Shown: positions 1 to 64,000 of the stretch, piece by piece | Numbering within the stretch: position 1 is the stretch's first letter | How the letters are laid out: each line of letters starts with the position of its first letter | From: a virus | IMG/VR virus record: IMGVR_UViG_3300005541_000007 | Coordinates: 1 to 64,000 of that record | Direction: 5' to 3' (one strand) | DNA: 64,000 nucleotides | The notes under the pieces: model-generated | Told to the model about the DNA's origin: nothing | Databases searched by the model: none | The model's input: only the letters and a program-made list of their open reading frames with translations | Made by a program: the position numbers and the translations under genes

Positions 1-384
1 TATGCTGATCTTCGCAATGCTGATCTTTGCAATGCTAATCTTCGCTATGCTTATCTTCGCTATGCTGATCTTGGCTATGCTGATCTTCGCAATGCTGATC
101 TTTGCAATGCTGATCTTCGCAATGTAAAACTAGACAATACTGTTATTAATTGGCAAAGCCATGATTTACTTGCTGAAATTCTTAGACAAAACGCTGGAGA
201 TTTTGTTGATCGAAGAATGCTTGCTGGATTAATCCTAGTAAGTCGTGATTGGTGTTGGGATAAATTTATTACATTAGAAATTTCTAAAAAGTCTCAATTG
301 TGGGCGTTCAAAACACTAGCTAAATACATTACTGAAAACGATAATCATCCAGAAATTTTGGATCAATATAGGAGTAAAAATTAA
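1..384 (+). CDS. Pentapeptide-repeat protein, 3' part only
   Basis: The gene enters from the left edge in frame 1 and stops at TAA 382-384. The first ~40 residues are back-to-back A(D/N)LR/C/G-type pentapeptides ([15 protein letters not shown]), encoded by 15-bp tandem DNA repeats, and should form a right-handed quadrilateral beta-helix. The last ~85 residues (from VKLDN to RSKN) are non-repetitive, Trp-rich and probably helical, resembling the C-terminal cap seen in phage and bacterial pentapeptide proteins of unknown role. Some family members mimic DNA or protect gyrase, but nothing here shows that. Its stop overlaps the next ATG by one base, so the two are probably co-translated. Confidence 0.85.
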
Positions 385-512
385 TGTGGTATTTATTAGA
401 AAATTTTATGTATTTGTGTTTAATAGTATATATAATTTGTATACTATTTGCAATGTTTGCTGGAATATATTGGATATTTACGGGCAAAAGCTTTACAATA
501 AGAAGGAAATAA
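384..512 (+). CDS. Small single-span membrane protein (42 aa)
   Basis: ATG 384 overlaps the preceding TAA, with GGAG 13 bases upstream. The peptide begins [20 protein letters not shown] and continues hydrophobic to about residue 31, then ends in a short basic tail (TGKSFTIRRK). This is a typical one-pass phage micro-membrane protein with the tail predicted in the cytoplasm. Function is unknown. It is followed two bases later by the next gene, which has its own AGAAGG site. Confidence 0.6.
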   Translation: MWYLLENFMYLCLIVYIICILFAMFAGIYWIFTGKSFTIRRK

Positions 513-513
513 A

Positions 514-840
514 ATGTCTGCTATAGAACAACTACAATATATAACAATTGCTTGGTTAAATGAAATTGAATCTTGTAAAGTAGGAATTAACACGTTTCTA
601 AAAGTATTTCCAACTGGTAAAGCAAAGGTTACTGAAAAGAATGTACTTAAATTTCTAAATTTTCAATCTACTAGTTTTTATACAGATTTAGAAAATAAGA
701 TTTCATTTTTAATATGGTGTCTTTATAATGATATTCCACAAAAAGATTTAGATTTGCTTTCAACAACAAACTCTAATGAGACAAATGCTAAGAATTATAT
801 GTATCTATGGAATACATATGGAGAATATATAGATGAGTAA
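514..840 (+). CDS. Hypothetical protein (108 aa)
   Basis: ATG 514 is preceded by a good AGAAGGAAA ribosome-binding site. The protein is soluble-looking, mixed helical and slightly acidic, with no motif that I recognise. It belongs to the small-gene run 384-1071 and its end overlaps the start of the next ORF (ATG 833). No function is assigned. Confidence 0.7.
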   Translation: MSAIEQLQYITIAWLNEIESCKVGINTFLKVFPTGKAKVTEKNVLKFLNFQSTSFYTDLENKISFLIWCLYNDIPQKDLDLLSTTNSNETNAKNYMYLWNTYGEYIDE

Positions 841-1071
841 AATTTATTTAGTTCATGATTGTAAAGCTATGTTAGAAGATCAATATCTATCGTGGCTTAT
901 ATATGTAACAGAAGAATGTTTGAAAGCAGCTAGATACGGGGAATCTTGTTACATTTCTAAAATACTCCAATAGGGTTTATAAACGATATTATTGAAGCTT
1001 TGAAAGATAAAGGATATACAGTAGTATTTCAAGAAGATGAAATCATTATCTCAGGTTGGAAGGAACTCTAG
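833..1071 (+). pseudogene. Small ORF split by an in-frame TAG
   Basis: ATG 833 overlaps the previous gene and reads 46 residues to TAG at 971-973. The same frame stays open after the TAG for another 32 codons (GFINDIIEALKDKGYTVVF...) to TAG 1069-1071. The two halves together resemble a small phage alpha/beta protein of about 78 residues in which KAAxxGxS is followed by IxxxLxxKGY. This suggests one gene interrupted by a nonsense mutation. Genuine amber readthrough or two separate peptides are alternatives. Other genes here, such as those ending at 20212 and 23722, stop at TAG, which argues against genome-wide recoding. Confidence 0.45.
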
Positions 1072-1106
1072 TTAATATGTGGTGTGTAAAAATAAAGAAT
1101 TTCCAA

Positions 1107-1701
1107 CTTTTAAACCGGAACGGTTTAAATGCGCTAGAATTCTCTTCGAGAATTCAAGTAGAATATATTAAAGATAACTTTTGAATATGCTTCGCAAGGT
1201 ATTTAACCAATTGGTTAAATAGGGATTAATATGGGATTAATATGGGAAAGTACTCCACTGGATTCCACAAAATTCATTTCAATCCCTCTCATTATTTTTA
1301 TTCTAGTAATCACAAAAAAGTGAATTTTTATACAAAAAAGTGAATTCCATTCTCCTATATACAAAGTATTTTATCTATTACACACCACATTAATCCCAAA
1401 CATCACATCAACAGCACTTAATAAAAATAGTTTTGTTTCCTACCGCATGAAAAATAAACAAAATAAAACGATTTGAACCTAAATAAAAATACAATACTCT
1501 TTACAAAGTTCATCTTTTTTTCGGCTCAATAAACTACTCAGACTCAAACACTAGAAAATGTTTTTATTTAACCATGCAAAATATGTCAAACTAACAAAAA
1601 GTTTGATTCAAACGCTAGAAGTTGAATTAACCTTTTTCATTAGTTTGAACTTGGATTCTCGAAGAGAATCCTAGCGCATTTAAACCATTCTGGTTTAAAA
1701 G
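1107..1701. repeat. 595-bp segment bounded by 52-nt covarying inverted repeats
   Basis: Left arm 1107-1158 and right arm 1650-1701 are reverse complements with only 4 mismatches in 52. Each arm contains two hairpins. The left arm has TTTAAACCG-gaa-CGGTTTAAA and GAATTCTC-ttc-GAGAATTC. The right arm has GGATTCTC-gaa-GAGAATCC and TTTAAACCA-ttc-TGGTTTAAA. All four mismatches are compensatory (G-C versus A-T in each stem), so pairing has been kept while sequence changed. The 491-bp interior has no gene. A MITE-like element, a hairpin-ended transposon remnant, or a structured regulatory/replication element are all possible. Confidence 0.75.
1201..1220. repeat. Perfect 20-bp palindrome
   Basis: ATTTAACCAATTGGTTAAAT is perfectly self-complementary. 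It lies inside the inverted-repeat element and shares the TTTAA(A)CC half-site with the arm hairpins, so it may bind the same factor. It is immediately followed by two tandem copies of GGGATTAATAT. Confidence 0.7.
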
Positions 1702-2321
1702 AGAAAGTAATTCTTACTAAATGATACTACTACCACCTAGTTCACATTAATTTCGGCTCAGCATTATATAAGAAGATAGCAACCCATCAGTAGTAATTAA
1801 TTTCGGCCCAGCAAATCTTTTTCCACGATCATGTAAAATATGTTATACTTCGTAATGTCGTTTGACATAATCATTTGCTCAAACGTAAAAACGAATTCAA
1901 CTAGCTTGCTACAATGTTGCAATAAAGAACTGATTAACATTTGTCTACTATGTTGGAACAAACAGTGAATTGAACGTTATAGACTCAAGTAGGCAATTGA
2001 GCCCTATAGACTCAAGATTTAGACCCTGGTAAAATTACCTGTTTGTTAGGTTCAAACTTGATTTAGTTTTCTCAGGTTGGGAAGATTCGGAATTATCTCG
2101 AATACAATTCTCATTGCATCCGCCCGTGGGAAAAGCGAATATCGAATCAGACAGCAGGGACTGAAGCTAGGACTTCCGATACGACGGAATAAACGGGTAA
2201 CACCAGCGCGAAGTGAGCGCACCTAGTACGAACCGAACCGGCATAGTTAAACTCCTGCTCACCGTGAGCATTTAATCCCAAAGTGCATCTCAGCCCGAAC
2301 GGTTCGCAAGATACGATTTAC

Positions 2322-2426
2322 GACGTTTCAGCCGCACCTTTAGTTATTCAAGGTGGCCGCTAAAGGCCCGTAGTCTACGCTCAACCTGTGGATCATGGGA
2401 AGAGTATTGGTAGAGGCTGAAACGTC
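2322..2426. ncRNA. Candidate structured RNA closed by a 12-bp stem
   Basis: GACGTTTCAGCC (2322-2333) pairs perfectly with GGCTGAAACGTC (2415-2426). Inside are CACCTT/AAGGTG (about 2335-2355) and further short stems (GCC/GGC, CGTA/TACG). The multi-stem layout, the lack of a gene and its position 70 nt before a coding block suggest an RNA element or leader. I do not recognise a known family, and strand is not determined. Confidence 0.4.
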
Positions 2427-2476
2427 ACACTGTCAAACGTAGCGCTCGGAATGACCAATTCTAAGCGTGACTCACA

Positions 2477-2491
2477 ATCCCTTGGAGGGAT
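2477..2491 (+). promoter_or_regulatory. Hairpin holding the ribosome-binding site of the 2497 gene
   Basis: ATCCCT-tgg-AGGGAT forms a 6-bp hairpin, and the Shine-Dalgarno GGAGGG lies in its loop and 3' strand, 5 bases before ATG 2497. Folding would hide the site, so initiation may be conditional. The adjacent 12-mer CGTGACTCACAA (from 2465) recurs at about 3440 before the 3491 gene. Confidence 0.4.
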
Positions 2492-2496
2492 GAAAC

Positions 2497-2859
2497 ATGA
2501 AGTATCTCGTAATGCTCGAATGTGAGCAGTCAGAAGCAACGCACCGAATGTCATACACCGCGATTGACAATCCTTACCGAAAGTTAATCGCAACCTGTGA
2601 TAGTTGGGATGATGCAGCAACAATCAAAAGGTTGCTAAATCAGACTTGTAACACTAATTATCGTTATCAGTACAACGAGGAAACCAGTTATACGCCTATT
2701 GTCAAAACGTGGAATATCCTGTGCGATAGCGCGGTAATTGCAACTAACCTTGCAAGTGAGGATCATGCTTTAGGACTGTTAAACAGTTTGTTAGCACTAA
2801 TTCAATGCGGGGATGCGATTCAACCGAATCACTTTTACTTACGTGAGGTTAGACAATGA
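2497..2859 (+). CDS. Hypothetical protein (120 aa), first of a GC-shifted block
   Basis: Starts at ATG 2497 after GGAGGG. It looks like a compact alpha/beta protein (MKYLVMLECEQSEATHRMSY...) with a long helical C-terminal half; no motif is recognised. Codon use is visibly richer in G and C than in genes to the right. Its stop overlaps the next gene (ATGA at 2856-2859), so it heads a translationally coupled chain of small genes, 2497-3390. Confidence 0.7.
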   Translation: MKYLVMLECEQSEATHRMSYTAIDNPYRKLIATCDSWDDAATIKRLLNQTCNTNYRYQYNEETSYTPIVKTWNILCDSAVIATNLASEDHALGLLNSLLALIQCGDAIQPNHFYLREVRQ

Positions 2860-3056
2860 ACGAATTAATCAACGTTCCAAAATTCCTACTTGACATGAAC
2901 TTAGGAATGCTCGCTTCACGTGTACCGGCAATTGTAGTATCTGAGATGCTTCTAGCATCGTCAATGCTTTTTGCCGGTCAAGTCACAGATTCAATAGAGG
3001 ATGCTCGCAAACTGTCCCATCAGTGGTTAACGACTGCTAAGGATATGTTGCAATAA
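2856..3056 (+). CDS. Hypothetical small protein (66 aa)
   Basis: ATG 2856 overlaps the previous TGA (ATGA). The middle is moderately hydrophobic (VPAIVVSEMLLASSMLFAG, residues about 23-42) and could be a weak membrane segment or an amphipathic helix; the C-terminus is helical and polar. No family is recognised. The stop TAA 3054-3056 shares its last A with ATG 3056 of the following ORF. Confidence 0.6.
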   Translation: MNELINVPKFLLDMNLGMLASRVPAIVVSEMLLASSMLFAGQVTDSIEDARKLSHQWLTTAKDMLQ

Positions 3057-3193
3057 TGTATCCAAAATGGAAGTCAACTTATCATCAGCGAATCAGGAAG
3101 CAACAACTAGCACTCAAACGAATGCTGGCCGAAACTCAAGATTCGATCAAACGTTGCGATTTGCTTCTATTGAAGCAAAGGTTGGCAAAATGA
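3056..3193 (+). CDS. Basic helical micro-protein (45 aa)
   Basis: ATG 3056 overlaps the preceding stop as TAATG. The product, beginning MYPKWKSTYHQRIRKQQLAL, is strongly basic and predicted to be a continuous helix with a Leu-rich end (RCDLLLLKQRLAK), suggesting a nucleic-acid or partner-binding coiled coil. It ends in TGA inside ATGA (3190-3193), which starts the next gene. I prefer this reading to a longer ORF from ATG 3067 in the other frame, because it keeps an unbroken chain of start/stop overlaps. Confidence 0.5.
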   Translation: MYPKWKSTYHQRIRKQQLALKRMLAETQDSIKRCDLLLLKQRLAK

Positions 3194-3390
3194 ACGACCT
3201 TTACAATGGCGTTTCTTTAGCCTGGCTCAGGACTCGCCGAGATTCAATTACTAGGACCATTAAAGGACCGTTGCTCCATGAACTTAACAAGGAACTTGGT
3301 GCGATCAAGCTTGAAATTGCCGAGAGGTCTATTCGAGATAACCACGAAGCGTACAAGCGCCGAGCATGGTTATCAGGCAGGTTTATCTAA
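3190..3390 (+). CDS. Hypothetical protein (66 aa)
   Basis: Begins at ATG 3190, overlapping the stop of the 45-aa gene (ATGA), although the frame extends upstream to ATG 3067. The protein, starting MNDLYNGVSLAWLRTRRDSI, is basic and helical throughout, with a Leu/Ile heptad-like stretch (LLHELNKELGAIKLEIAER). It could be a small DNA-binding or structural helper; no family is recognised. It is followed by the short hairpin GCCCgtaaaGGGC (3394-3406). Confidence 0.55.
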   Translation: MNDLYNGVSLAWLRTRRDSITRTIKGPLLHELNKELGAIKLEIAERSIRDNHEAYKRRAWLSGRFI

Positions 3391-3490
3391 ACAGGCCCGT
3401 AAAGGGCTCTAATTGACTCACTGTAACGTTTCACACTGAGACGTGACTCACAACACGCGCATAGCGTTATCTATGCAAGGAATAAACAAT

Positions 3491-3736
3491 ATGGCAGGAC
3501 GACCTAAAACTGATCGAAACTTCAAGCGACAGACCGTATATCACGGTCTGGGACTTGTGATTGTGACCGTGCTATCCAATGAGGATATGACGCTCACGAT
3601 CAAAACGGCAAGCGGTGACCAGGAAGTCAGCTACACGCAACCGATTCCCTTCACCACTAGCGCAACTGACGGCTACGTGGAAGCTGTCGGTAGCAAATGG
3701 GCAGCAGAGGCCAGCAAGGGCAAGAAGGCGGCTTAG
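3491..3736 (+). CDS. Hypothetical protein (81 aa) with basic N-terminus
   Basis: I place the start at ATG 3491 (MAGRPKTDRNFKRQ...) because AAGGA lies 9 bases before it; the frame also has an upstream ATG at 3443 without a site. The N-terminus is basic with a GRP motif reminiscent of AT-hook-like DNA contacts. The middle is beta-strand-rich and the tail is Ala/Lys-rich (ASKGKKAA). A small nucleoid or accessory protein is conceivable but unproven. A hairpin (GCATAG/CTATGC, about 3458-3475) precedes the ribosome-binding site. Confidence 0.65.
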   Translation: MAGRPKTDRNFKRQTVYHGLGLVIVTVLSNEDMTLTIKTASGDQEVSYTQPIPFTTSATDGYVEAVGSKWAAEASKGKKAA

Positions 3737-3958
3737 ACGGGCATCCTCGCAATGCTATGTCTATACTGGATTGTGCGAAACATGATTCGGTCAGGCATAG
3801 CACGCTCTAACGAGTACCTCCGTCGCTATAAAAGGTGATGGAGGTACTACGGTACTGGGTATCGAGTGGATGCGGTCATGAGTACTACCCTCCGGGCCAT
3901 TGTTGTCTCTGTCATATAACTACTATATTTTTCATTTATAAACGAGTGGTTTATATAT
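3737..3958. other. Intergenic with a long hairpin
   Basis: The gap between the plus-strand block and the convergent minus-strand gene holds an imperfect hairpin at 3814-3847. GTACCTCC pairs with GGAGGTAC and the stem is extended inward by G-U-containing pairs. There is no T-run, so it is not a standard terminator, but its place between convergent genes fits an end-of-transcript structure. Base composition falls back to AT-rich after about 3900. Confidence 0.45.
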
Positions 3959-4882
3959 CTATACCGTATCTTTCAAAAATTTTTCAGAATATTTTTTAGC
4001 AATATCTTCAAGACTCATACCCATCTTAATATATTTAGCTATACTAGCTGAAGAATATCCTATACGTTTATCTCTTCCCCATACACTTAAAGGTTTAGTT
4101 TCTCCAAAACCTGTTATATTATTATTTGTGTATATATTCCATGCTTGTTCTGATTTAGGTATAAATTTGCAATTATCAGGATAATAACCCAAATCATTAT
4201 CTTTCCTTTCTATGGTTAGTCCTTTCTCATATCCATTCTCTAGCGCCCAAGTGATGAAATTATTTATATCTAACCATTCTTCACAAATAGTAATTCCTTT
4301 TGCTGCATAGGCTTTACTTCTATTTGGATCGTTATAATTTGGGTTACATCTGATCTTCATCGAATTTAACTTTGTAGCAAGGTCTGGATATTGCATTCTC
4401 AAGGTTGGTGGTTTTGGTTCTTTAACCGGTACTTCTTTTCTAATACTATCATAATAATCTTCCCGTGTTAAATATATTGCATTATTAGAATCCAAAGGAA
4501 GTGTTATATCTTTTCTAGCTAGAACCTTTTCTTTTTCATATCCATTACTAAATGCCCATTCAGCAAATGTATCCCAATCCTCTAACCATTCCTTACATAC
4601 TTCATAGCTCTTCTTTTTTAAGAGTATCCATATATGATATAGAGATATATTTTCGGGTGCTGTAGAAATGTACTTATATCTATTTTCTAAAAGTCCACAA
4701 CCACAACTTTTAAACTCTCCTTTCATGAGATTGGGTTTATTCACCCATTTAACAGTTCCACAATCACATTCAACTTCTACATATTGTGAATGCGATTTAG
4801 GGTTATTGGGATTAGCATGTCTAACTTCACTCTTTCCAGTAGCTACTAGTTTACCGAATCGTTTTCCTCTGATTTTTGTCAT
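3959..4882 (-). CDS. Homing-endonuclease-like protein with CxC zinc motif
   Basis: A 307-residue protein. It begins with the KRFGKLVATGKSE box and a CxC...CxC pair (Cys39/41 and 60/62), as in phage proteins with an N-terminal zinc-binding module. It then carries two copies of W-x2-F-x2-WA-x3-GY. The second is followed by LTIERKDNDLGYYPDNCKFI and SEQAWN, the signature of the GY.P.NC.(W/F) family of phage selfish endonucleases/DNA-binding proteins, often annotated with HNH or AP2 parts. The C-terminus (SASIAKYIKMGMSLEDIAKK) looks like a helix-turn-helix or NUMOD-type repeat. It stands alone on the minus strand and probably inserts into or near other genes. Catalytic residues are not certain. 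Confidence 0.65.
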   Translation of the reverse strand: MTKIRGKRFGKLVATGKSEVRHANPNNPKSHSQYVEVECDCGTVKWVNKPNLMKGEFKSCGCGLLENRYKYISTAPENISLYHIWILLKKKSYEVCKEWLEDWDTFAEWAFSNGYEKEKVLARKDITLPLDSNNAIYLTREDYYDSIRKEVPVKEPKPPTLRMQYPDLATKLNSMKIRCNPNYNDPNRSKAYAAKGITICEEWLDINNFITWALENGYEKGLTIERKDNDLGYYPDNCKFIPKSEQAWNIYTNNNITGFGETKPLSVWGRDKRIGYSSASIAKYIKMGMSLEDIAKKYSEKFLKDTV

Positions 4883-4888
4883 GTTGAT

Positions 4889-4894
4889 AGTATA
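4889..4894 (-). promoter_or_regulatory. -10 element giving a predicted leaderless mRNA
   Basis: On the minus strand TATACT is followed by six bases and then ATG 4882, so a start site seven bases after the -10 falls on the A of the start codon. There is no Shine-Dalgarno site. The same geometry recurs before many genes in this window. Confidence 0.55.
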
Positions 4895-5035
4895 GCATAT
4901 TTACCACTCGTTTGTATATACTTAGAAGACATGTTCCTAAAATTTTTCAAACATAAAGATTAGGTAAACTAATGTTTTATACCTAGAAAAAATAACTTAA
5001 TCATCATATACTTTAAAAAATTTTCCTAAAAAATT

Positions 5036-5293
5036 TTACACCAATATTAGTCGTTTAGGCCAATCATATAAAATTGCTATAAGGTATCTCGTGAAAGAAC
5101 GAAAGATTATAATGGGCCATAGATTGCTTGATACTACGAGTTGTTTAGTTTTTACTTGTTTAATTGTTCTAGGAATATAATAAAAGAGTGTTGTAACGGT
5201 TTCTATAATAAATCCTACAGTCCAGTAAATAAGCAGTATCTTACCAAGTGGAAGTTGATAGTGAATATTTATTGGAATAGTAAAATTAAACAT
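5036..5293 (-). CDS. Membrane protein (85 aa)
   Basis: Start taken at ATG 5293 (MFNFTIPINIHYQL...), with ATG 5302 as an alternative. A hydrophobic span at about residues 18-38 (GKILLIYWTVGFIIETVTTL) is followed by a basic stretch and a second amphipathic or membrane segment near LWPIIIFRSFTRYLIAILY. Two membrane segments with a basic loop suggest a small inner-membrane protein. It overlaps the 27-aa membrane peptide upstream and may form a pair with it. Function is unknown. Confidence 0.5.
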   Translation of the reverse strand: MFNFTIPINIHYQLPLGKILLIYWTVGFIIETVTTLFYYIPRTIKQVKTKQLVVSSNLWPIIIFRSFTRYLIAILYDWPKRLILV

Positions 5294-5369
5294 CTTTATC
5301 ATCTGAATTAAACCATAGGTATATTTCTAATAGGATTAAAATTATGAATATAATTAGCCAGTAGTACAT
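5286..5369 (-). CDS. 27-residue membrane micropeptide
   Basis: ATG 5369 opens a short frame beginning MYYWLIIFIILILLEIYLWF and ending NSDDKDV, a single hydrophobic span with an acidic tail. It overlaps the start of the 5293 gene by eight bases. There is no strong ribosome-binding site, so it is only a candidate. The extreme hydrophobicity followed by a polar tail is what supports it. Confidence 0.35.
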   Translation of the reverse strand: MYYWLIIFIILILLEIYLWFNSDDKDV

Positions 5370-5386
5370 TGGAAAAGTTTACCATT

Positions 5387-5968
5387 TTATTTATGATGAT
5401 CTACCGGTTTAAAAGTTTTCTTTGAAAGAATTTCTTTAACTTGGTTATAAGATATTGGGAAATATTTAGGCGTTACAGCGTCTAATCCTACGTCCATAGA
5501 TAATGCATTAGGATCATCTGGTAGATTACCATGACTGTGCCCATACAAGCTGTAAGAAAAATAATGTTGTTTATTCCACGTTCTCATTGCATAGTGTGAA
5601 AGAGTAATTGGTTGATATTTACCATTAAGAGCATCTTTATCTAATACTTTAATTTCTAGGTAAGAAGAATGAATTGATTTAAATAATGGTTGGATTTTAG
5701 TGTCTTGAAGTTTATCATGGTTTCCTTTAATAAGGATTATTTGCCCATTAAGTTGTTTTCTAATTCTTTCCCATTCATTAAAGTTACCAAAGCAAAAATC
5801 CCCTAGATGAAATACTAGATCGGCGGGGGAGACTTTAGTATTCCAGTTCTTGATTAAGGTTTGATTCATTTCTTCAGTAGTAGCAAACCCCCGAATATTA
5901 GAACAGAATTTATGGCTAAAATGCGTGTCGCTTACTAGATATAGATTTCTATGATTTTCTATGGTCAT
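5387..5968 (-). CDS. Calcineurin-like metallophosphoesterase
   Basis: A 193-residue protein with the full metallophosphoesterase motif set: SDTHFSH (residues about 13-19), LGDF, KGNHD, an SHYA box and a final GHSHG. These residues bind two metal ions in the family and hydrolyse phosphodiesters or phosphomonoesters; phage members are of uncertain substrate. The start ATG 5968 has GGGGA upstream, and a TTGACA-17-TATACT promoter sits just before it, so this gene has a short normal leader. Size is typical of the small single-domain phage/bacterial subfamily. Confidence 0.88.
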   Translation of the reverse strand: MTIENHRNLYLVSDTHFSHKFCSNIRGFATTEEMNQTLIKNWNTKVSPADLVFHLGDFCFGNFNEWERIRKQLNGQIILIKGNHDKLQDTKIQPLFKSIHSSYLEIKVLDKDALNGKYQPITLSHYAMRTWNKQHYFSYSLYGHSHGNLPDDPNALSMDVGLDAVTPKYFPISYNQVKEILSKKTFKPVDHHK

Positions 5969-5987
5969 AAATTTCCCCTGTAGCTGT

Positions 5988-6016
5988 AGTATACCTTAGT
6001 AGTAATTTTTTGTCAA
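5988..6016 (-). promoter_or_regulatory. Sigma70-type promoter for the 5968 phosphoesterase
   Basis: Minus strand: TTGACA (6016-6011), 17-base spacer ending AAGG, TATACT (5993-5988). It reads toward ATG 5968 with a leader of about 13 nt that includes GGGGA. Confidence 0.7.
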
Positions 6017-6091
6017 GTCTGCCCGGTGGGACGTGATTTATTGATATTTACGTCCTACAGGTGATTTACTAGAAATATCATATTTACCCCC

Positions 6092-7885
6092 GTGGTAAAT
6101 ATGGGTAAACTTGTAAATATGAGTTACGGCTGGATTAAACAAAAAGATGATTTTAGAGATTTTAAATATAGTGCTGAAAAGCCGGTTGATTTAACTAAGC
6201 CTGTTGATTTAACTTCTAGTATGCCACCTGTATGGGATCAAGGAGTTTATAACGATTGTGTTGCTCATGGTGTGGGTTGTGCTTTATGGGTTGCTTTAAA
6301 AGATGAAAATAAGATTTTTAACATGCCTAGCAGAATGTTTATTTATTATCAGGCAAGGAAATTGGAAAATTGTTTAAACCAGGATGCGGGTTGTGAAATT
6401 AGAGACGCTATTAAATCGGTAGTTAGTTTAGGTTGTCCCGAAGAAAAGGATTGGGATTATAGTATTGGGCATTTAGATATGGATGCTCCTACTAGTGTTT
6501 ACGCTGAAGCTAGTTTACATAAGGTATTGGTTTATAGAGCGGTAGCACAATCATTGAATGATATTGTTACTGCTTTAACTGAAGGATTTCCTGTTGTGTT
6601 TGGGTTTTTAGTTGATCCGTATTTTGAAACAAGTGAAATGGCAACTGAAGGACTTTTGAAGTATCCAGTAAACGCTTACAACACTAGATGGTGCGGAGGG
6701 CATTGTCTAGGTGGAAATACAAAAATTTCATTACTTGATGGTAGAGAATTATCTATATTAAATATTATAGATGAATTTAATGATAAAGAATTTTGGGTTT
6801 ATAGTTGTGATAATAAAGGAAATATAGTCCCTGGAAGGGCACATTCTGCACAAAAAATGGGAACTAAACAAGTATTAAAAATAACTTTAGATAATGAAGA
6901 AATTATTGAATGTACAGAAGAACATAGGTTTCTTTTGCGGGACGGTACATATGTGGAAGCAAAATTTTTAAAAGAAAACGATAGTTTAATGCCACTATAT
7001 AGAAAAAAATCTACTAGAAAACAAATGACGGGTTATGATATGTGTCTTAATAATAGAACTAATTCTTATTCTTACACACATAGAATAGTTGCTAAAGATA
7101 TTAATGGAACTTTGCATGGTTTTGTTGTACATCATAAAGATTTTAATAAACTTAATAATAATCCTAATAATTTACAACTCATGACGTCTGAGGATCATAT
7201 TAAATTACATTATACAGAAGTATGTAAATTAATAGAATATGTTAAAAGTGAAAAAGGTAGAGCAACGAGTAAGAAAAATATGGAAACCTTATGGGCTGAT
7301 CCCGTATGGGCAGAAAAAATGCTAGAACAATTAAAAATTAATACAACAAAAGGTGCAGATAAATTACGAGAAAAATACGCTAATGGGGAAGTTCAAGGAT
7401 TTTTAGCATTGGATGCAAATTTATTATTTGAAATACGAAGTAAAAATGGAAAGAAAAATTGTGTATCTATGCATACACCAGAAGTAATTGCTAAACGAAC
7501 CGAAACAACAAAAAATAAATTTATAGAAGATGAAGAGTATCGTGAAAAGAAACGAGCAATAGCTATTGCTAATATACAAAAATATAATGAAAAGAAAAAA
7601 CTAGAAAAACAATATAACCATAAGATTCAAAAAATTGAACTCGGAGATATACAAGATGTATATGATATTACTGTAGATAAACATCATAATTTTGCTTTAA
7701 CTGCGGGTGTATTTGTACATAATTGCGTAAATATTGTGGGTTATAATCCTGTGGACAGTACATTTATTTGTAGAAATAGTTGGGGAGATAAATGGGGATT
7801 AAATGGTTATTATCGGCAAAGCATTAATTATATACTAGACCCAAAAATTTCATCAGATTTTTGGGTAATTGAGTCTGTAAATTAA
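6092..7885 (+). CDS. Papain-like (C1) cysteine protease interrupted by an intein
   Basis: The host protein is a C1A-type protease. Gln50 and Cys56 lie in WDQGVYNDCVAHG, the catalytic His204 is in CGGH directly before the intein, and the catalytic Asn562 is in CRNSWGDKWG. The N-terminus (YGWIKQKDDFRDFKYS) matches pro-less papain-like proteins found in bacteria and phages. Residues 205-544 are an intein (own entry), so the mature protease would be about 257 residues. The start is uncertain: GTG 6092, ATG 6101 or ATG 6119 are in frame with no clear Shine-Dalgarno. It stands alone between two minus-strand groups. The target is unknown; virion maturation, host protein cleavage or lysis are possible. 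Confidence 0.85.
   Translation: MVNMGKLVNMSYGWIKQKDDFRDFKYSAEKPVDLTKPVDLTSSMPPVWDQGVYNDCVAHGVGCALWVALKDENKIFNMPSRMFIYYQARKLENCLNQDAGCEIRDAIKSVVSLGCPEEKDWDYSIGHLDMDAPTSVYAEASLHKVLVYRAVAQSLNDIVTALTEGFPVVFGFLVDPYFETSEMATEGLLKYPVNAYNTRWCGGHCLGGNTKISLLDGRELSILNIIDEFNDKEFWVYSCDNKGNIVPGRAHSAQKMGTKQVLKITLDNEEIIECTEEHRFLLRDGTYVEAKFLKENDSLMPLYRKKSTRKQMTGYDMCLNNRTNSYSYTHRIVAKDINGTLHGFVVHHKDFNKLNNNPNNLQLMTSEDHIKLHYTEVCKLIEYVKSEKGRATSKKNMETLWADPVWAEKMLEQLKINTTKGADKLREKYANGEVQGFLALDANLLFEIRSKNGKKNCVSMHTPEVIAKRTETTKNKFIEDEEYREKKRAIAIANIQKYNEKKKLEKQYNHKIQKIELGDIQDVYDITVDKHHNFALTAGVFVHNCVNIVGYNPVDSTFICRNSWGDKWGLNGYYRQSINYILDPKISSDFWVIESVN
6704..7723 (+). mobile_element. HNH-containing intein (340 residues)
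   Basis: The intein starts at Cys205 (CLGGNTKISLLDGRELSI, splicing block A) and has a block-B-like motif (CTEEHRFLLRDG). It ends with VYDITVDKHHNFALTAGVFV followed by His-Asn, then Cys545 as the +1 extein residue. Between the splicing blocks lies an HNH homing endonuclease (VHHKDFNKLNNNPNNLQLM...EDHIKLH) followed by a Lys-rich helical region. The insertion lies exactly after the protease's catalytic His, a conserved site typical for inteins. All residues needed for splicing (Cys1, block B His, terminal His-Asn, +1 Cys) are present, so it looks active. Confidence 0.9.
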
Positions 7886-8259
7886 TTACTATTTCTGGTA
7901 TTATTACACATACATGACCAACACATTTCCCCAGTACGATGGGCACAACACGCTTTGTGTTTACAAACATAAGTTACATTAGGTTCTGTAGATACCGGAG
8001 TTGACAATATCCAAGGACCATAAGAATGCGTTTCATGCGGATATGGTGGACCGGTAGGTAGTTTAGATACTTCAAACTTTACAATCTTACTGCGTTCCTT
8101 AATGGCTTTTAACATATTATCAGCAAATTTAATAGATTGTTCATATGCATCTGAACACTTATCAACAAGTGCTAAAAAAGACATATCAAAATACTTCTGC
8201 CAAATTTCAGCATGTTCATCAGTATCGAATACGGTAGTAGTTTGTGTTTCTTTATTCAT
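7882..8259 (-). CDS. Cys-rich hypothetical protein (125 aa)
   Basis: Last gene of the minus-strand operon 10027-7882; it overlaps the stop of the protease gene by four bases. ATG 8259 is preceded by GAGGAAA. The N-terminal two thirds are helical; the C-terminus has six Cys and several His in VCKHKACCAHRTGEMCWSCM, likely a zinc-binding knuckle. No family is recognised. Two consecutive Cys-rich proteins in one operon suggest related roles. Confidence 0.65.
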   Translation of the reverse strand: MNKETQTTTVFDTDEHAEIWQKYFDMSFLALVDKCSDAYEQSIKFADNMLKAIKERSKIVKFEVSKLPTGPPYPHETHSYGPWILSTPVSTEPNVTYVCKHKACCAHRTGEMCWSCMCNNTRNSN

Positions 8260-8650
8260 TTATTTTTCCTCTAAGATATGTAGCTATTTGTTTCCATGTA
8301 GGAATAAACATTAGATGAAAACAAGTATTTCCATCAGTACAGTAATTAGTTGTACTTCCATTTGGAAGTGTAGTGAAGGTTGTTAAATTTTTGTAAGATT
8401 TACCACAGCAATCACAACATACTCCTATTCCCTGCATACAATGTGCTATACCGTTCCAGCCTAATTCTCTAGCACAAGTATGACAAAGAAATTCTGGTTC
8501 CTGTAGACGGTTTAATACTTCTTTGAATAATTCAATTTCATGTGTAAAGTAGTCAGTATCACTATTCTCATAATATCTTAATTGACTTTTAATCTCAATA
8601 ATGAGTTCATTCATCGAATACTCTGAGTATTCTTTTTCATTATTATTCAT
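8252..8650 (-). CDS. Zinc-ribbon-like hypothetical protein (132 aa)
   Basis: Start at ATG 8650, overlapping the end of the HD-protein gene; the reading frame extends three codons upstream to a TTG. An acidic helical N-terminus precedes CHTCARELGW, then VCCDCCGKSY and CTDGNTCFH. Several CxxC pairs indicate one or two zinc sites. It overlaps the next gene by eight bases. Function unknown; such proteins often bind nucleic acid or a protein partner. Confidence 0.65.
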   Translation of the reverse strand: MNNNEKEYSEYSMNELIIEIKSQLRYYENSDTDYFTHEIELFKEVLNRLQEPEFLCHTCARELGWNGIAHCMQGIGVCCDCCGKSYKNLTTFTTLPNGSTTNYCTDGNTCFHLMFIPTWKQIATYLRGKINE

Positions 8651-9365
8651 TTGCTTCAATTACCTCTTCTAGTTCCCACATTAAATTCATTCTTGCTATC
8701 GTATCTTCTTGTTGCATAAAGATTGAATCTCTTGCTAAGAAAGATTTTAACCAATTTTTCCTTCCTTCAATAAATTTTTTAATATCTGCTTTATCTCCAT
8801 AAGCATTACAATATTCCATGTAATTATACCCCATATACTGTTCATACCATTCTACAGGTTCTCCTAGTATAGATAAATCTGCATCAATTAAAATATCTCC
8901 CATAGGAACATTCTTAGGGTTTGAGTGATCTACAGTAAGCATCACTAATTCTTGAATTCGTTGAATAAAGAATTCTGATCCTAATACTGTTCCTAGTAAT
9001 GATTTTACAAAGTTACTAGAAGCTTTTTCATTTTGTCCTTTCTTGTTCTTATAGTCATATACGTAATCATGCATACAAACTGCAATGGTTAAAAGTGCTT
9101 GATCTTTATCACTATAAAACTTCGATTCAAAATATCCTTGCTTTTTGTACAAATTATCTATATACATTAGCATATAATATAGGTGTGCGGGATTGTGATA
9201 AATACGTTTAGCACTCCATTGATTTGCTAGGATATTTGTAACTAATTCTTCAAATTGATTTTCCTGAGTTTCTTGCCCACAAATGCTTCGAAGTACGTAA
9301 ATTGCATCTTGCATTGCATCACAGCAATACTTAGTAATCGTAGTTAAATATTCAACTCTTTCCAC
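8643..9365 (-). CDS. HD-superfamily phosphohydrolase (COG4339-like)
   Basis: A 240-residue protein with YHNPAHLYYML (His57, His61), CMHDYVYDY (His99-Asp100), NEKAS, a TVDHS box and DADLSILG. This is the order seen in the predicted metal-dependent HD phosphohydrolase family COG4339. The family's substrate is unknown, but HD enzymes commonly act on nucleotides or phosphodiester signals. It is the third gene of the operon driven by the promoter at 10128-10156 and overlaps both neighbours. A role in nucleotide metabolism or disabling host signalling is inference only. Confidence 0.8.
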   Translation of the reverse strand: MERVEYLTTITKYCCDAMQDAIYVLRSICGQETQENQFEELVTNILANQWSAKRIYHNPAHLYYMLMYIDNLYKKQGYFESKFYSDKDQALLTIAVCMHDYVYDYKNKKGQNEKASSNFVKSLLGTVLGSEFFIQRIQELVMLTVDHSNPKNVPMGDILIDADLSILGEPVEWYEQYMGYNYMEYCNAYGDKADIKKFIEGRKNWLKSFLARDSIFMQQEDTIARMNLMWELEEVIEANE

Positions 9366-9789
9366 TAGGTCTACCTCTCTTTACTGTCTTCGGTAAATTA
9401 TCGTTTACTATTTGAGTCAATTTCTTTACATGAGTATATGGATCGTCCAAAATATCAACGTTCGTTGTCTTTTTACTACCCACATGCATCGTTATTCCTC
9501 CACAGTCAATATCTACCTTCTTTGTCTCAATATTGATTTCAATAGGTTCAAATAATTCTAAATATGATTTAAAATCTACGTTAATATAAGTTTTCTCTGC
9601 AACCATATCTAAAAATTCTACAAACTTATTTAATCTTTCTAATCTATCTTTTAAATCTTGCCATGTAATATCAAATAAATCATGGGTAGATTCTTTTTCT
9701 AAAAATTTCTTTAACTCAAGCATATGTTTATGTGCTTGAACAGCGATTTCAATTCCATCAAATTTTGCCGAAATATTATCTAAAAACAT
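9352..9789 (-). CDS. Hypothetical coiled-coil protein with GRP tail (145 aa)
   Basis: ATG 9789 has a strong AGGAGGAA site (a TTG one codon upstream is less likely). The first ~80 residues are predicted helical/coiled coil, then a beta-rich acidic section, then a basic end KTVKRGRPSGKS. The RGRP core resembles an AT-hook, hinting at DNA contact. It overlaps the HD gene by 14 bases. No family is recognised. Confidence 0.65.
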   Translation of the reverse strand: MFLDNISAKFDGIEIAVQAHKHMLELKKFLEKESTHDLFDITWQDLKDRLERLNKFVEFLDMVAEKTYINVDFKSYLELFEPIEINIETKKVDIDCGGITMHVGSKKTTNVDILDDPYTHVKKLTQIVNDNLPKTVKRGRPSGKS

Positions 9790-9817
9790 CAAATTCCTCC
9801 TAAAACTTAAAAATTTA

Positions 9818-10027
9818 TTAATTTTTGTACAATTCCTTATATCCAGTGTTTATAAGTAAAATCATCCAAATCACTAAATATACCCACCAAAAAATTGGAA
9901 TCAAACATTTATCTCTAGTAGACTGCATCACCGTTCCTTGTGATTTTGCAAGTCCTGCAAAAAATAAAAGTGTAATTAGCCCAGCGGTTAAATACTCAAT
10001 TCCTACAATAATGAAATTTGTAATCAT
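9818..10027 (-). CDS. Small two-span membrane protein (69 aa)
   Basis: The start is ATG 10027, selected by AGGAGGAATAAAT; an in-frame ATG at 10048 lies upstream inside the leader. Hydrophobic segments at about residues 3-25 and 46-63 flank a short polar loop (SQGTVMQSTRDK). It is the first gene of the minus-strand operon. Function unknown; a small membrane effector or holin-like protein is possible. Confidence 0.6.
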   Translation of the reverse strand: MITNFIIVGIEYLTAGLITLLFFAGLAKSQGTVMQSTRDKCLIPIFWWVYLVIWMILLINTGYKELYKN

Positions 10028-10051
10028 ATTTATTCCTCCTACCTCCAAAAT

Positions 10052-10088
10052 GAGTCGTTTTTCTTCCGTAGTCCTAGTAGAACGACTC
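10052..10088 (-). promoter_or_regulatory. Hairpin in the operon leader
   Basis: GAGTCGTT pairs with AACGACTC (8 bp) in the roughly 95-nt leader between the promoter and ATG 10027. The stem lies just upstream of GGAGG-T-AGGAGG, so it could shield or stabilise the 5' end. The leader at 59267 is likewise closed by a GTCGT/ACGAC stem. Confidence 0.45.
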
Positions 10089-10127
10089 CAAACTACTTTT
10101 AGTCAGTGGAGGCTTCTGACACTCTCT

Positions 10128-10156
10128 ACTATACCACACTTGGAAGCGTTTGTCAA
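10128..10156 (-). promoter_or_regulatory. Strong sigma70-type promoter for the 10027-7882 operon
   Basis: Minus strand TTGACA (10156-10151), 17 bases ending GTGTGG, TATAGT (10133-10128). The last 12 bases, GTGTGGTATAGT, are identical in the promoter at 29660-29688, and the whole element is very similar to 59232-59260. Confidence 0.85.
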
Positions 10157-10195
10157 GGGGGTAGAAGAAGTTTTTTGCGCGTCTTTGGTACTGGG

Positions 10196-10201
10196 TACAA
10201 T
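10196..10201 (+). promoter_or_regulatory. -10 element for the 10208 gene
   Basis: GGG-TACAAT is followed by six bases and then ATG 10208; no ribosome-binding site is seen. The predicted transcript starts at or within a base of the start codon. Confidence 0.55.
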
Positions 10202-10207
10202 TATATT

Positions 10208-10537
10208 ATGCCAAATATAACAAATCCAACTGCAATTGCTTTTTGTGATCAAAAAGTTCGTCCTATGGCGGACTTAATGCTTCAAGAGTATAATACAGCA
10301 AAATCTATTGTAAATTATTGGAATGCAAATAGTATGTCTTCAATTATCACAAATGATAGTTCAATAATCGAAGATTCTGCTGCAACCAATGGTGATGGTC
10401 GTCAAGTTATAACTGGAGCAATGGTAACAAATATCATTACTAGAGCAATAGAAAAGATTACCGACTACGAAGCAAGTTCAGATGCCAAACTAAATACAGT
10501 AGAACAGGTTTCGGTAAACGGTCAAGCGCGTTTCTAA
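10208..10537 (+). CDS. Phage structural-type protein (109 aa)
   Basis: Start chosen at ATG 10208 (MPNITNPTAIAFCDQKVRPM...), seven bases after a -10; the open frame extends farther upstream but without initiation signals. The protein is mostly helical, with no recognised domain. It directly abuts the beta-helix adhesin gene (10538) and opens the 10.2-18.9 kb adhesin cluster, so a virion-associated role is likely. Confidence 0.65.
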   Translation: MPNITNPTAIAFCDQKVRPMADLMLQEYNTAKSIVNYWNANSMSSIITNDSSIIEDSAATNGDGRQVITGAMVTNIITRAIEKITDYEASSDAKLNTVEQVSVNGQARF

Positions 10538-11845
10538 ATGGCGATTCCGAGTGATACTATATGGGAGGTGCAGACCGGTGGAGTTGATACCAACGGTGGA
10601 GCTTGGGCTAACTCACAAAAGGGTGCAACCGGCACAGATCACTCACAATCGGCGCACACTGTATTTACTGTTACTACAAACGGCACAACAACGGTAACCG
10701 CTACAGTCGGATCATTTGACAATACGATGTTAGGTAATGGCATCAATATTGCATCAGATAATATTTATATTATCACGGCCTACACCAATTCAACTACTAT
10801 AACAGTTGATCGCAATACGGCCAATGGCGGTGCCGGAATTTCAGCAGTTGTGGGTGGACCATTTGCCACACCTGGATATGTTGCTGGTTTTATGGTTGCA
10901 GGTAATCGTATGTGGGTAAAAACAGGAACTTATACGACTACCACAACTACAGTAAATATCTCGGGAGGTCCAATAAGCATTTCACAGGCAGGATGCGCGA
11001 TTACTGGATATTCATCAAGCCGAGGAGATAATAGTCAGGCAACCGTTAAGTGTGGGGCTGCTCTTGGGGCCGCGCTCTTTGCAGGGGGCGGTAATATGAA
11101 TATCGAGAACATGATTGCCGATGGGAACAGCGTTACAAATTCAAAAGGCTTTAATAATGGCGGCCATTGCTATAACTGCACGGCCAAAAACACTTATTAC
11201 GAAGGCTTCCCTAGTCCCGCACTATGTTTCGGGTGTGCCGCTATAAATTGCGGAAGCGCAGGCGATTTTGGATTCACCGGAAACACATGCATAAATTGCT
11301 ATGCAACCGGAAATAGCGGAGGCGGCTTTGGAGATGCCTATTGTTGGTTTTGTGTAGCCTACAATAATACTGGTGTAGGCTTTTCCCTTGCTTATGATGG
11401 AATAGCGTCTAATTGTTCTTCTGTGTCCAATTCATCTCATGGGTTCGCCCTGTCCAGTGCTACCAGATCACAAAGGCTTGACAACTGCATTGCAGTCAGC
11501 AATGGGGGATACGGTGTTTCGGCAGGAACTGCGAATTGGGCGGCCATATCAATCAACAACACAGCATTTTATGGCAACACATCTGGTGCCACTCAGAACA
11601 TCCTCTACAATAATAATCCAATTACACTCACGGCATCCCCATTTAATAATCCGTCTGGTGGAGATTTTGGATTGAATAATACCGCTAATGCAGGCGCAGC
11701 GTGTAGAAATATTAGTGTTCCTGGAACATGGTTAGGACCATCTTCCACAACAAGTTATCTTGATATTGGGGCAATTAGACACCAAGACCCTTCGGGTGGG
11801 GGCGGACTACTTATTAATCCGGGTTTATTGGGAGGACTTAATTAA
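10538..11845 (+). CDS. Beta-helix adhesin-like virion protein (435 aa)
   Basis: ATG 10538 follows the preceding TAA directly. After an N-terminal Gly/Thr-rich part (residues 1-115) comes a long run of short repeats with Cys, Asn and Gly at turns (GGHCYNCTAKNT, CFGCAAINCGS, NTCINCYATGNS). This pattern fits a right-handed parallel beta-helix as in pectin-lyase-fold tail spikes. The unusual Cys periodicity may form a ladder in the helix. The C-terminus is Gly-rich. It could bind or degrade a surface polysaccharide, but catalytic residues are not evident. Confidence 0.7.
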   Translation: MAIPSDTIWEVQTGGVDTNGGAWANSQKGATGTDHSQSAHTVFTVTTNGTTTVTATVGSFDNTMLGNGINIASDNIYIITAYTNSTTITVDRNTANGGAGISAVVGGPFATPGYVAGFMVAGNRMWVKTGTYTTTTTTVNISGGPISISQAGCAITGYSSSRGDNSQATVKCGAALGAALFAGGGNMNIENMIADGNSVTNSKGFNNGGHCYNCTAKNTYYEGFPSPALCFGCAAINCGSAGDFGFTGNTCINCYATGNSGGGFGDAYCWFCVAYNNTGVGFSLAYDGIASNCSSVSNSSHGFALSSATRSQRLDNCIAVSNGGYGVSAGTANWAAISINNTAFYGNTSGATQNILYNNNPITLTASPFNNPSGGDFGLNNTANAGAACRNISVPGTWLGPSSTTSYLDIGAIRHQDPSGGGGLLINPGLLGGLN

Positions 11846-14545
11846 ATGCAAATTAAAACACAAGGATCAACTAGTCAAAGTATTTATGTTCGTATACTAG
11901 ATTCTACTTCTACTACAGGTGGAGGTAAAACCGGACTTGTTTATAATACTGCCAGTCTAACTTGTTATTATGTGATAAATAATCCTGGTACAGCGGGAGC
12001 AAGTGTTTCTGTGTCTTTAGCTACACAAACCACTACGGGTGCTTATTCTAGCGGCGGGTTCGTTGAAGTGGATTCTACCAACTGCCCAGGGTTATACAGA
12101 TTCGATCCGCCAAACCTTTCTTTGGCGAGTGGTGTGTCGGTCGTGTTTTACTTTAACGGCGCAACAGGAATGGTACAAACAGCGGAGGAAGTTTTACTTA
12201 CAACTTTTAATTTAAACACCGCTACTCAACCGGTGAATGTTACTCAATGGAATTCATCAAATGTTACTGCACCAAATATTGCAGGAACGCCTATCGTTGA
12301 TGTTGGTGATTGGTTAGGTCATGCTGTTACCTCTGCTACTAACGGTATTCCTGATACTAATACTAAAAATTACAATAATCAAACGGCACAAACCGATGGA
12401 AATAATCTTCCTAAAGTAGATATTGTCGATATTGCTGGTAACGCAGTTTCAGCAACTTCAGCACAACTTGGTGTTAATGTTGTTAACTGGAATAATAATG
12501 TTGTGGCTACACCTAATCTTGCTGGTGTACCGATTGTTGATCGTAGAGAATGGATTAGAACTAATACTGCTGCCGCTATTGCTGCGGGAACCATTACTCT
12601 AGATGCTTCTGCATCGGCTACTAATAACTACTATAATGGGCATACTGTATATATTCTTTCTGCTACAACTGGTGCAGGACAATCTAGACTTATTACAGGC
12701 TATGTAGGCTCTACACAAGTTGCTACAATAAACTCAAACTGGGCGGTTACCCCTACAGGAACAGTTGTATTTACAATTCTTCCTGAAGGAATGGTTGATG
12801 TAGAAACATGGTTACAAACAGATGTTACTGCTGCTACAGCGGGTATTCCAGATGTTAATACTAAAAACTGGGCAAATACTGCTGTTGTGCTTGATGCTAA
12901 TAACTTTCCTAAAGTAGATATTCAAGATATTCTTGGTGCTACAGCAGTATCAACTAATTCTGGCTATCTTGATGTAAATGTTAAATATATACTCGGAACA
13001 CTTGCTGTATCGACAAATGCAGGATATTTTGATACTAATGTTAAATATATTCTAGGAATTACTTCAGCAGGAGCAGCAGGATACTTTGGTATTGATTGGG
13101 CTAATGTACTTAATAAAACTTCTACTGTTGCACTAACAAATACTACAATTTCATCAACACAAACTATAACATCTGTTTCTGGTAGTGTGGGCAGTGTTAC
13201 AGGTGCTGTGGGTTCAGTTACAGGTAATGTAGGTGGTAATGTCACTGGTTCAGTTGGATCAATTTTAAATATTACATTTCCAACTAACTTTAACCTACTA
13301 TCAATTGATGCTAGTGGTTATGTTTCTCTTACTGCTTCACAATCACCATTAATTAGAACAGGAACAGCGCAAGCAGGTAGTGCAAATACTATTACACTTG
13401 ATGCTGGTGCTTCTGCAACTAATAATTTCTATATAGGTTCAACTGTTAGAGTTAGATCAAATACCGGTGCTTTACAAGGTGAACGAACTATTACAGGATA
13501 TGTGGGCGCAACTAAAATTGCTACTATTGACTGGAACTGGATTACTAATCCTGATTCTACTTCTGTATTTGATATTTGGTATGCTGATAATGCTGCATTA
13601 ACAAGTTCTCTAATTATGGGAGCGAATGTTACGCAATGGAACGGTAATAGCGTATTTTCAACTGTAAATGGTTATCCTGATATTAATATTGTCTATGTTA
13701 AAGGAGCAGGATCAACTGGTGCAGCAGGATTTATGGGGCTTGACTGGAGTGCCCTTACTAGTCAAGGCCATGCCCAAGCACTTACGAGCACCACAATTCA
13801 AAATACAATAAATCCTGTAACTATTGGAACAAATAATGATAAAACTGGTTATGCATTAACTAGTGGAGAACATACTAATATTGCTGGTGATGTTCTTAAT
13901 GCTACAGCGAGTGCTTATAATACAGCGGGAACTATTGGACATGATATTAATACTGCTGCTTCAGGTAGTTCGGGCATCGTGCAGGGCTATGCAGCAGGAG
14001 AAGACCCCGCTACAATAGTTCTAGGCGCTACAGCATCATCATGGAACACCGCAGGAACCATCGGACACGACATAAATGCTGCTGGTGGTGCTGCTGATCC
14101 GTGGTCTACTTCTGTAACTGGTGATGAAGTTTCAGGTACATTTGGTGGATTAGTTGCTAATCTTCCATATACTGTGGCTGAATTACTCGCCGGTAAATCT
14201 ATATATGTATCTAATCCTATAGGAAATGGATTTAACTTTGCGGTTGAAATGGGTTATGCTTATTCAACTACTTATCTAAATGCTCCAGTTTGGGCATTAA
14301 AGGGTTATCCTGATATTACAGGAGAAGCTATAACTATTGTAAACAAAGATACAGGTGCTACAATTGCAACTTGTACGATTTTGGTAAGCGGCGCTAGTAT
14401 AACGCAAACAGTTGCACTAAATTTAACCACGGCACAAACCTTAGCATTAACAATGGGAATTTACACCTATAATCTAGTTGCCACAGTAGGTTCAGATAAA
14501 GTCATTCTATCTACGGGACAATTAAATATTATAGGACCACATTAA
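11846..14545 (+). CDS. Large repetitive tail-fibre-like protein (899 aa)
   Basis: Starts right after the beta-helix gene. It carries internal repeats: VTQWN-NNV-TPNxAGxPIVDxxxW units, two copies of a TITLDAxASATNNxY...TGYVG-ATI module, and a collagen-like GSVTGNVGGNVTGSVGSI stretch (about residues 448-475). The C-terminal ~130 residues (VSNPIGNGFNFAVEMGYAY...) look like a separate beta-domain. This composition is typical of long phage tail/head fibre proteins. It sits in a run of low-complexity adhesins. Confidence 0.7.
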   Translation: MQIKTQGSTSQSIYVRILDSTSTTGGGKTGLVYNTASLTCYYVINNPGTAGASVSVSLATQTTTGAYSSGGFVEVDSTNCPGLYRFDPPNLSLASGVSVVFYFNGATGMVQTAEEVLLTTFNLNTATQPVNVTQWNSSNVTAPNIAGTPIVDVGDWLGHAVTSATNGIPDTNTKNYNNQTAQTDGNNLPKVDIVDIAGNAVSATSAQLGVNVVNWNNNVVATPNLAGVPIVDRREWIRTNTAAAIAAGTITLDASASATNNYYNGHTVYILSATTGAGQSRLITGYVGSTQVATINSNWAVTPTGTVVFTILPEGMVDVETWLQTDVTAATAGIPDVNTKNWANTAVVLDANNFPKVDIQDILGATAVSTNSGYLDVNVKYILGTLAVSTNAGYFDTNVKYILGITSAGAAGYFGIDWANVLNKTSTVALTNTTISSTQTITSVSGSVGSVTGAVGSVTGNVGGNVTGSVGSILNITFPTNFNLLSIDASGYVSLTASQSPLIRTGTAQAGSANTITLDAGASATNNFYIGSTVRVRSNTGALQGERTITGYVGATKIATIDWNWITNPDSTSVFDIWYADNAALTSSLIMGANVTQWNGNSVFSTVNGYPDINIVYVKGAGSTGAAGFMGLDWSALTSQGHAQALTSTTIQNTINPVTIGTNNDKTGYALTSGEHTNIAGDVLNATASAYNTAGTIGHDINTAASGSSGIVQGYAAGEDPATIVLGATASSWNTAGTIGHDINAAGGAADPWSTSVTGDEVSGTFGGLVANLPYTVAELLAGKSIYVSNPIGNGFNFAVEMGYAYSTTYLNAPVWALKGYPDITGEAITIVNKDTGATIATCTILVSGASITQTVALNLTTAQTLALTMGIYTYNLVATVGSDKVILSTGQLNIIGPH

Positions 14546-14564
14546 TAAGGTATTATAAATTTAA

Positions 14565-15818
14565 ATGAGCACTAGAAATATTCAAGAATCCTCATATGAT
14601 TCAACACAATTAATGGATATTGGCGCTTTTATAGCCGCTACAGATGATTATTTACTTGCTGCCGCTACTTCTTCACAATTAATTACTGGTAATATTTATA
14701 ATATTGATGGACAGTCAATTGGAACTTATTCATACACTCTTATCTGGACTGCTTCAACTAATAATGGCTATTTAACTAATCAAACAAAATTAACTACAAT
14801 TATAGCAGGAGGAACTTATGCAACAGGGTATACTGCCGCCTCAGCTACCGGCATTGATCTTCCAAATGCTGCATTAGGCAATATTTTATTTAATCTAGGC
14901 GCTAGAACTGGCTTAAATATTACAACTATTTCACCATTATTAAATAGTATCGCTACGCTTAGTCGTGTACCGGGGAATATTTCTGCCTCTGGCGGTTCTG
15001 GAGGTGGTTCAGATGTAAATATTACACAAATTGCGGGTGTTAATGTTCCCGCTAATCTAGGACTTCCAATTTCTGATGAATATTTTGCTCCTGTTACAGC
15101 TACTTGGACTAATGCAACTGTGCAAAATACTGCTCAAACTGTTAGTACAGCGGGATGCGATACAGTTGTTTTAACTGTGGTTCCTACAGGTACAGTTACT
15201 CCAGGAGTAATCACATTTGAATGTTTTGATGGTGCTACTTGGGTACCAATTAGAATTGGACGATCTTCACAATATGCTACAGAAACTACCTATGCTTTAG
15301 GTGGTGGGCAGCAAAACTGGCAAATTAATCTTGCCGGATATACACAGTATAGAACACGTCTTTCTACTGCAATTACTGGCGGCGGTTCTGTAATTGTAAC
15401 AGCAATTGTTTCTAGTGCGCCTGATGTTGGAACTGTTACAGTTGGTATTGATACTACAACTTATGGTCAAGCGGTGAAAGCTTCTTCGCTTCCTGTAACT
15501 ATCGCAAGTGACCAAACTACTTCTACTTTTACACATACCCAACCTTCTGTTACCACCGCTACTAGTTTCACTTTACTTGCTTCTAATACTAGTCGTAAAT
15601 TCTTAGAAATTCAAAATAATAGTTCTGCTAATATTCTTATAAATCTAAATAATGGTACACTTACAGGAATTGTACCCACTTCTTCAAACTTGGGATTTGT
15701 ATTGACTCCTGGTTCTGCTTGGTATAGTCCTCCCAATGTTTGCCCTACTGCTGCAATCACAGGTTATCAAACTAGTGGTAGTACGATTAATACTATTTCA
15801 GTAATAGAGGGCACATAA
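14565..15818 (+). CDS. Virion-associated beta-rich protein (417 aa)
   Basis: ATG 14565 lies eight bases after TATTAT, without a Shine-Dalgarno. The protein is Thr/Ser/Ala-rich with a Gly-Ser linker (SGGSGGGSD, about residue 143-151). The C-terminal half reads like a beta-sandwich seen in phage proteins (TFTLLASNTSRKFLEIQNNS, residues about 325-345). It ends overlapping the next start. Probable structural/adhesin role; no family named. Confidence 0.6.
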   Translation: MSTRNIQESSYDSTQLMDIGAFIAATDDYLLAAATSSQLITGNIYNIDGQSIGTYSYTLIWTASTNNGYLTNQTKLTTIIAGGTYATGYTAASATGIDLPNAALGNILFNLGARTGLNITTISPLLNSIATLSRVPGNISASGGSGGGSDVNITQIAGVNVPANLGLPISDEYFAPVTATWTNATVQNTAQTVSTAGCDTVVLTVVPTGTVTPGVITFECFDGATWVPIRIGRSSQYATETTYALGGGQQNWQINLAGYTQYRTRLSTAITGGGSVIVTAIVSSAPDVGTVTVGIDTTTYGQAVKASSLPVTIASDQTTSTFTHTQPSVTTATSFTLLASNTSRKFLEIQNNSSANILINLNNGTLTGIVPTSSNLGFVLTPGSAWYSPPNVCPTAAITGYQTSGSTINTISVIEGT

Positions 15819-16219
15819 TGCCACTAGTAAATAGTGTGTTAAGTTCTCCGCAATGGCAAAAGTATACGGTTCCATACACTTCTTTACAAACAGCCGCATT
15901 AACTAATGCTATTACGCTTTTTACTTTACCAATAAAAGGAACTATTCACGCACTAGAAGCAAATGTAACCACCGCCTTCTCAGGAACAACTACGTGTACC
16001 TGTTCTGTGGGAATTGTGGGTAATCTTGTTAAATTTATGGCTGCAACTACTGTTTTATCTACAGGAGTGATTAATGGTGTTTCTTTATCTGTAACAGACA
16101 TTGAGAGTATGTCTGCTACTACAATTATTCAAATAAATGCAATTGCTACAGTTCAAAATCTTTCTTCACTTACACAAGGTTCAATTGATGTTTATGTACT
16201 TGTAGGACAACTAAACTAG
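15818..16219 (+). CDS. Small virion-like beta protein (133 aa)
   Basis: ATG 15818 overlaps the preceding stop, implying translational coupling. Sequence is Thr/Val/Ala-rich with predicted beta strands throughout (MPLVNSVLSSPQWQKYTVPY...). Similar 120-175 aa beta proteins occur at 22670, 23198 and 58856, suggesting a set of decoration or fibre-tip proteins. No motif is recognised. Confidence 0.6.
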   Translation: MPLVNSVLSSPQWQKYTVPYTSLQTAALTNAITLFTLPIKGTIHALEANVTTAFSGTTTCTCSVGIVGNLVKFMAATTVLSTGVINGVSLSVTDIESMSATTIIQINAIATVQNLSSLTQGSIDVYVLVGQLN

Positions 16220-16232
16220 TCTATAAAAATGG

Positions 16233-16238
16233 TATACT
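16233..16238 (+). promoter_or_regulatory. -10 element for the glycosidase gene
   Basis: GG-TATACT, six bases, ATG 16245. No Shine-Dalgarno. Leaderless geometry. Confidence 0.55.
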
Positions 16239-16244
16239 TTTATT

Positions 16245-17126
16245 ATGTATAATTTAGGTACAGCATTAGCTGGAGCATTAGTTAATCCTCCGTGGCCTGA
16301 AACGGTTCCTCTTCCACTAGAAATAATTAAATCAAGTGGTTGTAATTTTGTATCTTTACCAATTAATCCCGCAGGAGAAGCTACTGCTGCTTTATCTGGT
16401 CCGGTGCTTTCTACAAGTAAACTAACATTACAATCAGCAGCGCAAGAAATTGTAGCAGCAAGTTTAGGATTAGTTACCATACCACACAATGATCCTCCGG
16501 GAGCTACAGATGCTATTCGTCTTGAATATTTCTTAAATTTTTCTACGGCATTATTAAGATTTACTCAAATATGTCAAGTGTTGCCTAAAGGAACAATGAT
16601 TGAACTTTGGAATGAGGCTACTTATAGTGAGGTTCAATCGGGTACCTACAATTTAACTTGGAATTCTGTAATTACGCTTTATGAAAATGCATTGCAGTTA
16701 GTTGCAATTGCCAGACAATATGGATTACTGGTTGTAATGCCCGCACCATTAGATCAATCGCCAGAACAAACTTTATTAATGCAACAAAATAATGCTTTTC
16801 CTTGGGAGCAAATGGCGGCATTAAAAGCAGATTATTTAAGTTATCACATGTATGATATTTATGGTGGATTACCGTTTCGTACACGTTTAAAGACTTGTAC
16901 TGATACAGCAGAAGAACTGGGTATTCCATTAATAATTACAGAAACCAATTTTGGTCCTGATCCTTGGAAAATTATTCAAACAGAAAAAGAATACAAAATA
17001 CAAGGAATTGCACATTCTATTTATCAATATATAATGGACCCTCCTTCAACTTCTGATTTTAGTAACACTGTTGTTCAAATAGCAATACAGTCAGCTATAA
17101 ATAATCCTATTACTACAATAAATTAA
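16245..17126 (+). CDS. TIM-barrel glycoside hydrolase-like enzyme (293 aa)
   Basis: The protein has the clan GH-A layout: ELWNEAT with putative acid/base Glu124 at the end of strand 4, LSYHMYD (His200/Tyr202), and PLIITETNFGP with putative nucleophile Glu232 on strand 7. The length suits a bare catalytic barrel of the GH5/GH39 kind. In an adhesin cluster it likely degrades host surface polysaccharide during entry, or acts on exopolysaccharide. It has no signal peptide. ATG 16245 lies seven bases after TATACT, so the mRNA is predicted leaderless. Confidence 0.7.
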   Translation: MYNLGTALAGALVNPPWPETVPLPLEIIKSSGCNFVSLPINPAGEATAALSGPVLSTSKLTLQSAAQEIVAASLGLVTIPHNDPPGATDAIRLEYFLNFSTALLRFTQICQVLPKGTMIELWNEATYSEVQSGTYNLTWNSVITLYENALQLVAIARQYGLLVVMPAPLDQSPEQTLLMQQNNAFPWEQMAALKADYLSYHMYDIYGGLPFRTRLKTCTDTAEELGIPLIITETNFGPDPWKIIQTEKEYKIQGIAHSIYQYIMDPPSTSDFSNTVVQIAIQSAINNPITTIN

Positions 17127-17139
17127 GTATACTACATAG

Positions 17140-18876
17140 GTGCGTATTCCTTCAGCAGCACAAATAGTAATTACCGGTAATACTTCAGGAACTAATCAAT
17201 TAATTCCAGTTGAATTATTGACGATTGCCGGTGGACCCAATGTTACGCTTAATCAAAGCGGTAATTTAATATCTATTAGTGGTCCTTCTGCTGGTGGTGC
17301 TGGAATTCTTAGTGTTTATAATGTAGGACAAACTACAGGACAATCCTCTAGTTCTACAATTAATGGTACTGCTGTTTCATTAGATGGTGCTGGTGGTGTT
17401 TCTGTTGGTATGTCCGCTGGTTCTATTGTTATTTCTGGTGCTACTGGTGGCGGTGGCGGTGGAGCAATGTCTTGGTATGGTCTTGGTAATACTACTCAAA
17501 ATAGTTCCACAACCTTATCCGCAAATTCAATTTCACTTGATGGACTGGGAATTATTTCTGTTGGTTATAGTAATGGATCAATTCAAATTAGTGCTACCAC
17601 AGCACAAAGTAATCAAACTGAAGGAAATTATTTTGTAGGTAATACAACAGGGCAAAGTTCATCATCTACTATAGATGCACGTTCTGTTTCTGTTTCTGGT
17701 TTAGGCATTGTTAGTGCTGGAATGTCGGCAGGAATGATGGTTATTTCAGCTACTACAGCAGCACAATCTAATCAATCATTAGGTATTTATAATAGTTCAA
17801 ATACAACAGGGGCAACTACTTCATCAACCTATGACGCAAGAAGTTTATCATTTGTTGGTTATGGCGCAGCATCAGTAGGACAATCAAATGGATCAATACA
17901 AATATCTGTTAATGTGGGGGCACAATCAGCACAAACATTAGGTATTTACGCTAGTTCACAAACCACAGGGCAATCTTCTAGTTCTACTATAGATGCACGA
18001 TCTATGTCTATCGTAGGACAGGGAATTATAAGTGCTGGATTATCTGCTGGCGCTATTTTAATATCCGCTACTACTGCTGCACAATCTAATCAAACAGAAG
18101 GAAATTATTTCTTAGGTAATACTACAGGACAATCATCTAGTTCTACTATAGATGCTAGAAGTGTATCAGTTTCAGCACTTGGTCCTATTAGTGCAGGTAT
18201 GTCTGCTGGTGCGATGGTAATTTCTGCTCCATCTATTTACACAGCATCACAATATCATTGGCCCAATGATTTATTAGATGTAGGAAATTCCTATGCTTTT
18301 GGAAATATAGAAATAAATTATATACCTCTTCCTGTTTATGTATCTGGTACACAAGCATGTATTTATGCCTCATTATCTGCCGTAAGCACAACAGGAACAT
18401 TATCATTTAATGCATTATTTAATGCTAGTATTATGATTTATACTAGAAATGCTTCAACCTTAAGCAGTGTATCTTCTGCCAGTCAATCATTTTTAATTTC
18501 ATGGCAAAATAATTCTACATCTTCTATGGGTGGAGCAAGAGAATTTTCCTTTCCTTTAAATATTAATGCTTCTCCTGGTGACTATTGGGTTGGTATCGGA
18601 ATAAATACTTCTACTACACGAGCAGTAAATCCTATAGGTGCTAATATTTTAGTTTCTACAATAGGAGCAGGAACTATTTCTGCACAGTATAGAAATGCTT
18701 TAGCTGTTTCTGTTGGAACAGTCATTACTAGTACAAATCAAATTATACACGGTGTTGGAGAATACTCTGTTAGTACTGCTGCAATTCCTACAGCAATATC
18801 AATGACACAAATTACTGCTACAACTGCTGTAGGTTCTGCTCCGGGTAATTTCCATATTGCTCTAAAGAATTGGTAA
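17140..18876 (+). CDS. Repeat-containing tail-fibre-like protein (578 aa)
   Basis: GTG 17140 is seven bases after TATACT (17128-17133). Residues about 60-365 consist of six or more repeats of roughly 50 residues with the core NTTGQSSSSTIDARSVSVSG...G-SAG-M-ISATTAAQSNQ. The C-terminal ~210 residues (QYHWPNDLLDVGNSYAFGNI onward) form a distinct globular beta-domain. Such stalk-plus-head organisation is typical of fibres that bind cell-surface receptors. DNA-level repeats (such as caatctagttctac) make it prone to recombination. Confidence 0.7.
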   Translation: MRIPSAAQIVITGNTSGTNQLIPVELLTIAGGPNVTLNQSGNLISISGPSAGGAGILSVYNVGQTTGQSSSSTINGTAVSLDGAGGVSVGMSAGSIVISGATGGGGGGAMSWYGLGNTTQNSSTTLSANSISLDGLGIISVGYSNGSIQISATTAQSNQTEGNYFVGNTTGQSSSSTIDARSVSVSGLGIVSAGMSAGMMVISATTAAQSNQSLGIYNSSNTTGATTSSTYDARSLSFVGYGAASVGQSNGSIQISVNVGAQSAQTLGIYASSQTTGQSSSSTIDARSMSIVGQGIISAGLSAGAILISATTAAQSNQTEGNYFLGNTTGQSSSSTIDARSVSVSALGPISAGMSAGAMVISAPSIYTASQYHWPNDLLDVGNSYAFGNIEINYIPLPVYVSGTQACIYASLSAVSTTGTLSFNALFNASIMIYTRNASTLSSVSSASQSFLISWQNNSTSSMGGAREFSFPLNINASPGDYWVGIGINTSTTRAVNPIGANILVSTIGAGTISAQYRNALAVSVGTVITSTNQIIHGVGEYSVSTAAIPTAISMTQITATTAVGSAPGNFHIALKNW

Positions 18877-18879
18877 TCA

Positions 18880-18909
18880 TTGACTTTTATAGTTAGTTTA
18901 AGGTATAGT
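18880..18909 (+). promoter_or_regulatory. Promoter before the glycosyltransferase operon
   Basis: TTGACT (18880-18885), 18-base spacer ending AAGG, TATAGT (18904-18909), then seven bases to ATG 18917. Leaderless geometry with a recognisable -35. Confidence 0.7.
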
Positions 18910-18916
18910 AATTTAT

Positions 18917-19645
18917 ATGACCAAACCACAAATCTTAATGCCTAATGATTGTGGGATACATAATTCTAATCTAGAAAACTCAACTATTAGATTAAATAAA
19001 ACTAAACTTTATGATAATATTTCAACTATTATAGTTGTTCCTACTCGTGGTGGTCCTTCTTTAACGCCTAGATGGGTAACTTGTTTAAATAATCTAATGA
19101 AACCAATGAATCAACAAATTTTTGGTCCTATGTTTCTTAGTGGAATGGAGGTTGGTGTTGCTTATAATGAGGCAATTCAATCTATTTTTAATAATCCTGT
19201 ATTAAATACTTGTAAATATATGCTTACGTGGGAGGATGATGTTCTTCCTCCACCTGACGGATTATTAAAATTGTATGAAGGAATGGATAAATTTGATTGT
19301 ATAGGCGCATTATATTGGACAAAAGGTGAAGAAGGACAACCTATGATTTATGGCGATATTAATGATCCTGTAGTAAATTTTAGACCACAGTTACCACAAT
19401 CAGAGTGTTTACAACGTACATATGGATTAGGTATGGGATTTAATTTATTTAAATTAGATATATTTAGAAAGTTAGAATATCCCTGGTTTGAAACCGTACA
19501 ACGTTGGGATGCAAATACAGGTGCAGCACAGTGGACTCAAGATTTAAGTTTCTTTCATAAAGCAGGAAGAGAAGGATTTAAATTTGCTTGTAATACTAAA
19601 GTTCGTGCGGGACATTTTTCCCATGAAACGGATATAGTTTGGTGA
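18917..19645 (+). CDS. GT-A fold glycosyltransferase-like protein (242 aa)
   Basis: The core begins at TIIVVPTRGGPSL (residues 37-49) and has the acidic metal-binding motif WEDDVLPPPDG (Glu106-Asp107-Asp108), then YGLGMGFNLFK and PWFET. These resemble bacterial/phage GT2-like transferases, which add sugars to glycans, proteins or modified bases. A paralogue lies at 21254-22021. It is followed three bases later by a methyltransferase-like gene, forming a GT-MTase pair after the fibre cluster, consistent with decorating virion or host surface glycans. The acceptor cannot be told from sequence. Confidence 0.75.
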   Translation: MTKPQILMPNDCGIHNSNLENSTIRLNKTKLYDNISTIIVVPTRGGPSLTPRWVTCLNNLMKPMNQQIFGPMFLSGMEVGVAYNEAIQSIFNNPVLNTCKYMLTWEDDVLPPPDGLLKLYEGMDKFDCIGALYWTKGEEGQPMIYGDINDPVVNFRPQLPQSECLQRTYGLGMGFNLFKLDIFRKLEYPWFETVQRWDANTGAAQWTQDLSFFHKAGREGFKFACNTKVRAGHFSHETDIVW

Positions 19646-19648
19646 TAT

Positions 19649-20212
19649 ATGGAAAAAAAGATTAAAAAGAAAATTGAAAAAATTAAAGAACCTCTTCGTG
19701 TTAAACTTGGATGCGGCCAAAATAAGGTTGAGGGATTTAAAGGACTTGATATTTGTGATGGAATCGGTGCTGATTGGGTGCATGATTTAACAGTATATCC
19801 TTGGCCTTTTGAGGATGATTCTGTGGATGAATATTTAGCCGCACATGTATTTGAACATATTCCTGCTTTGCATAGGGGTAAGTTCATGGATGAAGTGTGG
19901 CGTACACTTAAAATGGGTGCTTCTATTAGAGTAATTACACCGGGGCATATGTGTGATAGAGCATGGCAAGATTACTCTCATATTATGCCGCCTATAGTTC
20001 CAAGTTCTTATAATTACTTTATGAGAGATTATAGAGAATTTAATAAACTTACACATGGAGTATATGATTTAAAGTGTAATTTCAGTGTAAGTATTAATGG
20101 TGTGGTAGACGGTACATGGATTAATCGTTCTGAAGATGCCAAGCAATTTGCTTCTAGACATTATTGGAATGTTATTAATGATTATGATGTAACTATGATC
20201 AAAATTCCTTAG
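19649..20212 (+). CDS. SAM-dependent methyltransferase-like protein (187 aa)
   Basis: Class I methyltransferase pattern: VKLGCGQNKVEGFKGLDI (motif I, residues about 18-35), DLTVYPWPFEDDSVDEY (acidic loop), HVFEHIPA and EVWRTLKMGASIRVITPG. A basic Lys-rich start (KKIKKKIEKIKE) precedes the fold. This is one of three paralogues in the window (also 23719-24267 and 25605-26138), the closest being 25605-26138. ATG 19649 follows the GT stop by three bases with no ribosome-binding site, so it is probably coupled. Confidence 0.8.
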   Translation: MEKKIKKKIEKIKEPLRVKLGCGQNKVEGFKGLDICDGIGADWVHDLTVYPWPFEDDSVDEYLAAHVFEHIPALHRGKFMDEVWRTLKMGASIRVITPGHMCDRAWQDYSHIMPPIVPSSYNYFMRDYREFNKLTHGVYDLKCNFSVSINGVVDGTWINRSEDAKQFASRHYWNVINDYDVTMIKIP

Positions 20213-20248
20213 ATTTATATTCAAAATAGGGTACAATATGGCTACAAT

Positions 20249-21250
20249 ATGGACGAATATAGTAGCCTCGTCAACCTTCTTACTTTTGAATTTAAAGCAT
20301 GGGTAAATTCTTATAATCTTGAAAACTTAATAGAAATAATTGTAGATTATAATCGTCCTTTAGAGTTAAGATTTACAGATAGAATTATTCGTTCTACATT
20401 ACTTGTAACCTATGCAGATATTGACTATATTCTACAATCTTCTAATTTAAGTCAATTTAGTTCTGATAATCGTGCAGGATTAAAAAATACCTTACATAGA
20501 ATTTCTGTATTAAGAAATAAAAATAATAGAATTATAGGACTAACTATGCGTATCGGACGTAATATTACGTCAACTGTACCTCTAATTGCAGATTTATTAG
20601 ATGATAATAAATCTATATTATTTATTGGAAAACCGGGTACCGGAAAAACCTCATTTGTAAGACAAGCAGCATGTTACTTATCAGATTTTTCTGAAAAACG
20701 TGTAATTATTGTAGATACTTCATGTGAAATTGCGGGAGATAATGATTATCCACACGAATCTGTGGGTTCTGCTAGAAGATTGATGGTCAAAGATCGTGAA
20801 CATCAAGAGCAATATTTACTTGAAGCAGTTCAAAATCATTATCCTGAATACATTATTGTAGATGAAATTTCTACTAGAAAGGAAGCCGATAGTATTTGTT
20901 CTATTGCAGAACGCGGTGTAAAAGTTATTGGAACTGTACATGGTAGTGATTTTATTGGTGTTTTAAACAATTATAAGATTAATAGTATCTTAGGTTCTGT
21001 AGAAAAAGTTGTAATTACAGATGAAAATGCTAAGAAAAATGATGGAGTAAAAATTAAAACTGAGCGTAGATCAATACCGCCTTTTGAAATTGTAGTTGAA
21101 CTTCTAGCATTTGATAAAATAAAAATCTACTACAATACACAAGAAACTATAGATACTTATCTTACAGAAAAAAGTATCTCATATGAACTACGTACACTAA
21201 AAGATGGTGAAATGTATTGCAAATTTATCTCGGGTGAGGTATTATCTTAG
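20249..21250 (+). CDS. Ycf45/SpoIIIAA-type ATPase
   Basis: A 333-residue protein with the complete family signature. It contains RAGLKNTLHRISVLRN, GLTMRIGR, Walker A GKPGTGKT (127-134), VIIVDTSCEIAGDNDYPHES, Walker B IIVDEI (202-207), IAERGVKVIGTVHGSDF and a C-terminal PPFEIVVEL. This matches the AAA/RecA-like ATPases SpoIIIAA of sporulating Firmicutes and Ycf45 of cyanobacteria and plastids. The C-terminal R3H/KH-type nucleic-acid domain of long Ycf45 forms is not obvious here. The cellular homologues' functions are poorly known. A phage copy between two glycosyltransferases is unusual. Confidence 0.85.
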   Translation: MDEYSSLVNLLTFEFKAWVNSYNLENLIEIIVDYNRPLELRFTDRIIRSTLLVTYADIDYILQSSNLSQFSSDNRAGLKNTLHRISVLRNKNNRIIGLTMRIGRNITSTVPLIADLLDDNKSILFIGKPGTGKTSFVRQAACYLSDFSEKRVIIVDTSCEIAGDNDYPHESVGSARRLMVKDREHQEQYLLEAVQNHYPEYIIVDEISTRKEADSICSIAERGVKVIGTVHGSDFIGVLNNYKINSILGSVEKVVITDENAKKNDGVKIKTERRSIPPFEIVVELLAFDKIKIYYNTQETIDTYLTEKSISYELRTLKDGEMYCKFISGEVLS

Positions 21251-21253
21251 GTA

Positions 21254-22021
21254 ATGTCAGCAGAAATTTTCATGTCTCATTATGATAATGAGGGATATTT
21301 TAATCATGGACTAAGAGAACCTACAAATCTTAATGTATTTCAAACCACTAAAGAGTACCGTGATTTATCTACTATTATTGTAACTCCTACTAGAAAAGGA
21401 AATTCCATATCTTCTAGGTGGATGGGATGTTATCTTGATTTGATGAAACCAATGAATCAAAAGGTTTTTGGTCCTATGTTTATAGTCGGTATGGAAGTAG
21501 GAGAGGCTTATAATGAGGCTATTAAGCGTATCCTTAACCATGATATTCTAAAAAATGTTACTTATTTAGTCACTTTAGAAGATGATGTTCTTCCTCCACC
21601 AGACGGATTATTAAAGTTATATGAAGATGTTCAACACTATGATGTAGTTGGAGGACTCTATTATTCTAAGGGGGATTTTGGTTGGCCTATGATTTATGGT
21701 GATGTATCACAAAAAGAAATAGGTTGGGCACCACAAGAACCAAAAAGTTTTAAAGAGGGGGAAAATACATTACAAGAGTGTTATGGATTAGGTATGGGAT
21801 TTAATATCTATAAAATGGATATATTTAAAAAAATGGAATATCCTTGGTTTGAAACATTGCAACATTTTGATAAAGATTTAGGCGTGCAAGGTATGACCCA
21901 GGACCTCCACGCCTTTCAGCAAATGTACAAGGCAGGTTATAGGTTTGCATGTGATGTGTCATTAAAGTGCGGACATTTTGATGCGAATGGTGGAGACAGC
22001 GGTTTAGGGTTTACCTGGTAA
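21254..22021 (+). CDS. GT-A fold glycosyltransferase-like protein, second copy (255 aa)
   Basis: Clearly paralogous to the 18917 gene. It shares STIIVTPTRKGNS, LMKPMNQKVFGPMF, AYNEAI, LEDDVLPPPDG (Glu109-Asp110-Asp111), GLGMGFNIYK and PWFET. It has a longer acceptor-side loop (SFKEGENTLQ) and a different C-terminus (CGHFDANGG). ATG 21254 comes eight bases after TATTAT, three bases after the ATPase stop. A second enzyme suggests a two-sugar decoration or two acceptors. Confidence 0.75.
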   Translation: MSAEIFMSHYDNEGYFNHGLREPTNLNVFQTTKEYRDLSTIIVTPTRKGNSISSRWMGCYLDLMKPMNQKVFGPMFIVGMEVGEAYNEAIKRILNHDILKNVTYLVTLEDDVLPPPDGLLKLYEDVQHYDVVGGLYYSKGDFGWPMIYGDVSQKEIGWAPQEPKSFKEGENTLQECYGLGMGFNIYKMDIFKKMEYPWFETLQHFDKDLGVQGMTQDLHAFQQMYKAGYRFACDVSLKCGHFDANGGDSGLGFTW

Positions 22022-22116
22022 ATATCATTTAAAAACTTTTTTTATAGTATTAAAACAGGGTATCATATTAAACATCATGACTATGATTACAATTTCTACT
22101 CTGGAGACTAAATAAT

Positions 22117-22575
22117 ATGCAGGCCCTTTTGAGTACCGCTTACACTGCTGGTCCCGGTACAACTGCTGTTAATACAGCTACCGTAAACCTTCTAAACGTC
22201 CCTAATGGATATATTGCTGGTGTTGATCCACGTCCTGTGGCTATCTTCACTCGTGGGCATATTCTTCTAAATATTCCTACTGTTCTACAGGCTTCACAAA
22301 CTGTTGCTCTTGCTATCATCGGTATTGATGCTTATGGTGCTACTTACAACTATGGTGGTACTTTCTCAACCCAATCCGCTGCTGGACAATATCTTTATGT
22401 GTTTAATGAACAGGCACTAACAACCGCTTCTGGTGGTGCTATTCCTGCTTCTGGTATTCGACAAATGCCGCTTCCTGAACAATTCCAGGTTCAACTACAG
22501 TTTGCTAACTCAACTGGTTCTGCTGCTGGTATTTCTGTTTCTCTACTCAATAACCTTTCTTACATCGCTGAATAA
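22117..22575 (+). CDS. Abundant virion-type protein (152 aa)
   Basis: ATG 22117 has a CTGGAG site and a ~40-nt leader behind a GGG-TATCAT -10 (about 22067-22074). The gene is bounded downstream by a clear terminator. Codon choice is richer in C-ending codons than its neighbours, as in the major capsid gene, suggesting very high expression. The protein is beta-rich (Ala/Thr/Val/Gly), fitting a capsid decoration or head-fibre protein. No family is recognised. Confidence 0.65.
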   Translation: MQALLSTAYTAGPGTTAVNTATVNLLNVPNGYIAGVDPRPVAIFTRGHILLNIPTVLQASQTVALAIIGIDAYGATYNYGGTFSTQSAAGQYLYVFNEQALTTASGGAIPASGIRQMPLPEQFQVQLQFANSTGSAAGISVSLLNNLSYIAE

Positions 22576-22598
22576 GTTCTGAGATTGAGTCATAGTCT

Positions 22599-22638
22599 AA
22601 AATCCTTTTCTGCGAATGTGGGAAAGGATTTTTTATAT
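22599..22638 (+). terminator. Rho-independent terminator after the 22117 gene
   Basis: The AAATCCTTTTC arm pairs with GGAAAGGATTT around a ~10-nt loop and is followed by a T-rich run. It isolates the 22117 gene as a single transcript and resembles the terminator arrangement after the capsid gene. Confidence 0.8.
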
Positions 22639-22656
22639 TTTACTTTTATAAAAAGG

Positions 22657-22662
22657 TATATT
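22657..22662 (+). promoter_or_regulatory. -10 element for the 22670 gene
   Basis: AAGG-TATATT, seven bases, then GTG 22670; no Shine-Dalgarno. Confidence 0.55.
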
Positions 22663-22669
22663 ATCAATA

Positions 22670-23194
22670 GTGCCTAATCTTATTACAGCTTCACCAATAT
22701 TGTTTGATTATATGCCATCTGGTACGGCTGTTTCTAATACATTACTAGAATCTAGTTTAGGTGTTAATTTTACAATTCCACTTAGATTTTTCTATACTGG
22801 TAGATGTTTTAAATATGTACTTAGAGGAATGGGTAGTTCTATTTCTGGTGTTCCGGGGCAATTAACACTAAATACTTATTTAAATAGTACACTTTTATGT
22901 ACTACAGGTCCACTTAATTTAACTTCTGGTGCTACTAATTATGGATTTGAATATATTATTGATGGCATTTGTATTACAGGACATATAGGAAGTACATCAG
23001 GAAATGAACCAAATTCACAAGGACCCGTTATTCAAGCAGACTGTAGTATAGGCGGTTTGCAAATTCCAGGTACAACTACAGTACAACCTGCTATTGCTGA
23101 TCCTTATATTTTAAAGACTACAGCAATATTTACAGTTGCTAATGCAGGTAATTCTGTACAGGCACGTCAAGCATCCATTATGGGAATGGGATAA
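22670..23194 (+). CDS. Virion-like beta protein (174 aa)
   Basis: GTG start at 22670, seven bases after TATATT. The protein starts MPNLITASPILFDYMPSGTA and is Gly/Thr/Ser-rich with beta predictions. It resembles in style the next gene and the 15818/58856 proteins: small jelly-roll-like phage decoration or fibre proteins. It is separated by only three bases from the following gene. Confidence 0.6.
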   Translation: MPNLITASPILFDYMPSGTAVSNTLLESSLGVNFTIPLRFFYTGRCFKYVLRGMGSSISGVPGQLTLNTYLNSTLLCTTGPLNLTSGATNYGFEYIIDGICITGHIGSTSGNEPNSQGPVIQADCSIGGLQIPGTTTVQPAIADPYILKTTAIFTVANAGNSVQARQASIMGMG

Positions 23195-23197
23195 TTT

Positions 23198-23722
23198 ATG
23201 AATTCACCACTATTTTTTAGCACAACTGATCAAACTTTTTATGATGTAACCGCTGCTGGGGTTGTGACTGCAACTGCTTCAGAAACACAGGCGGCGGGTT
23301 GTGTACTTCCTGCTAATACTTTTTCTGTAGCAGGAAGAAATATTAGGATTCGTTATCAAGGTATTCAAACTGCTGTTAATGGAACTGATACTCTTACTGT
23401 AAAAGTTCGGTTTGGTGCTGCCTCTTTAAGTGGTACAGTTATTGTTAATGGCGCGGCTACTACTGGTGCTGTAAATAATGTATTTAGTGGTGATGTATTA
23501 ATTACTGCTCGTGCTGCTGCTGGTGCTGCTGTGGCCTGTGTAGCTGATGCTACCTACAGCGAACTTGCTTTAATTGCCTCTTCTGCATTTAAGAAAGCTA
23601 GAATGGCATCGACTAATTTTGCTACTAATGCACCATTAGTTATTGAAGTTACTCTACAATTTCAATCTGCTTCGGCAGGTAATTCTGCTCAAGTAGATCA
23701 ATTTTCTGTAGAGTTTCTTTAG
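23198..23722 (+). CDS. Virion-like beta protein (174 aa)
   Basis: Same length as its left neighbour and likely an evolutionary relative: the C-terminal regions share T-x(5)-FQSASAGNSAQVDQ-like versus ANAGNSVQARQ wording. Composition is Ala/Thr/Val-rich and the fold is likely a beta-sandwich. Ends in TAG overlapping the convergent methyltransferase gene by four bases. Confidence 0.6.
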   Translation: MNSPLFFSTTDQTFYDVTAAGVVTATASETQAAGCVLPANTFSVAGRNIRIRYQGIQTAVNGTDTLTVKVRFGAASLSGTVIVNGAATTGAVNNVFSGDVLITARAAAGAAVACVADATYSELALIASSAFKKARMASTNFATNAPLVIEVTLQFQSASAGNSAQVDQFSVEFL

Positions 23723-24267
23723 TCATGTTGTTCATCGTACACTGGCGGCAACTTCTCTAATATAACTACAAGGTTATCTACCGAGTTAAGATAGTGTTCT
23801 GTACGCATTTTAATAACATCTTCGGTACGATTCTTAGTTTTACTATCATCATTAAATGTACCTTCTAACTTTGTAATGGCAAAATTAGATTGCATTTGAT
23901 AGTCTTTTCCTGTAAAATCATTAATCTTACGCCATGTAGCATTATACATATTATATGAATTAGGTGTAATTGGAGGCCACTGAATCATTGGGTCTACGTA
24001 TGAAATCTCATTACTCCAATAAGGGGTAATAATAGTTGCTGTACCGCCTAATTTAAGTACACGATAAATTTCATCAAAAAATATAAATCTATCATATGAA
24101 TGTACATAGTGTAAGTAGTTTGCACATAGAATTTCATCTACACTTTCACAATCAAAATCCCACGGGTAGTATTCAACTTCTTCTGTGGATAGGTTGAAAT
24201 ATCCTTCTACATTTGTAGAATCTTTAGTGCCGACATTTAACTTAACTTTATTATATTCTTGTTCCAT
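23719..24267 (-). CDS. SAM-dependent methyltransferase-like protein (182 aa)
   Basis: Reduced class I fold: VKLNVGTKDSTNVEGYFNL replaces the usual LGCG...GLD motif I. It is followed by VEYYPWDFDCESVDEI, NYLHYVHSYDRFIFFDEIYR and LKLGGTATIITPYWS. The glycine-rich SAM loop is degenerate, so activity is less certain than for the paralogues at 19649 and 25605. It has a GGGAGA site upstream and follows the dNMP kinase gene on the same strand. Confidence 0.7.
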   Translation of the reverse strand: MEQEYNKVKLNVGTKDSTNVEGYFNLSTEEVEYYPWDFDCESVDEILCANYLHYVHSYDRFIFFDEIYRVLKLGGTATIITPYWSNEISYVDPMIQWPPITPNSYNMYNATWRKINDFTGKDYQMQSNFAITKLEGTFNDDSKTKNRTEDVIKMRTEHYLNSVDNLVVILEKLPPVYDEQHD

Positions 24268-24268
24268 A

Positions 24269-25021
24269 TTAATTTTCGTCTCCCAAATCTCTTCCGTTAA
24301 TTATACCTTCTGTATCAAAATTTTGAAACATTAGTAAAATATTCTCTTTAAACTCAGTAGTATCATCATTCACTAAGATACAATCCCAATCATCTACACT
24401 CTTTAAATCTAAAGAAGTTTCGCTAGGATGATCCCCAGTCCATCCAATAGAAGGACGAATTACTCTAATAGTCTTACCATCAAGTGATTTAATAGTATCA
24501 TACTCATTGGGAAATCGCATATCACAACAAATTGCATATTTATATTTACCAGATTCTTTTAGTTCATTCATTTTTTTAATAAATTTATTAATCCAATAAT
24601 TATCATCTGATTTTCTGCGATATTCTGTTCCCCAATATTGCATTAACATTCTATAATTTTCTTTTTCTGGATTATCTGTATTAAGAATATCCTTAATTTT
24701 TTGTTTTGCGTCCTCTCTTCCGTAACCTATGTGGTAGAAATGTCGTACACCTAATTTAGAACGGCCCTGTGGGTCAACGTGGGGCCAAGAATACACCATA
24801 TTCCAAATGGCATTGCCTTCTTGCTCCCCAAACATATCAATTAATTTTTCAAGTGCTGTGTATGAGGGCGTATTAACTAAAAATTCCGAAACTTCCTCTT
24901 TTAATCCATCTGCAAAATTACATTGAATAACGTCAGATCGTGTAGCCATGATTGTGTTAGCAATATATGTCTTGCCATTACACTTTTTTCCTGAAATTCC
25001 CAAAATATTAAAACTACTCAT
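24269..25021 (-). CDS. Deoxynucleoside monophosphate kinase-like protein (250 aa)
   Basis: P-loop GISGKKCNGKT (residues about 8-18), CNFADGLKEE, LMQYWGTEYRRKSDDNYWI and CDMRFPNEYD are hallmarks of the phage dNMP kinase family related to T4 gp1, which phosphorylate dNMPs to dNDPs for phage DNA synthesis. Length (about 240 aa) is normal. ATGA overlap (25018-25021) couples it to the 60-aa gene upstream. Presence may also indicate handling of modified nucleotides. Confidence 0.85.
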   Translation of the reverse strand: MSSFNILGISGKKCNGKTYIANTIMATRSDVIQCNFADGLKEEVSEFLVNTPSYTALEKLIDMFGEQEGNAIWNMVYSWPHVDPQGRSKLGVRHFYHIGYGREDAKQKIKDILNTDNPEKENYRMLMQYWGTEYRRKSDDNYWINKFIKKMNELKESGKYKYAICCDMRFPNEYDTIKSLDGKTIRVIRPSIGWTGDHPSETSLDLKSVDDWDCILVNDDTTEFKENILLMFQNFDTEGIINGRDLGDEN

Positions 25022-25200
25022 GATAAATTTACTATTTCTCCTTCTAAATTAACAAAAATTTGTGTAAATGGTCCATAAGGTTGATGTTCTTCTACATTAG
25101 AAATATCACAGGGCAGATATAGTGCATTTTTATTAAAAAATCTAACTTTCATATTTGGTTCAAATTCCTCTAACTTATCTATCAATTCCTTACATGTCAT
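25018..25200 (-). CDS. Small hypothetical protein (60 aa)
   Basis: The product begins MTCKELIDKLEEFEPNMKVR and resembles a widespread family of ~60-90 aa phage/bacterial proteins with an N-terminal helix followed by beta strands (VRFFNKNALYLPCDISNVE). ATG 25200 lies five bases after TATGAT with no ribosome-binding site. Overlaps the kinase gene by ATGA. Confidence 0.65.
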   Translation of the reverse strand: MTCKELIDKLEEFEPNMKVRFFNKNALYLPCDISNVEEHQPYGPFTQIFVNLEGEIVNLS

Positions 25201-25203
25201 GTG

Positions 25204-25212
25204 GTATCATAT
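25204..25212. promoter_or_regulatory. Shared, overlapping divergent -10 elements
   Basis: GTATCATA supplies TATCAT on the plus strand (25205-25210, six bases before ATG 25217) and TATGAT on the minus strand (25211-25206, five bases before ATG 25200). The two start codons are only 16 bases apart, so both mRNAs would be leaderless and could not both be bound by polymerase at once. The same arrangement core, GGTATCATA, recurs at 27767-27775. Confidence 0.55.
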
Positions 25213-25216
25213 CCCT

Positions 25217-25618
25217 ATGGTTGATGAATCTATTATTCCTTTTCATTATGCTGATGAAATTTATCATATTCAAATTCTTAAAATTCTAATTCGTACTCGT
25301 GGTATTACTGTTACTTTTGATTCAAATCCTACTCTAGTTTGGAAATATATTCCTGGTTCCTATAAAACTAATAAACGACGAAGCGATCATACTTATAGAA
25401 TTCTTCAGGTAAATACACAAGAAGAACTCATAACTTTCTTAAAGTCACTAAAAACTAAACAAATTAATAAAGAAGTAGATTTTGACATTAATTCTCCTTT
25501 AATTGAATATAATAGTGTAACAAAGCGTATTATGCGTATTCATAAACATATTGAACCACCTAAGTTTTTAAAATTTCCTAAACAATATATACTAGAAACC
25601 TGCACTATGGAATTTTAA
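25217..25618 (+). CDS. Hypothetical protein (133 aa)
   Basis: Start taken at ATG 25217, seven bases after TATCAT; an in-frame ATG at 25199 would lie upstream of the predicted start site. The protein is basic and mixed alpha/beta, with a KTNKRRSDHTY patch. No family is recognised. It is a lone plus-strand gene between two minus-strand methyltransferase units, and its end overlaps the convergent gene by 14 bases. Confidence 0.6.
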   Translation: MVDESIIPFHYADEIYHIQILKILIRTRGITVTFDSNPTLVWKYIPGSYKTNKRRSDHTYRILQVNTQEELITFLKSLKTKQINKEVDFDINSPLIEYNSVTKRIMRIHKHIEPPKFLKFPKQYILETCTMEF

Positions 25619-26138
25619 TAAGTGTAGCCACAATATCAGAAAAAGTATTTAAATGATGTTTAGCAAATGAGTGCATTTCTTCTTTTCCTCTATTAAGTTC
25701 TGAGTAATTATCTGAAATCATAGCTTTTACATCTACTTCAAAATTACATTTCAAATCATAAACTCCAAATGTAAGTTTATTTTGTTCTCGCCAATCTCTT
25801 ACAAAATAAGCATAACTATTACCAGTTATAGCTGGAAATGCATGGCTGAAATCCTGGATAGATCTTTCACTGTTCCAAGCAGGGGTAGTGAAGGTTGCCT
25901 TTCCTCCCATTTCTAAAATACGCCATACTTCATCCATGAACTTACCACGTAGTTTACCTTCAATATGTTCAAATACGTGACAACAAATAATTTCTTCTAC
26001 AGAATTATCTTCAAAAGGCCAAGGAAATTGTTCTAGATCATGTACAACATCTGTAACACCGGGAAGGTCAACAATATCTACTCCAATAAATCCTTCTGGT
26101 TTAGATGGACCCGATCCTAACTCAACGCGTAATCCCAT
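25605..26138 (-). CDS. SAM-dependent methyltransferase-like protein (177 aa)
   Basis: Class I methyltransferase: VELGSGPSKPEGFIGVDIVD (motif I), VHDLEQFPWPFEDNSVEEI, CHVFEHIEGKLRGKFMDEVW, LEMGGKATFTTPAW, and a C-terminal DLKCNFEVDV shared with the 19649 paralogue. Intact GSG loop and acidic motif suggest activity. It is driven by a TTGACA-18-TATAAT promoter with the start codon eight bases past the -10. Substrate unknown; the paralogues suggest roles on glycans or virion components. Confidence 0.82.
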   Translation of the reverse strand: MGLRVELGSGPSKPEGFIGVDIVDLPGVTDVVHDLEQFPWPFEDNSVEEIICCHVFEHIEGKLRGKFMDEVWRILEMGGKATFTTPAWNSERSIQDFSHAFPAITGNSYAYFVRDWREQNKLTFGVYDLKCNFEVDVKAMISDNYSELNRGKEEMHSFAKHHLNTFSDIVATLIKIP

Positions 26139-26146
26139 GAAACTGT

Positions 26147-26176
26147 ATTATACCTTGTAGTATGTTGATTTGTCAA
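26147..26176 (-). promoter_or_regulatory. Promoter for the 26138 methyltransferase
   Basis: Minus strand TTGACA (26176-26171), 18 bases ending CAAGG, TATAAT (26152-26147), eight bases, ATG 26138. Near-leaderless geometry with a consensus -35. Confidence 0.75.
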
Positions 26177-26177
26177 T

Positions 26178-26204
26178 GGCGCTGATTAATATTGGCTCAG
26201 CGCC
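26178..26204. repeat. Intergenic hairpin GGCGCTGA/TCAGCGCC
   Basis: An 8-bp GC-rich stem with an 11-base AT-rich loop, next to the -35 of the methyltransferase promoter. The 26139-26379 gap also holds a second small hairpin (CCCTTAC/GTAGGGG near 26221). It is GC-richer than its surroundings, with no gene. Could be a regulator site, terminator or part of an unassigned RNA. Confidence 0.5.
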
Positions 26205-26379
26205 GGAAGCCTCTTTGAATCCCTTACTTTAAGTAGGGGACACCCTAAAGTTGTACTATTTCTCATGTGTCAAACGATGTAGTTATAGGGTATTGGTTGT
26301 GGAAGTTTATCTTAGATTAGCTATTTCCAAGATGGTCCCGGCGCTTTCTCCCACATCAGCGTTTCCGGCAATGTCGTTT

Positions 26380-26631
26380 TTAGGCGGGCGGTGTACTTTG
26401 CGTAACTAGTCCATCGCTAGTAGTCTTCAAAGTATTAACTGCCGTTTCTAGTGCAGTTGCAGACGCAAGAGCCGCAGTAAGGTCTGTGGGGCCTCCCGCT
26501 GACTCAAGTGCCTGAATCTTGGCAAGGAGTGCTGTAACGTTCGTTACAACTGAGGTAATGTCTGAAACTACTGCATTAACTGCTGTAGTAATATTTCCGA
26601 GTGCGGTGTTAAGGTCGTCCAATTGTGCCAT
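26380..26631 (-). CDS. Small helical phage protein (83 aa)
   Basis: Start at ATG 26631 (MAQLDDLNTALGNITTAVNA...), which gives the common phage type of small Ala/Thr/Val-rich coiled-coil protein; the frame also extends upstream to ATG 26715 through a basic stretch. Heptad-like spacing over residues 3-45 suggests trimeric or tetrameric coiled coil. Such proteins often sit near lysis or tail genes with unknown function. Confidence 0.55.
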   Translation of the reverse strand: MAQLDDLNTALGNITTAVNAVVSDITSVVTNVTALLAKIQALESAGGPTDLTAALASATALETAVNTLKTTSDGLVTQSTPPA

Positions 26632-26736
26632 TATAAGTTTTTTATTTTCCTTTGCTAGTATTTCTAAGAACCATGCTCTGATTCTAATTCGTATCTTTAA
26701 GAGAGTATGTCTCATAAATTGTCATTTTAAAAAAGT

Positions 26737-26801
26737 TTTTAAGGTTGGATTTACAGTCACTTTGTCGTGGTACCCGAGATTTAGACCTACCAACCTTAAA
26801 A
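26737..26801 (-). terminator. Long hairpin, probable minus-strand terminator
   Basis: TTTTAAGGTTGG (26737-26748) pairs perfectly with CCAACCTTAAAA (26790-26801), a 12-bp stem. On the minus strand the stem is followed by a CTTTTTT tract, just downstream of the outer-membrane protein gene, so it fits a terminator for that transcript. The 41-nt loop is large and may hold inner pairing. Confidence 0.55.
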
Positions 26802-26851
26802 TTTTGGGATTACGTTGAGCACGAGTCTACGCCCCCAACCACCAAATCTAA

Positions 26852-27289
26852 TTAGAATTGAAGACTAATACCGCCAATAGCCCCAAATCCAAACGTACCC
26901 TTTTGTCCACCACCACTACCAGCAAATGCCATAGTAGCGACAATCGGGCCAGCGGACGTATTCGCAATATGCCAAGAATGTCCTAAAGAAATTCCTGCTA
27001 CTGCTGTCTTATACTTATCATCATACCCGGCAAATCCAGAAAGATCAAGTGAAATCTTAGAATACTTTCCTAGAAAACTAATCGTAGTCCACTTATTTGC
27101 AATAACTTCTGCAAAAGAATTTGCCTTGAAGTTAAAATAGCCAAGTCCTGACCACGTACTTCCTGGTGCGGGTGCAACCACTACAGTTTGATTAGTATTT
27201 GAATTTAGCGGCTGTGCAACTGACGTATCAGCAATTGCAGTTGAAAAAATAGCTGTTGAAGCTAGAAGTGTAATGAGTGTTTTGTTCAT
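26852..27289 (-). CDS. Phage-encoded outer-membrane beta-barrel-like protein (145 aa)
   Basis: The N-terminus MNKTLITLLASTAIFSTAIA is a Sec signal peptide, with likely cleavage after an Ala near residues 20-25. The mature part has alternating polar/hydrophobic strands (TISFLGKYSKISLDLSGFAG, TAVAGISLGHSW) with Gly-rich turns and ends GGISLQF. A C-terminal Phe after alternating hydrophobics is the usual signal for BAM-dependent outer-membrane insertion. The size fits an 8-strand barrel. A TATTAT -10 lies 10 bases before ATG 27289. Possible roles are receptor masking (superinfection exclusion) or envelope modification. It follows holin-like genes on the same strand. Confidence 0.65.
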   Translation of the reverse strand: MNKTLITLLASTAIFSTAIADTSVAQPLNSNTNQTVVVAPAPGSTWSGLGYFNFKANSFAEVIANKWTTISFLGKYSKISLDLSGFAGYDDKYKTAVAGISLGHSWHIANTSAGPIVATMAFAGSGGGQKGTFGFGAIGGISLQF

Positions 27290-27307
27290 GTGTTTATTTA
27301 TAATACC

Positions 27308-27514
27308 TTAAAAAGTCCAATTTGGTACAACAATATCAATCGCATACCATCCCGAAGAAACAATAACCTTTGTCCCATCTGATAAGTTAAGTCTGTGTGT
27401 TCCACTAGGTCTAACGCAAATTTCATTCACATTTTGATAAGTAATATCTCTATCTGCAAATTTATAAGTTCTAGATTGTTCTTCAACCGTTGTAAAAACT
27501 AAATCTTCAGTCAT
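27308..27514 (-). CDS. Hypothetical protein (68 aa)
   Basis: ATG 27514 overlaps the holin-like gene's stop as TAATG, so the two are coupled. The protein is beta-rich and compact (VCVRPSGTHRLNLSDGTKVI-like wording around residues 33-51), with no motif recognised. By position it might be part of a lysis or envelope unit. Confidence 0.6.
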   Translation of the reverse strand: MTEDLVFTTVEEQSRTYKFADRDITYQNVNEICVRPSGTHRLNLSDGTKVIVSSGWYAIDIVVPNWTF

Positions 27515-27720
27515 TATGAAATTGCTGTCTCCGTTTTAAATAATCGCAAAAGCAAATTAGTGACTGCTAATGCTCCAGCGAAAAATGCTAGAATGTGCGG
27601 ATTTGATTGAATCCAAACATCATTTGTAAAATACTGCTCTGCTCCAACCGCGAGTGTTAGAGCGTTGACCCAAACTGTAGTACTCTGATACCAAGGCTTA
27701 CTTGCTGTTACTGATCCCAT
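27514..27720 (-). CDS. Holin-like membrane protein (68 aa)
   Basis: The sequence MGSVTASKPWYQSTTVWVNA opens a pattern (KPWYQS-TVWVN) common in small phage holin-type proteins. Two hydrophobic stretches follow: residues about 17-28 with flanking aromatics, and 44-60 (ILAFFAGALAVTNLLLRLF). It has a charged C-terminus. An AGGAGA site lies 11 bases before ATG 27720. Assignment as holin rests on topology and wording; no endolysin is seen nearby. Confidence 0.55.
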   Translation of the reverse strand: MGSVTASKPWYQSTTVWVNALTLAVGAEQYFTNDVWIQSNPHILAFFAGALAVTNLLLRLFKTETAIS

Positions 27721-27768
27721 AAAAAGTTTTTATCTCCTGAAACCTATCTATTTGCAGGTTCAGTTAGG

Positions 27769-27774
27769 TATCAT
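27769..27774 (+). promoter_or_regulatory. -10 element for the 27782 gene
   Basis: TTAGG-TATCAT, seven bases, ATG 27782. The overlapping TATGAT on the opposite strand can serve the holin-like gene, giving a second divergent pair like that at 25204-25212. Confidence 0.5.
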
Positions 27775-27781
27775 ACAACAT

Positions 27782-28408
27782 ATGGACACCGAAAGTCAAG
27801 GGGTAGACGAAAAAACTTTTTCAACTGCTCTGCACCGTACCTTTTTTAACGTCTCTAAGCCGTATGCTTATTTGTATATAGAAATTACTCCTTGTCAACG
27901 TTGGGATATAACTCCAACTTGTATGTATTTTTCTATTCAATGCTTAGATGAAGATTATCAAGAAGTTGCTTTAATTTGTAGAAAAGTAATGAATTTTAGA
28001 GATTGGGATGAAATTAATGCAGTAATTAAACAAATGGATGAATGTATTGATATTTTAGATGTAAAATACTACAATAAACCTTTACAACAACCATCAAAAG
28101 GCGTAATTTATTGTATTAATGATTTTATTTCTTATTTAGTTGTAACGAAACAAATTAGATGTTTAAATCTTTATCAACAGAAAATTCTTAGACCAAAACT
28201 TTATTCTAATTTTATAGCAAGAAAACTTCCAATTCAAATTATATTGGGAGATTATCAAGATAAAAAACCGTTCTATGATATATTTCTAAAGAGTAATTAT
28301 AAACTCCATAAGAAATCCTGTCCTACTTATGAACAGATGGATGTTTATTTTACAGAATTTTTAAGAAAACAAAAAGCAATTAGAAATCAAGAAGAATATT
28401 ATGAGTAA
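27782..28408 (+). CDS. Hypothetical protein (208 aa)
   Basis: Start at ATG 27782, seven bases after TATCAT; upstream in-frame starts would precede the predicted transcript. The protein is mixed alpha/beta, with an aromatic and Cys-containing N-terminal half and a basic C-terminus (RKQKAIRNQEEYYE). No motif is recognised. Its end overlaps the next ATG by eight bases, making a two-gene unit. Confidence 0.65.
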   Translation: MDTESQGVDEKTFSTALHRTFFNVSKPYAYLYIEITPCQRWDITPTCMYFSIQCLDEDYQEVALICRKVMNFRDWDEINAVIKQMDECIDILDVKYYNKPLQQPSKGVIYCINDFISYLVVTKQIRCLNLYQQKILRPKLYSNFIARKLPIQIILGDYQDKKPFYDIFLKSNYKLHKKSCPTYEQMDVYFTEFLRKQKAIRNQEEYYE

Positions 28409-28742
28409 ATTAATTAAACCAGAACCAAAACAAGAATTTGATGATTTAGAAGAATTACGTAGGCAAATCGCTAATGAAGAATTAGCTACTGCTTATGACA
28501 GAGAAAAACATATTAATGAAATTAAATCTAAAATTACTAAAGATTTAAATGATGAAGTTCCTGTAAAACTTACCGATGAAATTTGTGAATTAGGATTATT
28601 ATCTTGGTTTAGAGAAATTACTACAAAGTATGAAAATGCTAGACGATTAAAAGCATTGTGGGAAAAAGCTAATGAAGAGAATGAATCAGAAATTTCTAGA
28701 AGTTTTGGAATAAATGATTGTGATTTTAGATTATCGTTCTAA
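28401..28742 (+). CDS. Hypothetical helical protein (113 aa)
   Basis: A charged, largely helical protein (MSKLIKPEPKQEFDDLEELR...) with coiled-coil-like heptads up to about residue 60 and a GLLSWF patch near residue 65. It overlaps the preceding gene by eight bases and the convergent coiled-coil membrane gene by 12. The position just before the noncoding hub gives no functional hint. Confidence 0.65.
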   Translation: MSKLIKPEPKQEFDDLEELRRQIANEELATAYDREKHINEIKSKITKDLNDEVPVKLTDEICELGLLSWFREITTKYENARRLKALWEKANEENESEISRSFGINDCDFRLSF

Positions 28743-29045
28743 ATAAATCTTATCATAAATCTTTTGAAGCATTTCTTTCATATCATGTAAATCCGATTGA
28801 AAAGTTGAACTTCTAGTTTCTAAAATTGATAATCTTAAAGATTGTGCTTCAATTAAAGTTTTATGTTGAACATCGGTAGCTAATAACTCTATTGTTTTTG
28901 AAGATAGCGATTTTACGTCATTTGTTAGTGAAGCGGCTTTCCAAATTAAACCTACAACTAATCCTACACTGGTAATACAAACACCAATAATTGTAAATAA
29001 ATAATCTCCCAACTGCAATGTATTAGGAACTTGTGCTAGGAGCAT
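28731..29045 (-). CDS. Membrane-anchored coiled-coil protein (104 aa)
   Basis: An N-terminal hydrophobic span (residues about 16-35, FTIIGVCITSVGLVVGLIWK) is followed by a long polar helical region with heptads (LTNDVKSLSSKTIELLATDV...), as in hemolysin XhlA-like or spanin-like lysis accessory proteins. ATG 29045 lies six bases after TATAAT, with no ribosome-binding site. Together with 27514-27720 it could form a lysis pair, which is inference. Confidence 0.6.
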   Translation of the reverse strand: MLLAQVPNTLQLGDYLFTIIGVCITSVGLVVGLIWKAASLTNDVKSLSSKTIELLATDVQHKTLIEAQSLRLSILETRSSTFQSDLHDMKEMLQKIYDKIYLER

Positions 29046-29659
29046 TCATTTATTATACTCAAAGTAATTCTACGAATATAAAAAGTTCTTTTTGCAATAT
29101 TTTTGCGCTGCGGCGTCTGTATACCCTTGTTCTGTCTACTTAGCATTACTAGCAAGTTCTTTCCCTTTGAATTGAATATTTTTGTTCTGTAAAGTATTTT
29201 AACCCGATTTTTACAAGATAAGTTAATTTTAGTTTATAAAATTTTTAAAATTATGTTTTCTTCTGTTTAGCTCGTGTACAGCACTTTTCTTAGATTTTTC
29301 TAAGGTTTATAAGATTTTTTTATAAAAGCTTGACAAATGATTGTCTACTATGCTACACACGCGCATGTCGTGACTATAGGACTCTAAAGAGAAATGATAT
29401 TATTTATATAAAACTTCACTTCGTTCAGTTTTATAATATTATTCTTCGCTTTGCTCAGAATAATATGTTATTCTTAGCTTTGTTTAATTTTGTTTAGCTT
29501 TGAAAAGCTTTATTTAGCTTTGAAAAGCAAAAATAACATAGGAAGCTAAATTTTTTATAGATGGTTTAAAAAATTATGAAGGATTTAAAAAGTTTTATAT
29601 AGTAAAAATAATATAGAAGATTTATTTAAAGTAACGATGGTAAAATTTTCTGAGAGGGC
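29046..29659. other. AT-rich noncoding hub between divergent genes
   Basis: A 614-bp gap with divergent genes on both sides. It contains T-rich hairpins (CTTAGA-ttt-TCTAAG near 29290 and TTATAA/TTATAA nearby), a TTGACA at 29330 next to the 12-mer TTGTCTACTATG (29341-29352, also at 1941), and the stem-loop array at 29407-29539. No ORF is convincing. Candidate roles are replication origin, promoter hub or transcription barrier. Confidence 0.6.
29407..29539. repeat. Tandem array of perfect stem-loops
   Basis: Stem 1: TATAAAACT (29407-29415) with AGTTTTATA (29427-29435). Stem 2, immediately adjacent: ATATTATTCT (29436-29445) with AGAATAATAT (29457-29466). Both have 11-base loops of matching pattern, TCACTTCGTTC and TCGCTTTGCTC. 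Stem 3: ATGTTATT (29465-29472) with AATAACAT (29532-29539) encloses four copies of an AGCTTTG motif. Stems differ in sequence while loops are conserved, which suggests the loops are recognised. Confidence 0.7.
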
Positions 29660-29688
29660 TTGACTTTTCAGCCGGGGTGTGGTATAGT
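29660..29688 (+). promoter_or_regulatory. Sigma70-type promoter
   Basis: TTGACT (29660-29665), 17 bases ending GGTGTGG, TATAGT (29683-29688). The last 12 bases match the 10128-10156 promoter exactly. It reads into the 29.7-33.6 kb gene run. Confidence 0.85.
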
Positions 29689-29723
29689 GTCTCCAATGCA
29701 CTACTTCAATGGACGGGAAGCTT

Positions 29724-30152
29724 ATGACAACTGAACAACTGTTTAAAAAATTACTTGACCTTGGGTATGAGGAAGAACGCGTAGACTCTGGAGTGTGGTC
29801 GTATAATTCACCCGATTGTCCAGAACTAAACGGTTCATTTGAGGTTTATCTTTGTGTAAAATTAGAAAACGGGAAATTAGATCAATCTCTAAGCGTCTAT
29901 TTCAATTCAAATAATGAAACAATTCAAAATTCTAGGGTTCCTGAATCAAATGAAGAATCGGTTACACCCGATGAAATTTGGAATTTTATTGAAAATTTTC
30001 AATCTAAAAAAGTAATATTTAATGAATATTTAGTATCATGTAAAATAAATGCACCATATGATATTACTGTAGATCAAATTAAAAATACTATTTTTGGGGG
30101 ATATTATGTTAAAAAATTTAATCCTTATGATATTGCCATTGTATCTGTGTAA
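29724..30152 (+). CDS. Hypothetical protein (142 aa)
   Basis: I favour ATG 29724 (MTTEQLFKKLLDLGYEEERV...), which has GGGAAG just upstream; ATG 29709 is in frame and would add five residues. A 12-codon ORF from ATG 29696, exactly at the predicted transcript start, overlaps this start and could be a leader peptide. The protein is acidic and alpha/beta, with no recognised motif. It is the first gene after the strong promoter. Confidence 0.65.
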   Translation: MTTEQLFKKLLDLGYEEERVDSGVWSYNSPDCPELNGSFEVYLCVKLENGKLDQSLSVYFNSNNETIQNSRVPESNEESVTPDEIWNFIENFQSKKVIFNEYLVSCKINAPYDITVDQIKNTIFGGYYVKKFNPYDIAIVSV

Positions 30153-30164
30153 TAAACTACATAA

Positions 30165-31010
30165 ATGATTTCTATTCCAACCACAATGAACGAAAATCTT
30201 ACCGATGTTGAATCACGAGTAGAACTTTCTCAAACCGAGAAAGAAGAAGCGTGGTTTAATGCAATGCGAAACTATTTCCTTGGATTTCTCCCAACAGATC
30301 AAATGGAGAAAATTTACAATGAAATTAATTTTATTCCTGAAGATAAGGAAGGATTTTACAAGAGAATTTCAAAAGAACTGGAGCCGCTATATTCCCAAGA
30401 AGAAGTTTTAATCAATCAATCACTTCCATTAACCATCGAAGGATTTGTTCCTCCGCAAAAGAAATTCTTTTATTCCTGGGATATTTTTAAGAAGTTTAAT
30501 CTTGCACCTTGGGTTAAAAAGAGTATGCCTGATAATTGTCTAATTAAGCGATTTAAGGATGATTACACAACCTATGATGTTCGTTGCTTTGAAGAGTGTG
30601 GATTTGTAGAAATCGGAGATTGGCTTATTTCCAGAACAGTCCAACCATACGCAATCGTAGCAGATGTACCATTCAAGAATGAAGATGGAACCAAAGGAGT
30701 TAAGGAAGAAGTACAGGCAATCTATCCTTCCCTAAATAGTAAAACTGGACTACTTTGTGTTATTCCAAAAATGACAGAAGAGGAATTTTTTACTAAGTGT
30801 CCTTTTGTTCCGGGGGCAGATAATATGGGGATTCAGTTTACAGGCGAATTTGAGGTAGGGATGATTAATCCCGAGTTCGCAGCCGAATATAATATTCCAT
30901 GTACCACAGCGTTCATTCTAAGGCGCTACAAGAGCAAATTGAAGATGAATAAGAACGTGAGTAAACCAACGGTTGAAAGAGATTTCTACCGTGGAGCAAT
31001 GGTTGGTTAA
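30165..31010 (+). CDS. Hypothetical protein (281 aa)
   Basis: Start at ATG 30165, or possibly ATG 30186 (MNENLTDVES...); neither has a clear ribosome-binding site. An acidic helical N-terminal third is followed by a beta-rich section with many aromatics (PPQKKFFYSWDIFKKFNLAP, residues about 96-115) and a Gly/Pro-containing end. Unrecognised. It precedes two further unknown genes and a phosphoesterase, upstream of the portal gene, where terminase components often lie, but no ATPase motif is present. Confidence 0.65.
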   Translation: MISIPTTMNENLTDVESRVELSQTEKEEAWFNAMRNYFLGFLPTDQMEKIYNEINFIPEDKEGFYKRISKELEPLYSQEEVLINQSLPLTIEGFVPPQKKFFYSWDIFKKFNLAPWVKKSMPDNCLIKRFKDDYTTYDVRCFEECGFVEIGDWLISRTVQPYAIVADVPFKNEDGTKGVKEEVQAIYPSLNSKTGLLCVIPKMTEEEFFTKCPFVPGADNMGIQFTGEFEVGMINPEFAAEYNIPCTTAFILRRYKSKLKMNKNVSKPTVERDFYRGAMVG

Positions 31011-31401
31011 ATCAACTCTTCTAGACAAAATATCAACTAATTCTACAGTTTCCGATTATTTGGTAAACTCTGAATTAAGTAACGTTGATGAAGAGGAAAT
31101 TAGAAATATTAGGGAAGTATTTACCCGGTTTCTTGGTGCTGTTAATTTCACTCATGTCGATGCGTATTATCCTGCTTATTATTCTGTCGATCTGGTTTCC
31201 AGAACTATCACAGGATTGTGGCCCTTAAATTATTTTGAACTTTTTCTTTGTGTAATGTATATTTGTAACACTTTTCAAGATAATTTAACTGAAAATGATT
31301 TAATGAGTCTTGCTAAAAAATCGTTAATAGGGTATAATATTCCAGAAGCGCAAATCAACAAAGCGCAATTACATGCTGGAATCTTACTCGCAACAGAATG
31401 A
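30991..31401 (+). CDS. Hypothetical protein (136 aa)
   Basis: GTG 30991 has GAGA eight bases upstream and overlaps the previous gene by 20 bases; TTG 30973 is an alternative. The protein is helical with an aromatic-rich middle (DAYYPAYYSVDLVSRTITGL) and a moderately hydrophobic section (NYFELFLCVMYICNTF). No family is recognised. It overlaps the next gene by 29 bases. Confidence 0.55.
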   Translation: MEQWLVKSTLLDKISTNSTVSDYLVNSELSNVDEEEIRNIREVFTRFLGAVNFTHVDAYYPAYYSVDLVSRTITGLWPLNYFELFLCVMYICNTFQDNLTENDLMSLAKKSLIGYNIPEAQINKAQLHAGILLATE

Positions 31402-32266
31402 ACTAATTGATATTTCTAGAAAAAAAGATGTAGTAAATTTAATAACTCATGCTCTTTTAAGCGGAATCGTAGTAGATATTATGTCTAATACATTTAAAAA
31501 TTGGAGTAAGGAAGAAATTATAGATTGGTTTCCAAAATATAAGAAACAATCAGAAAGAGAAGGATCAGAGTGTGAGACAGAAGAACCAAAAGATATTTAT
31601 CCAGATAATTCATCAGAAACTTCAATAATTACAGAATATATATTCTATTTCTTAGATAAAGATAAATGGACAATAGAAAACGAAAAAAGATTTAAACAAG
31701 AAAACTTATATATTGTAGATGCAGTATTACAATCAATTTTAATTAGATTAGAAAACAAAGAATATAAATCATTTATAGGAAACAATACCTATAATTTAAT
31801 TTTACGACTTACATATACATTAATTGAAACAGGATATTTTGGTTATCAGGATTTACAAGTATTATTTGAGACATGTGATGAAAAACTTGCACCTTATTTT
31901 GAAGATTTACTAAATAATTATTTTGATTTTGATTTCTATAATGAATTTTATAGTGTAGCAATTAAAGATAATCAAGAATTAGATGAAGATCAATTAATTT
32001 TACTTGAGGTAGTATTTTATCTTGCCCGTATTTCAACTCAATATAAAGGAATTAAATTTACCACAGTACCAAAAGAAACGCTACCAGAAGTTTTTACAAC
32101 ACAATCAGACATTGGACTCGTTACTTTTCTATTTGCAATATGGTGTATTTTTTCTGAACAATATGGGAAACAAAGTCAATATAGATTAATAGTTCCAGAA
32201 AAATTATGTAAAGAAAGTCCATATGCTGAAGATTTAAAAGATTTAATAAAAACCATTATATTATGA
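31373..32266 (+). CDS. Hypothetical acidic helical protein (297 aa)
   Basis: Starts at ATG 31373 inside the previous gene. Almost entirely helical and acidic, with Tyr/Phe-rich helices (FYFLDKDKW, NYFDFDFYNEFYSV). The C-terminus overlaps ATG 32263 by ATGA, coupling it to the phosphoesterase. No motif is recognised; a helical scaffold or adaptor is as far as the sequence suggests. Confidence 0.6.
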   Translation: MLESYSQQNELIDISRKKDVVNLITHALLSGIVVDIMSNTFKNWSKEEIIDWFPKYKKQSEREGSECETEEPKDIYPDNSSETSIITEYIFYFLDKDKWTIENEKRFKQENLYIVDAVLQSILIRLENKEYKSFIGNNTYNLILRLTYTLIETGYFGYQDLQVLFETCDEKLAPYFEDLLNNYFDFDFYNEFYSVAIKDNQELDEDQLILLEVVFYLARISTQYKGIKFTTVPKETLPEVFTTQSDIGLVTFLFAIWCIFSEQYGKQSQYRLIVPEKLCKESPYAEDLKDLIKTIIL

Positions 32267-33630
32267 TAAACCAAAATAAAAAATATCTCCACAATATAGA
32301 TTTATTTAATGAATTTATTGGAGATTTATACATAAAAACCAAACCAGAGATTGAAAATAAATGGGGAATATCACATTCTTCTATTAAAAGATGGAGAAAG
32401 AAGAATCCAGATCAATTAAGTATTTTTAAGCAAAGTACATTTGGTACGATTGGAACACAGTTTGTAACAGGAATGTCAGTTGCTAATCAATATCCAAAGA
32501 ATAGTACACCGTTTGGAAACTGTTCAGATACTTTCAACGGTAATCAATGGACACACGAATCAGTAAGTAAGAAAAGAATTTCCACACTAGCAGAACTACT
32601 AGAGCATTGTAAAGTAGATTCAACTGAATGGGAAGTAGTCAAGTGGACTCTCAAGAAGTGGGATTTTGGAATTAAAAATTCTGAAGATGCTGTTGAAGTA
32701 GAAGAGTTTTTTGCTGTAAGTGCAGTATTTAAGAAACGAGTTGAAATAATTCAAGGAAAGCAAATCTTAAATGAACTTGCTGAAGAACTTAAAGCACTAT
32801 CTCCAAAAGTATCACCATTTTACTATAATAAAGAAAATTTTACAGAAAAAAGACTTTTAGAGATTTCTCCATTTGATTTACATTTTAATAAACTTTGTTG
32901 GGAAGAAGAAACTGGCGAAAATTATGATTCTGTTGAAGCTACGAAACGTTATGAAACTGCTATTAGTGATCTTGTTAATAAAGCTGTAGCAACAGGTCCA
33001 ATTGATAGAATTCTTTTTATAATTGGGCAAGACTTATTTAATATTGATTCTAATTCAAATACTACTACAGGCGGTACTCCACAAACTGCTGATTCTAGGC
33101 ATCATAAAATCTTTAGAAAAGTTTTACATATGAAGATTGATACAATTCGTAGACTTAGCCTATATGCCCCAGTTGATGTGCTTATAGTTCCAGGTAATCA
33201 CGATGAAGAAACAACCTCTTATCTTGGAATGGCGCTTGAAGTAGCTTTTACTAATGATGCAAATATAGATATTAATGCTTCTGCTAAACTACGTAAATAT
33301 TATCAATATGGTAAAGTGATGCTTTGCTTTACTCACGGAGATAAAGAAAAACTAACCGATCTTCCGTTGATTACTGCTGTAGAAGAACCGTATATGTTTG
33401 GTGCTACAAAATATAGGGAAGTACATACCGGACATAAACACACAACTAAAGCCTTTGGGCGTGTAGATGTTGATGAACAGCACGGAGTACGTGTACGTAT
33501 CCTTCCGTCACTTACGGCTACAGATGCTTGGCATAAGGGTAAGGGTTTTGTAGGTAATATTCAAGCTTGTGAAGCCTATATTTGGGATGCTGAAAAGGGT
33601 CTAGATACCATCTTAATTCATAATATCTAA
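32263..33630 (+). CDS. Phage metallophosphoesterase with helix-turn-helix N-terminus (455 aa)
   Basis: Residues about 20-45 (KPEIENKWGISHSSIKRWRK) form a helix-turn-helix like that of terminase small subunits. The C-terminal ~260 residues carry a calcineurin-like set: DLHFNK, IGQDLFNID, VPGNHDEET, CFTHGDKE and HTGHKHT. The GQDLFN form replaces the usual GD metal ligand but keeps Asp. Such proteins occur in many siphoviruses near the portal/terminase region and are thought to be DNA-processing nucleases. It ends 36 bases before the portal gene. Confidence 0.75.
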   Translation: MINQNKKYLHNIDLFNEFIGDLYIKTKPEIENKWGISHSSIKRWRKKNPDQLSIFKQSTFGTIGTQFVTGMSVANQYPKNSTPFGNCSDTFNGNQWTHESVSKKRISTLAELLEHCKVDSTEWEVVKWTLKKWDFGIKNSEDAVEVEEFFAVSAVFKKRVEIIQGKQILNELAEELKALSPKVSPFYYNKENFTEKRLLEISPFDLHFNKLCWEEETGENYDSVEATKRYETAISDLVNKAVATGPIDRILFIIGQDLFNIDSNSNTTTGGTPQTADSRHHKIFRKVLHMKIDTIRRLSLYAPVDVLIVPGNHDEETTSYLGMALEVAFTNDANIDINASAKLRKYYQYGKVMLCFTHGDKEKLTDLPLITAVEEPYMFGATKYREVHTGHKHTTKAFGRVDVDEQHGVRVRILPSLTATDAWHKGKGFVGNIQACEAYIWDAEKGLDTILIHNI

Positions 33631-33654
33631 AATCTAAGGTATAATTAATTCGGG

Positions 33655-33660
33655 TATTAT
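33655..33660 (+). promoter_or_regulatory. -10 element for the portal gene
   Basis: CGGG-TATTAT, six bases, ATG 33667. A second TATAAT lies at 33640-33645. No Shine-Dalgarno precedes the ATG. Confidence 0.5.
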
Positions 33661-33666
33661 TGTCAC

Positions 33667-35190
33667 ATGCCTCTATCGTGGCCTAAATTTTTCCAAGGCA
33701 AAAAAATACCTGAAATTACAAAAGGTTTAGTAACCGAACTAGATATTTTAGGTGAAGGCTTCCCCTCGCAAGATCAACTTGCGATCATGCGTACAACCTT
33801 TGGCGTACCGTACAAAGGCAAGATACGTCCGCTTACTGCTGCTCAAATTTACGCACAAATGCCTGTACTCATGGCATGTGTTGATAAAATTTGTAACTAT
33901 GCTATGCAGGTTCCTCTTAATGTTTATAAACAAAGAAGTCTTGATGATGATATTTACGATGAACAACTAGTAACTAGAGGATTTCCAGCTAACACTATAA
34001 TGAATGTAAATGAGTCTATGACTCAAACAGATTTTACATCAATGATGGCATTCTATCTCTTAGTCTTTGGAAATGCTTATATAGCAATGGAACCTGCACC
34101 AGAAGAATATAAAGATATTGCAGACTTCTTCTTATATCCCATGAATCCTACGTGGTGTTCTATCGTACCAGATGAAGCAGGAGAATCCTTATATCTTTAT
34201 CAACGTGCAGGTAAACGAATCTTCTTTAAGAAAGAATATGTAATTCATATTAAAGAAAATAATCCTTATGATAACTTTCAAGGATTTATTAAGATGAATA
34301 GTCTTGACTACGATTTATCTAAAGAACGATTTGCTAAAGGTGATCTTTCTAGATATTTTGAAAGAGCTTCCAATCTTAATGGAGTAATTACTATGGATAA
34401 GAACTCCAGAGTAAATGCCGATGAAATTCGTAAATGGAAGAAACAATTAGAACAAGATTATTCCGGCCCTGCTAATGCTTATCGTACTCTATTCTTAGAA
34501 AATGAAATGAAGTATGAAAAGATAGAAACGCAAGGAGGGGCGCAAAAAGCAGCTATTGATGTTATAGCAGATTCAGCCAGCACTACGCAAATGCTCTATG
34601 GTGTTCCTGCCGCACTATTTACAGGTGATGCTAGAGATATTGAAAAGGTAGAAGAAATGTTTTGGAATTCTACTGTTAAACCATTACTTACCAGAATTCA
34701 AGCACAACTTACAAAATTTATTCAAAGAAAAGCAGGACCAAAGTGGGAATGTCGTTATAATTATGCAAATATTTCAGCATTAAAACGACAAGACTTTACT
34801 GTAATGCGTAGTGTGGTAGCAGCCATTAATACCGGGTATATGTCAGTAAATGAAAATAGAATTGCTAATGGTATGCCTCCACTTACAGGCGCATATAAAG
34901 AGTTTGGAGATATGCCTCAACCCATGTGGCAACTAAAGAATAATATTATAGGTCCGCTGTCTAAAGGTGGATTTGGAGAACCGGGTGGGGGTAATCCAGC
35001 ACAATCAGGCAAAACAGGTCCTAGCCTCACCGTAGCAGGTTCGCAAGGCGGCAGGGATCAATCCTCGCAAGGTGAAGCACAAATGGCTGATGAACATGGA
35101 AGTAAAACAATTGAAAGTATTGAAGATTATGATATGATTGAAATAATTAGTAAGATTTTACTAGAAGATAATTTGCAAGGTAAACTCTAA
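33667..35190 (+). CDS. HK97-family portal protein (507 aa)
   Basis: Recognisable portal features are RPLTAAQIYAQMPVLMACVD (N-terminal helix), the FYLLVFGNAYIAM wing strand, VIHIKENNPYDNFQGF, GVPAALF and the ARDIEKVEEMFWNSTVKPLL stem region, followed by NENRIANGMPPL. The portal forms the dodecameric DNA gate at the capsid vertex. The C-terminal ~60 residues are Gly/Ser-rich and acidic. It precedes the protease gene by two bases and starts the morphogenesis operon. Confidence 0.9.
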   Translation: MPLSWPKFFQGKKIPEITKGLVTELDILGEGFPSQDQLAIMRTTFGVPYKGKIRPLTAAQIYAQMPVLMACVDKICNYAMQVPLNVYKQRSLDDDIYDEQLVTRGFPANTIMNVNESMTQTDFTSMMAFYLLVFGNAYIAMEPAPEEYKDIADFFLYPMNPTWCSIVPDEAGESLYLYQRAGKRIFFKKEYVIHIKENNPYDNFQGFIKMNSLDYDLSKERFAKGDLSRYFERASNLNGVITMDKNSRVNADEIRKWKKQLEQDYSGPANAYRTLFLENEMKYEKIETQGGAQKAAIDVIADSASTTQMLYGVPAALFTGDARDIEKVEEMFWNSTVKPLLTRIQAQLTKFIQRKAGPKWECRYNYANISALKRQDFTVMRSVVAAINTGYMSVNENRIANGMPPLTGAYKEFGDMPQPMWQLKNNIIGPLSKGGFGEPGGGNPAQSGKTGPSLTVAGSQGGRDQSSQGEAQMADEHGSKTIESIEDYDMIEIISKILLEDNLQGKL

Positions 35191-35192
35191 TC

Positions 35193-37709
35193 ATGGAAAA
35201 TTCTATTGATGGAATTCTCTACGAATTAGCATTCAAGGGTGAAATTGTAGAAAAATCTATGAAAGGCGATAAACTTGTCTTTTCTGGATATATTAGTACA
35301 GATGAAGTAGATTTAACCGGAGATAGGTGTCCAGCAGAATCATGGAGAAAATATCTTGAGTTTTATAATCGCAATCCTATTTACTGTTATAACCACGATA
35401 GAACCATCCCAATTGGAAAATGTCGTGAAGCTACTATTGATAATAAAGGACTTTTATTTAATGATATTACATTAACTCCAATTCCTTTTGTTAAAGATGT
35501 ATTAATGCCACTTATTCTTGATGATGTATTAAAACAGCAATCTGCTGGATTTATGAATCTTAAACAATCAAAGAAAAGTGGAGTAACAATTTTAGAAGAA
35601 AATTATCTTCTAGAAGGTTCTCTTGTTCCTGTTGCAATGAATCCTAATGGAACAGATATTAAAGTAAAAGGTATTGAACTATTTACAGAAGAGGCTAAAG
35701 TATATGATCTATGGACTATGTATGATAAAGGATTAATCGAAGTTTCTTCTAAAGTTTATAGTGTTCCCGATTCAGATGTTTTTTCAGGAAGTGCAAAAAT
35801 AAGTCAAAATAATGCAGACACAATTATGCCTACAAATACGTTTACACCAATGTTTAAGGGGATTGAAGTAACTAAACATATTGATTCTTCATATGACCCG
35901 GGGGGTGTTAAGGTAGATTTTCCTAAAAATTATGCATCAACCGCTGTAGAATATACTAAGGCAGCAGAACTTACACATGCAGGTAAGCAAAAAGCTAATC
36001 GTGAAGGTGTTAAAGATAAGTATATATTCCAAATTGGGCATGTAACAGAAAAGGGGTTTGCTTATGATTGGAATATGCTTGCAACCACTACCGCTAAAGT
36101 ATTAGGTGCTAAAGGTGGAGCAATTTTTGAAGAAGGAGAACAACTAGCAGTTCTTAAACGATTAGAACAAGCATATGCAGTTCTTGAAAAGCAATTTCCA
36201 CAGTATGAGAAAACTGGAGAAACTTTATCATATATTCCTGAATGGAAACTTACCGATATTAAATATGCCGAAGTAAAATTTTTTAATGATGAAGATATTA
36301 TTGTTGCTGATACTATTGCACATGAGAATATTGATAGTCTAAATAATTATATTGAAAAGAACGGTCCCGATAGAATTAAAACAGAACTAAAATATCTTTC
36401 ACATTCTGTAAATCTTAATATTTCTGGTGGTAAACATGGAGAATATGATAGTGATGGAGAAAATGATTCTAAATTAATGACTCAAGTTCTTCACCTACTT
36501 CATGGTTATCAGCAAACAAAAGATAAAGCTAAAGAAGATTTTCATAATAAACTTTCCTCTCCTGGTGAAGTAGATTACGATGCAGCACATAAAAATATGA
36601 AAGATGCTGTAGATCATTATGTCACCAATTGTCTTTCTGTAGGCGCTGACGGTCAAGGCAACGGCAATGATATGGACCTTGATAGTTCACAACTTGACTT
36701 AGATCAAGATGAAATTATTAAGGGTAAAAGTAAGAAAGAAATGCGTGAAGCAAATCCTGATGAACCAGAACCTTTAGCTGTAGCTGCTCAAACAGAAAAC
36801 GATGAAGCATATCTTGATCCTGATAATATTATGGGTACTTTAGGAGCTAAAGAACCACAAGGAGAAAATGACCTTAATCCAGAAATTAGAAATAGAAGTC
36901 GTCAAGCAGTAGAAGCCGCTGATTCAGGACACGGAATTCCCGCTAAAACTAAGGAAGAGATTGAGGCAGCTAATAAGAAAGCACGTAAAGATCAAAGTAC
37001 AACTGTAAATGAAGTTTCCTCTGTAACTAAAGATAAATCTCCATCTAAATATAATCATATGGATGATAGAGGGGGGAAGGCAACACATTATGCAGGACCA
37101 CATAATTCATTTCCAATTGAAAATCAAAATGATGTTGATGATGCTTGGGATTTAAGAGGACATGCGGATAATCCTTCTCAGGTTGGCCGAAATGTACTTA
37201 GACTTGCTGCACACCTTGGACTCAATCCACCTAAAGGTTATCATCCCGGCGAAACTAAGAAAGCAAAATCACCGAAAGATGAAGTAGTTGTAGCTGAAGA
37301 ATCTAACGATGGTACTACATTCCCAACCTCACCACCTTCAGTCCCTTCTGATGGTGATGCAGATGGTAAGAAAAAGAAGACTAAGTTCCTCTACTATCTA
37401 TCTTGCGTAAAGTATCTCGGAAAAGATAATGATACTAGATATGGGTATGTAATCGGTACTACCGACAAAACAGCATGTCCCGTAATTCTACGTGTAGAAA
37501 AACTTAACGATCAATTTAAGTTTACAAAACACTTTGACATTACAGATGCAGAACTTACGGAAATTCCACAATTTGATGAATTAAATGCATTACAAGAATT
37601 AGAATCAATTGTAGAAAAAAGTAAATCTATCTTAAAAGCCTTTGATCCAATTCAAGTGATTACTAAAGATAACACCTTAGAATATCTCGATAGACTATTT
37701 GGTTTTTAA
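35193..37709 (+). CDS. Prohead protease fused to a long C-terminal region (838 aa)
   Basis: Residues about 25-170 are an HK97 (U35/S78-type) prohead protease, with His68 in CYNHDR and Ser117 in QQSAGF as the likely catalytic pair, and LLEGSLVPVAMNP following. Typical proteases are ~200 aa; here ~650 more residues follow. They comprise a middle domain (about 220-420), a charged low-complexity section (430-640) and a C-terminal alpha/beta part (about 735-838). The charged section suits a scaffold, so this is probably a protease-scaffold fusion that processes itself and the capsid protein. The middle domain is unidentified. Confidence 0.85.
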   Translation: MENSIDGILYELAFKGEIVEKSMKGDKLVFSGYISTDEVDLTGDRCPAESWRKYLEFYNRNPIYCYNHDRTIPIGKCREATIDNKGLLFNDITLTPIPFVKDVLMPLILDDVLKQQSAGFMNLKQSKKSGVTILEENYLLEGSLVPVAMNPNGTDIKVKGIELFTEEAKVYDLWTMYDKGLIEVSSKVYSVPDSDVFSGSAKISQNNADTIMPTNTFTPMFKGIEVTKHIDSSYDPGGVKVDFPKNYASTAVEYTKAAELTHAGKQKANREGVKDKYIFQIGHVTEKGFAYDWNMLATTTAKVLGAKGGAIFEEGEQLAVLKRLEQAYAVLEKQFPQYEKTGETLSYIPEWKLTDIKYAEVKFFNDEDIIVADTIAHENIDSLNNYIEKNGPDRIKTELKYLSHSVNLNISGGKHGEYDSDGENDSKLMTQVLHLLHGYQQTKDKAKEDFHNKLSSPGEVDYDAAHKNMKDAVDHYVTNCLSVGADGQGNGNDMDLDSSQLDLDQDEIIKGKSKKEMREANPDEPEPLAVAAQTENDEAYLDPDNIMGTLGAKEPQGENDLNPEIRNRSRQAVEAADSGHGIPAKTKEEIEAANKKARKDQSTTVNEVSSVTKDKSPSKYNHMDDRGGKATHYAGPHNSFPIENQNDVDDAWDLRGHADNPSQVGRNVLRLAAHLGLNPPKGYHPGETKKAKSPKDEVVVAEESNDGTTFPTSPPSVPSDGDADGKKKKTKFLYYLSCVKYLGKDNDTRYGYVIGTTDKTACPVILRVEKLNDQFKFTKHFDITDAELTEIPQFDELNALQELESIVEKSKSILKAFDPIQVITKDNTLEYLDRLFGF

Positions 37710-37735
37710 AAACTTTTTTCTAAATAATATTTTAT

Positions 37736-37803
37736 AGGTATTATATGAAATAGCTGGAAGCAGGGGATCAACCCGACGTTAAACGATAGCGAAGGAAAAT
37801 ATT
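37736..37803 (+). promoter_or_regulatory. Promoter -10 and leader of the major capsid gene
   Basis: AGG-TATTAT (about 37737-37744) is followed by a ~55-nt leader with a small GGG-atcaa-CCC hairpin and a GAAGGAAA ribosome-binding site before ATG 37804. In contrast to the leaderless genes, this supports high translation of the capsid protein. Confidence 0.6.
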
Positions 37804-39486
37804 ATGGATAACAAAGAACCCACTATCGTCGTTGAGGAAATGTTGGCTGCGATTGCAAAAGACAAGAGTCTTTCAGTTGAAGATGTTAAAGCACGTCTTT
37901 CTGATGCTGTTAATAAAGGACAGTCTCATGAAACCCAAGTTAAACTTTATAATGAACTAAATGAAGCTGTTCAGCGTCTTACTGAAGTTTCAGTTTCCCT
38001 TGCCGAAGATAAGGTAAAGAAACTTGATGCTGAAGCATTTGAGGAAGCTGCTAAGGATCGACTTTTTGAGGTTTATAAGAATCTTCCTGACACCGATCCT
38101 CAGAAGATGCTTATTAAGTCAACTTTCCAGGTTAATAACAATCTTTCTAATTCTGATACCGATCTAATTCTTGACGGTACTGCTTATGAAAAGGCAATGA
38201 AAGCGCCAATTTATAAGACTAATGATAGGTATGATGAACTAACGGATGCACGAAAGGCTAATGACCTTCTAGCACTTTATGTTGCGGGTAAGGGCGGTGT
38301 AGAGGAAGCACTAGAAGATGATTCTCCCTATGCACGACTTAAACCGGCAACACTTAAATATTGTTATGATCGTCTTGTTAAGGAGCAAATCCCAGGAATT
38401 GAATTTCTTGAAAAGGGCGTTAATGGTGCTATGGACACGCTCGTCAGTGGTCAGGGTCTAGAATGGGTACCTGCACAGATTCTTAGCCGTAATCTTTACG
38501 AAGATATTTGGCTTCAACTTCTAGTTGCTGGTAATTTCCAACGATTTATTGCTACAGGTCCAACCTTTAGCTATCCGATCCGAACTGCCCGAACTCGCGG
38601 TTATTGTATGAACCAAGCAACTGCGGTTACTGATTTCTTCAATCAGTCAGTTGGTTCTAAGGTTATTCCTTCATACATGGGTACAAACCTAATTAAGTTT
38701 GTTGCACAGAAGTATGGAGTTGTGACTTACCTATCTGATGAACTTGAACAGGATGCGGTTTTCCCGATTCTTCAAGCAATCTATGGTGATCTTGCTTACG
38801 GTGCTGCTGATGGTATTGAAGATGCCGTTCTAAATGGTTCTTCAACTGCTGCACTTAATGATCTTGATAATCAGGATACAGATACTAACCGACTTTGGGC
38901 TAATACACTTGACCAGGGCGACGGTATCCGACTCAACACTAAGACTTCTGATGCTAGATTCCTTTGGAATGGTATTCGACAAGCTATTCTTACTCTTGGT
39001 ACTGAAGCAACTATTCCGAAGTTTAATGCTTCTGGTACTCTTTCTCGTGCAAACTTCCTTTCAACTCGTGCATTGATGCTCAAATATGGTGTTGATCCTA
39101 CTCAACTCTTTACGATTACAGGCCCGCAAAGCTATGCAACAATGCTCGGATTTACTGAAGTTGCTACAATGGAAAAATATGCTGCAAATGCTACCGTTCT
39201 TCGCGGTGAACTTGCTCGTATGGATAATATCCCAATTATTGTCTCTCCACGTATGTATGAGAATCTTAATGCTAGTGGTGTCTTTGATAACGTTACCACA
39301 ACCAAGAAGTGTTCACTCTACGTGCATAAGGATGCTTATGCCTTTGCTGACAGAATGACACTAAAGGTTGAATCAGAAAGACAGATTCTTTCTCAGCAAC
39401 GAGCAGTGGTTGCTTCTATGCGATTCAGTTTTAATAAGATGTTCCTTACTACTGAACCGACTGAAGCACTAATCTACAACTATTAA
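37804..39486 (+). CDS. Major capsid protein, HK97 fold (560 aa)
   Basis: An N-terminal ~120-residue helical delta-like domain (EMLAAIAKDKSLSVEDVKAR...) is probably removed by the prohead protease. It is followed by the shell domain with GPTFSYPIRT, an E-loop-like stretch, VAQKYGVVTYLSDELEQDAV (spine helix region) and RGELARMDNIPIIVSPRM near the end. Order after portal and protease is canonical. C-ending codons are favoured compared with neighbours, as expected for the most abundant protein. Own leader upstream and a strong terminator downstream. Confidence 0.92.
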   Translation: MDNKEPTIVVEEMLAAIAKDKSLSVEDVKARLSDAVNKGQSHETQVKLYNELNEAVQRLTEVSVSLAEDKVKKLDAEAFEEAAKDRLFEVYKNLPDTDPQKMLIKSTFQVNNNLSNSDTDLILDGTAYEKAMKAPIYKTNDRYDELTDARKANDLLALYVAGKGGVEEALEDDSPYARLKPATLKYCYDRLVKEQIPGIEFLEKGVNGAMDTLVSGQGLEWVPAQILSRNLYEDIWLQLLVAGNFQRFIATGPTFSYPIRTARTRGYCMNQATAVTDFFNQSVGSKVIPSYMGTNLIKFVAQKYGVVTYLSDELEQDAVFPILQAIYGDLAYGAADGIEDAVLNGSSTAALNDLDNQDTDTNRLWANTLDQGDGIRLNTKTSDARFLWNGIRQAILTLGTEATIPKFNASGTLSRANFLSTRALMLKYGVDPTQLFTITGPQSYATMLGFTEVATMEKYAANATVLRGELARMDNIPIIVSPRMYENLNASGVFDNVTTTKKCSLYVHKDAYAFADRMTLKVESERQILSQQRAVVASMRFSFNKMFLTTEPTEALIYNY

Positions 39487-39507
39487 TACTTAGTTTAGAA
39501 GTTAAGA

Positions 39508-39545
39508 GGAATGCAGATAAAAATTTGCATTCCTTCTTTCTTTTA
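39508..39545 (+). terminator. Rho-independent terminator after the capsid gene
   Basis: GGAATGCA (39508-39515) pairs with TGCATTCC (39526-39533), followed by TTCTTTCTTTT. Eight perfect pairs with flanking purine/pyrimidine extension. Confidence 0.85.
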
Positions 39546-39571
39546 TGCTATACTCTCAAGAAGGAATAACT

Positions 39572-40030
39572 ATGGCAGCAACACCTAAATTTAAAGCTAT
39601 TAAAAATGTTTCTAAAAAGAATGAAACTATGACTTGTAAATGTGTTTATAATCTTAAATCACATCAGTATGTAATTACTAAAACTGAAGATGCTAATGAT
39701 CTACTTAGAGATTTTCCTCATTTTCTTGTAGAGTTTGGAAAGCCGGGGTGGGCTGATGAAGTTATGAAAGGTGGAACTCTTGAACTTGGTAATCCCTACT
39801 ATGATCCTGAAGACCCTGAACCGTGGGATGATGAAGTTACTGAAGTGCCAGTTTCACCTATTGAAATTGTAGGAGAAAAGGAAATAGATAATTCTGATTA
39901 TGCACATACTAAGTTAGAAGATATTCCCACAACTCCGCTTGCAGACTATACAAATATTGCAATAGCGCAACCGGTACAAGAACCCGCTACAGAGTATTCT
40001 GGTGTAGGAATAGAAACACCAACGGAGTAG
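39572..40030 (+). CDS. Hypothetical head protein (152 aa)
   Basis: Start at ATG 39572 (MAATPKFKAIKNVSKKNETM...), chosen for AGAAGGAAT just upstream; TATACT at 39549-39554 marks a promoter right after the capsid terminator. The N-terminal ~70 residues are basic and beta-rich; the rest is acidic and Pro/Glu-rich, likely disordered. The position between capsid and connector is where head-decoration or accessory head proteins lie. Confidence 0.65.
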   Translation: MAATPKFKAIKNVSKKNETMTCKCVYNLKSHQYVITKTEDANDLLRDFPHFLVEFGKPGWADEVMKGGTLELGNPYYDPEDPEPWDDEVTEVPVSPIEIVGEKEIDNSDYAHTKLEDIPTTPLADYTNIAIAQPVQEPATEYSGVGIETPTE

Positions 40031-40033
40031 TAG

Positions 40034-40963
40034 TTGAGCGATACACTCAAAGGATATGCGTCTGCAACACAAGTAGCTAATTTTATGGGGATAGTCCCAA
40101 ATACAGCTAACTTAGCGCAAATAACAACATATCTTGGAGTAGCAGAAGAATTAGTAGAAAATTATTGTCAAACAACTTTCTTACAAGAAATTGGCGGTAA
40201 TACTTCCGATCTAGCATCAACTCAAGCTTCTGGTTGGTTAGTAGTAACATCAGCAACTTATACATTTCAACCAACAGATGTAGGACAATTTATTCGTATT
40301 GTATCAGGAACTAATTTTACTCCTGGGGTATATTTAATTGCTTCTGTAGCAGGAGGAAATGCAACACTTTCAACTGCGTGTGGAACTACTGGAAATGCAT
40401 CATCCGGTACATGGCATGAAAGTGTAAATAAGATTTTTAGTGGACATGGAAATACTACAATTTTCCCAGGTTTATATATTCAAGATGTACTTGCTATGAA
40501 TCTTCTTGATATTGATGGAGTATCAGTAATCTATACTTATATTATGAATACTGATATAACACTTAAACCAGATACACCATTAAAGATTGCAAGTACACCA
40601 GTTTATAGATGGATTGAAAGAAAATATTATAGCGGTGGAAGTTTTGGACAACAAGGCGGCGATCAATCAGGAGTAACACCGTATTCTGTAACTCCTATCT
40701 TTATTCAAGGTTCGCAAAATATTCAAGTATTTGGAGTGTGGGGATTACCACAAATTCCTGATACCATTGTTTACGCCATATGCGCCACTGTACAGAATAT
40801 GTTTAGGGCCATAGGAATTAATCCATTTATTAAATCAGAGGGCGCATACGGGCGTTCTGTGGTCTTTAATGATACAAATGATTTTGAAATGATTCCTCCA
40901 ATGGCTCAAAGACTCTTGGACCCTTGGGTGAACAAAGCGATCTTCAACACCGATGGATTTTAA
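40034..40963 (+). CDS. Head-tail connector with inserted beta module (309 aa)
   Basis: TTG 40034 follows GGAG by six bases. The N-terminus (TTYLGVAEELVENYCQTTFL, residues 31-50) and the continuation HGNTTIFPGLYIQDVLAMNLLDIDG match gp6-like head-tail adaptors (connector 1 fold), which join the portal to the tail. Residues about 56-129 are an inserted beta-sandwich module (DLASTQASG...ACGTTGNASSGTW) that also occurs in the tail tube, hub and 58274 proteins. The adaptor is thus interrupted in frame by a surface module and stays full length on both sides. Confidence 0.7.
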   Translation: MSDTLKGYASATQVANFMGIVPNTANLAQITTYLGVAEELVENYCQTTFLQEIGGNTSDLASTQASGWLVVTSATYTFQPTDVGQFIRIVSGTNFTPGVYLIASVAGGNATLSTACGTTGNASSGTWHESVNKIFSGHGNTTIFPGLYIQDVLAMNLLDIDGVSVIYTYIMNTDITLKPDTPLKIASTPVYRWIERKYYSGGSFGQQGGDQSGVTPYSVTPIFIQGSQNIQVFGVWGLPQIPDTIVYAICATVQNMFRAIGINPFIKSEGAYGRSVVFNDTNDFEMIPPMAQRLLDPWVNKAIFNTDGF

Positions 40964-40965
40964 AA

Positions 40966-41007
40966 ATGTCTGCTACACCTATTTTAACTTCATCAGGTTG
41001 GTTTTAG
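40966..41007 (+). pseudogene. 13-codon remnant resembling the start of the 42097 gene
   Basis: ATG 40966 opens MSATPILTSSGWF and stops at TAG 41005-41007, two bases before the tnpB start. The gene after tnpB begins MITPLLSTSSSWFENV. The match (TP-L-TSS-WF) and similar codons imply a duplicated 5' end flanking tnpB. This is the relic of an insertion or recombination event. Confidence 0.55.
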
Positions 41008-41008
41008 T

Positions 41009-42097
41009 ATGATTAATTATCAACTTAAATTAAAACTTACTAAATATCAGGAACAACAATTAGAATCCTGGTTACCAATACTTACCTCTATTTGGAATTG
41101 GACTATAAGAAAAATTGAATTAGATGCTAAAGATAATATATATTATAATAGTAAATTTGATTTTGTAAATTTATTAGTAAATCATAGTGAAAAATTAGGA
41201 GTATCTAGTCATACTATGATGTGTACTACTATGACTGCATATAATTTATACCAACAATATATAAAGAAAAAATGTGGTAAACCTAAATTTAAAGGACAAA
41301 GAAATAAACTTAATAGTATTCTATTTCCAGATATTATTAAACAACCACAAAATAATAAAATACAATTACGAGTAATAGGTAAAATTAAGTATCATAAACA
41401 ACAAATACCTGAAGGTAATATTAAATGTGTAAGAATTATTAAAAAAGTAAGTGGTTGGTATGCAGTATTAACTATAGATACTAAACCTAAAAAAATATCT
41501 ATTATTAGTAATAATAAAGTAGGAATTGACCCAGGATTTAAACATTTACTTACACTATCTAATGGTGATAAAATTGAACATCCTCGTGAATTTGAAATTA
41601 ATGCGGAACGATTAGCACAAGCACAACGCGGGCATAATAAGAAACTTGCTGCTATAATTAATGAAAAAATTGCTAATCAACGAAAAAACAGAAATCACAA
41701 ACTCTCTAGAAAATTAGTAAGTGAAAATGAATTAATAGTTTTTAGTAAAGATAATCATAAAAATGTTGCTAAAAAATTTGGTAAATCTGTGTCCTCTTCA
41801 GGACATTATCAACTTCAAAAAATGTTAGAATACAAGTGTCGTACAGACGGTAGGCAATACATAGAAGTTGATTGTAAGTTTTCCACCATGACCTGCTCTA
41901 CCTGTAATGCTCGTACCGGGCCTACAGGTTGGGAAGGCTTGAAGGTAAGGAATTGGGAGTGTACAGAGTGTGGAACTTTACATGATAGAGACATAAATGC
42001 CGCTATCAATACGCTTAATTCCGGGCTTGGAATAAGCCACGAGAATACCGTGAAAACGGAAATACAGAAAACTAGTAATGAATGGGGTAATATTTAA
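41009..42097 (+). CDS. tnpB: TnpB-family RNA-guided nuclease-like protein (362 aa)
   Basis: TnpB/OrfB of IS200/IS605-type elements: RuvC-I Asp174 in VGIDPG, an arginine/lysine-rich bridge region (KIANQRKNRNHKLSRKL), a zinc ribbon CSTC...CTEC (Cys296-321) and RuvC-III Asp328 in HDRDINAA. The usual RuvC-II Glu (xxEDL) is replaced by LIVFSKDNHK (Ser246). Glu286 in YIEVD might substitute, as in TnpB clades with rearranged active sites, or the protein may be nuclease-dead. No TnpA lies nearby. The stop overlaps the next ATG by one base. The last ~100 bases are GC-richer with small hairpins, where an omegaRNA scaffold would be expected. Confidence 0.88.
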   Translation: MINYQLKLKLTKYQEQQLESWLPILTSIWNWTIRKIELDAKDNIYYNSKFDFVNLLVNHSEKLGVSSHTMMCTTMTAYNLYQQYIKKKCGKPKFKGQRNKLNSILFPDIIKQPQNNKIQLRVIGKIKYHKQQIPEGNIKCVRIIKKVSGWYAVLTIDTKPKKISIISNNKVGIDPGFKHLLTLSNGDKIEHPREFEINAERLAQAQRGHNKKLAAIINEKIANQRKNRNHKLSRKLVSENELIVFSKDNHKNVAKKFGKSVSSSGHYQLQKMLEYKCRTDGRQYIEVDCKFSTMTCSTCNARTGPTGWEGLKVRNWECTECGTLHDRDINAAINTLNSGLGISHENTVKTEIQKTSNEWGNI

Positions 42098-42528
42098 TGA
42101 TTACACCACTATTATCAACTAGTAGTTCATGGTTTGAAAATGTCACTTTTAATGTAATAGATTTAGTGTACCAAGTTTTAGATATGCACAGTGTTCCGAG
42201 TAATACAGTTGTATACTCAGGGTTAGTAGGACATTTACAAAATGCACAATTTAGTAAAGAAGGGCAAGCAGATAAAGAAAGAAATAGAACTTCACCGTGG
42301 ATATTAACAGTAACTACTCAATATGATTTACAAATGGGACAATTTATAGTAATTACAAGTGTTAAGAATGCTTATGGTATGTGGATTGCTAGTACCCAAC
42401 CTTACGAACAATTCAAAGTAGATTTCCTCAACGCGTCATTTAGTAATTCAAACGAGAAAATTCTTAGATTATCGCGTAGGGATGCTGTGGCGAATACTAG
42501 TAACACTGCTGATGGAGTAATAAATTAA
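42097..42528 (+). CDS. Head completion/tail-joining type protein (143 aa)
   Basis: ATG 42097 shares a base with the tnpB stop. The N-terminus is similar to the 13-codon remnant before tnpB. The middle (TSPWILTVTTQYDLQMGQFI) is beta-rich. Its order (after the connector, before a gp10-like protein) suits a second connector or head-closure protein. No family signature is clear. It overlaps the next start by one base. Confidence 0.6.
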   Translation: MITPLLSTSSSWFENVTFNVIDLVYQVLDMHSVPSNTVVYSGLVGHLQNAQFSKEGQADKERNRTSPWILTVTTQYDLQMGQFIVITSVKNAYGMWIASTQPYEQFKVDFLNASFSNSNEKILRLSRRDAVANTSNTADGVIN

Positions 42529-43067
42529 TGAGTGTAGCATCCCACTTATCACAAGAACTAATTTATGTAGACATAAATATACCTAAACTTACACAACAAA
42601 TTAAAGAAGTTTTAGATGAACGATCTGCTACACATCATTCTATTCAAGATTTAAAACTCAAAGTTTTAGAGGCGTTCGGTAAGGAGACAAGAAGACGTGC
42701 AAGAATTATTTTATCACAAAGTTCTAGAGGTTCAGCGTATCCTCCTGGTGGTGGAGGAACAGATACTAGATACGGCGGTATTAGACTTTATGACACTATT
42801 ACATGGAAGGTTTATCCTAATCAAAATAGGGTAAGAGTTATGGCGGGTGGAGGAATTCGCCCTGATGCTTTTATGTATAACAAACCGCGTGGAGAATTTA
42901 CTCAAATGAATAATGTAAGTTTCTTTTCATTTAAAATGAATAGACGAGTAAAATATAAACAAGTGCAACGTGAAGGAATTTATTATTTGGGCGGGGCTTT
43001 CAGGGGAGTATTGCGGGACCTCCAAAAAATTGTGGATCGTGTAGTTAGAAAGGAGATTTCAGATTAA
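42528..43067 (+). CDS. Tail completion (gp10-like) protein (179 aa)
   Basis: Helical N-terminus (QELIYVDINIPKLTQQIKEV...), an Arg-rich helix (KETRRRARIILSQSS), a Gly-rich loop (YPPGGGGTDTRYGG) and beta strands (TITWKVYPNQNRVRVMAGGG) resemble the HK97 gp10-like tail-joining family. By position it seals the head-tail junction. Assigned by layout and wording rather than a diagnostic motif. Confidence 0.6.
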   Translation: MSVASHLSQELIYVDINIPKLTQQIKEVLDERSATHHSIQDLKLKVLEAFGKETRRRARIILSQSSRGSAYPPGGGGTDTRYGGIRLYDTITWKVYPNQNRVRVMAGGGIRPDAFMYNKPRGEFTQMNNVSFFSFKMNRRVKYKQVQREGIYYLGGAFRGVLRDLQKIVDRVVRKEISD

Positions 43068-43101
43068 TATTCCCCATTTAACAAAATGTTTGGCATCTAA
43101 T

Positions 43102-43803
43102 ATGTCATTAGCATCTGCTACTAGTTTTACTGAAATAGATTCTCTGACCGTCTCATTGTGGCAGAATCGTGTACTTTATACAGCATCGCCTGTAACACAA
43201 CTTACTACAATTAATCAAGCACAATACTGTATCATAGAATTTACATCGGGTGCTTGTCAAGGCATTCGTTGTGTAATCTATAGTCATGCAGCACAACCTA
43301 CTCAATTTATTTGTGCTGATGATATGAGAGGTTCCCTACAACCGGCACCAGGAGATACTTTTAGAATTTATGGTGGTCCACTTATATCAGGGTTATGTAA
43401 TGTATTTTGGATGCAACAAGATTCATTTCAAAATATTCCAGATAATAACTTTATAATTGTAGTAAGTACAGGTGGAGGAAATATGTTTATTGATCGAATT
43501 AATGCTAATCAATTACAAGGATTAATGGCATTTAGACAACAAGCAGAAATTGAAATAATGGTTCTAGCACCATTTGTTACTGCCGATGCTTCTAGTTTTA
43601 CAAATTATAATGCTGCAATTTTAGATATTTATACATTAGTAGATCAAGTAAGAACATTTACCGCACTATTTAGAATGAGTACAGTTAATAATTTTACTGG
43701 TAAAGGGCCGATTAAATGGGATTATTTTTGGTCAGTACAGGAAGATGGTTCACTAGCAAGACAAGGATGCACAATTACATTTACCTGTGAGTCTGCGTCA
43801 TAA
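43102..43803 (+). CDS. Tail terminator-like protein (233 aa)
   Basis: The start is placed at ATG 43102 (MSLASATSFTEIDSLTVSLW...); TTG 43090 is in frame upstream, and neither has a ribosome-binding site. The C-terminus ILDIYTLVDQVRTFTALFRM and QEDGSLARQGCTITFTCESA read like the last strands of a tail-terminator/tail-component protein. The context just before the tail tube operon supports that role. Confidence 0.55.
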   Translation: MSLASATSFTEIDSLTVSLWQNRVLYTASPVTQLTTINQAQYCIIEFTSGACQGIRCVIYSHAAQPTQFICADDMRGSLQPAPGDTFRIYGGPLISGLCNVFWMQQDSFQNIPDNNFIIVVSTGGGNMFIDRINANQLQGLMAFRQQAEIEIMVLAPFVTADASSFTNYNAAILDIYTLVDQVRTFTALFRMSTVNNFTGKGPIKWDYFWSVQEDGSLARQGCTITFTCESAS

Positions 43804-43829
43804 TCTTTTTCTACAGTAAATTATTCAAG

Positions 43830-43835
43830 TATAAT
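43830..43835 (+). promoter_or_regulatory. -10 element for the 43842 gene
   Basis: AAG-TATAAT, six bases (GTATAA), ATG 43842, no Shine-Dalgarno. Leaderless geometry at the head of the tail operon. Confidence 0.6.
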
Positions 43836-43841
43836 GTATAA

Positions 43842-44138
43842 ATGCAACCAAAATGGGTGTTAGAATATGTCGCATCAGAAGGCACTATTCTTCATAAACC
43901 TTTAAGCGATGGTCAGTGTTTATTTCAAAAAGGACAACCATTTACCGTAACCAATTTTGAAGATTATAGACGACTTGTAAATACTCACCGTGGAGAATTT
44001 GTAGAAATTAGTAATAATCTAGATGAAATTATTCCTAAAGAAGAAAATGTTACAGAACCTACAGCAGAACCTATTGGTTATCCAATAACAAAACCCAAAG
44101 CAGAACCCACATTAGAATTAAATAAGGAAGATAAATAA
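43842..44138 (+). CDS. Small tail-region protein (98 aa)
   Basis: Begins MQPKWVLEYVASEGTILHKP. The N-terminal ~60 residues form a compact beta-rich domain; the remainder is a Glu/Pro-rich tail (EENVTEPTAEPIGYP...). Its stop overlaps ATG 44138 of the tail tube gene. The acidic disordered end resembles that of the 39572 protein. Function unknown. Confidence 0.6.
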   Translation: MQPKWVLEYVASEGTILHKPLSDGQCLFQKGQPFTVTNFEDYRRLVNTHRGEFVEISNNLDEIIPKEENVTEPTAEPIGYPITKPKAEPTLELNKEDK

Positions 44139-47116
44139 TGCCAAAAACTAGAGTCTTATATCCCACAGCACTATCAGGAACTAATGATGGCACTACTTTT
44201 ACAGCTAATGGTGCCACAATGGTTCTTGGTTATTCTGTTAATAGTGTAGCAAATGGTGTACAAGCTAATCTTAGATTTGATACTCACTTAGTTGGTTGTG
44301 TTTATGATGGTACTGATCTTGCTTCTGTATCTCCTTGGACTACGGTAACATCTGCTTCTTATCAATTCCAAACTACAGACATTGGATCAACGCTTTATAT
44401 TCAAACTGCCGGTACAAACTTTACTGTAGGTAAATATACAATTACGGCTGTTTCAGCTAATGGTGCGGCTACATTAAATGCCGCTTGTGGATCAACCGGT
44501 GCTGCATCAGGCGCTACTTGGTTCTTAGGACCATTTAATACTCAACATGTAGTTGCTACTCAATTTCTTTCTACAGTTACCGCTGTTGGCGCTTCTGGTA
44601 CACCGCATACTACTGATTTAACTGCCGCTACTGCTACTACAACTCCAGTTGTTTCTTCCATTTCATATACATTCTTAGCTACTGATGTTGGCAATACAAT
44701 TACAATTACCGCAGGAACTAACTGGCTTACAGGAACTTATACAATTGTTTCTGTTGCTGGTGGAAATGCTACATTAAATAAGGCTTGTGGTAGTTCCGCA
44801 ACACTTACTGCCGGTACATGGTATGAAGGAACTCTCGCTGGAGCTAATCACCCATTTGCATTATGGGGAGCTAATTATCGAAGTGCATTAGGAATTGGAG
44901 AATATAATGTTTCTGCCAATAATCTTCAAACAGAATATCGTCAGCAAATTACACCGACTACTCTTCCATTAATTCCATCATTTACTACAGCTACTTTTGC
45001 TGCTGCTGGCGGTTCACCTTACGCTGCTGTTTATGTTGTTCCTTCTAGATTCTTAAATGCTGGTGTTCCTGGTGATGCTAATATTTTCCCTGCAACTTTT
45101 GCTGGGGTTGACCTAGCTTCTTCAAATGGTACAAATGCTGCCCCATCAGTAACTTCCGCTTCACATACATTTACTCAAAGTGATGTTGGGCAACCGCTAA
45201 ATATCTTAGCAGGAACTAACTGGACTACAGGAATATTTACTATTGTTTCTGTTGCTGGGGGTGCTGCTACATTAGACAGAGCGTGCGGAAGTTCTGCCTC
45301 CATTTCTGCGGGTATTTGGTATGAAGGTGGAACTTGTGACCTAGAAATTAGATTACTCGCTTCAGGAACGGTTACACAGACCGGTGATACGGTTACTGTA
45401 CAAGGCCCCGCAAGCGTAGGAACTTATGCGTCAGGAATTTATTCAGGACAAACAGAAAAACCAACTCTAACAGTAGTTTCAATTTCACCCACCGAAATGT
45501 CTTCAGGACAATCTCCTTATCGAAAGGTTGCAATTGGCGCTGAAAGTTATTTTGCATATGATATTGAACCCGTAGAAGGATACGCTGTTGTAGGACAAAA
45601 TATTCTTGATGTAGATTCAATTGGACTAACGCAGCAAGCAGCTAATCTTTTTGGTGCAGCACTATCTAATGAACGTGCTAGACCTCGTAAGGTAGCTATT
45701 GGAAGAACCGGTTCTGGTGGAAATATTTCATTTGAACTTACTCCCGAAAAATGGACTAAACTTCTTACTGGATTGATGAAGATTGTTTCAATTCTTGATT
45801 CTAACGGTAATGAACTTGGAAATGCAACCATCTTCAATGGTCCTGTTAGTGGAACTGATCTTACTTCAACTAATGCAACTAGTCTTAATCCGGTAGTTAC
45901 ATCAGCTAGTAGAAACTTTGGAATTACTGATTTAGATCAAACTATTGTTGTTACTGCCGGTACAAACTGGACTACAGGAACTTATACGGTAGTTGGAGTA
46001 TTTGGAGCAGGAGCAGCAGGAGCGCCGCTTAATGGAGCAGTCCTAAACAAAGCCTGTGGTTCAGCCGCATCTATTTCTGGTGGAACTTGGGTAGAAAGTG
46101 GTCCTGCACCAACTACAGCTAATACTACAATTGCACTTGCTACAGTTACCTCCAATATTACAACTTTTTCAAGTACAGGACCGTATACATATCAATTTAG
46201 AACTTGTCAATCTAGTCAAGTAAACTCATTTACAGGAATTGTAAAGAAAGGATCATTCCGAAAGGTTTATCCAGGTCTTAAAGTTTCTTCAATGTCATTT
46301 TCTGTTGGACTAGATAATCTTGTAAGAGCTACAGTAGATTTTGCAGGACTTGATGAATTTACCTACGATCAAACATCATTCGGACTCTCAGGTGATGAAA
46401 TTGTACTTTCAACGAGTGCAGGATATGATACTATTACAAATAGTGTTTGGTCCTATGTTGATGGTGTTTGTGCCCTCGGCTCCATGACTGATAGTTATAC
46501 ACAAGCTACTACAATTAATCTTTCTAATGATCTTAGAGAACGAAGAGGATTAAACGGTAAGCGTGGTCCTGTTAGTCATTATGCACAAGGATTTAGTGCA
46601 AGTACAAACCTTACACTCTATTCTGAGACAGAACAACATCTTAGAAAATTTCTTGGTGTACAATATCAAGGATTTCCATTTAAACCAGGAAAGGTTATTA
46701 ACTTTGATGCTTATTCATTAACTTTTGGTAGGCAAGATATTTCTGATCTTCTTCAGTTCTATATGCCAAAGACAATGTTTGTTACTCTTGCTGATCCTAT
46801 TCAGGGCGAAGATGTAATTATGTTGTCTGGTGATATGATTGGAATTTATGATTATCAAAACTGGAACTCTAATATTGTAGTTACACTTACAACCAGCGAA
46901 GTGCCATCAGCGTTCTTCCCATCTACTAATTATATTACGGTCTATCCTCCTGATACTACAGGTATTCAAACGCAGGGTAACCTTAATTATCTTCCTGTTA
47001 ATCCAACTAGTCCTATCATTGATCCTTATGCTCCCGGTGGTGCTGGTGGTGGGGGTGCAGGTAGTGGTTCTAGCGGTACTGCTGGCGGTGGTTCTGGTAT
47101 TGGACCTTCTGGATAA
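44138..47116 (+). CDS. Tail tube protein with four inserted beta modules (992 aa)
   Basis: Position directly before the frameshifted chaperone and tape measure marks this as the tail tube. The C-terminal ~320 residues (FTGIVKKGSFRKVYPGLKVS onward) look like the tube fold of lambda gpV-like proteins, ending in a Gly-rich tail. The rest is enlarged by four copies of the DLxSTN...PVVTSASxxF...DVGQ...GTNW-TG-YTI...ACGSxASIS-GTW module (residues about 58-131, 157-231, 323-397, 571-654). These should project from the tail surface. Normal tube proteins are 150-250 aa, so this is unusually large. ATG 44138 overlaps the preceding TAA. Confidence 0.7.
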   Translation: MPKTRVLYPTALSGTNDGTTFTANGATMVLGYSVNSVANGVQANLRFDTHLVGCVYDGTDLASVSPWTTVTSASYQFQTTDIGSTLYIQTAGTNFTVGKYTITAVSANGAATLNAACGSTGAASGATWFLGPFNTQHVVATQFLSTVTAVGASGTPHTTDLTAATATTTPVVSSISYTFLATDVGNTITITAGTNWLTGTYTIVSVAGGNATLNKACGSSATLTAGTWYEGTLAGANHPFALWGANYRSALGIGEYNVSANNLQTEYRQQITPTTLPLIPSFTTATFAAAGGSPYAAVYVVPSRFLNAGVPGDANIFPATFAGVDLASSNGTNAAPSVTSASHTFTQSDVGQPLNILAGTNWTTGIFTIVSVAGGAATLDRACGSSASISAGIWYEGGTCDLEIRLLASGTVTQTGDTVTVQGPASVGTYASGIYSGQTEKPTLTVVSISPTEMSSGQSPYRKVAIGAESYFAYDIEPVEGYAVVGQNILDVDSIGLTQQAANLFGAALSNERARPRKVAIGRTGSGGNISFELTPEKWTKLLTGLMKIVSILDSNGNELGNATIFNGPVSGTDLTSTNATSLNPVVTSASRNFGITDLDQTIVVTAGTNWTTGTYTVVGVFGAGAAGAPLNGAVLNKACGSAASISGGTWVESGPAPTTANTTIALATVTSNITTFSSTGPYTYQFRTCQSSQVNSFTGIVKKGSFRKVYPGLKVSSMSFSVGLDNLVRATVDFAGLDEFTYDQTSFGLSGDEIVLSTSAGYDTITNSVWSYVDGVCALGSMTDSYTQATTINLSNDLRERRGLNGKRGPVSHYAQGFSASTNLTLYSETEQHLRKFLGVQYQGFPFKPGKVINFDAYSLTFGRQDISDLLQFYMPKTMFVTLADPIQGEDVIMLSGDMIGIYDYQNWNSNIVVTLTTSEVPSAFFPSTNYITVYPPDTTGIQTQGNLNYLPVNPTSPIIDPYAPGGAGGGGAGSGSSGTAGGGSGIGPSG
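44309..46099 (+). repeat. Four copies of a ~75-residue virion surface module
   Basis: Copies lie at about 44309-44530, 44606-44830, 45104-45328 and 45848-46099 inside the tail tube gene. Related single copies lie at 40199-40420 (connector), 55250-55477 (hub) and 58490-58711. All share D(V/I)G near one third, AGTNW/F, YTI and (A/S)CG...GTW at the end. DNA sequences have diverged, so the spread is old or under diversifying selection. Confidence 0.75.
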
Positions 47117-47139
47117 ATTTACTTGATTTAAAGTAGTAA

Positions 47140-47176
47140 AATGTGGTATTGTGTAATAAGCAATACCACATTTTTA
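47140..47176 (+). terminator. Terminator with an embedded promoter -10
   Basis: AATGTGGTATTG (47140-47151) pairs perfectly with CAATACCACATT (47161-47172), then TTTTTATT follows. The same DNA holds TTGATT (47123-47128), 18 bases, TGTGG-TATTGT (47147-47152), a promoter-like element whose -10 lies in the stem. It could stop tail-tube transcripts and restart lower-level transcription of the chaperone. Confidence 0.8.
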
Positions 47177-47178
47177 TT

Positions 47179-47934
47179 ATGGAACCAACACTACCTATTC
47201 GTAAACCACAATCTTCTACACCTAACGTACCAAAACCACCCGAAAAGAAAAATATTAAAGGACAGCGATCATTTGTAAAAATGCTAGATGATCGTAAATA
47301 TCTTATTGATGGTATTGAAGAATATAATGATGAAGGAGAACTTATTGATCCTTGGCGAGAAGGAAATACCTACATCCTTGTAAAACCACTCTCAGCAGAA
47401 CATTATATTAGATATAATTTAGAAAATGGAGAAACTATTGATAAAACTACAACTCTCATTATGGGATTTGAATTCTTGCAATATCAACGCTATCTAAAAA
47501 AGCAAGAAGGTGAAGATGTACCCATGATTGAAGTTAATCAAGATGGTGCATATCTAATTCCAGAAGTAGGTTATCTTTACGGTGATCCTGCTATTGCTAG
47601 GTTAAATCTTTGTGCTTATATTATGTCCTGTCATGGTAAGATTGTAGGATTTGATGAATTTGGTAAATATATTCTACATCCAATTTCACAAAAAGAAATT
47701 CTAAATCTTTTACCTGGAAACTTTGCAAATATTGTAGTTAATGAAGAAACTCAAGAAACAGTATTCTACGAACTTCTTAAAGTATCAGCAGTTTTTAATT
47801 CAGATACGATTGAAAAGGAACTTGTTAAAGATGCAGAACTAAAGGAAGATGAACTAAAAAACTTACCCAGCAAGAACGGGAATACCAAATCAGGCAAAAA
47901 GCCCTCAAAAACTCAAAACGAAATAATCGAATAA
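47179..47934 (+). CDS. Tail assembly chaperone (G-like, unshifted form, 251 aa)
   Basis: Start at ATG 47179 (MEPTLPIRKPQSSTPNVPKP...), downstream of the terminator hairpin. The protein has a disordered Pro-rich start, an alpha/beta core (YLIDGIEEYNDEGELIDPW...) and an acidic Lys/Glu-rich end. It lies between the tail tube and tape measure and carries the frameshift site A-AAA-AAC at 47856-47862, the arrangement of lambda G/GT. It should bind the tape measure and guide tube polymerisation. Confidence 0.85.
   Translation: MEPTLPIRKPQSSTPNVPKPPEKKNIKGQRSFVKMLDDRKYLIDGIEEYNDEGELIDPWREGNTYILVKPLSAEHYIRYNLENGETIDKTTTLIMGFEFLQYQRYLKKQEGEDVPMIEVNQDGAYLIPEVGYLYGDPAIARLNLCAYIMSCHGKIVGFDEFGKYILHPISQKEILNLLPGNFANIVVNEETQETVFYELLKVSAVFNSDTIEKELVKDAELKEDELKNLPSKNGNTKSGKKPSKTQNEIIE
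47856..47862 (+). promoter_or_regulatory. Programmed -1 frameshift slippery site
   Basis: A-AAA-AAC in the zero frame (codons CTA AAA AAC). The -1 frame has a TGA immediately upstream and stays open to 48146. This is a canonical heptamer in the canonical gene. Confidence 0.85.
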
Positions 47935-48146
47935 ATAATAACTCTATCCAAAATCCATTAGCTAAATCATTTGATGAACAAATGGAAGGTGAAGATTGGG
48001 GTAGAGTTTTATATTTAGTTGCTAATAAATGTGGTATTAAATGGCCTGAAGTTCTTAAACTAGAACAGTATATGCTAATTGCATATTATGAAGAAGCGGT
48101 TTATGATGAACAATTACAAATATATAATCGTGCAAGTAGTTTATAA
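47859..48146 (+). CDS. T part of the frameshifted tail chaperone (GT), -1 frame
   Basis: After the heptamer A-AAA-AAC (47856-47862) the -1 frame is open from 47853 (just past a TGA at 47850-47852) to TAA 48144-48146. It adds about 95 residues: a basic linker, then NPLAKSFDEQMEGEDWGRVL, YLVANKCGIKWPEVLKLEQY and a helical end. No good independent start exists for the full segment, so it is made by -1 slippage of the ribosome. The W-P-E-V-L-x-L wording in the extension matches the T domain style of siphovirus chaperones. Confidence 0.85.
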   Translation, partial: KLTQQEREYQIRQKALKNSKRNNRINNNSIQNPLAKSFDEQMEGEDWGRVLYLVANKCGIKWPEVLKLEQYMLIAYYEEAVYDEQLQIYNRASSL

Positions 48147-48167
48147 GGTATACATAAATAAGAAGAA

Positions 48168-51100
48168 ATGGCTGGTAACGAACAAGTATTTGTTGAATTA
48201 GGAATAGGTTTAAATCTACAAGAAGCCGAAAAGGTTAAAAAGGGTCTTCGTGACATTCTTTCAGAAGGAATGGCTACTAATGCATTTTATAGACAAAATG
48301 CAGCAGGACAGTTTATTAATCAAAGAGGACAATTTGTTTCTCACAGCGAGGTAGGTACCTATGTAGGGCGTCAAATGGCGCTAAGTGCTGCGGCGAGTAC
48401 CGGACGTATAGACTCATATATTCCAGGATCAGGTAGAGGTCCTAATTTTACTAATGTATATGGACAAAATACACAATCCGCAGATCAAGCATATAAAGTT
48501 GCAATAAGAAATGCAGAGAAATTACAAAAAGATTTAGATAAATTACAGCAACAAACCGCAAATAGGGTAAATTCTTCCATCAATCAACAAGTAAAAGATT
48601 TTGAAAAAGCAGAAAAACTTAAAACACAAATAGCAAAAGCAGAATCTAATGCACGAATAAAACAAGAGGAATTAGAAGCTGCTAAAAAATTAGAAATACA
48701 AAAAAAGTTTCAAGCACTTTCTCCACTAGGAAAACTAAATGCATGGATGCACGGCGGTACTCCACAAGCCATAGAAAATGCAGGACGTGCAGGTTCACCA
48801 CCAATCGTACCTTTTGGAAGAGGAAATAATTCTCTATTTAATGAGTTTAATCATCGAACTACAAATGTTGCACAACTTGCTGGAGTATCTTTATATGGAT
48901 TAGGTGCTGTAGGTGCTGGAGTATACGGAGTAAAACAATCTTTTGATGCTGCTGCTGAAATGAAACGTTCAGAACTTGCACTGACGGGAATTGTAAATAC
49001 TTATTATAAATTTTTAGATGCACAAGGTAAATCAGTATCTAATGCAGAAAATCTAAATCGTGCAGTTCAACACAGTCACGAATTATATCAAAAAATTGCA
49101 CAAGTAGCACCTAAAGCATTAATGTCAACACAAGATTTGGCAGATGTTTATACTGCTAATTTAGGATTACTTGCATCTAAACGTGGAGGGATTACATCGG
49201 GAAATAAAGCGGGATACAATGAAGATCAAATGCTTGAAATTATATCTAAGGTTGCTGAACTTAGAGGATTATTTGGTGACCAAGCAGGATCATTAACAGC
49301 TAATTTACAACCTTTTGGTACGGGCGTATTAAATAGACGTTCTGCTAGAACTCTACAAAATATCGGACTATCAACAGATACATGGCAATCTACTGCTAAA
49401 ACAGAAGGTCCACAAGGACTATTTAATTTATTTGAAAAAGCAATAGAAAAGTTTAAACCAGTTCTAGATTCAATTGCTAATTCTCCCGAAGGTAAGATGA
49501 AGGAATTAGATGCTGCTTTTGTAAAAATGAAGCAGACTATTGGCGTAGAACTTATGCCAGTAATTCTTCCTTTTATGGAACGATTGTCTGCATCAGTACA
49601 ACGATGGGTTTCATCCGGGGCGGCTAAAAGATTTGGGGATGATGTAGCGGGAGTATTAGCAGCACTAGGTAAAGTAGCAACCGGCACTATTTCTATTCTT
49701 TCAGGGTTTAAAGGAAATTTGGCTGAAGTATTAGGTCTAGCGGGTTTTCTAGGAGTAGTAGGAGTATTTGTAAAAGGAATGGCGGTTAAAGCTGTAGAAG
49801 CTAGAGCCGGGGTAGTAGGATTTCTTGGAGTTATAGGATTATTAGTTACTGGATTATTTACTTATATACAACAAGTAAGAGAGGGCCAACAAGGAATTGA
49901 AAAAGGTGCTATTGGACTTAGTGGACAACTATCTGGAGTAAGTCCTATGCAAATAAATGCTGCTGGTATGCAATTAAATCAAGACTTTCCCGGGGGAACA
50001 GGATTTTTACCACAAGCACAATTAGCAACTGAATATTTAGGGGTTACAAAGGCGTATAATCAAGCAGCTAGGCAAGCGTATAATAAAGAACAACAGTTAT
50101 TTAAAGGTGTACCTGGAGCAGGAAGAGAAAGTTTTGAATCATGGCTAAATAGGCAATCTGGTAAGACACGCGGGGAAGAGGCTATAGGACCATATGTAGC
50201 AGCACTTAGAGAAACAGGAAAATACTTTATAGGGCAAGAACCGAATGATGCCGCAGTTGCCGCAGAGTGGAATACATATTGGTCTAGTGAACATGCAAAT
50301 TTAAATAAACAACAAGATGCGTTAAGTGCATTTGAAAAAAATAATGCTGGATTTATTTCAGGATTACCCCTAACAAATAAAGCAGCATATCTTTTAGCTA
50401 TGTCTCAACGTGGTAAAAATATTAATTCCGCTATATCCTCCGCTAATTCATCAGTTGTAGGTACTGGGGGAGTAGGGGGAGCAAGTGGAATTATTGGAGC
50501 AGCTTTTCGAGGAACAAAACCTTTTAATGTGGTTGGTAATACTGATTTAACCCCCCCACCTAAAGTCACAGGCGGTGACCCAGGAATACAATATACTACA
50601 CCAGATCGCTCAGATACTATTATGGCGATTGCTAAAGCACAAGCAGATGTAGCATTTAGTCAAGAATACATTGATGCAATGCCAACCAATACACCGGCAG
50701 ATCGTATTGCTAAAGCTTCTGCAATTATGCGGTTACAACAGAAACAAGAAATACTAGCTAGGGCGCAATATAGAGATAAAATGCAGGGATTATCGGGTGA
50801 TCCCGTAGCATTTAAGAAAGGGTTACAAGTATCTCCACTACCTGATGATCCCGCTACTGCTTTTAAACTATTATCACATAATACTAAAAATCAAAATGAA
50901 GCATTACAAGCATATAAAGATGAATTAAATAGACAAGAAATATCTAAACGTGCAGCATTACGAGGGTCAAGAGAAGAATTACAAGCGGGATTTTCAGAAT
51001 ATTCGCGCTTAGCTACAGCGGGAGCAGCAGGAGTAGCAGATAGTTTTGCATTACGTGGAACATTAGCAGCAGGAACAGGTGGAAGTGCTACTGCTGTTTA

Positions 51101-52607
51101 TAGTGCTAAGATGCAAGAATTAAATCAACGAGAAGTTGAAGCACGTATTAGACTTAATGAATCGCGTAAACTACAATATATGGGAGCATTTATTTCTGGT
51201 AATGGTCCCGCCACACAAGAAGCAACTAATGCTATGAATGCAGAACTTGCTAAAATAGCAGTAGAGAAACAAACAGTAAAGTTTGCATATAATAGAGAAC
51301 AGGCACAATTTACTACAGAAATGGCCTTTAACGCAGCACAGCGAGGTATAGGAATATCCTCGCTGGGAATGAGTAGTCTTAATTTCGCGGGACGTAGAAG
51401 TATTGCAGAAGCTACATTTAATGCAGAGATAGCAAGAGCTAACGGTACATATAGCCCACAGGAGCGTCTAGGTAACCCACAGACAGCCGCAAGATATATA
51501 GATGCAGTAAACTCAGCACGAGCAGCATACACTAAAAATTTATTTGAAATTAATGCTTCCGCAGGACAAAACGAAGTAGAAATGTTTATGGCCGCACATG
51601 CTGAAGGGATGGGCCAATCAGGACCACAAGGACAAATAGCATTAAAGAATTATAGAATTGCTTTAGCTAATCAAAGAATTAAGGGCGCTAATCTATCAAC
51701 ACCAGAAGGAGTAAAAAGTGCCGAATCAGATTCCTTATTAATTCAAGCAATAGAAAAGCAAATTAAAGCTATTGAAGCAAATACAGTATATCTAGGAATA
51801 TTATCAGGTAAAAGCTTAGAAGCAGCAAAATCTGCTGCATATGGAAGTGCGGCACCTGGATTTGTCGGTTCAATGGCAGACACATTTAATACTCAGGCTG
51901 CATATTATACAAGTTTACAGGGGGATGATTTAACAAAGTTTGCAGCAGCTAGAGGCGTTAGAACTGTAGGAAGAACACCTGAACAAATACGAAATGATTT
52001 ACAGATTCAAGATTATGGTTCAGCGCATAAAGGATTTCAATTAGGTGCAGCAGCAGATGCCGCTGTAGGGGCGTTGATGGGACCAAAACGAAGTCTTACT
52101 ATTGGAAGTGTAATTGAAGCCGTAGGAGGAAGTCAAAACTCATTGTTAAATAATGCATTAAGAGATATTCAACGACAAGGAACATCAGTAACTAAAAATG
52201 GAGTAACCCTTCCAGGTAAATTAATTAATGGCGGTAATATCGGAGATTATGGACAAATACTTGCATCAGTGATTGGTGGTAATCTTGGTGGAGATTCTAG
52301 ATCGGGATCAAGTATTGGTGGTGCAATTGGCTCAGGAATAGGAAGTATTATTCCAGGATTAGGAACGGTTACTGGTGGAATTTTAGGTACATTAGGTGGT
52401 GGACTTATTGGTTCATTATTTGGTAGACAAGAAGACCCCGCTACAGCCGCTTATCGAAGAAAGATCGCAGAATTACTTACTAGAATTGATAAATCTTTAC
52501 GTCCCGTAGGAGATTACTATAGAACTAAGGTTAATGTTTATTCTGCTGCTTCAGCTTACGTGGGCGGTAGAGCATTAGGCGCGGGTGATCGGTTAGGTGC
52601 TATTTAA
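48168..52607 (+). CDS. Tape measure protein (1479 aa)
   Basis: The largest gene in the window. An N-terminal Gln/Lys-rich coiled coil (residues about 100-185), paired hydrophobic helices (about 230-255 and 510-565, VVGFLGVIGLLVTGLFTYI), long Ala/Gln-rich helices, and a C-terminal glycine-zipper region (SIGGAIGSGIGSIIPGLGTV...) are standard tape-measure traits. It sets tail length, and its hydrophobic parts help DNA cross the envelope. By the usual ~1.5 A per residue, the tail would be on the order of 200 nm. ATG 48168 has AAGAAG upstream and a TATACAT -10-like element. Confidence 0.92.
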   Translation: MAGNEQVFVELGIGLNLQEAEKVKKGLRDILSEGMATNAFYRQNAAGQFINQRGQFVSHSEVGTYVGRQMALSAAASTGRIDSYIPGSGRGPNFTNVYGQNTQSADQAYKVAIRNAEKLQKDLDKLQQQTANRVNSSINQQVKDFEKAEKLKTQIAKAESNARIKQEELEAAKKLEIQKKFQALSPLGKLNAWMHGGTPQAIENAGRAGSPPIVPFGRGNNSLFNEFNHRTTNVAQLAGVSLYGLGAVGAGVYGVKQSFDAAAEMKRSELALTGIVNTYYKFLDAQGKSVSNAENLNRAVQHSHELYQKIAQVAPKALMSTQDLADVYTANLGLLASKRGGITSGNKAGYNEDQMLEIISKVAELRGLFGDQAGSLTANLQPFGTGVLNRRSARTLQNIGLSTDTWQSTAKTEGPQGLFNLFEKAIEKFKPVLDSIANSPEGKMKELDAAFVKMKQTIGVELMPVILPFMERLSASVQRWVSSGAAKRFGDDVAGVLAALGKVATGTISILSGFKGNLAEVLGLAGFLGVVGVFVKGMAVKAVEARAGVVGFLGVIGLLVTGLFTYIQQVREGQQGIEKGAIGLSGQLSGVSPMQINAAGMQLNQDFPGGTGFLPQAQLATEYLGVTKAYNQAARQAYNKEQQLFKGVPGAGRESFESWLNRQSGKTRGEEAIGPYVAALRETGKYFIGQEPNDAAVAAEWNTYWSSEHANLNKQQDALSAFEKNNAGFISGLPLTNKAAYLLAMSQRGKNINSAISSANSSVVGTGGVGGASGIIGAAFRGTKPFNVVGNTDLTPPPKVTGGDPGIQYTTPDRSDTIMAIAKAQADVAFSQEYIDAMPTNTPADRIAKASAIMRLQQKQEILARAQYRDKMQGLSGDPVAFKKGLQVSPLPDDPATAFKLLSHNTKNQNEALQAYKDELNRQEISKRAALRGSREELQAGFSEYSRLATAGAAGVADSFALRGTLAAGTGGSATAVYSAKMQELNQREVEARIRLNESRKLQYMGAFISGNGPATQEATNAMNAELAKIAVEKQTVKFAYNREQAQFTTEMAFNAAQRGIGISSLGMSSLNFAGRRSIAEATFNAEIARANGTYSPQERLGNPQTAARYIDAVNSARAAYTKNLFEINASAGQNEVEMFMAAHAEGMGQSGPQGQIALKNYRIALANQRIKGANLSTPEGVKSAESDSLLIQAIEKQIKAIEANTVYLGILSGKSLEAAKSAAYGSAAPGFVGSMADTFNTQAAYYTSLQGDDLTKFAAARGVRTVGRTPEQIRNDLQIQDYGSAHKGFQLGAAADAAVGALMGPKRSLTIGSVIEAVGGSQNSLLNNALRDIQRQGTSVTKNGVTLPGKLINGGNIGDYGQILASVIGGNLGGDSRSGSSIGGAIGSGIGSIIPGLGTVTGGILGTLGGGLIGSLFGRQEDPATAAYRRKIAELLTRIDKSLRPVGDYYRTKVNVYSAASAYVGGRALGAGDRLGAI

Positions 52608-53318
52608 ATGTCAGTTTCCGGCTTATTTAACATTGAAGATAGATTTATCGTTCAAGGTGTGCAATTTGGTTGTACACCAGGATCATTTGAACCAGTACAA
52701 CAATCTATGTATCAAGTAAGGTCTAGAACTACTCCTATGCTTTATGGGCGTAATTTAACTGTAGTGCAACGGCCTGAAGATGTAGGAGGAAATGATATTA
52801 ACTCTAGACAAATATATCATCAAGCATGGGAAGCTACATGGGATGCAGATTCTTTTATGTATGCAGATATGAAAGATTTTTTAATGAATTTACAAACTAC
52901 CAATACTTCCTTCTGGTTACAATATGACGACCATATGAGTAGAGTAGGAGGATATTTAATTCCCGTAGATACAACTTATCTTACATATGCAACACCCACC
53001 TATCCAATAGAACCATTTGCTAATACTCCTACTACACCACAATCTTATTCAAATCATATCTATGTAGACGGTGTACCTATATCAGCAGGGTATACTGTAG
53101 ATAATGAACGGGGTATAGTATTGTTTGGTACACCTTATACCTCTAGTAATGTATTAACTATGGATTATACATGGAAGTGTTATTGTAGAATTTCTGAATG
53201 TGTGTTAGAACCTGTGGATTATCCTCAAGGAATATATGTTGGTAAGGTACTTTTTCAGCAGATGCCGCCCAACAACTCAGATACCGCGTGGAGTATACAA
53301 ATTCCTCTGAACAGGTAA
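52608..53318 (+). CDS. Distal tail protein, DUF2460-like (236 aa)
   Basis: Starts immediately after the tape measure stop. The C-terminal YVDGVPISAGYTVDNERGIV and FGTPYTSSNVLTMDYTWKCY pattern (a short DG turn, a strand, then G(I/V)VxFxxxP) is that of the DUF2460/TIGR02217 tail family, which forms the distal tail ring. A second, diverged copy follows (53322-54086), so the tail tip may contain two related rings. Confidence 0.7.
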   Translation: MSVSGLFNIEDRFIVQGVQFGCTPGSFEPVQQSMYQVRSRTTPMLYGRNLTVVQRPEDVGGNDINSRQIYHQAWEATWDADSFMYADMKDFLMNLQTTNTSFWLQYDDHMSRVGGYLIPVDTTYLTYATPTYPIEPFANTPTTPQSYSNHIYVDGVPISAGYTVDNERGIVLFGTPYTSSNVLTMDYTWKCYCRISECVLEPVDYPQGIYVGKVLFQQMPPNNSDTAWSIQIPLNR

Positions 53319-53321
53319 ACC

Positions 53322-54086
53322 ATGTCTACTACGCTATTTCCAAACGTTTTCATCGTAAGAGGCGTCCAATTTGTAACTTCCCCCGGCAAATGGACTGCTA
53401 TTAATCAATCTCCTTACGGCGTTAGAGAATCAGTTGTAGGTACCGCCGATGGTTCTAATTTAGTAACTGTGCATACTCCAGCAGATATTCTTAATACCGG
53501 AATAGGAATATCACAAAGAGTAAATAAAAACCAAGCATTTACAGGTACTTGGGAACAAGGATCATGGATGGATAATACAATGTATAATTACTTAAAACAA
53601 TTGTATGAAACTAATACTCCTTTTTGGCTACAGTTTGATGATGAAATGTCTAGAACTGCTAATCCTGTGATGTTTGCTAATCCTAGTGGAGATTTACAAA
53701 CATTTTTCTCTCCGACATATCCAGCATTTCCGTATGGATTTACGCCTTCTAATATTGCTTTTCATTCTGAATCTATGGTCTACGATACGACTAAGTTTTT
53801 TATAAATAATGTATCAGGTGTAGGTGCTTTAACCCTATTATACAACCAAGAATTTGGGATATATAAAACTAGCGCACCACTCTCAGCAGGAGCAATTTTT
53901 TCAGGATTATATACTTGGAGACTATATTGTAGAATTACAAGTTTTATTATGCATGGTTTCGGGCTTGCGGACCATGTTTACAGCGGGTCCGTAACGTTCG
54001 AGGGTTTGAAATTTCCATACTTAGACGTGGATTATTATAACATAATTATCCCCGGACTAACTACAAATGTATGGGAGAATAATTAA
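53322..54086 (+). CDS. Second distal tail protein, paralogue (254 aa)
   Basis: Begins MSTTLFPNVFIVRGVQFVTS and parallels its neighbour's FIVQGVQFGCTPGSFEPVQQ, FTGTWEQGSWMDNTMYNYLK versus WEATWDADSFMYADMKDFLM, TPFWLQFDDEMSR versus TSFWLQYDDHMSR, and a YTWRLYCRI strand versus YTWKCYCRI. It is a clear tandem duplication with divergence. Its stop overlaps the next ATG. Confidence 0.7.
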   Translation: MSTTLFPNVFIVRGVQFVTSPGKWTAINQSPYGVRESVVGTADGSNLVTVHTPADILNTGIGISQRVNKNQAFTGTWEQGSWMDNTMYNYLKQLYETNTPFWLQFDDEMSRTANPVMFANPSGDLQTFFSPTYPAFPYGFTPSNIAFHSESMVYDTTKFFINNVSGVGALTLLYNQEFGIYKTSAPLSAGAIFSGLYTWRLYCRITSFIMHGFGLADHVYSGSVTFEGLKFPYLDVDYYNIIIPGLTTNVWENN

Positions 54087-56824
54087 TGTCCAACATTCCG
54101 AACATAGATGCCTATCTAGCCTCTGGCAACTTGGAAGTCACGGACACATTCAACGCGTATTCATTAACTATTAATCCTTGTTATGCGAACCTGCTGGACG
54201 AAAGCGTTGACACCGATGATATACCATACGCACTCGGCACCACATATGAAGCAGTAGTATCAGCACAAGGACCATTACATTATTATAGACTAGGCGAAAC
54301 AACAGGAACCTCTGCTGCTGACATAGGAAGCAATCCACAAGCAGGGACTTATACAGTTACCATTACTGGAGCAAATAACTTTTCTAGTTCTTTACCGGCT
54401 GAAGTAGGAACAGACTACTCTAAATACATGAATTTTTCTCCACTAGGTAATCTAATACTACCACCAGGAATAGCAGATGACTTTCTTCTTAATGCAGAAA
54501 ATAATAATCCGTGGTCAGTAACATTTTGGATTAGATTCCCATCTTCAGTATATGGAATATTAGGAGCAGATAGATTATTTGATGTTTATTATTCCAATCC
54601 TTATGGTGGAACTGCTGCATTTAACCTTAATGGTAAATATAAACACATCACTAATACAGTAATTTTAACGCAAGGCGGTGTAGGAGACTTAACCGCCGAT
54701 TCTGTACAGTGTGGAGATATGCAATTAGATACTTGGTATCACGTTGCAATGGTAAATAATAACACTGGTAATTCTACAACATCTACAGGAACTATATTCG
54801 TAAATGCTGTAGTAGGACAACAAATTGCAATTCCTACAACTATATTTAGCCGTGGTGCTATTGGAGGAAGTAGAATTTTTTGGTGGGGCGCTGATACTAC
54901 AGATCATTTAGCTCCCGCAATGTATATAGATGAAATTGCCTTATTCAATAGAGCATTACTTCCATCTGAAGTTACCCTACAACATTCTACAGGTGCAGCA
55001 TTATCTGCTACAACTACAGGAGGGCAAACAGTTACAGTAGGTAGTCAAGCTGCTACATCTACAGTGTTGAATGTTATGTCCACCACAAATATACTTAATC
55101 AAAATGGTGGAATAGGAATTGAATTATATATTGGAACTAATCCTGCACAAGAAGTGGAAACAAGCAATGTATTAAATTCTACGCAAACAACACTACTTAC
55201 GGGGCTAACAACGGGCACAGGAACGTTTATGGGCCTTACCGCGCCTCTTAGTGGTACAGACCTTGCATCAACTAATTCAACAAATGCTGCACCCGTAGTT
55301 ACATCAGCAACACACAATTTTGTTGCAGCAGATGTAGGGCAAGCAATTGATATTACAGTCGGGACAAACTGGATACAAGGTATTTATACAATTATTAGTT
55401 GTGCTGCTAATGCTGCTACTCTAGATCGTCCGTGTGGTACAGTAGCATCAATTACTTCAGGCACATGGAATGAAGGCGCATTAGTTAGAATTAACTATAT
55501 TCCACCATTGCAATATGGATCGTGTAATCCCTATACACTTCCAACATTTAATGCAGCAGTTGATATTACGGGATATGTAGCAGAGGATTTTTCAGTAACC
55601 TATTCTAGAAATAACGTTACATCATCCGCTACCCTAAATGGAGTAGATCAATATGCATCAGAATATTTAGCTAATCTATTACAGCCAAATACTATGGTTA
55701 GATGGCAACGTAGAGTTATAAATAAAACAGAAGGACTAGACACAGGATTTGTAACCTATGCAACATTATATGTTAATGGACCTATAGGGGAAGCAGTAGA
55801 TGCTACTACGGGGGAAAAGAGATTACCCATTCTACTTTCAGGCGTAACTAAACTACTTAGTTTTGATATTGTTAATTATCCAGTTACACCAGATTTAATT
55901 CATGTTCCACGTACAGCAATGGTACAAACTTACTCTGATGGAAATATTACAATCTATCAAGTATTAAGAGCAGGATCAACTAGCGCATATTATTACAACT
56001 GGGCAACAGCGCCTACACCTAGAATGTGGGCATTAAAATTTAGTCATGTAGGTAATGACGTAGTTTCTGTTGGAGATACAATTCCCATTACTACATCTAA
56101 TGGAAATATACAAACTGTCGGTGGAGCAGGAGAGGTAATTTTCAATACTAATTACCTTACATCAGCATTTTATGATTCATCACTTAAAGCAGGATTTGGA
56201 TTAGGCAATCCTCAAGAAATTGATATTGATTTTTATCGCTATGCTACTTATGAAGATATTACAGTAGCACCGTTTGTAAGTGCTGCTGTTGTAAAGGTAG
56301 GAACTCTTATTTCACAGGCTACTTTTACGGTTAATAATGCTACAGTAAATGGAATTACTCCTTTAATGGCGGGGCAAACATACGCAGGAAGAACTATTTT
56401 TATTAAATCAGGAAATAGTTTAGGACGTAGTTTTAAAATAGTTACAGAACCCGTTACAGCAGGAGGAAGTAATATGAAATTTAATGTAAAAACTATTGAT
56501 AATCAATTATATGATATTACTACAATGTCTATGACAGCGGGAGACTTAATTCAAATTACTGACGCTAATATGATTCAAGATGCATTATTAAAAGTATTAA
56601 CTAGAGCAGGATTTCAATTTCAAAATTCTTCTGATCCTTTTTATGCAGTAATTACACCACCACCAATTCCAGTGCAAGTTCCCCCATTTGATTATGTGTA
56701 TAATAATAACATTAGAGAAATGGATTTATTTAATGAAATTATACAATATGGACCTCCCAACTATTTTCCAAGAGAAGAAGCGGATGGTTCTTTAACAATC
56801 GCTTCAAGAGTACAACTAGTTTAA
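54086..56824 (+). CDS. Tail hub protein with LamG-like and surface modules (912 aa)
   Basis: After a short N-terminal part, residues about 65-305 form a LamG/concanavalin-like domain (YYRLGETTGTSAADIGSNPQ...WSVTFWIRF...LDTWYHVAMV...YIDEIALFNRAL), which often binds glycans. Residues about 389-464 hold one copy of the shared beta module. The remainder (YVAEDFSVTYSRNNVTSSAT onward) resembles baseplate-hub/tail proteins. A hub carrying two glycan-binding style domains suggests receptor contact at the tail tip. It abuts the next gene directly. Confidence 0.65.
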   Translation: MSNIPNIDAYLASGNLEVTDTFNAYSLTINPCYANLLDESVDTDDIPYALGTTYEAVVSAQGPLHYYRLGETTGTSAADIGSNPQAGTYTVTITGANNFSSSLPAEVGTDYSKYMNFSPLGNLILPPGIADDFLLNAENNNPWSVTFWIRFPSSVYGILGADRLFDVYYSNPYGGTAAFNLNGKYKHITNTVILTQGGVGDLTADSVQCGDMQLDTWYHVAMVNNNTGNSTTSTGTIFVNAVVGQQIAIPTTIFSRGAIGGSRIFWWGADTTDHLAPAMYIDEIALFNRALLPSEVTLQHSTGAALSATTTGGQTVTVGSQAATSTVLNVMSTTNILNQNGGIGIELYIGTNPAQEVETSNVLNSTQTTLLTGLTTGTGTFMGLTAPLSGTDLASTNSTNAAPVVTSATHNFVAADVGQAIDITVGTNWIQGIYTIISCAANAATLDRPCGTVASITSGTWNEGALVRINYIPPLQYGSCNPYTLPTFNAAVDITGYVAEDFSVTYSRNNVTSSATLNGVDQYASEYLANLLQPNTMVRWQRRVINKTEGLDTGFVTYATLYVNGPIGEAVDATTGEKRLPILLSGVTKLLSFDIVNYPVTPDLIHVPRTAMVQTYSDGNITIYQVLRAGSTSAYYYNWATAPTPRMWALKFSHVGNDVVSVGDTIPITTSNGNIQTVGGAGEVIFNTNYLTSAFYDSSLKAGFGLGNPQEIDIDFYRYATYEDITVAPFVSAAVVKVGTLISQATFTVNNATVNGITPLMAGQTYAGRTIFIKSGNSLGRSFKIVTEPVTAGGSNMKFNVKTIDNQLYDITTMSMTAGDLIQITDANMIQDALLKVLTRAGFQFQNSSDPFYAVITPPPIPVQVPPFDYVYNNNIREMDLFNEIIQYGPPNYFPREEADGSLTIASRVQLV

Positions 56825-58267
56825 ATGGCATACGATCACGATATTTCACAATCTACAGCGGCTACCTCTAAAGATAGTTCAGATTATGGTATTTACACAA
56901 GAGTAATTTGTCAAGGACAAGGAACAGGTAATTATAATGTAGGAACTAGTGCCGCTTATAGTGCTACAGGTGGAGGATCATATGCAGGATCATATAAAAC
57001 AGATCAAGTATATCGTGCAACTACAGGAATATCTACTACTGTAACAGGCGTTAACACCGCAGGAAGTAAAATCCTAAACATGGGAAGTACTACAGGAATA
57101 TTGCCTGGAATGTCTCTATATATTAATATCGGTGTAGGTCCAACATTTCAAGTATGTGTTGTAGATTTTATCAACTCTACTACTCAGGTAGGACTCATAA
57201 ATGCATTATCATCTACTACAGCAGGAACAGAAATTATTCATGTCTTCAATACAGCACCACAAGGAAATGCTTATACAGCCGGGACAGTAGATTATTTCAT
57301 CAATCAAATTTTTGATACACAAGCAACTACACCTGAAGTAACGTTTAATGGTAATACTACACCGCCTTTTGATTATGGAAGAATATACGATTCAGAAAGT
57401 TCTCTATACACAAGATCATGGACGATGGCTGATTCTGATATATTTTGGGTAGATTTAGGCCGTAATCCTGCTACTGGTAATGCTTGGTTAATTGATTTTC
57501 TACAAATAACAAGTTTTAATCCTTTTAAAGATAATACTACAACACCTACAGTACCACAAACTGTTTATATTTACTATATGACAGAAGAGGATTTTGTGGC
57601 ACAAACAGGCTATTATCCTCCTGTTAGTCCTGCTACTGTAGTGAGTGGTAAAGCCATTGTTGATCCTATTTTATACAATTGGATGGGAGGATTTTTTATT
57701 AGAGATTCATCCGCGTGGACACTTCTTACAGATGTTATACAAATGCAAGATGGACAAACTAATATAGATGTATCACAATTTATAAAACAACGAGCGACAA
57801 AACTAAGATTTTTAAAGATAAGATGTACACAACCTTGGTATCAATTTCCTAATTCTGGAATTACTGGGGGTAGAGCAGCATTTGTTATGTCCGGTTTTAA
57901 TGTATGGCTATCTAGAAATATTGTAAGAACTGCCGAATATGGATATTCACCTAATTTTAATTCCACTGCTAATCTTGCTACAAGAGCAACTTTAATGCGT
58001 AGAACAATGGTGCTTGAAAACAATATTGCTATTACTGACGGTACTACAGCAGCACAATTTGCATTAAACGATCTAACTGAAATGGTTACAGACTTTGTTC
58101 CAATTAATTTTGCTGTAGAAGTTTCTCCATTACAACTTTTCGATACGGTACAATATATAGATGCTGAAACAAATATTACTGAAAAATTCTTTGTTTCAGA
58201 AATTACTCTTAATCGTAATGGACCGCATACATGTACAGCAATTGACTACTCGGCTGTTCTTCAGTAG
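56825..58267 (+). CDS. Tail tip/baseplate-type protein (480 aa)
   Basis: ATG 56825 directly follows the hub gene stop. Beta-rich, with a middle section that looks like a carbohydrate-binding jelly roll (DSDIFWVDLGRNPATGNAWL, LRFLKIRCTQPWYQFPNSGI; the L-FLKIRC strand style is typical of discoidin/F5-8-like folds). The C-terminal segment (ITEKFFVSEITLNRNGPHTC) resembles upper-collar or baseplate proteins. Exact role not certain. Confidence 0.6.
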   Translation: MAYDHDISQSTAATSKDSSDYGIYTRVICQGQGTGNYNVGTSAAYSATGGGSYAGSYKTDQVYRATTGISTTVTGVNTAGSKILNMGSTTGILPGMSLYINIGVGPTFQVCVVDFINSTTQVGLINALSSTTAGTEIIHVFNTAPQGNAYTAGTVDYFINQIFDTQATTPEVTFNGNTTPPFDYGRIYDSESSLYTRSWTMADSDIFWVDLGRNPATGNAWLIDFLQITSFNPFKDNTTTPTVPQTVYIYYMTEEDFVAQTGYYPPVSPATVVSGKAIVDPILYNWMGGFFIRDSSAWTLLTDVIQMQDGQTNIDVSQFIKQRATKLRFLKIRCTQPWYQFPNSGITGGRAAFVMSGFNVWLSRNIVRTAEYGYSPNFNSTANLATRATLMRRTMVLENNIAITDGTTAAQFALNDLTEMVTDFVPINFAVEVSPLQLFDTVQYIDAETNITEKFFVSEITLNRNGPHTCTAIDYSAVLQ

Positions 58268-58273
58268 GAGAAT

Positions 58274-58855
58274 ATGGCCGGTAATTTAATTGGTAATAGT
58301 AGATACCCAAGAATTAGAAAACTTGATAATAATACAGTTATCACACGAAAACTTATAGATCAAGCTAATGTTACCACAACTGTAGTACAACAATTTGGTG
58401 GAGGAATATCTGGTGGTGGAGTAGCACCATCAAGTAATACCGGAGGATCGGGAACTACAGGACTTGCTTATGCACAAGTTACAACAGTATATACTGATTT
58501 AGCTACAACTAATGGTAATAATGCAACTCCTACTGTAACATCTGCATCATATACATTTACAGCAACAGATGTAGGAAATTTTATAACAATTACATTAGGA
58601 ACAAACTGGTTCCCAGGAACATATAATATTAGTAGTATTTCTGGTGGTGGAGCGGTATTAAATGAATCTTGCGGAAATACAGCGTCTTTAACATCAGGAA
58701 CTTGGTTTGAATTTGCTTCTACTGCAACTAATACATTAGAGCCTTTTATTACTGGGGATACAGGTATAATAGTAATGAATAATGCCGCAGCAACACAATT
58801 AATTTTAAGATATGAACCTATTAATAATCCCCTATTTATGTTGGAGTGTTTCTAA
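58274..58855 (+). CDS. Small tail protein carrying the shared beta module (193 aa)
   Basis: Residues 1-70 are a basic beta-rich start and a Gly/Ser linker (GGGISGGGVAPSSNTGGSGT). Residues about 73-146 are one copy of the virion module (TDLATTNGNNATPTVTSASY...SCGNTASLTSGTWFEF). The last ~45 residues (GIIVMNNAAATQLILRYEPI) are a terminal beta segment. A GGAG site precedes ATG 58274. Probably a tail-tip surface protein. Confidence 0.6.
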   Translation: MAGNLIGNSRYPRIRKLDNNTVITRKLIDQANVTTTVVQQFGGGISGGGVAPSSNTGGSGTTGLAYAQVTTVYTDLATTNGNNATPTVTSASYTFTATDVGNFITITLGTNWFPGTYNISSISGGGAVLNESCGNTASLTSGTWFEFASTATNTLEPFITGDTGIIVMNNAAATQLILRYEPINNPLFMLECF

Positions 58856-59221
58856 ATGGCACTAGCCCTTACTTCAATAAAACCAGTAAATACCACAACT
58901 TCTATTGGAAATTCCCCAGTTACCGTCTATACTTGTCCTGCTAATACTTATGCTACGATGCAATATATTACAGTTACAAATATTACTACAGCATTAACCG
59001 TTAATGTTACTGTGCAAATGTGGAGAGTACCCAGTGGAGGAAGTGCAGGAACTACTAATTTAATTTTACCAGGATATATAATTCAAGCAAATGATCCAAC
59101 ATTAACTTTATATTATAATTCTAAAATTCAATTTAATCCTGGCGATTTTCTAGTAGTGGAAGCTAGTGTAGCGGCCTCCTTAAATTTTGGTGCTATAGTC
59201 AACGAATTCCAGGCACTTTAG
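58856..59221 (+). CDS. Small beta-rich tail protein (121 aa)
   Basis: Starts right after the preceding TAA. The pattern TVYTCPANTYATMQYITVTN, TVNVTVQMWRVPSGG and FNPGDFLVVEASVAASLNFG is common among small phage tail/fibre-tip beta-sandwich proteins. It is the last gene of the morphogenesis block, just upstream of the replication promoter. Confidence 0.65.
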   Translation: MALALTSIKPVNTTTSIGNSPVTVYTCPANTYATMQYITVTNITTALTVNVTVQMWRVPSGGSAGTTNLILPGYIIQANDPTLTLYYNSKIQFNPGDFLVVEASVAASLNFGAIVNEFQAL

Positions 59222-59231
59222 TACCTATGAC

Positions 59232-59260
59232 TTGACAAACTCTTCTATATGTGGTAAGGT
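59232..59260 (+). promoter_or_regulatory. Promoter for the replication gene cluster
   Basis: TTGACA (59232-59237), 17 bases ending TATGTGG, TAAGGT (59255-59260). It matches the 10128-10156 promoter at 23 of 29 positions. The predicted start near 59267 coincides with the first base of a structured leader. Confidence 0.8.
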
Positions 59261-59266
59261 GTGCAA

Positions 59267-59325
59267 GCGTCGTGATTTAGACTTCGCAACGTTCCACCCT
59301 AAAGAGAACGGCTAGGTTACGACGC
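59267..59325 (+). ncRNA. Structured 5' leader of the helicase mRNA
   Basis: GCGTCGT (59267-59273) pairs with ACGACGC (59319-59325), enclosing a 45-nt interior with a possible CGTTC/GAACG hairpin (about 59290-59310) and a downstream GGCTAGGTTAC. The closing stem begins exactly at the predicted transcript start. It could be a 5' stabiliser or a riboswitch-like control element. It does not fit the glutamine riboswitch consensus I know from cyanophages, nor a tRNA. Confidence 0.45.
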
Positions 59326-59349
59326 ATTCTATATTTGCGAATAGAGAAT

Positions 59350-60738
59350 ATGAAATTTGAAATTCATACAAAAAATAATAGAGCTAAACTAATCGGAGAT
59401 ATTTCTGAAGAAATTGAATATAAACTTCAATCAGAATGTTTGTGGACGGATGAACTCAACTTCGACCATCAAATTTTATTCTATGCAGATGGAATTTTAT
59501 ACCCCGGGGTATCTTATCGCATTAAAAACATTCTAGAGGAAATGGGGCATGAGTGTAAAATTGTATTACCAGAACTACCTAAACCACAATATAATTGGCC
59601 TTTTACTTGGAAATATAGATATAAGCAAGAAGAATTTGCAGATGAATTAATTAAGAAAAGATATGGAATAGGTCAAGCAAGTGCTGGATTCGGTAAATCT
59701 GCCGGATTTGCGAGTATTATTTGTAAAGTAGGACTACCTTCTGTTGTTCTCGTGATGGAAAAGGAGCCACAGGATCAAGCAATTGAAACTCTTACAGACA
59801 TTATTGGTGAAGAATATATTGGAATTATTGGAGACGGAGTTTATAAACCAAATGTAGTTAATGTTTGTATGATTCAAACACTAATGCAATTAATAGAAAA
59901 GAATGATCCATTTATTGAATTCTTAAAAAATAAAGCTAAAATTGTGGTTGTAGACGAGGCCCACGCCTTTACAGGTGATATGGCATGGAAGATATTTTCA
60001 ATTTTAAACAGCGTAGAAATATTGGTGGGCGTTTCGGCCACTCCGTTACCCTCGCACAGCAGAGCGCCCTTTGTAGAGGCATTAATAGGCCCTGTACATT
60101 ATAACATCACCTACTCAGAATTAATAAACGAAAAAGTTTTGTGCCCGCTAACACTTTATACTGAAAAGATGCCGCTTAAGATGTATAAAATCCCAGGTTC
60201 TCAATTTGCAAGAAATAGAAAATATAGAGAAATTGTAGATGATTATATCGTCTATAATAAAGAAAGACATAAATACATTAAAGGATTTGTAGATGAAATG
60301 TTAGAGGAAAATATCTCTGTAGCTGTAGTGTGTCAACAAGTAGAACATGCTAAATCTTTACATGAAATGATGCCTTATGGAGTTGTATTGACAGGTAGAA
60401 CACCAAAGAAACAACGTGAGGAAATTGTACGTAAATTAAGAAATAAAGAAATAATGTGTGTAATTACTACAGTTTTTAATCAAGCAGTAGATATTCCATC
60501 ATTAGGTGCAGTTGCGATTGTAGCAGGAGGAAAGTCGTATGTAAAATTAATACAGCGCATCCGCAGCACCCGCACTTTTTCTGGAGAAACTGCTACAGGG
60601 CACTTGACAAAGACAGAGGGGATAGTGTACTATCCTTATGACAGGGCACCCTGGCTTCAGAATCACTCGGTAGCAGCACTAAAGATTTTTTCTGAACTTA
60701 TTGCCCAACATTCTTTGAATAAAATGGTGAGCGTTTAA
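59350..60738 (+). CDS. SF2 DEAD/DEAH helicase, UvsW-like (462 aa)
   Basis: Walker A SAGFGKS (residues 111-117), DEAH box VVVDEAHAF, motif III VSATP, and motif VI QRIRSTR are all present, with an N-terminal ~90-residue domain preceding the helicase core as in T4 UvsW. UvsW-type helicases unwind R-loops and branched DNA during phage recombination and replication. ATG 59350 is preferred over TTG 59335, with AGAG upstream. First gene after the 59232 promoter. Confidence 0.88.
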   Translation: MKFEIHTKNNRAKLIGDISEEIEYKLQSECLWTDELNFDHQILFYADGILYPGVSYRIKNILEEMGHECKIVLPELPKPQYNWPFTWKYRYKQEEFADELIKKRYGIGQASAGFGKSAGFASIICKVGLPSVVLVMEKEPQDQAIETLTDIIGEEYIGIIGDGVYKPNVVNVCMIQTLMQLIEKNDPFIEFLKNKAKIVVVDEAHAFTGDMAWKIFSILNSVEILVGVSATPLPSHSRAPFVEALIGPVHYNITYSELINEKVLCPLTLYTEKMPLKMYKIPGSQFARNRKYREIVDDYIVYNKERHKYIKGFVDEMLEENISVAVVCQQVEHAKSLHEMMPYGVVLTGRTPKKQREEIVRKLRNKEIMCVITTVFNQAVDIPSLGAVAIVAGGKSYVKLIQRIRSTRTFSGETATGHLTKTEGIVYYPYDRAPWLQNHSVAALKIFSELIAQHSLNKMVSV

Positions 60739-60903
60739 ATGTCTGTACAGGAAGTAATTGACAATTTACTAAAAGTAGAAGATAAAACAAAAGATATTAT
60801 AGTTTGTGTAAAAAGACATTTTCCACACGAAGAAGAAAGTTTTAATATTACAAAGATAACTAGTGATTGGGTATATGTAGAACTATATTGTGGCTTTGAA
60901 TGA
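60739..60903 (+). CDS. Small hypothetical protein (54 aa)
   Basis: ATG 60739 directly follows the helicase TAA. Product begins MSVQEVIDNLLKVEDKTKDI and is acidic and alpha/beta, ending VELYCGFE. Its stop overlaps the next start as ATGA (60900-60903). No family is recognised. Confidence 0.55.
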   Translation: MSVQEVIDNLLKVEDKTKDIIVCVKRHFPHEEESFNITKITSDWVYVELYCGFE

Positions 60904-61016
60904 AAGAACGACAAGAATTCACCGAAGCGTGGGATCAATTTGTAAATGAAATTTACAAAATATTTTTACCTATGACAACTTGGATTGTAGAGAAAATTAA
61001 TGCCCGCTTTTTCTAA
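60900..61016 (+). CDS. Small hypothetical protein (38 aa)
   Basis: Coupled by ATGA to the previous gene. Begins MKERQEFTEAWDQFVNEIYK, an amphipathic helix, followed by a hydrophobic stretch (IFLPMTTWIVEKI) that may touch the membrane. It overlaps the next gene by 17 bases. Low information content. Confidence 0.45.
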   Translation: MKERQEFTEAWDQFVNEIYKIFLPMTTWIVEKINARFF

Positions 61017-61383
61017 TATTGGATTTTATATCAACACCTATGCAATTATTGCAAAACGTCCAGTTCCAAAACTTCAAAAACCACAAATACTTAGTTTACA
61101 AGCAGTTTTTAGAAGTATTAAAGATAGATATGAAATTCCAAATAATGAAATACGCTATTTAATCTCATATTCATTTCTTCATAATCCGTTAAAGTTAGAA
61201 AATATATCTGAATATGGACAAATAGGCAAATTAATTCCTTGTGCTATTTTCTATAATAGTTGGAAGAAATATAATAGACAGCTTATACAACAACAAGGAT
61301 TGCAAAAAGCAATTCTTAATACTCGTCCAAACGATCAGACAGCAGAAACAGAACTGCTAAAGGAAATATTTAGTGAACAATAA
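61000..61383 (+). CDS. Hypothetical protein (127 aa)
   Basis: Begins MPAFSNIGFYINTYAIIAKR and overlaps the end of the 38-aa ORF. Basic and helical, with an LSLQAVFRSIKDRYEIPNNE helix pair and a Gln-rich end. Located inside the replication operon between helicase and KOW genes. No family is recognised. Confidence 0.6.
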   Translation: MPAFSNIGFYINTYAIIAKRPVPKLQKPQILSLQAVFRSIKDRYEIPNNEIRYLISYSFLHNPLKLENISEYGQIGKLIPCAIFYNSWKKYNRQLIQQQGLQKAILNTRPNDQTAETELLKEIFSEQ

Positions 61384-61558
61384 AACAGCAGCAACACTTA
61401 ATAATGGTGATAAGGTATCTATCTTGTCAGGTGCGTGTAAAGGATATTCAGCTAATGTAGTTGATAAGAACTTTTCTGATACAATGATTCAAGTAAAGAT
61501 TAACGATAGCAATACCCTTATTAAGAAGACTACACAAGTTACAGTAATTAATACTTAA
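61373..61558 (+). CDS. KOW-motif small protein (61 aa)
   Basis: GTG 61373 overlaps the previous gene by 11 bases. The sequence NNGDKVSILSGACKGYSANV is a KOW motif (G-D-x-V-x-I-x-x-G-x-x-K-G), a small beta-barrel found in NusG, ribosomal proteins and RNA-binding factors, followed by a basic strand. In a phage replication operon it might be a transcription antiterminator-like or RNA-binding factor. Confidence 0.7.
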   Translation: MNNKTAATLNNGDKVSILSGACKGYSANVVDKNFSDTMIQVKINDSNTLIKKTTQVTVINT

Positions 61559-62347
61559 ATGTACAGTCAAGTTCTTGATTATTTATATGAAGCACAAGAA
61601 GTAGAAAATCTTGTAGCCGAAACTTGTAAAGAAGCATCGGCTATTAATTTAATGCAACTTGATATTCTGTATTCTCAAGATAGATTATGTGATAAGTGCG
61701 TTACATTGCCTAATACTTCTATGCTTTGTGGGGGTATTAGGCTTGTGTTAGATGTTAACGCAACACAACAGTATAAAAAGCCAATTCTTTTAGATCGTGC
61801 ATGTTCTAAATTAGAACAACAACAAGATACCCAATTTGGAGATTCTAGAATGAAAAGAACAGGAATACCAAAACATTCCTATTTATCTACGTTAGAAAAT
61901 TTAAAATTCGATTATGATATTGACGAACACTCTATGCAAGTGTATAGAGTAGGACCAAATGAAGATGATGATGCAGATTATTATCCTTTACTTGATGTAA
62001 ATAAACAATCGCTTAAAAATATTAGAGATAGTATGGATGCGGTTGTTAGTTTAGCGGATAAAGGTTTTGAAACTTATTTTTTCCATGTAGAGAAAGAGTA
62101 CGCAAAATCTATAGATTGGGACATAGAAAGGCTTACAGTACTTGACTTTATACACTTTGAAGGGGTAAACAGTAGGAGTGGTACAGACTACAGTAGACAG
62201 AGGTTATTTGAAATTATAAAAATGAGAATTGAATATGAATTACCAACAAGTATTTCAATGTTGGCAGATGTACAGGGACGTAATGAAGAAGAAACAGAAT
62301 TTTTCAAGATGTTAGAGGAAAAGATTAATGAACGAACAAATCCTTGA
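61559..62347 (+). CDS. DnaI/DnaC-like helicase loader with lost P-loop (262 aa)
   Basis: An N-terminal helical part is followed by a DnaI-type zinc site (Cys44, 47, 57 in LCDKCVTLPNTSMLC and Cys82 in DRACSK). The C-terminal half keeps the loader pattern: RLTVLDFIHFEGVNSRSGTD (Walker B region), then QRLFEIIKMRIEYELPTSIS. In DnaI/DnaC a GxGxxGKS/T P-loop precedes this; here that stretch (KGFETYFFHVEKEYAKS) lacks it. It sits one gene before a DnaB helicase, as a loader should. ATP-independent or degenerate loader is inferred. Confidence 0.55.
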   Translation: MYSQVLDYLYEAQEVENLVAETCKEASAINLMQLDILYSQDRLCDKCVTLPNTSMLCGGIRLVLDVNATQQYKKPILLDRACSKLEQQQDTQFGDSRMKRTGIPKHSYLSTLENLKFDYDIDEHSMQVYRVGPNEDDDADYYPLLDVNKQSLKNIRDSMDAVVSLADKGFETYFFHVEKEYAKSIDWDIERLTVLDFIHFEGVNSRSGTDYSRQRLFEIIKMRIEYELPTSISMLADVQGRNEEETEFFKMLEEKINERTNP

Positions 62348-62735
62348 AGCTACAGTAGTAGGAGTACAATTTTGTAAAAATCGTGGTACTGCACTACTTG
62401 AAACATATCTAGCAGATAAAAAGAATGCTGATCTTTCATTACAGGAAAAACCAGACAATGAATATAATCCTAGAGCAGTAGCCGTTAATATTAACGGATA
62501 TGACGGAGAGGTATTTCAACTAGGTTGGATTCCTGATGATGATTTAGATGAATATTATGATTGGAAGGAAAAGTGCATTAATGAATGTATTGAGGAAGAT
62601 TTAGACCCAAATGATTTAGATTTTTATATTTCTAGTAATCTTTATGATGAAGATGGAGAACCTTTTTGTGTGAATTATATTAGAAGCAATCTTCTAAGAT
62701 ATTTTGCAGTAGATTTTATTTTTAGGATTAAGTAA
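62328..62735 (+). CDS. HIRAN-domain protein (135 aa)
   Basis: The pattern VVGVQFCKNRG...LQEKPDNEYNPRAVAVNI...GEVFQLGWIPDDD matches the HIRAN domain (phi-G-x(n)-REP-NEYD-N-AV-V...G-QLGYIP), which in HLTF/Rad5-type proteins binds single-stranded 3' DNA ends at stalled forks. The C-terminus is very acidic. It overlaps the loader gene by 20 bases and ends at the unusual start of the DnaB gene, so it may help fork processing. Confidence 0.75.
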   Translation: MNEQILEATVVGVQFCKNRGTALLETYLADKKNADLSLQEKPDNEYNPRAVAVNINGYDGEVFQLGWIPDDDLDEYYDWKEKCINECIEEDLDPNDLDFYISSNLYDEDGEPFCVNYIRSNLLRYFAVDFIFRIK

Positions 62736-64000
62736 TTAACGAGAATTTTGCTAGATTACTACGTCATGTAATTGATGTAGATGGTTCTTTAGTATCTGAT
62801 TGCTATTATACTGTATTTAATTCTCAACTTAAAGAAGAACATTTTCAATTCTTTGATTTAAAAGATAATGTATTTGATATAACAGCAGAAAGTCTAATCT
62901 TTCGTGCAGCTAAAAATCTATTTGATCGCTATAATAATCCTTGTACTATTGATACAATTGCAGAAGAAGTCAATAAAGAACAAAAATTACTTGCTAGTGA
63001 AAAACAAGATGTAATAGATGCACTTAAAGATATTTCTGAATATGAAGCAAATCCTAATGAAACTAAGTATTTACTAGAACTTGTATTAGAAGATTATAAA
63101 GATTCAAGACTTAATCAAGTATTTCAAACTGCAATAAAACTAAAGGAAAACAATCTTGAAAAGTCAATCAATTATTCTATTAAAACATTAGCAGAACTTA
63201 AACAGCTAGGAAATTCTATAAATAATGATGATCCTGCTACTATTTCATTAAAAACAGCATCAGAAACACTACTTAATAAAATAGAACAAGGAAAAGAATT
63301 AGTAGAATTTGCATGTCACTATGGCGTGAATGAAATTAACCAAAGATTAGACGGTATTAAAAGAAGAGAATATATTGTACTGTGTGGACCGGCTTCAGCG
63401 GGCAAGTCATTTTTATCACAAGAATTTGCATATCAAGCAGCACTTAATCAAAATAAACGAGTTGTAATAGCCTCTACTGAAATGAATACTGAAGATATTT
63501 TACTTAGGCTAATGTCTAGGCTTACTAAAATTCCTTCACGTAAATTACAACGTCCTGACACATTAACACCAGAAGAATTAGAACGATTTAAAGTTTGTAT
63601 TACAGAATTTCAGAAAGAAGAATTTAATGATAGATTAATCTTTGTACAAAAAGGTAAGTTTTCTACAATAGAACAACTAAAACAAATTATCCTTCAACAA
63701 TTAGGAGATAAACAATTAGATTTACTTGTACTTGACTATATTGAAAATTTAATTCCATCGTTTAAAACTGGTAGTCAACAATGGGAACAAAAGAACGCTA
63801 TTTCACAAGAGTTTAAGCATTTACTTGATGAATTAAATTGTGGGGGTATTACTCCTGCGCAAAATAATGCAAGAGGTATGGTTAATGGTGGTAACGGTGC
63901 AGGTATCGGAGAAATATCATTTAAACAATTATATAAAGATGCAGATACATTCTTAATGGTATCAGAAGATGAAACTATTCCACCAGGACCGCCAGCATCA
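62735..64000 (+). CDS. DnaB-like replicative helicase, 5' part, probable ATT start
   Basis: The frame opens at 62732 after a TAA (62729-62731) and runs to the window end. It carries an N-terminal DnaB domain (FARLLRHVIDVDGSLV...), Walker A GPASAGKS, IASTEMNTEDILLRLMSR, and Walker B LLVLDYIENLIP. No ATG, GTG or TTG occurs in frame before the conserved N-terminal domain. ATT 62735, sharing a base with the previous TAA and eight bases after AGGA, is the best start. The alternative is translational fusion from the HIRAN gene. This is the replicative fork helicase. Confidence 0.85.
   Translation, partial: MNENFARLLRHVIDVDGSLVSDCYYTVFNSQLKEEHFQFFDLKDNVFDITAESLIFRAAKNLFDRYNNPCTIDTIAEEVNKEQKLLASEKQDVIDALKDISEYEANPNETKYLLELVLEDYKDSRLNQVFQTAIKLKENNLEKSINYSIKTLAELKQLGNSINNDDPATISLKTASETLLNKIEQGKELVEFACHYGVNEINQRLDGIKRREYIVLCGPASAGKSFLSQEFAYQAALNQNKRVVIASTEMNTEDILLRLMSRLTKIPSRKLQRPDTLTPEELERFKVCITEFQKEEFNDRLIFVQKGKFSTIEQLKQIILQQLGDKQLDLLVLDYIENLIPSFKTGSQQWEQKNAISQEFKHLLDELNCGGITPAQNNARGMVNGGNGAGIGEISFKQLYKDADTFLMVSEDETIPPGPPAS

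Follow-up and report, generated by a model that had tools for sequence, protein, structure and literature searches.

The 64,000-nt stretch of DNA analysed here (the window) is part of the 80,385-base record of a phage of bacteria, and its DNA is 35% GC. A subset of its genes has a putative -10 element, mostly GGTAnnnT, whose end lies 6-8 bases upstream of the start codon. Transcription from sigma-70-type promoters begins about 7 bases past the hexamer, on a purine, and mRNA from these sites would thus have its 5' end on the first base (A or G) of the start codon, or within 1-2 bases of it, and would be translated without a Shine-Dalgarno (SD) leader. Judging from the sequence, we consider it very probable that the sites are sigma-70-type promoters giving mRNA at or near the start codon, and the predicted leaderless geometry of this gene subset is well supported. 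The motif, its spacing, its excess over shuffled sequence, the -35 box of a relative and the agreement between orthologs are directly observed, while the position of the transcription start, leaderless translation and the use of a host sigma factor are predictions. About one gene in six may be expressed in this way (15 of 87 called genes as judged by GTAnnnT, 17 with two sites that lack the preceding G), the remaining genes presumably depending on SD-like sites, on a short leader or on their place in an operon. The layout is probably an inherited trait of a lineage that includes the Microcystis phage Mvi-JY20.

The -10 element and its distance from the start codon

The gap is defined as the number of bases between the end of the -10 hexamer and the start codon. 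Counts over the 87 called genes were compared with those after dinucleotide shuffling (300 rounds) of the 60 bases ahead of starts, taking every ATG or GTG at most 40 codons from the longest start. Plain TAnnnT at a gap of 5-8 is found in 27 genes versus a shuffle mean of 17.6, with one of the 300 shuffles as high, and TATnnT in 17 versus 5.6, with none as high. Addition of the preceding G sharpens the signal: GTAnnnT at a gap of 6-8 is found in 15 genes (shuffle mean 2.2, maximum 7) and GGTAnnnT in 12 (mean 0.5, maximum 5). If longest-ORF starts alone are used, GTAnnnT is found in 11 of 87 genes versus 1.3 after shuffling, and with gaps 12-40 as the reference 15 sites are observed and 2.4 expected (Poisson p 4e-8). 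Chance would account for about 2 of the 15. As a descriptor, TAnnnT alone serves poorly in DNA of 35% GC, in which it is frequent, and it was dropped as the signal in favour of GGTAnnnT after the shuffle test. The preliminary description of this DNA, which worded the motif as TAnnnT often preceded by GG, had named a spacing no more frequent than in shuffled sequence as an outcome that would refute it. That outcome did not appear, and the motif holds strongly as GTAnnnT or GGTAnnnT and much more weakly as plain TAnnnT.

All 15 starts listed in that description do have TAnnnT 5-8 bases upstream and lack GGAG, GAGG and AGGA at -16 to -4. The hexamer is preceded by GG at ten of them, as had been noted to occur often, and otherwise by AG (three), GC (one) or GA (one), and five have a second, overlapping TAnnnT at a gap of 4 or 5. 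The statement that most gaps are six bases is just true, applying to eight of the 15. These are the predicted leaderless starts ATG 4882 (minus strand, 4880..4896, TATACT with GC before the hexamer), ATG 10208 (plus, 10194..10210, GGTACAAT), ATG 16245 (plus, 16231..16247, GGTATACT), GTG 17140 (plus, 17126..17142, AGTATACT), ATG 29045 (minus, 29043..29059, AGTATAAT), ATG 33667 of the portal gene (plus, 33653..33669, GGTATTAT), ATG 43842 (plus, 43828..43844, AGTATAAT) and ATG 25217. The last forms a divergent pair with ATG 25200 on the minus strand (25198..25219), the two having overlapping -10 hexamers in GTATCATATC: TATCAT for 25217, and TATGAT for 25200 at the single gap of five. Three gaps are of seven bases, namely those of ATG 18917, GTG 22670 (plus, 22655..22672, GGTATATT) and ATG 27782 (plus, 27767..27784, GGTATCAT), and three of eight, those of ATG 26138, ATG 14565 (plus, 14549..14567) and ATG 21254 (plus, 21238..21256), the latter two both GGTATTAT. 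The 15 GTAnnnT sites consist of 13 of these, all but 4882 and 25200, which have no G before TAnnnT, plus two that had been missed: ATG 35193 of the head protease gene (plus, 35179..35195, GGTAAACT, gap 6) and ATG 6119 within the 6092 ORF (plus, 6104..6121, GGTAAACT, gap 7). All predicted leaderless sites of the phage fall in the left 44 kb. The 17140 site lies 13 bases past the previous gene, in a tight co-directional array. The layout may also aid start-codon annotation, as 10208 (34 codons in), 25217 and 27782 (10 codons in) sit inside their longest ORFs. The same is true of 9267 and 9509 in Mvi-JY20, both of which are already the starts chosen in its deposited annotation.

Full promoters precede ATG 18917 (plus, 18880..18919; TTGACT, an 18-base spacer with a GG end, TATAGT) and ATG 26138 (minus, 26136..26176; TTGACA, an 18-base spacer with a GG end, TATAAT). 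The idea that all -10 boxes of the window have a -35 box was ruled out: at least five of six matches are found at two of 17 sites, and the mean -35 score of the 15 GTAnnnT sites is 3.4 versus 3.1 after shuffling. Nine sites in the phage have a good -35, with a gap of 5-9 at just two, and most of its predicted leaderless sites are therefore identified by the -10 element alone. In contrast, similar promoters with 17-base spacers with a GG end give leadered starts at ATG 5968 (minus, 5966..6016; TTGACA, TATACT, 19-base leader) and ATG 29709 (plus, 29660..29711; TTGACT, TATAGT, 20-base leader). SD leaders had been ascribed to the capsid, 22117 and tape-measure genes, which is correct for capsid 37804 (AGGA) and for 22117 (GGAG), the tape-measure gene 48168 having just a weak AGAAG. 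The proposed division into two start-site classes is supported: 28 of the 72 other genes have an SD-like motif versus 0 of 15 leaderless sites (Fisher 0.0015), and in Mvi-JY20 the motif is found at 1 of 22 leaderless-type sites versus 25 of 95 other genes (Fisher 0.019). As a caveat for both phages, part of the SD position is taken up by the -10 box. No Sigma70 r2 domain was found in this record and no r4 domain in this phage or Mvi-JY20, noting that the record is possibly incomplete and a divergent factor would escape. The 64-kb window has no Rfam match at gathering scores, and no tRNA was detected in it.

The layout in related phages

Mvi-JY20 (108 kb, 51% GC) is a distant, largely collinear relative that matches 17 of the 87 phage proteins (tblastn E<=1e-3) at 22-41% identity, with gene order kept for 16. 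Their collinear head, tail and replication homologues place the two in one lineage. The layout is stronger there: GGTAnnnT at a gap of 6-8 is found in 21 of 117 genes versus 0.6 after shuffling, and GTAnnnT precedes 12 of 140 annotated plus-strand CDS starts at gap 6, five at gap 7 and three or fewer at any other gap from 0 to 44. Furthermore, 12 of 22 sites have at least five of six matches to TTGACA exactly 18 bases upstream of the hexamer (mean best -35 score 4.2 versus 2.9 shuffled). The full pattern (TTGACW, 18 bases with a GG end, TAnnnT, 6-7 bases, ATG) has 13 exact matches, the reversed control pattern having none, and this geometry would put the first base of a sigma-70 transcript on the A of the ATG. 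Among 15 reciprocal best ortholog pairs, two have the layout in both phages (portal, and protease at a gap of 7 in Mvi-JY20), 13 in neither, and none are discordant (Fisher 0.0095).

A capsid search of viral contigs returned two loci, L019 and L020, plus two distant ones, and a repeat gave L019 and L020 alone. L020 is a close relative, with a portal 48% identical. Its ortholog of 43842 has GTACACT at gap 6 before a GTG, so the gap is kept; its portal has GTAAACT at gap 9 and its protease no such site, suggesting that single sites come and go. Jointly, L019 and L020 have two sites versus 0.7 expected, which is not significant. A portal search of viral contigs gave 36 loci, all except L020 distant (18-26% identity), and earlier searches with portal alone and with polA found no relative there. 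Nine viral-contig loci sharing the helicase came from a helicase profile, together with one metallophosphatase match; five of the nine also share the RecA-like gene. Another helicase profile yielded two loci. Pooling of 50 loci (L010-L024 and L235-L269, 549 kb, including L019, L020 and some duplicates) showed no clear GGTAnnnT peak, with 2, 11 and 4 at gaps 6, 7 and 8 versus 0-17 elsewhere. The huge phage LR756511 (42 kb) showed no enrichment (2 versus 1.4).

The host and alternative readings

The Mvi-JY20 record names Microcystis viridis, a member of a bloom-forming cyanobacterial genus, in its host field. The layout was absent from 1.2 Mb of sampled cyanobacterial DNA, and no enrichment was seen in the cyanophages Ma-LMM01, Mic1 and N1 (first 50 kb each), lambda, or the Thermus phage P23-45 (first 50 kb). 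Enrichment at the same gap, peaking at 6, was found in two Thermus controls, phage phiYS40 (first 50 kb) and plasmid pTT27 (50 kb). Across 291 cyanobacterial genomes, the full pattern occurs at most four times in any one genome, versus 13 times in the 108 kb of Mvi-JY20. While leaderless-promoter geometry (from the spacing, the Mvi-JY20 -35 box and the orthologs) and two start-site classes are supported, the further suggestion of a leaderless-proficient host is not, the layout being absent in the sampled DNA of cyanobacteria, the recorded host group of Mvi-JY20.

If transcripts do begin on these codons, either phage and recorded host differ in their translation starts, or the recorded host is wrong. 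The second option, in which the phage mirrors a leaderless-proficient, non-cyanobacterial host and Microcystis is an error or a bystander, falls in our view slightly short of an even chance. The lack of the layout in cyanobacterial DNA and in the three other cyanophages speaks for it, as does the lack of any capsid relative (A7 profile) in 386 cyanobacterial genomes. Against it stand the Mvi-JY20 host record and the functioning of leaderless mRNAs in cyanobacteria, according to the parts of two reports considered here: CvkR in Anabaena and 51 mRNAs in Synechocystis (PMC9938897), and 19 in S. elongatus UTEX 2973 (PMC6091082). No host emerged from capsid and TnpB relatives. The capsid profile also matched nothing in eight individual genomes or in 249 counted by name as Bacillota; a TnpB search at E<=1e-40 matched none of 244 cyanobacterial or 199 Bacillota genomes (phylum by name), and TnpB had no relative in genome contigs, its best plasmid matches being about 31% identical and scattered. 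We regard as rather unlikely the first option in its fuller form, a cyanobacteria-infecting phage lineage with a leaderless GG-extended -10 class that is little used by its hosts and sets apart some genes, including portal and protease, for a separate translation route, perhaps favoured if infection alters initiation factors or ribosomes.

The sites could also be real promoters whose transcripts begin a few bases ahead of the start codon, or whose genes are translated mainly from read-through operon mRNA, leaving true leaderless mRNA a minor species. Gaps of 7-8 do permit leaders of 1-2 bases, and many sites lie within co-directional arrays; however, both phages have their peak at gaps of 6 and 7, and the two enriched Thermus controls at 6, and we consider this reading improbable. 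Still less probable is a role in translation alone, with the motif acting in the mRNA as an odd ribosome-binding element at a set distance and not as a promoter. It would account for the constant distance to the start codon and for the several sites in tight arrays such as that of 17140, but not for the TTGACA-like box exactly 18 bases from the Mvi-JY20 hexamer, nor for the same promoter before the Mvi-JY20 tRNA gene at 2882 and before leadered genes. Chance, with TAnnnT common in 35% GC DNA and matching starts picked out, would suit the small excess of plain TAnnnT and may explain single sites, but is scarcely credible given that GTAnnnT and GGTAnnnT beat all 300 shuffles in the phage and in 51% GC Mvi-JY20, and only at a specific gap.

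Comparison with known systems

Literature searches, judged by title and start of abstract, found nothing on leaderless cyanophage genes; no paper was found on Mvi-JY20, on promoters and Shine-Dalgarno sites of Microcystis phages, or on leaderless genes and promoters in the Candidate Phyla Radiation. A passing remark that phage transcripts "are often leaderless", in the part of PMC5312081 considered, counts against novelty of the kind. The lambda cI mRNA is leaderless. Lambda cI is named in PMC9938897. Its mRNA and that of Anabaena CvkR resemble the predicted phage transcripts in opening directly with the start codon; unlike the phage, these are single genes and not a genome-wide class. Kasugamycin is said to leave leaderless transcripts uninhibited (PMC5230787).

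The mechanism is already known from Deinococcus-Thermus. The TA-led genes of Zheng et al. 2011 (PMC3160421) resemble the phage sites in lacking an SD, in having TANNNT some 10-12 bases ahead of the start codon, and in exceeding dinucleotide shuffles. They differ in lying on bacterial chromosomes, mainly of Actinobacteria and Deinococcus-Thermus, with cyanobacteria not among the groups listed in the sections considered. For Deinococcus-Thermus, Zhong et al. 2025 (PMC12340547) report that almost one third of D. radiodurans genes have TANNNT some 6-7 bases upstream of the ORF, beside an RBS class. This too is like the phage, but concerns a cell, and the part of that paper considered mentions neither a GG signature nor a fixed -35.

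A phage parallel, by layout alone, is phiYS40, in which TAnnnT over the first 50 kb peaks at gap 6, with 24 sites at gaps 6-8 versus 7.2 expected. Sevostyanova et al. are said to have reported leaderless transcripts in it in 2007. It differs in its host and in that GGTAnnnT is not clearly enriched (2 versus 0.8), and, unlike Mvi-JY20, it has no full-promoter match in its whole 152 kb. If transcripts do start on the codons described here, the lineage would be another clear phage case of a genome-wide leaderless class besides phiYS40, with a promoter signature, as seen in Mvi-JY20, sharper than that of phiYS40.

The start-codon-proximal -10 motif

The preliminary description had listed fifteen starts as leaderless, with TAnnnT 5-8 bases upstream, GG often ahead of it and no Shine-Dalgarno (SD) site. 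All 15 do carry TAnnnT at this distance, GG precedes the hexamer at 10/15, and GGAG, GAGG or AGGA at -16 to -4 occurs in 0/15, a comparison on SD sites that the location of the -10 box partly predetermines. Frequency of the -10/ATG spacing relative to shuffled sequence divides by motif: GTAnnnT and GGTAnnnT lie far above the shuffles, and plain TAnnnT is marginal (27 vs 17.6). Genes were called with one simple codon-model caller (87 genes), allowing every ATG or GTG up to 40 codons from the longest start. The distinguishing motif, sharpened after the data had been seen, is GTAnnnT, mostly as GGTAnnnT, at gaps of 6-8 bases between hexamer and start codon: GTAnnnT precedes 15/87 genes, where the shuffles average 2.2 (maximum 7 in 300 shuffles), and GGTAnnnT 12/87, where they average 0.5. 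Comparison with other gaps (the gap test) gives 15 GTAnnnT sites observed and 2.4 expected (p = 4e-8). Of these 15, 13 are listed starts; the other two are the protease start at 35193 and a start at 6119, inside the 6092 ORF. The shuffles and gap controls answer the late choice of motif in part, and Microcystis phage Mvi-JY20 serves as an independent test.

Sites are absent from an extended run of genes for tail and replication proteins both in this phage (0/37 genes vs 15/50 elsewhere) and in Mvi-JY20 (0/20 vs 22/97), the block limits having been chosen after the sites had been seen. At 25198-25219, two divergent start codons stand 16 bases apart with overlapping, nearly palindromic -10 hexamers, so that a single symmetric promoter would express the two genes from leaderless mRNAs.

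The record and its relatives

The virus record is 80,385 bases long, of which the window (35% GC) covers bases 1-64,000. The window carries the genes for the portal (33667), head protease (35193), major capsid protein (37804) and the first of two DEAD-box helicases (59335); beyond it lie the second helicase (L001:2268, in a further stretch of the same record), a UDG-PolA polymerase and a RecA-like protein. A TnpB-like gene (41009-42097, +) with best plasmid relatives just ~31% identical sits among head and tail genes, and a papain-family protease gene (6092-7885, +) is split by an intein carrying an HNH endonuclease. The AT-rich left end has a 53-base inverted repeat (1107-1159 and 1649-1701, 92% alike). 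Bases 1-124 match record 80255-80378 and 80167-80288 at 94% and 90%, and since these two stretches overlap (offset 88 bases), a tandem repeat may be where the assembly breaks.

Mvi-JY20 (PP438412; 107,975 bases; GC 51%, computed on 102,648 of them) is the sole clear annotated relative found, with matches to 17/87 called proteins (22-41% identical), of which 16 keep the same order. Its layout is stronger despite the higher GC: GGTAnnnT at gap 6-8 precedes 21/117 genes vs 0.6 shuffled (p = 6e-19 against other gaps). Among the 140 plus-strand CDS of the deposited annotation, GTAnnnT stands before 12 at gap 6 and 5 at gap 7, and no other gap from 0 to 44 has more than 3. TTGACA, matched at 5/6 or better, lies exactly 18 bases from the hexamer at 12/22 sites. 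The full-promoter pattern TTGAC-N17..19-GGTANNNT-N6..7-ATG (spacer 18-20 bases, so that 17-base spacers fall outside) has 13 exact matches in the whole of Mvi-JY20 and 0 in the reversed control, 1 in this phage, and 0 in phiYS40, Ma-LMM01, Mic1, N1, P23-45 and two other IMG/VR records. The -35 box at 18 bases and these 13 matches against 0 make a promoter likelier than a ribosome-binding motif.

Among 15 reciprocal best pairs between the two phages, the layout is found in both members of 2, in neither of 13 and in one only of 0 (Fisher 0.0095); portal and protease have it in both phages. Closer than Mvi-JY20 are two IMG/VR fragments, L019 (capsid 78% identical) and L020 (capsid 54%, portal 48%). 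In L020 the ortholog of the 43842 gene keeps gap 6, with GTG as start; its portal has only GTAAACT at gap 9 and its protease start has no such site, both of which count against conservation. In L019 the contig does not reach the protease start. Visual inspection places a hairpin and T-rich tail 3' of the capsid gene in all three (window 39487-39545, L019 ~4014-4100, L020 ~9059-9165), followed in L020 by GGTACAAT, gap 7 and ATG, in L019 by GGTACACT and a short leader, and in this phage by no -10.

Other genomes and use of the promoters

Thermus phage phiYS40 is reported to have leaderless transcripts, and its first 50 kb show a TAnnnT peak at the start-codon gap (24 vs 7.2), as does Thermus pTT27 (50 kb; 8 vs 1.4). 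The same gap test gave no peak in the first 50 kb of lambda, Ma-LMM01, Mic1, Nostoc N1 or Thermus phage P23-45, nor in LR756511 (42 kb) or Formimonas (200 kb). In cyanobacterial DNA, GGTAnnnT shows none in Planktothrix (400 kb; 1 vs 3.1 expected), Picosynechococcus (200 kb; 1 vs 1.4), G260 (400 kb; 1 vs 3.2), a genome placed as Microcystis-like from one transposase only, or the genome G571 (200 kb; 0 vs 0.7). The full-promoter pattern occurs in 107/291 cyanobacterial genomes, with a per-genome maximum of 4 and up to 5 in the reversed control. A 92-kb sample of G006, a genome named Armatimonadetes, is weakly positive (GTAnnnT 4 vs 1.2, p = 0.04). Three small cyanobacterial-phylum genomes (G149, G161, G253) have identical or near-identical full leaderless-type promoters, with a similar one in G147, which suggests one conserved leaderless gene there. 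Single TTGACA...GGTATAAT-gap 7-ATG starts with 17-base spacers in phages with distant portals (L240 1106(+); L258 and L261 ~2928(-)) extend this promoter form beyond the lineage.

Sigma-70 holoenzyme starts transcription ~7 bases past the -10 hexamer, on a purine, so at gap 6 transcription would begin with the A of ATG; gaps of 7-8 would leave a leader of 1-2 bases at most. The GG ahead of the hexamer could work like an extended -10, a role that fits the scarcity of good -35 boxes in this phage (2/17 sites). Nine promoters in this record combine a good -35 with GG, 2/9 of them at gap 5-9, and the phage may therefore have two promoter classes. Since sigma-70 region 2 was not detected in this record, nor region 4 in this phage or Mvi-JY20, these promoters are most likely used by the RNA polymerase of the host. 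In leaderless translation the ribosome binds a 5'-terminal AUG, and translation of the predicted leaderless phage genes would begin in this way. Four strong TTGAC(A/T)-N17-TANNNT promoters, at 10133(-), 29683(+), 59255(+) and L001:9911(+) (record 72911), all have TGTGG before the -10; at 3/4 the start of a 50-codon ORF is absent within 70 bases, and these three may make small RNAs.

Relation to known leaderless systems

The layout of this phage is the same as that of TA-led genes (PMC3160421) and of the ORF-adjacent motif of Deinococcus-Thermus, a -10 lying 6-7 bases from ORFs (PMC12340547). Cyanobacteria are known to have leaderless mRNAs, though few: Synechocystis has 51 and Anabaena one case that was tested (PMC9938897), and S. 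elongatus UTEX 2973 has 19 (PMC6091082). Transcripts of phages are described, as an aside in one paper, as "often leaderless" (PMC5312081). Relative to the literature searched, what appears to be new is the lineage itself, the sharp GG signature with its 18-base spacer, its shared presence at the portal and protease genes, and the mismatch with cyanobacteria, the host group recorded for Mvi-JY20 and not for this phage.

What the first reader, a model, noticed from the sequence alone, without database searches (positions are those of the whole stretch)
41009..42097. TnpB inside the head-tail operon with a missing canonical RuvC-II Glu
The ORF keeps RuvC-I Asp174, the zinc ribbon and RuvC-III Asp328, but the xxEDL motif reads FSKDN (Ser246). 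Either Glu286 (YIEVD) has taken over, as in TnpB clades with rearranged catalytic sites, or the protein is a nuclease-dead regulator like TldR. It is fused into the operon by a one-base stop/start overlap and has no TnpA, implying retention for a phage purpose.
Basis: partly seen in the sequence, partly recalled or inferred. Interest (0 to 1): 0.75.

Follow-up and report, generated by a model that had tools for sequence, protein, structure and literature searches.

The report
Phage TnpB with rebuilt active site
A phage carries, inside its head-tail gene cluster, a TnpB protein (the RNA-guided DNA cutter from which CRISPR-Cas12 evolved) of a virus-associated branch that lost the usual catalytic glutamate and instead has an invariant aspartate two residues further on, so it probably still cuts DNA and may help the insertion spread between phages.

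Summary
Window 41009-42097 encodes a full TnpB (362 aa): RuvC-I D174, zinc ribbon and D328 are present and the canonical Glu is Ser246. It overlaps the next gene by one base; the 80-kb record has no TnpA.

Both offered interpretations are weak. Glu286 is not the known relocated Glu (E_alt); that column is Cys289 here. Glu286 is also absent from 9 of 44 clade members. I found a virus-derived clade of 44 non-redundant proteins, the window's included (37-60% identity to it). None has Glu at either known position. All 44 have Asp248, two residues after the canonical Glu; 42/44 keep D174 and all that cover it keep D328. The clade is monophyletic, sister to E_alt TnpBs. Many members carry an omegaRNA with covarying stem and pseudoknot, some an intact Y1 TnpA next door; dN/dS is about 0.1. 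An active D-D-D nuclease is likelier than a dead regulator, but unproven.

The window copy lost its left end and sits in the duplicated 5' end of the next gene (MSATPILTSSGWF* upstream, MITPLLSTSSSWF downstream), so its guide would come from that gene, as in RNA-guided homing.

Known kind, new variant; Altae-Tran 2023, which reported rearranged sites, could not be read.

The parts
41009..42097 (+). tnpB, 362 aa
41528..41530 (+). RuvC-I Asp174 (DPG motif)
   Evidence: 42/44 of clade
41744..41746 (+). Ser246 at the canonical RuvC-II Glu position
   Evidence: alignment to ISDra2; S/T/L/N in the clade
41750..41752 (+). Asp248, proposed replacement RuvC-II acid
   Evidence: 44/44 in the clade, Leu/Val/Ile in outgroups
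41864..41866 (+).
   Evidence: 35/44 (its count of 36 includes outgroup L237)
41873..41875 (+). Cys289 at the E_alt position
   Evidence: PMC10711439
41894..41971 (+). zinc ribbon (C296, C299, C318, C321)
   Evidence: invariant in the clade
41990..41992 (+). RuvC-III Asp328
   Evidence: 43/43 of clade members that cover it
42024..42038 (+). omegaRNA stem a (GGCTT-GGAAT-AAGCC) inside the coding 3' end
   Evidence: covarying stem in relatives; paired in the window
42039..42130 (+). likely rest of the omegaRNA scaffold; right end unresolved (42097, 42118 or 42129), guide begins after it
40966..41007 (+). remnant start of the interrupted gene, MSATPILTSSGWF*
42097..42528 (+). restored head-tail gene, starts MITPLLSTSSSWFENV, overlaps tnpB stop by one base
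40034..40963 (+). head-tail adaptor gene upstream
   Evidence: phrog_442 E=4e-13

Best explanation
It is an RNA-guided TnpB nuclease of a virus-associated clade in which the third RuvC acid moved from the canonical Glu (position 246) to Asp248, giving a D174-D248-D328 site. The 3' end of its own mRNA folds into the omegaRNA, with a stem-loop whose loop forms a pseudoknot with the right end; the guide is whatever follows, here the first codons of a head-tail gene. The element sits in the 5' end of that gene, which was restored by a second copy of its start fused to the tnpB stop. Mechanism: TnpB cuts TnpB-free copies of this gene in co-infecting relatives and repair copies the insertion across (RNA-guided homing). 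Shown: the site residues and their conservation, the clade, the omegaRNA fold in relatives, mobility of relatives, the duplicated gene start. Inferred: that Asp248 is catalytic, that the window copy cuts DNA, the guide boundary, and homing.
For: Asp248 in 44/44 clade proteins; D328 in 43/43 that cover it; D174 in 42/44; no Glu at 246 or 289. At 248 outgroups have Leu (14/14 E_can) or Val/Leu/Ile (16/16 E_alt). Clade monophyletic (SH-aLRT 100), sister to E_alt (99), catalytic columns left out of the tree (quick tree). omegaRNA in relatives: stem a 5/5 pairs covary, pseudoknot 99% of cells paired, at the ISDra2 pseudoknot position (PMC10097598). Mobility: L200 and L201 are 94.6% identical over 1,179 bp ending exactly at the right end, with different flanks; intact Y1 TnpA beside L193, L195, L198, L211. 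dN/dS 0.08-0.16 for diverged pairs. Window copy: stem a paired; third-position GC jumps from 24/266 to 37/96 codons over the omegaRNA end (p=5e-10). Duplicated gene start; a weaker parallel in L191. TnpB as a gene drive is documented for plasmids (PMC11870625).
Against: E219 is also invariant in the clade and is an unexcluded alternative. Two members (L226, L236) lost D174 yet keep D248, so its conservation need not mean catalysis. Cas12m has an Asp-containing non-canonical triad that binds without cleaving (PMC10442227). The window copy has no left end and its terminal hairpin and right end are unclear. No TnpB-free allele was found.
Confidence: 0.5

Rival explanations
1. Nuclease-dead or binding-only protein (TldR- or Cas12m-like): it binds an omegaRNA and blocks transcription or replication of a target, perhaps its own operon or a relative's, without cutting.
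For: Both known Glu positions lost; no TnpA or left end in the window copy; two clade members lost D174 yet remain under purifying selection; Asp-containing triads can be cleavage-dead.
Against: D174, D328 and zinc ribbon conserved; clade-wide gain of Asp248; relatives are mobile IS200/IS605 elements with TnpA, where TnpB nuclease is what is expected to be selected.
Confidence: 0.25
2. Glu286 has taken over the catalytic role.
For: Present in 35 of 44 clade members; lies in the strand before the E_alt position.
Against: Absent in 9 members, among them L044, L224 and L229 with intact right-end hairpins; frequent in enzymes that already have E_can or E_alt; three residues away from the E_alt column.
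Confidence: 0.07
3. A decaying, stranded insertion without function: the IS lost its ends and is tolerated because the interrupted gene was restored.
For: No left end, unclear right end, no TnpA.
Against: Intact 362-codon frame with every clade-conserved acid (D174, E219, D248, D328) and zinc ligand kept at 40-60% divergence; elevated GC confined to the RNA end.
Confidence: 0.15

Closest known systems
E_alt TnpBs (e.g. Acinetobacter phage HFM1, Salmonella phage LPSTLL, Pseudomonas plasmid copies)
   Same: Closest relatives outside the clade (about 30% full length, 41% over 216 aa to HFM1); same zinc ribbon (GPxGxxGL..HDRDxN) and homologous RNA end (model R1 hits L002 and L008 at E 9e-10 and 8e-12; much of this is coding similarity).
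   Different: They carry a Glu seven residues before the first zinc-ribbon Cys; this clade has Ser/Cys there and Asp248 instead.
ISDra2 TnpB (canonical E_can, IS200/IS605)
   Same: Fold (TM 0.75), RuvC-I/III Asp, zinc ribbon, omegaRNA with pseudoknot between an upstream loop and the UUC near its 3' end (PMC10097598).
   Different: Canonical Glu is Ser246 here; Asp248 in place of Leu; no TnpA or left end in the window copy.
Pro-Fanzors and Fanzors
   Same: DPG motif at RuvC-I and loss of the canonical Glu.
   Different: They have E_alt; pro-Fanzors go with IS607 TnpA (PMC10711439); this clade has no E_alt and an IS200-type Y1 TnpA.
TldR (TnpB-like nuclease-dead repressor)
   Same: Phage-encoded TnpB relative without a canonical triad (PMC13418256).
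   Different: Catalytic Asp kept and a new invariant Asp gained; head-tail context instead of a flagellin gene; repression untested.
Cas12m
   Same: Non-canonical RuvC triad (PMC10442227).
   Different: CRISPR effector with REC2 insertion and an HDD triad; here D-D-D in a minimal TnpB.

Membership tests
TnpB (IS200/IS605 type) | TnpB fold, RuvC-I/III Asp and zinc ribbon | tested here: met
TnpB (IS200/IS605 type) | Canonical RuvC-II Glu (E_can) | tested here: not met
   Ser246; S/T/L/N in all 44
TnpB (IS200/IS605 type) | omegaRNA overlapping the 3' end with pseudoknot to the right end | tested here: inconclusive
   Clear in relatives; in the window stem a is intact, the 3' end is unresolved
TnpB (IS200/IS605 type) | Element ends and Y1 TnpA | tested here: not met
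   No TnpA in the record, no left-end hairpin; both met in relatives
E_alt TnpB | Glu seven residues before the first zinc-ribbon Cys | tested here: not met
   Cys289; S/C/P/N in the clade
pro-Fanzor | DPG plus E_alt | tested here: not met
   DPG yes, E_alt no
TldR | RuvC inactivated | tested here: inconclusive
   Glu lost but D174/D328 kept and Asp248 gained
TldR | RNA-guided repression without cleavage | not testable with these tools
   needs bench assays
RNA-guided homing element | Guide matches the uninterrupted allele of the gene it sits in | tested here: inconclusive
   TnpB-free alleles were sought and none found; only the duplicated gene start supports it

The most novel reading that the evidence does not exclude
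A third arrangement of the TnpB catalytic site (D-D-D, third acid two residues past the canonical Glu) founded a virus-associated branch of IS200/IS605 elements, some of which became RNA-guided homing genes that sit in the 5' end of phage genes, restore that gene's start and take their guide from it.
Probability: 0.3. Interest if true: 0.75.

Novelty: new variant of a known kind. Interest (0 to 1): 0.57.

Why it matters
RuvC enzymes of the TnpB lineage were described (PMC10711439) with the RuvC-II Glu in one of two places. A clade that lost both and gained an invariant Asp, while relatives remain mobile with intact guide RNA and transposase, suggests the site can be rebuilt once more and gives a direct mutational test of what the RuvC-II acid must be. 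If active, these are very small RNA-guided nucleases from phages; if inactive, they are natural DNA binders. The gene-restoring insertion would be an RNA-guided counterpart of phage homing endonucleases.

Tried and rejected
Single-protein scan of viral contigs with P0001 found nothing; the clade appeared only with an alignment query. Model coordinates were not in the Python box, so active-site distances could not be measured. Plain alifold found only stem a; the terminal hairpin and pseudoknot were added by hand, so their counts lean on my choice of columns. The search for TnpB-free alleles through neighbouring genes gave nothing; the head-protein relative L028 (78%) ends before the site. Dropped: a sequencing error explaining the missing Glu (the whole clade lacks it); Glu286 as E_alt (wrong column). 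Right end at 42118, as placed by the covariance model, conflicts with the pseudoknot rule; 42129 satisfies the rule but its spacing (99 nt) is outside the clade's 61-90; 42097 fits spacing and, with a G-U pair, the pseudoknot but lacks a clear hairpin: left open. Rfam has no match to this RNA. Altae-Tran et al. 2023 (PNAS), which as I recall reports rearranged TnpB sites, and the first TldR paper are not held, so whether this branch was noted there is unknown.

Full report
What is there. The ORF at 41009-42097 is a full-length TnpB. AlphaFold2 gives a confident model (mean pLDDT 92.9, pTM 0.85) whose best solved match is ISDra2 TnpB (8h1j, TM 0.75). D174, D328 and the zinc ribbon are intact and the canonical Glu is Ser246. 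It lies between a head-tail adaptor (40034-40963) and an uncharacterised gene (42097-42528), downstream of portal, head maturation protease and major head genes. The record is an 80,385-base virus contig with a single TnpB and no Y1 TnpA.

Where the Glu went. The literature at hand describes two places for the RuvC-II Glu: canonical (E_can) and alternative (E_alt, pattern ExxxxxxCxxC), in a study drawing on over 140,000 homologues (PMC10711439). The closest phage and plasmid relatives are E_alt proteins with Gly at E_can and Glu at the column that is Cys289 here. Glu286 lies three residues upstream of that column.

A separate clade. Alignment-based scans of viral contigs gave, with the window's own, 44 non-redundant proteins, 37-60% identical to it. 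In all of them E_can is Ser, Thr, Leu or Asn and E_alt is Ser, Cys, Pro or Asn. Asp248 is present in 44/44, D174 in 42 (Gln in L226 and L236), D328 in all 43 that cover it. Glu286 is present in 35 (one search prints 36 because its count includes L237, an E_alt outgroup). At position 248 the E_can rows have Leu (14/14) and the E_alt rows Val, Leu or Ile (16/16); E219 is the only other acid gained throughout the clade. The scan patterns did not include these columns. With columns 245-249 and 285-290 left out, the tree puts the clade on one branch (SH-aLRT 100), sister to E_alt (99), apart from E_can; this is the quick tree, as the careful search did not finish. Searches of 50,697 phage and 72,556 plasmid records with clade proteins found no close member in the rows listed; one plasmid record fell in the 60-80% identity band and was not inspected.

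Relatives are mobile elements with guide RNA. Many clade members end in GGAATCCCC-loop-GGGGAGGTTCAA or a variant, followed by unrelated sequence. L200 and L201 are 94.6% identical over 1,179 bp that stop exactly at that end, with different flanks; left ends show a similar hairpin. Intact Y1 transposases sit directly upstream in L193, L195, L198 and L211. The RNA alignment supports a stem in the coding 3' end (5/5 pairs change on both sides) and a pseudoknot from its loop to the right end (99% of cells paired), far above shuffled and slid controls; this is the ISDra2 pseudoknot position. dN/dS for diverged pairs is 0.08-0.16. These points favour selection for a working nuclease.

The window copy. 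Stem a is fully paired (GGCTT-GGAAT-AAGCC). Third-position GC rises from 24/266 codons to 37/96 over the RNA end, in a phage whose other genes have 0.15-0.23; other AT-rich members show the same trend, so RNA constraint is the simplest reading, though recombination could do it too. The model R1 hit (76.4 bits) is largely coding similarity. The 3' end is open: 42097, 42118 and 42129 each satisfy some criteria; a hairpin-plus-TCA test gave 26/3000 shuffles and 19/1043 other windows, post hoc. Under all three the guide is taken from the first codons of the downstream gene.

The interrupted gene. Upstream of tnpB, 40966-41007 encodes MSATPILTSSGWF*; the downstream gene begins MITPLLSTSSSWFENV. The match scores 41, the next best of 719 ATG starts 20, and 10 of 100,000 shuffles reach it; without the shared WF the shuffle figure is 1,355 of 100,000. 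The tnpB therefore sits in the duplicated 5' end of that gene, and the one-base overlap is where the gene was restarted. L191/L192 shows a weaker parallel (ATG AAA GTA CTA upstream, ATG TCC AAA GTT TTA downstream, TGATG overlap). Insertion followed by recombination with a diverged copy would explain both; no empty site was found.

Reading. The most likely mechanism is RNA-guided cutting by a D-D-D site and spread by homing, with the catalytic role of Asp248 and the homing both inferred. A binding-only protein remains possible because non-canonical triads can bind without cutting (Cas12m) and because L226/L236 keep D248 after losing D174. Rearranged TnpB sites are, as I recall, already reported as a class (Altae-Tran et al. 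2023, text not available here), so this is filed as a new variant, with the possibility that the branch was seen before.

Noticed in passing
L226 6001-7107 and L236 2-640: Two phage contigs share a colinear tnpB of this clade (between a terminase-like gene and a P22-type portal gene in L226) in which RuvC-I D174 is Gln; dN/dS of the shared tail is 0.12, so it looks like a retained, possibly nuclease-dead derivative.
   Followed up: partly
L191 5976-5987 and 7077-8123: Second case of a clade tnpB at the start of a gene (calcineurin-like phosphoesterase): remnant ATGAAAGTACTA upstream, restarted gene overlapping the tnpB stop as TGATG.
   Followed up: partly
window 41009-42097: Third-position GC is 9% in codons 1-266 and 39% in codons 267-362 of the same gene (p=5e-10).
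   Followed up: partly
L213, L214, L217: Near-identical tnpB copies whose flanks are mixed: L214 has the left flank of L213 and the right flank of L217, either recombination at the element or a chimeric assembly.
   Followed up: no
window 41528-41536 and clade: The DPG motif at RuvC-I, described with E_alt as a Fanzor/pro-Fanzor fingerprint, occurs in most of this phage clade (Pro at 175 in 28 of 34 rows) without E_alt.
   Followed up: no
window 6092-7885: 597-aa protein with an HNH endonuclease region (phrog_7545 E=4e-11).
   Followed up: no
L020 2986-4077 (Salmonella phage LPSTLL): An E_alt TnpB is annotated as 'putative head morphogenesis protein' in the GenBank record.
   Followed up: no
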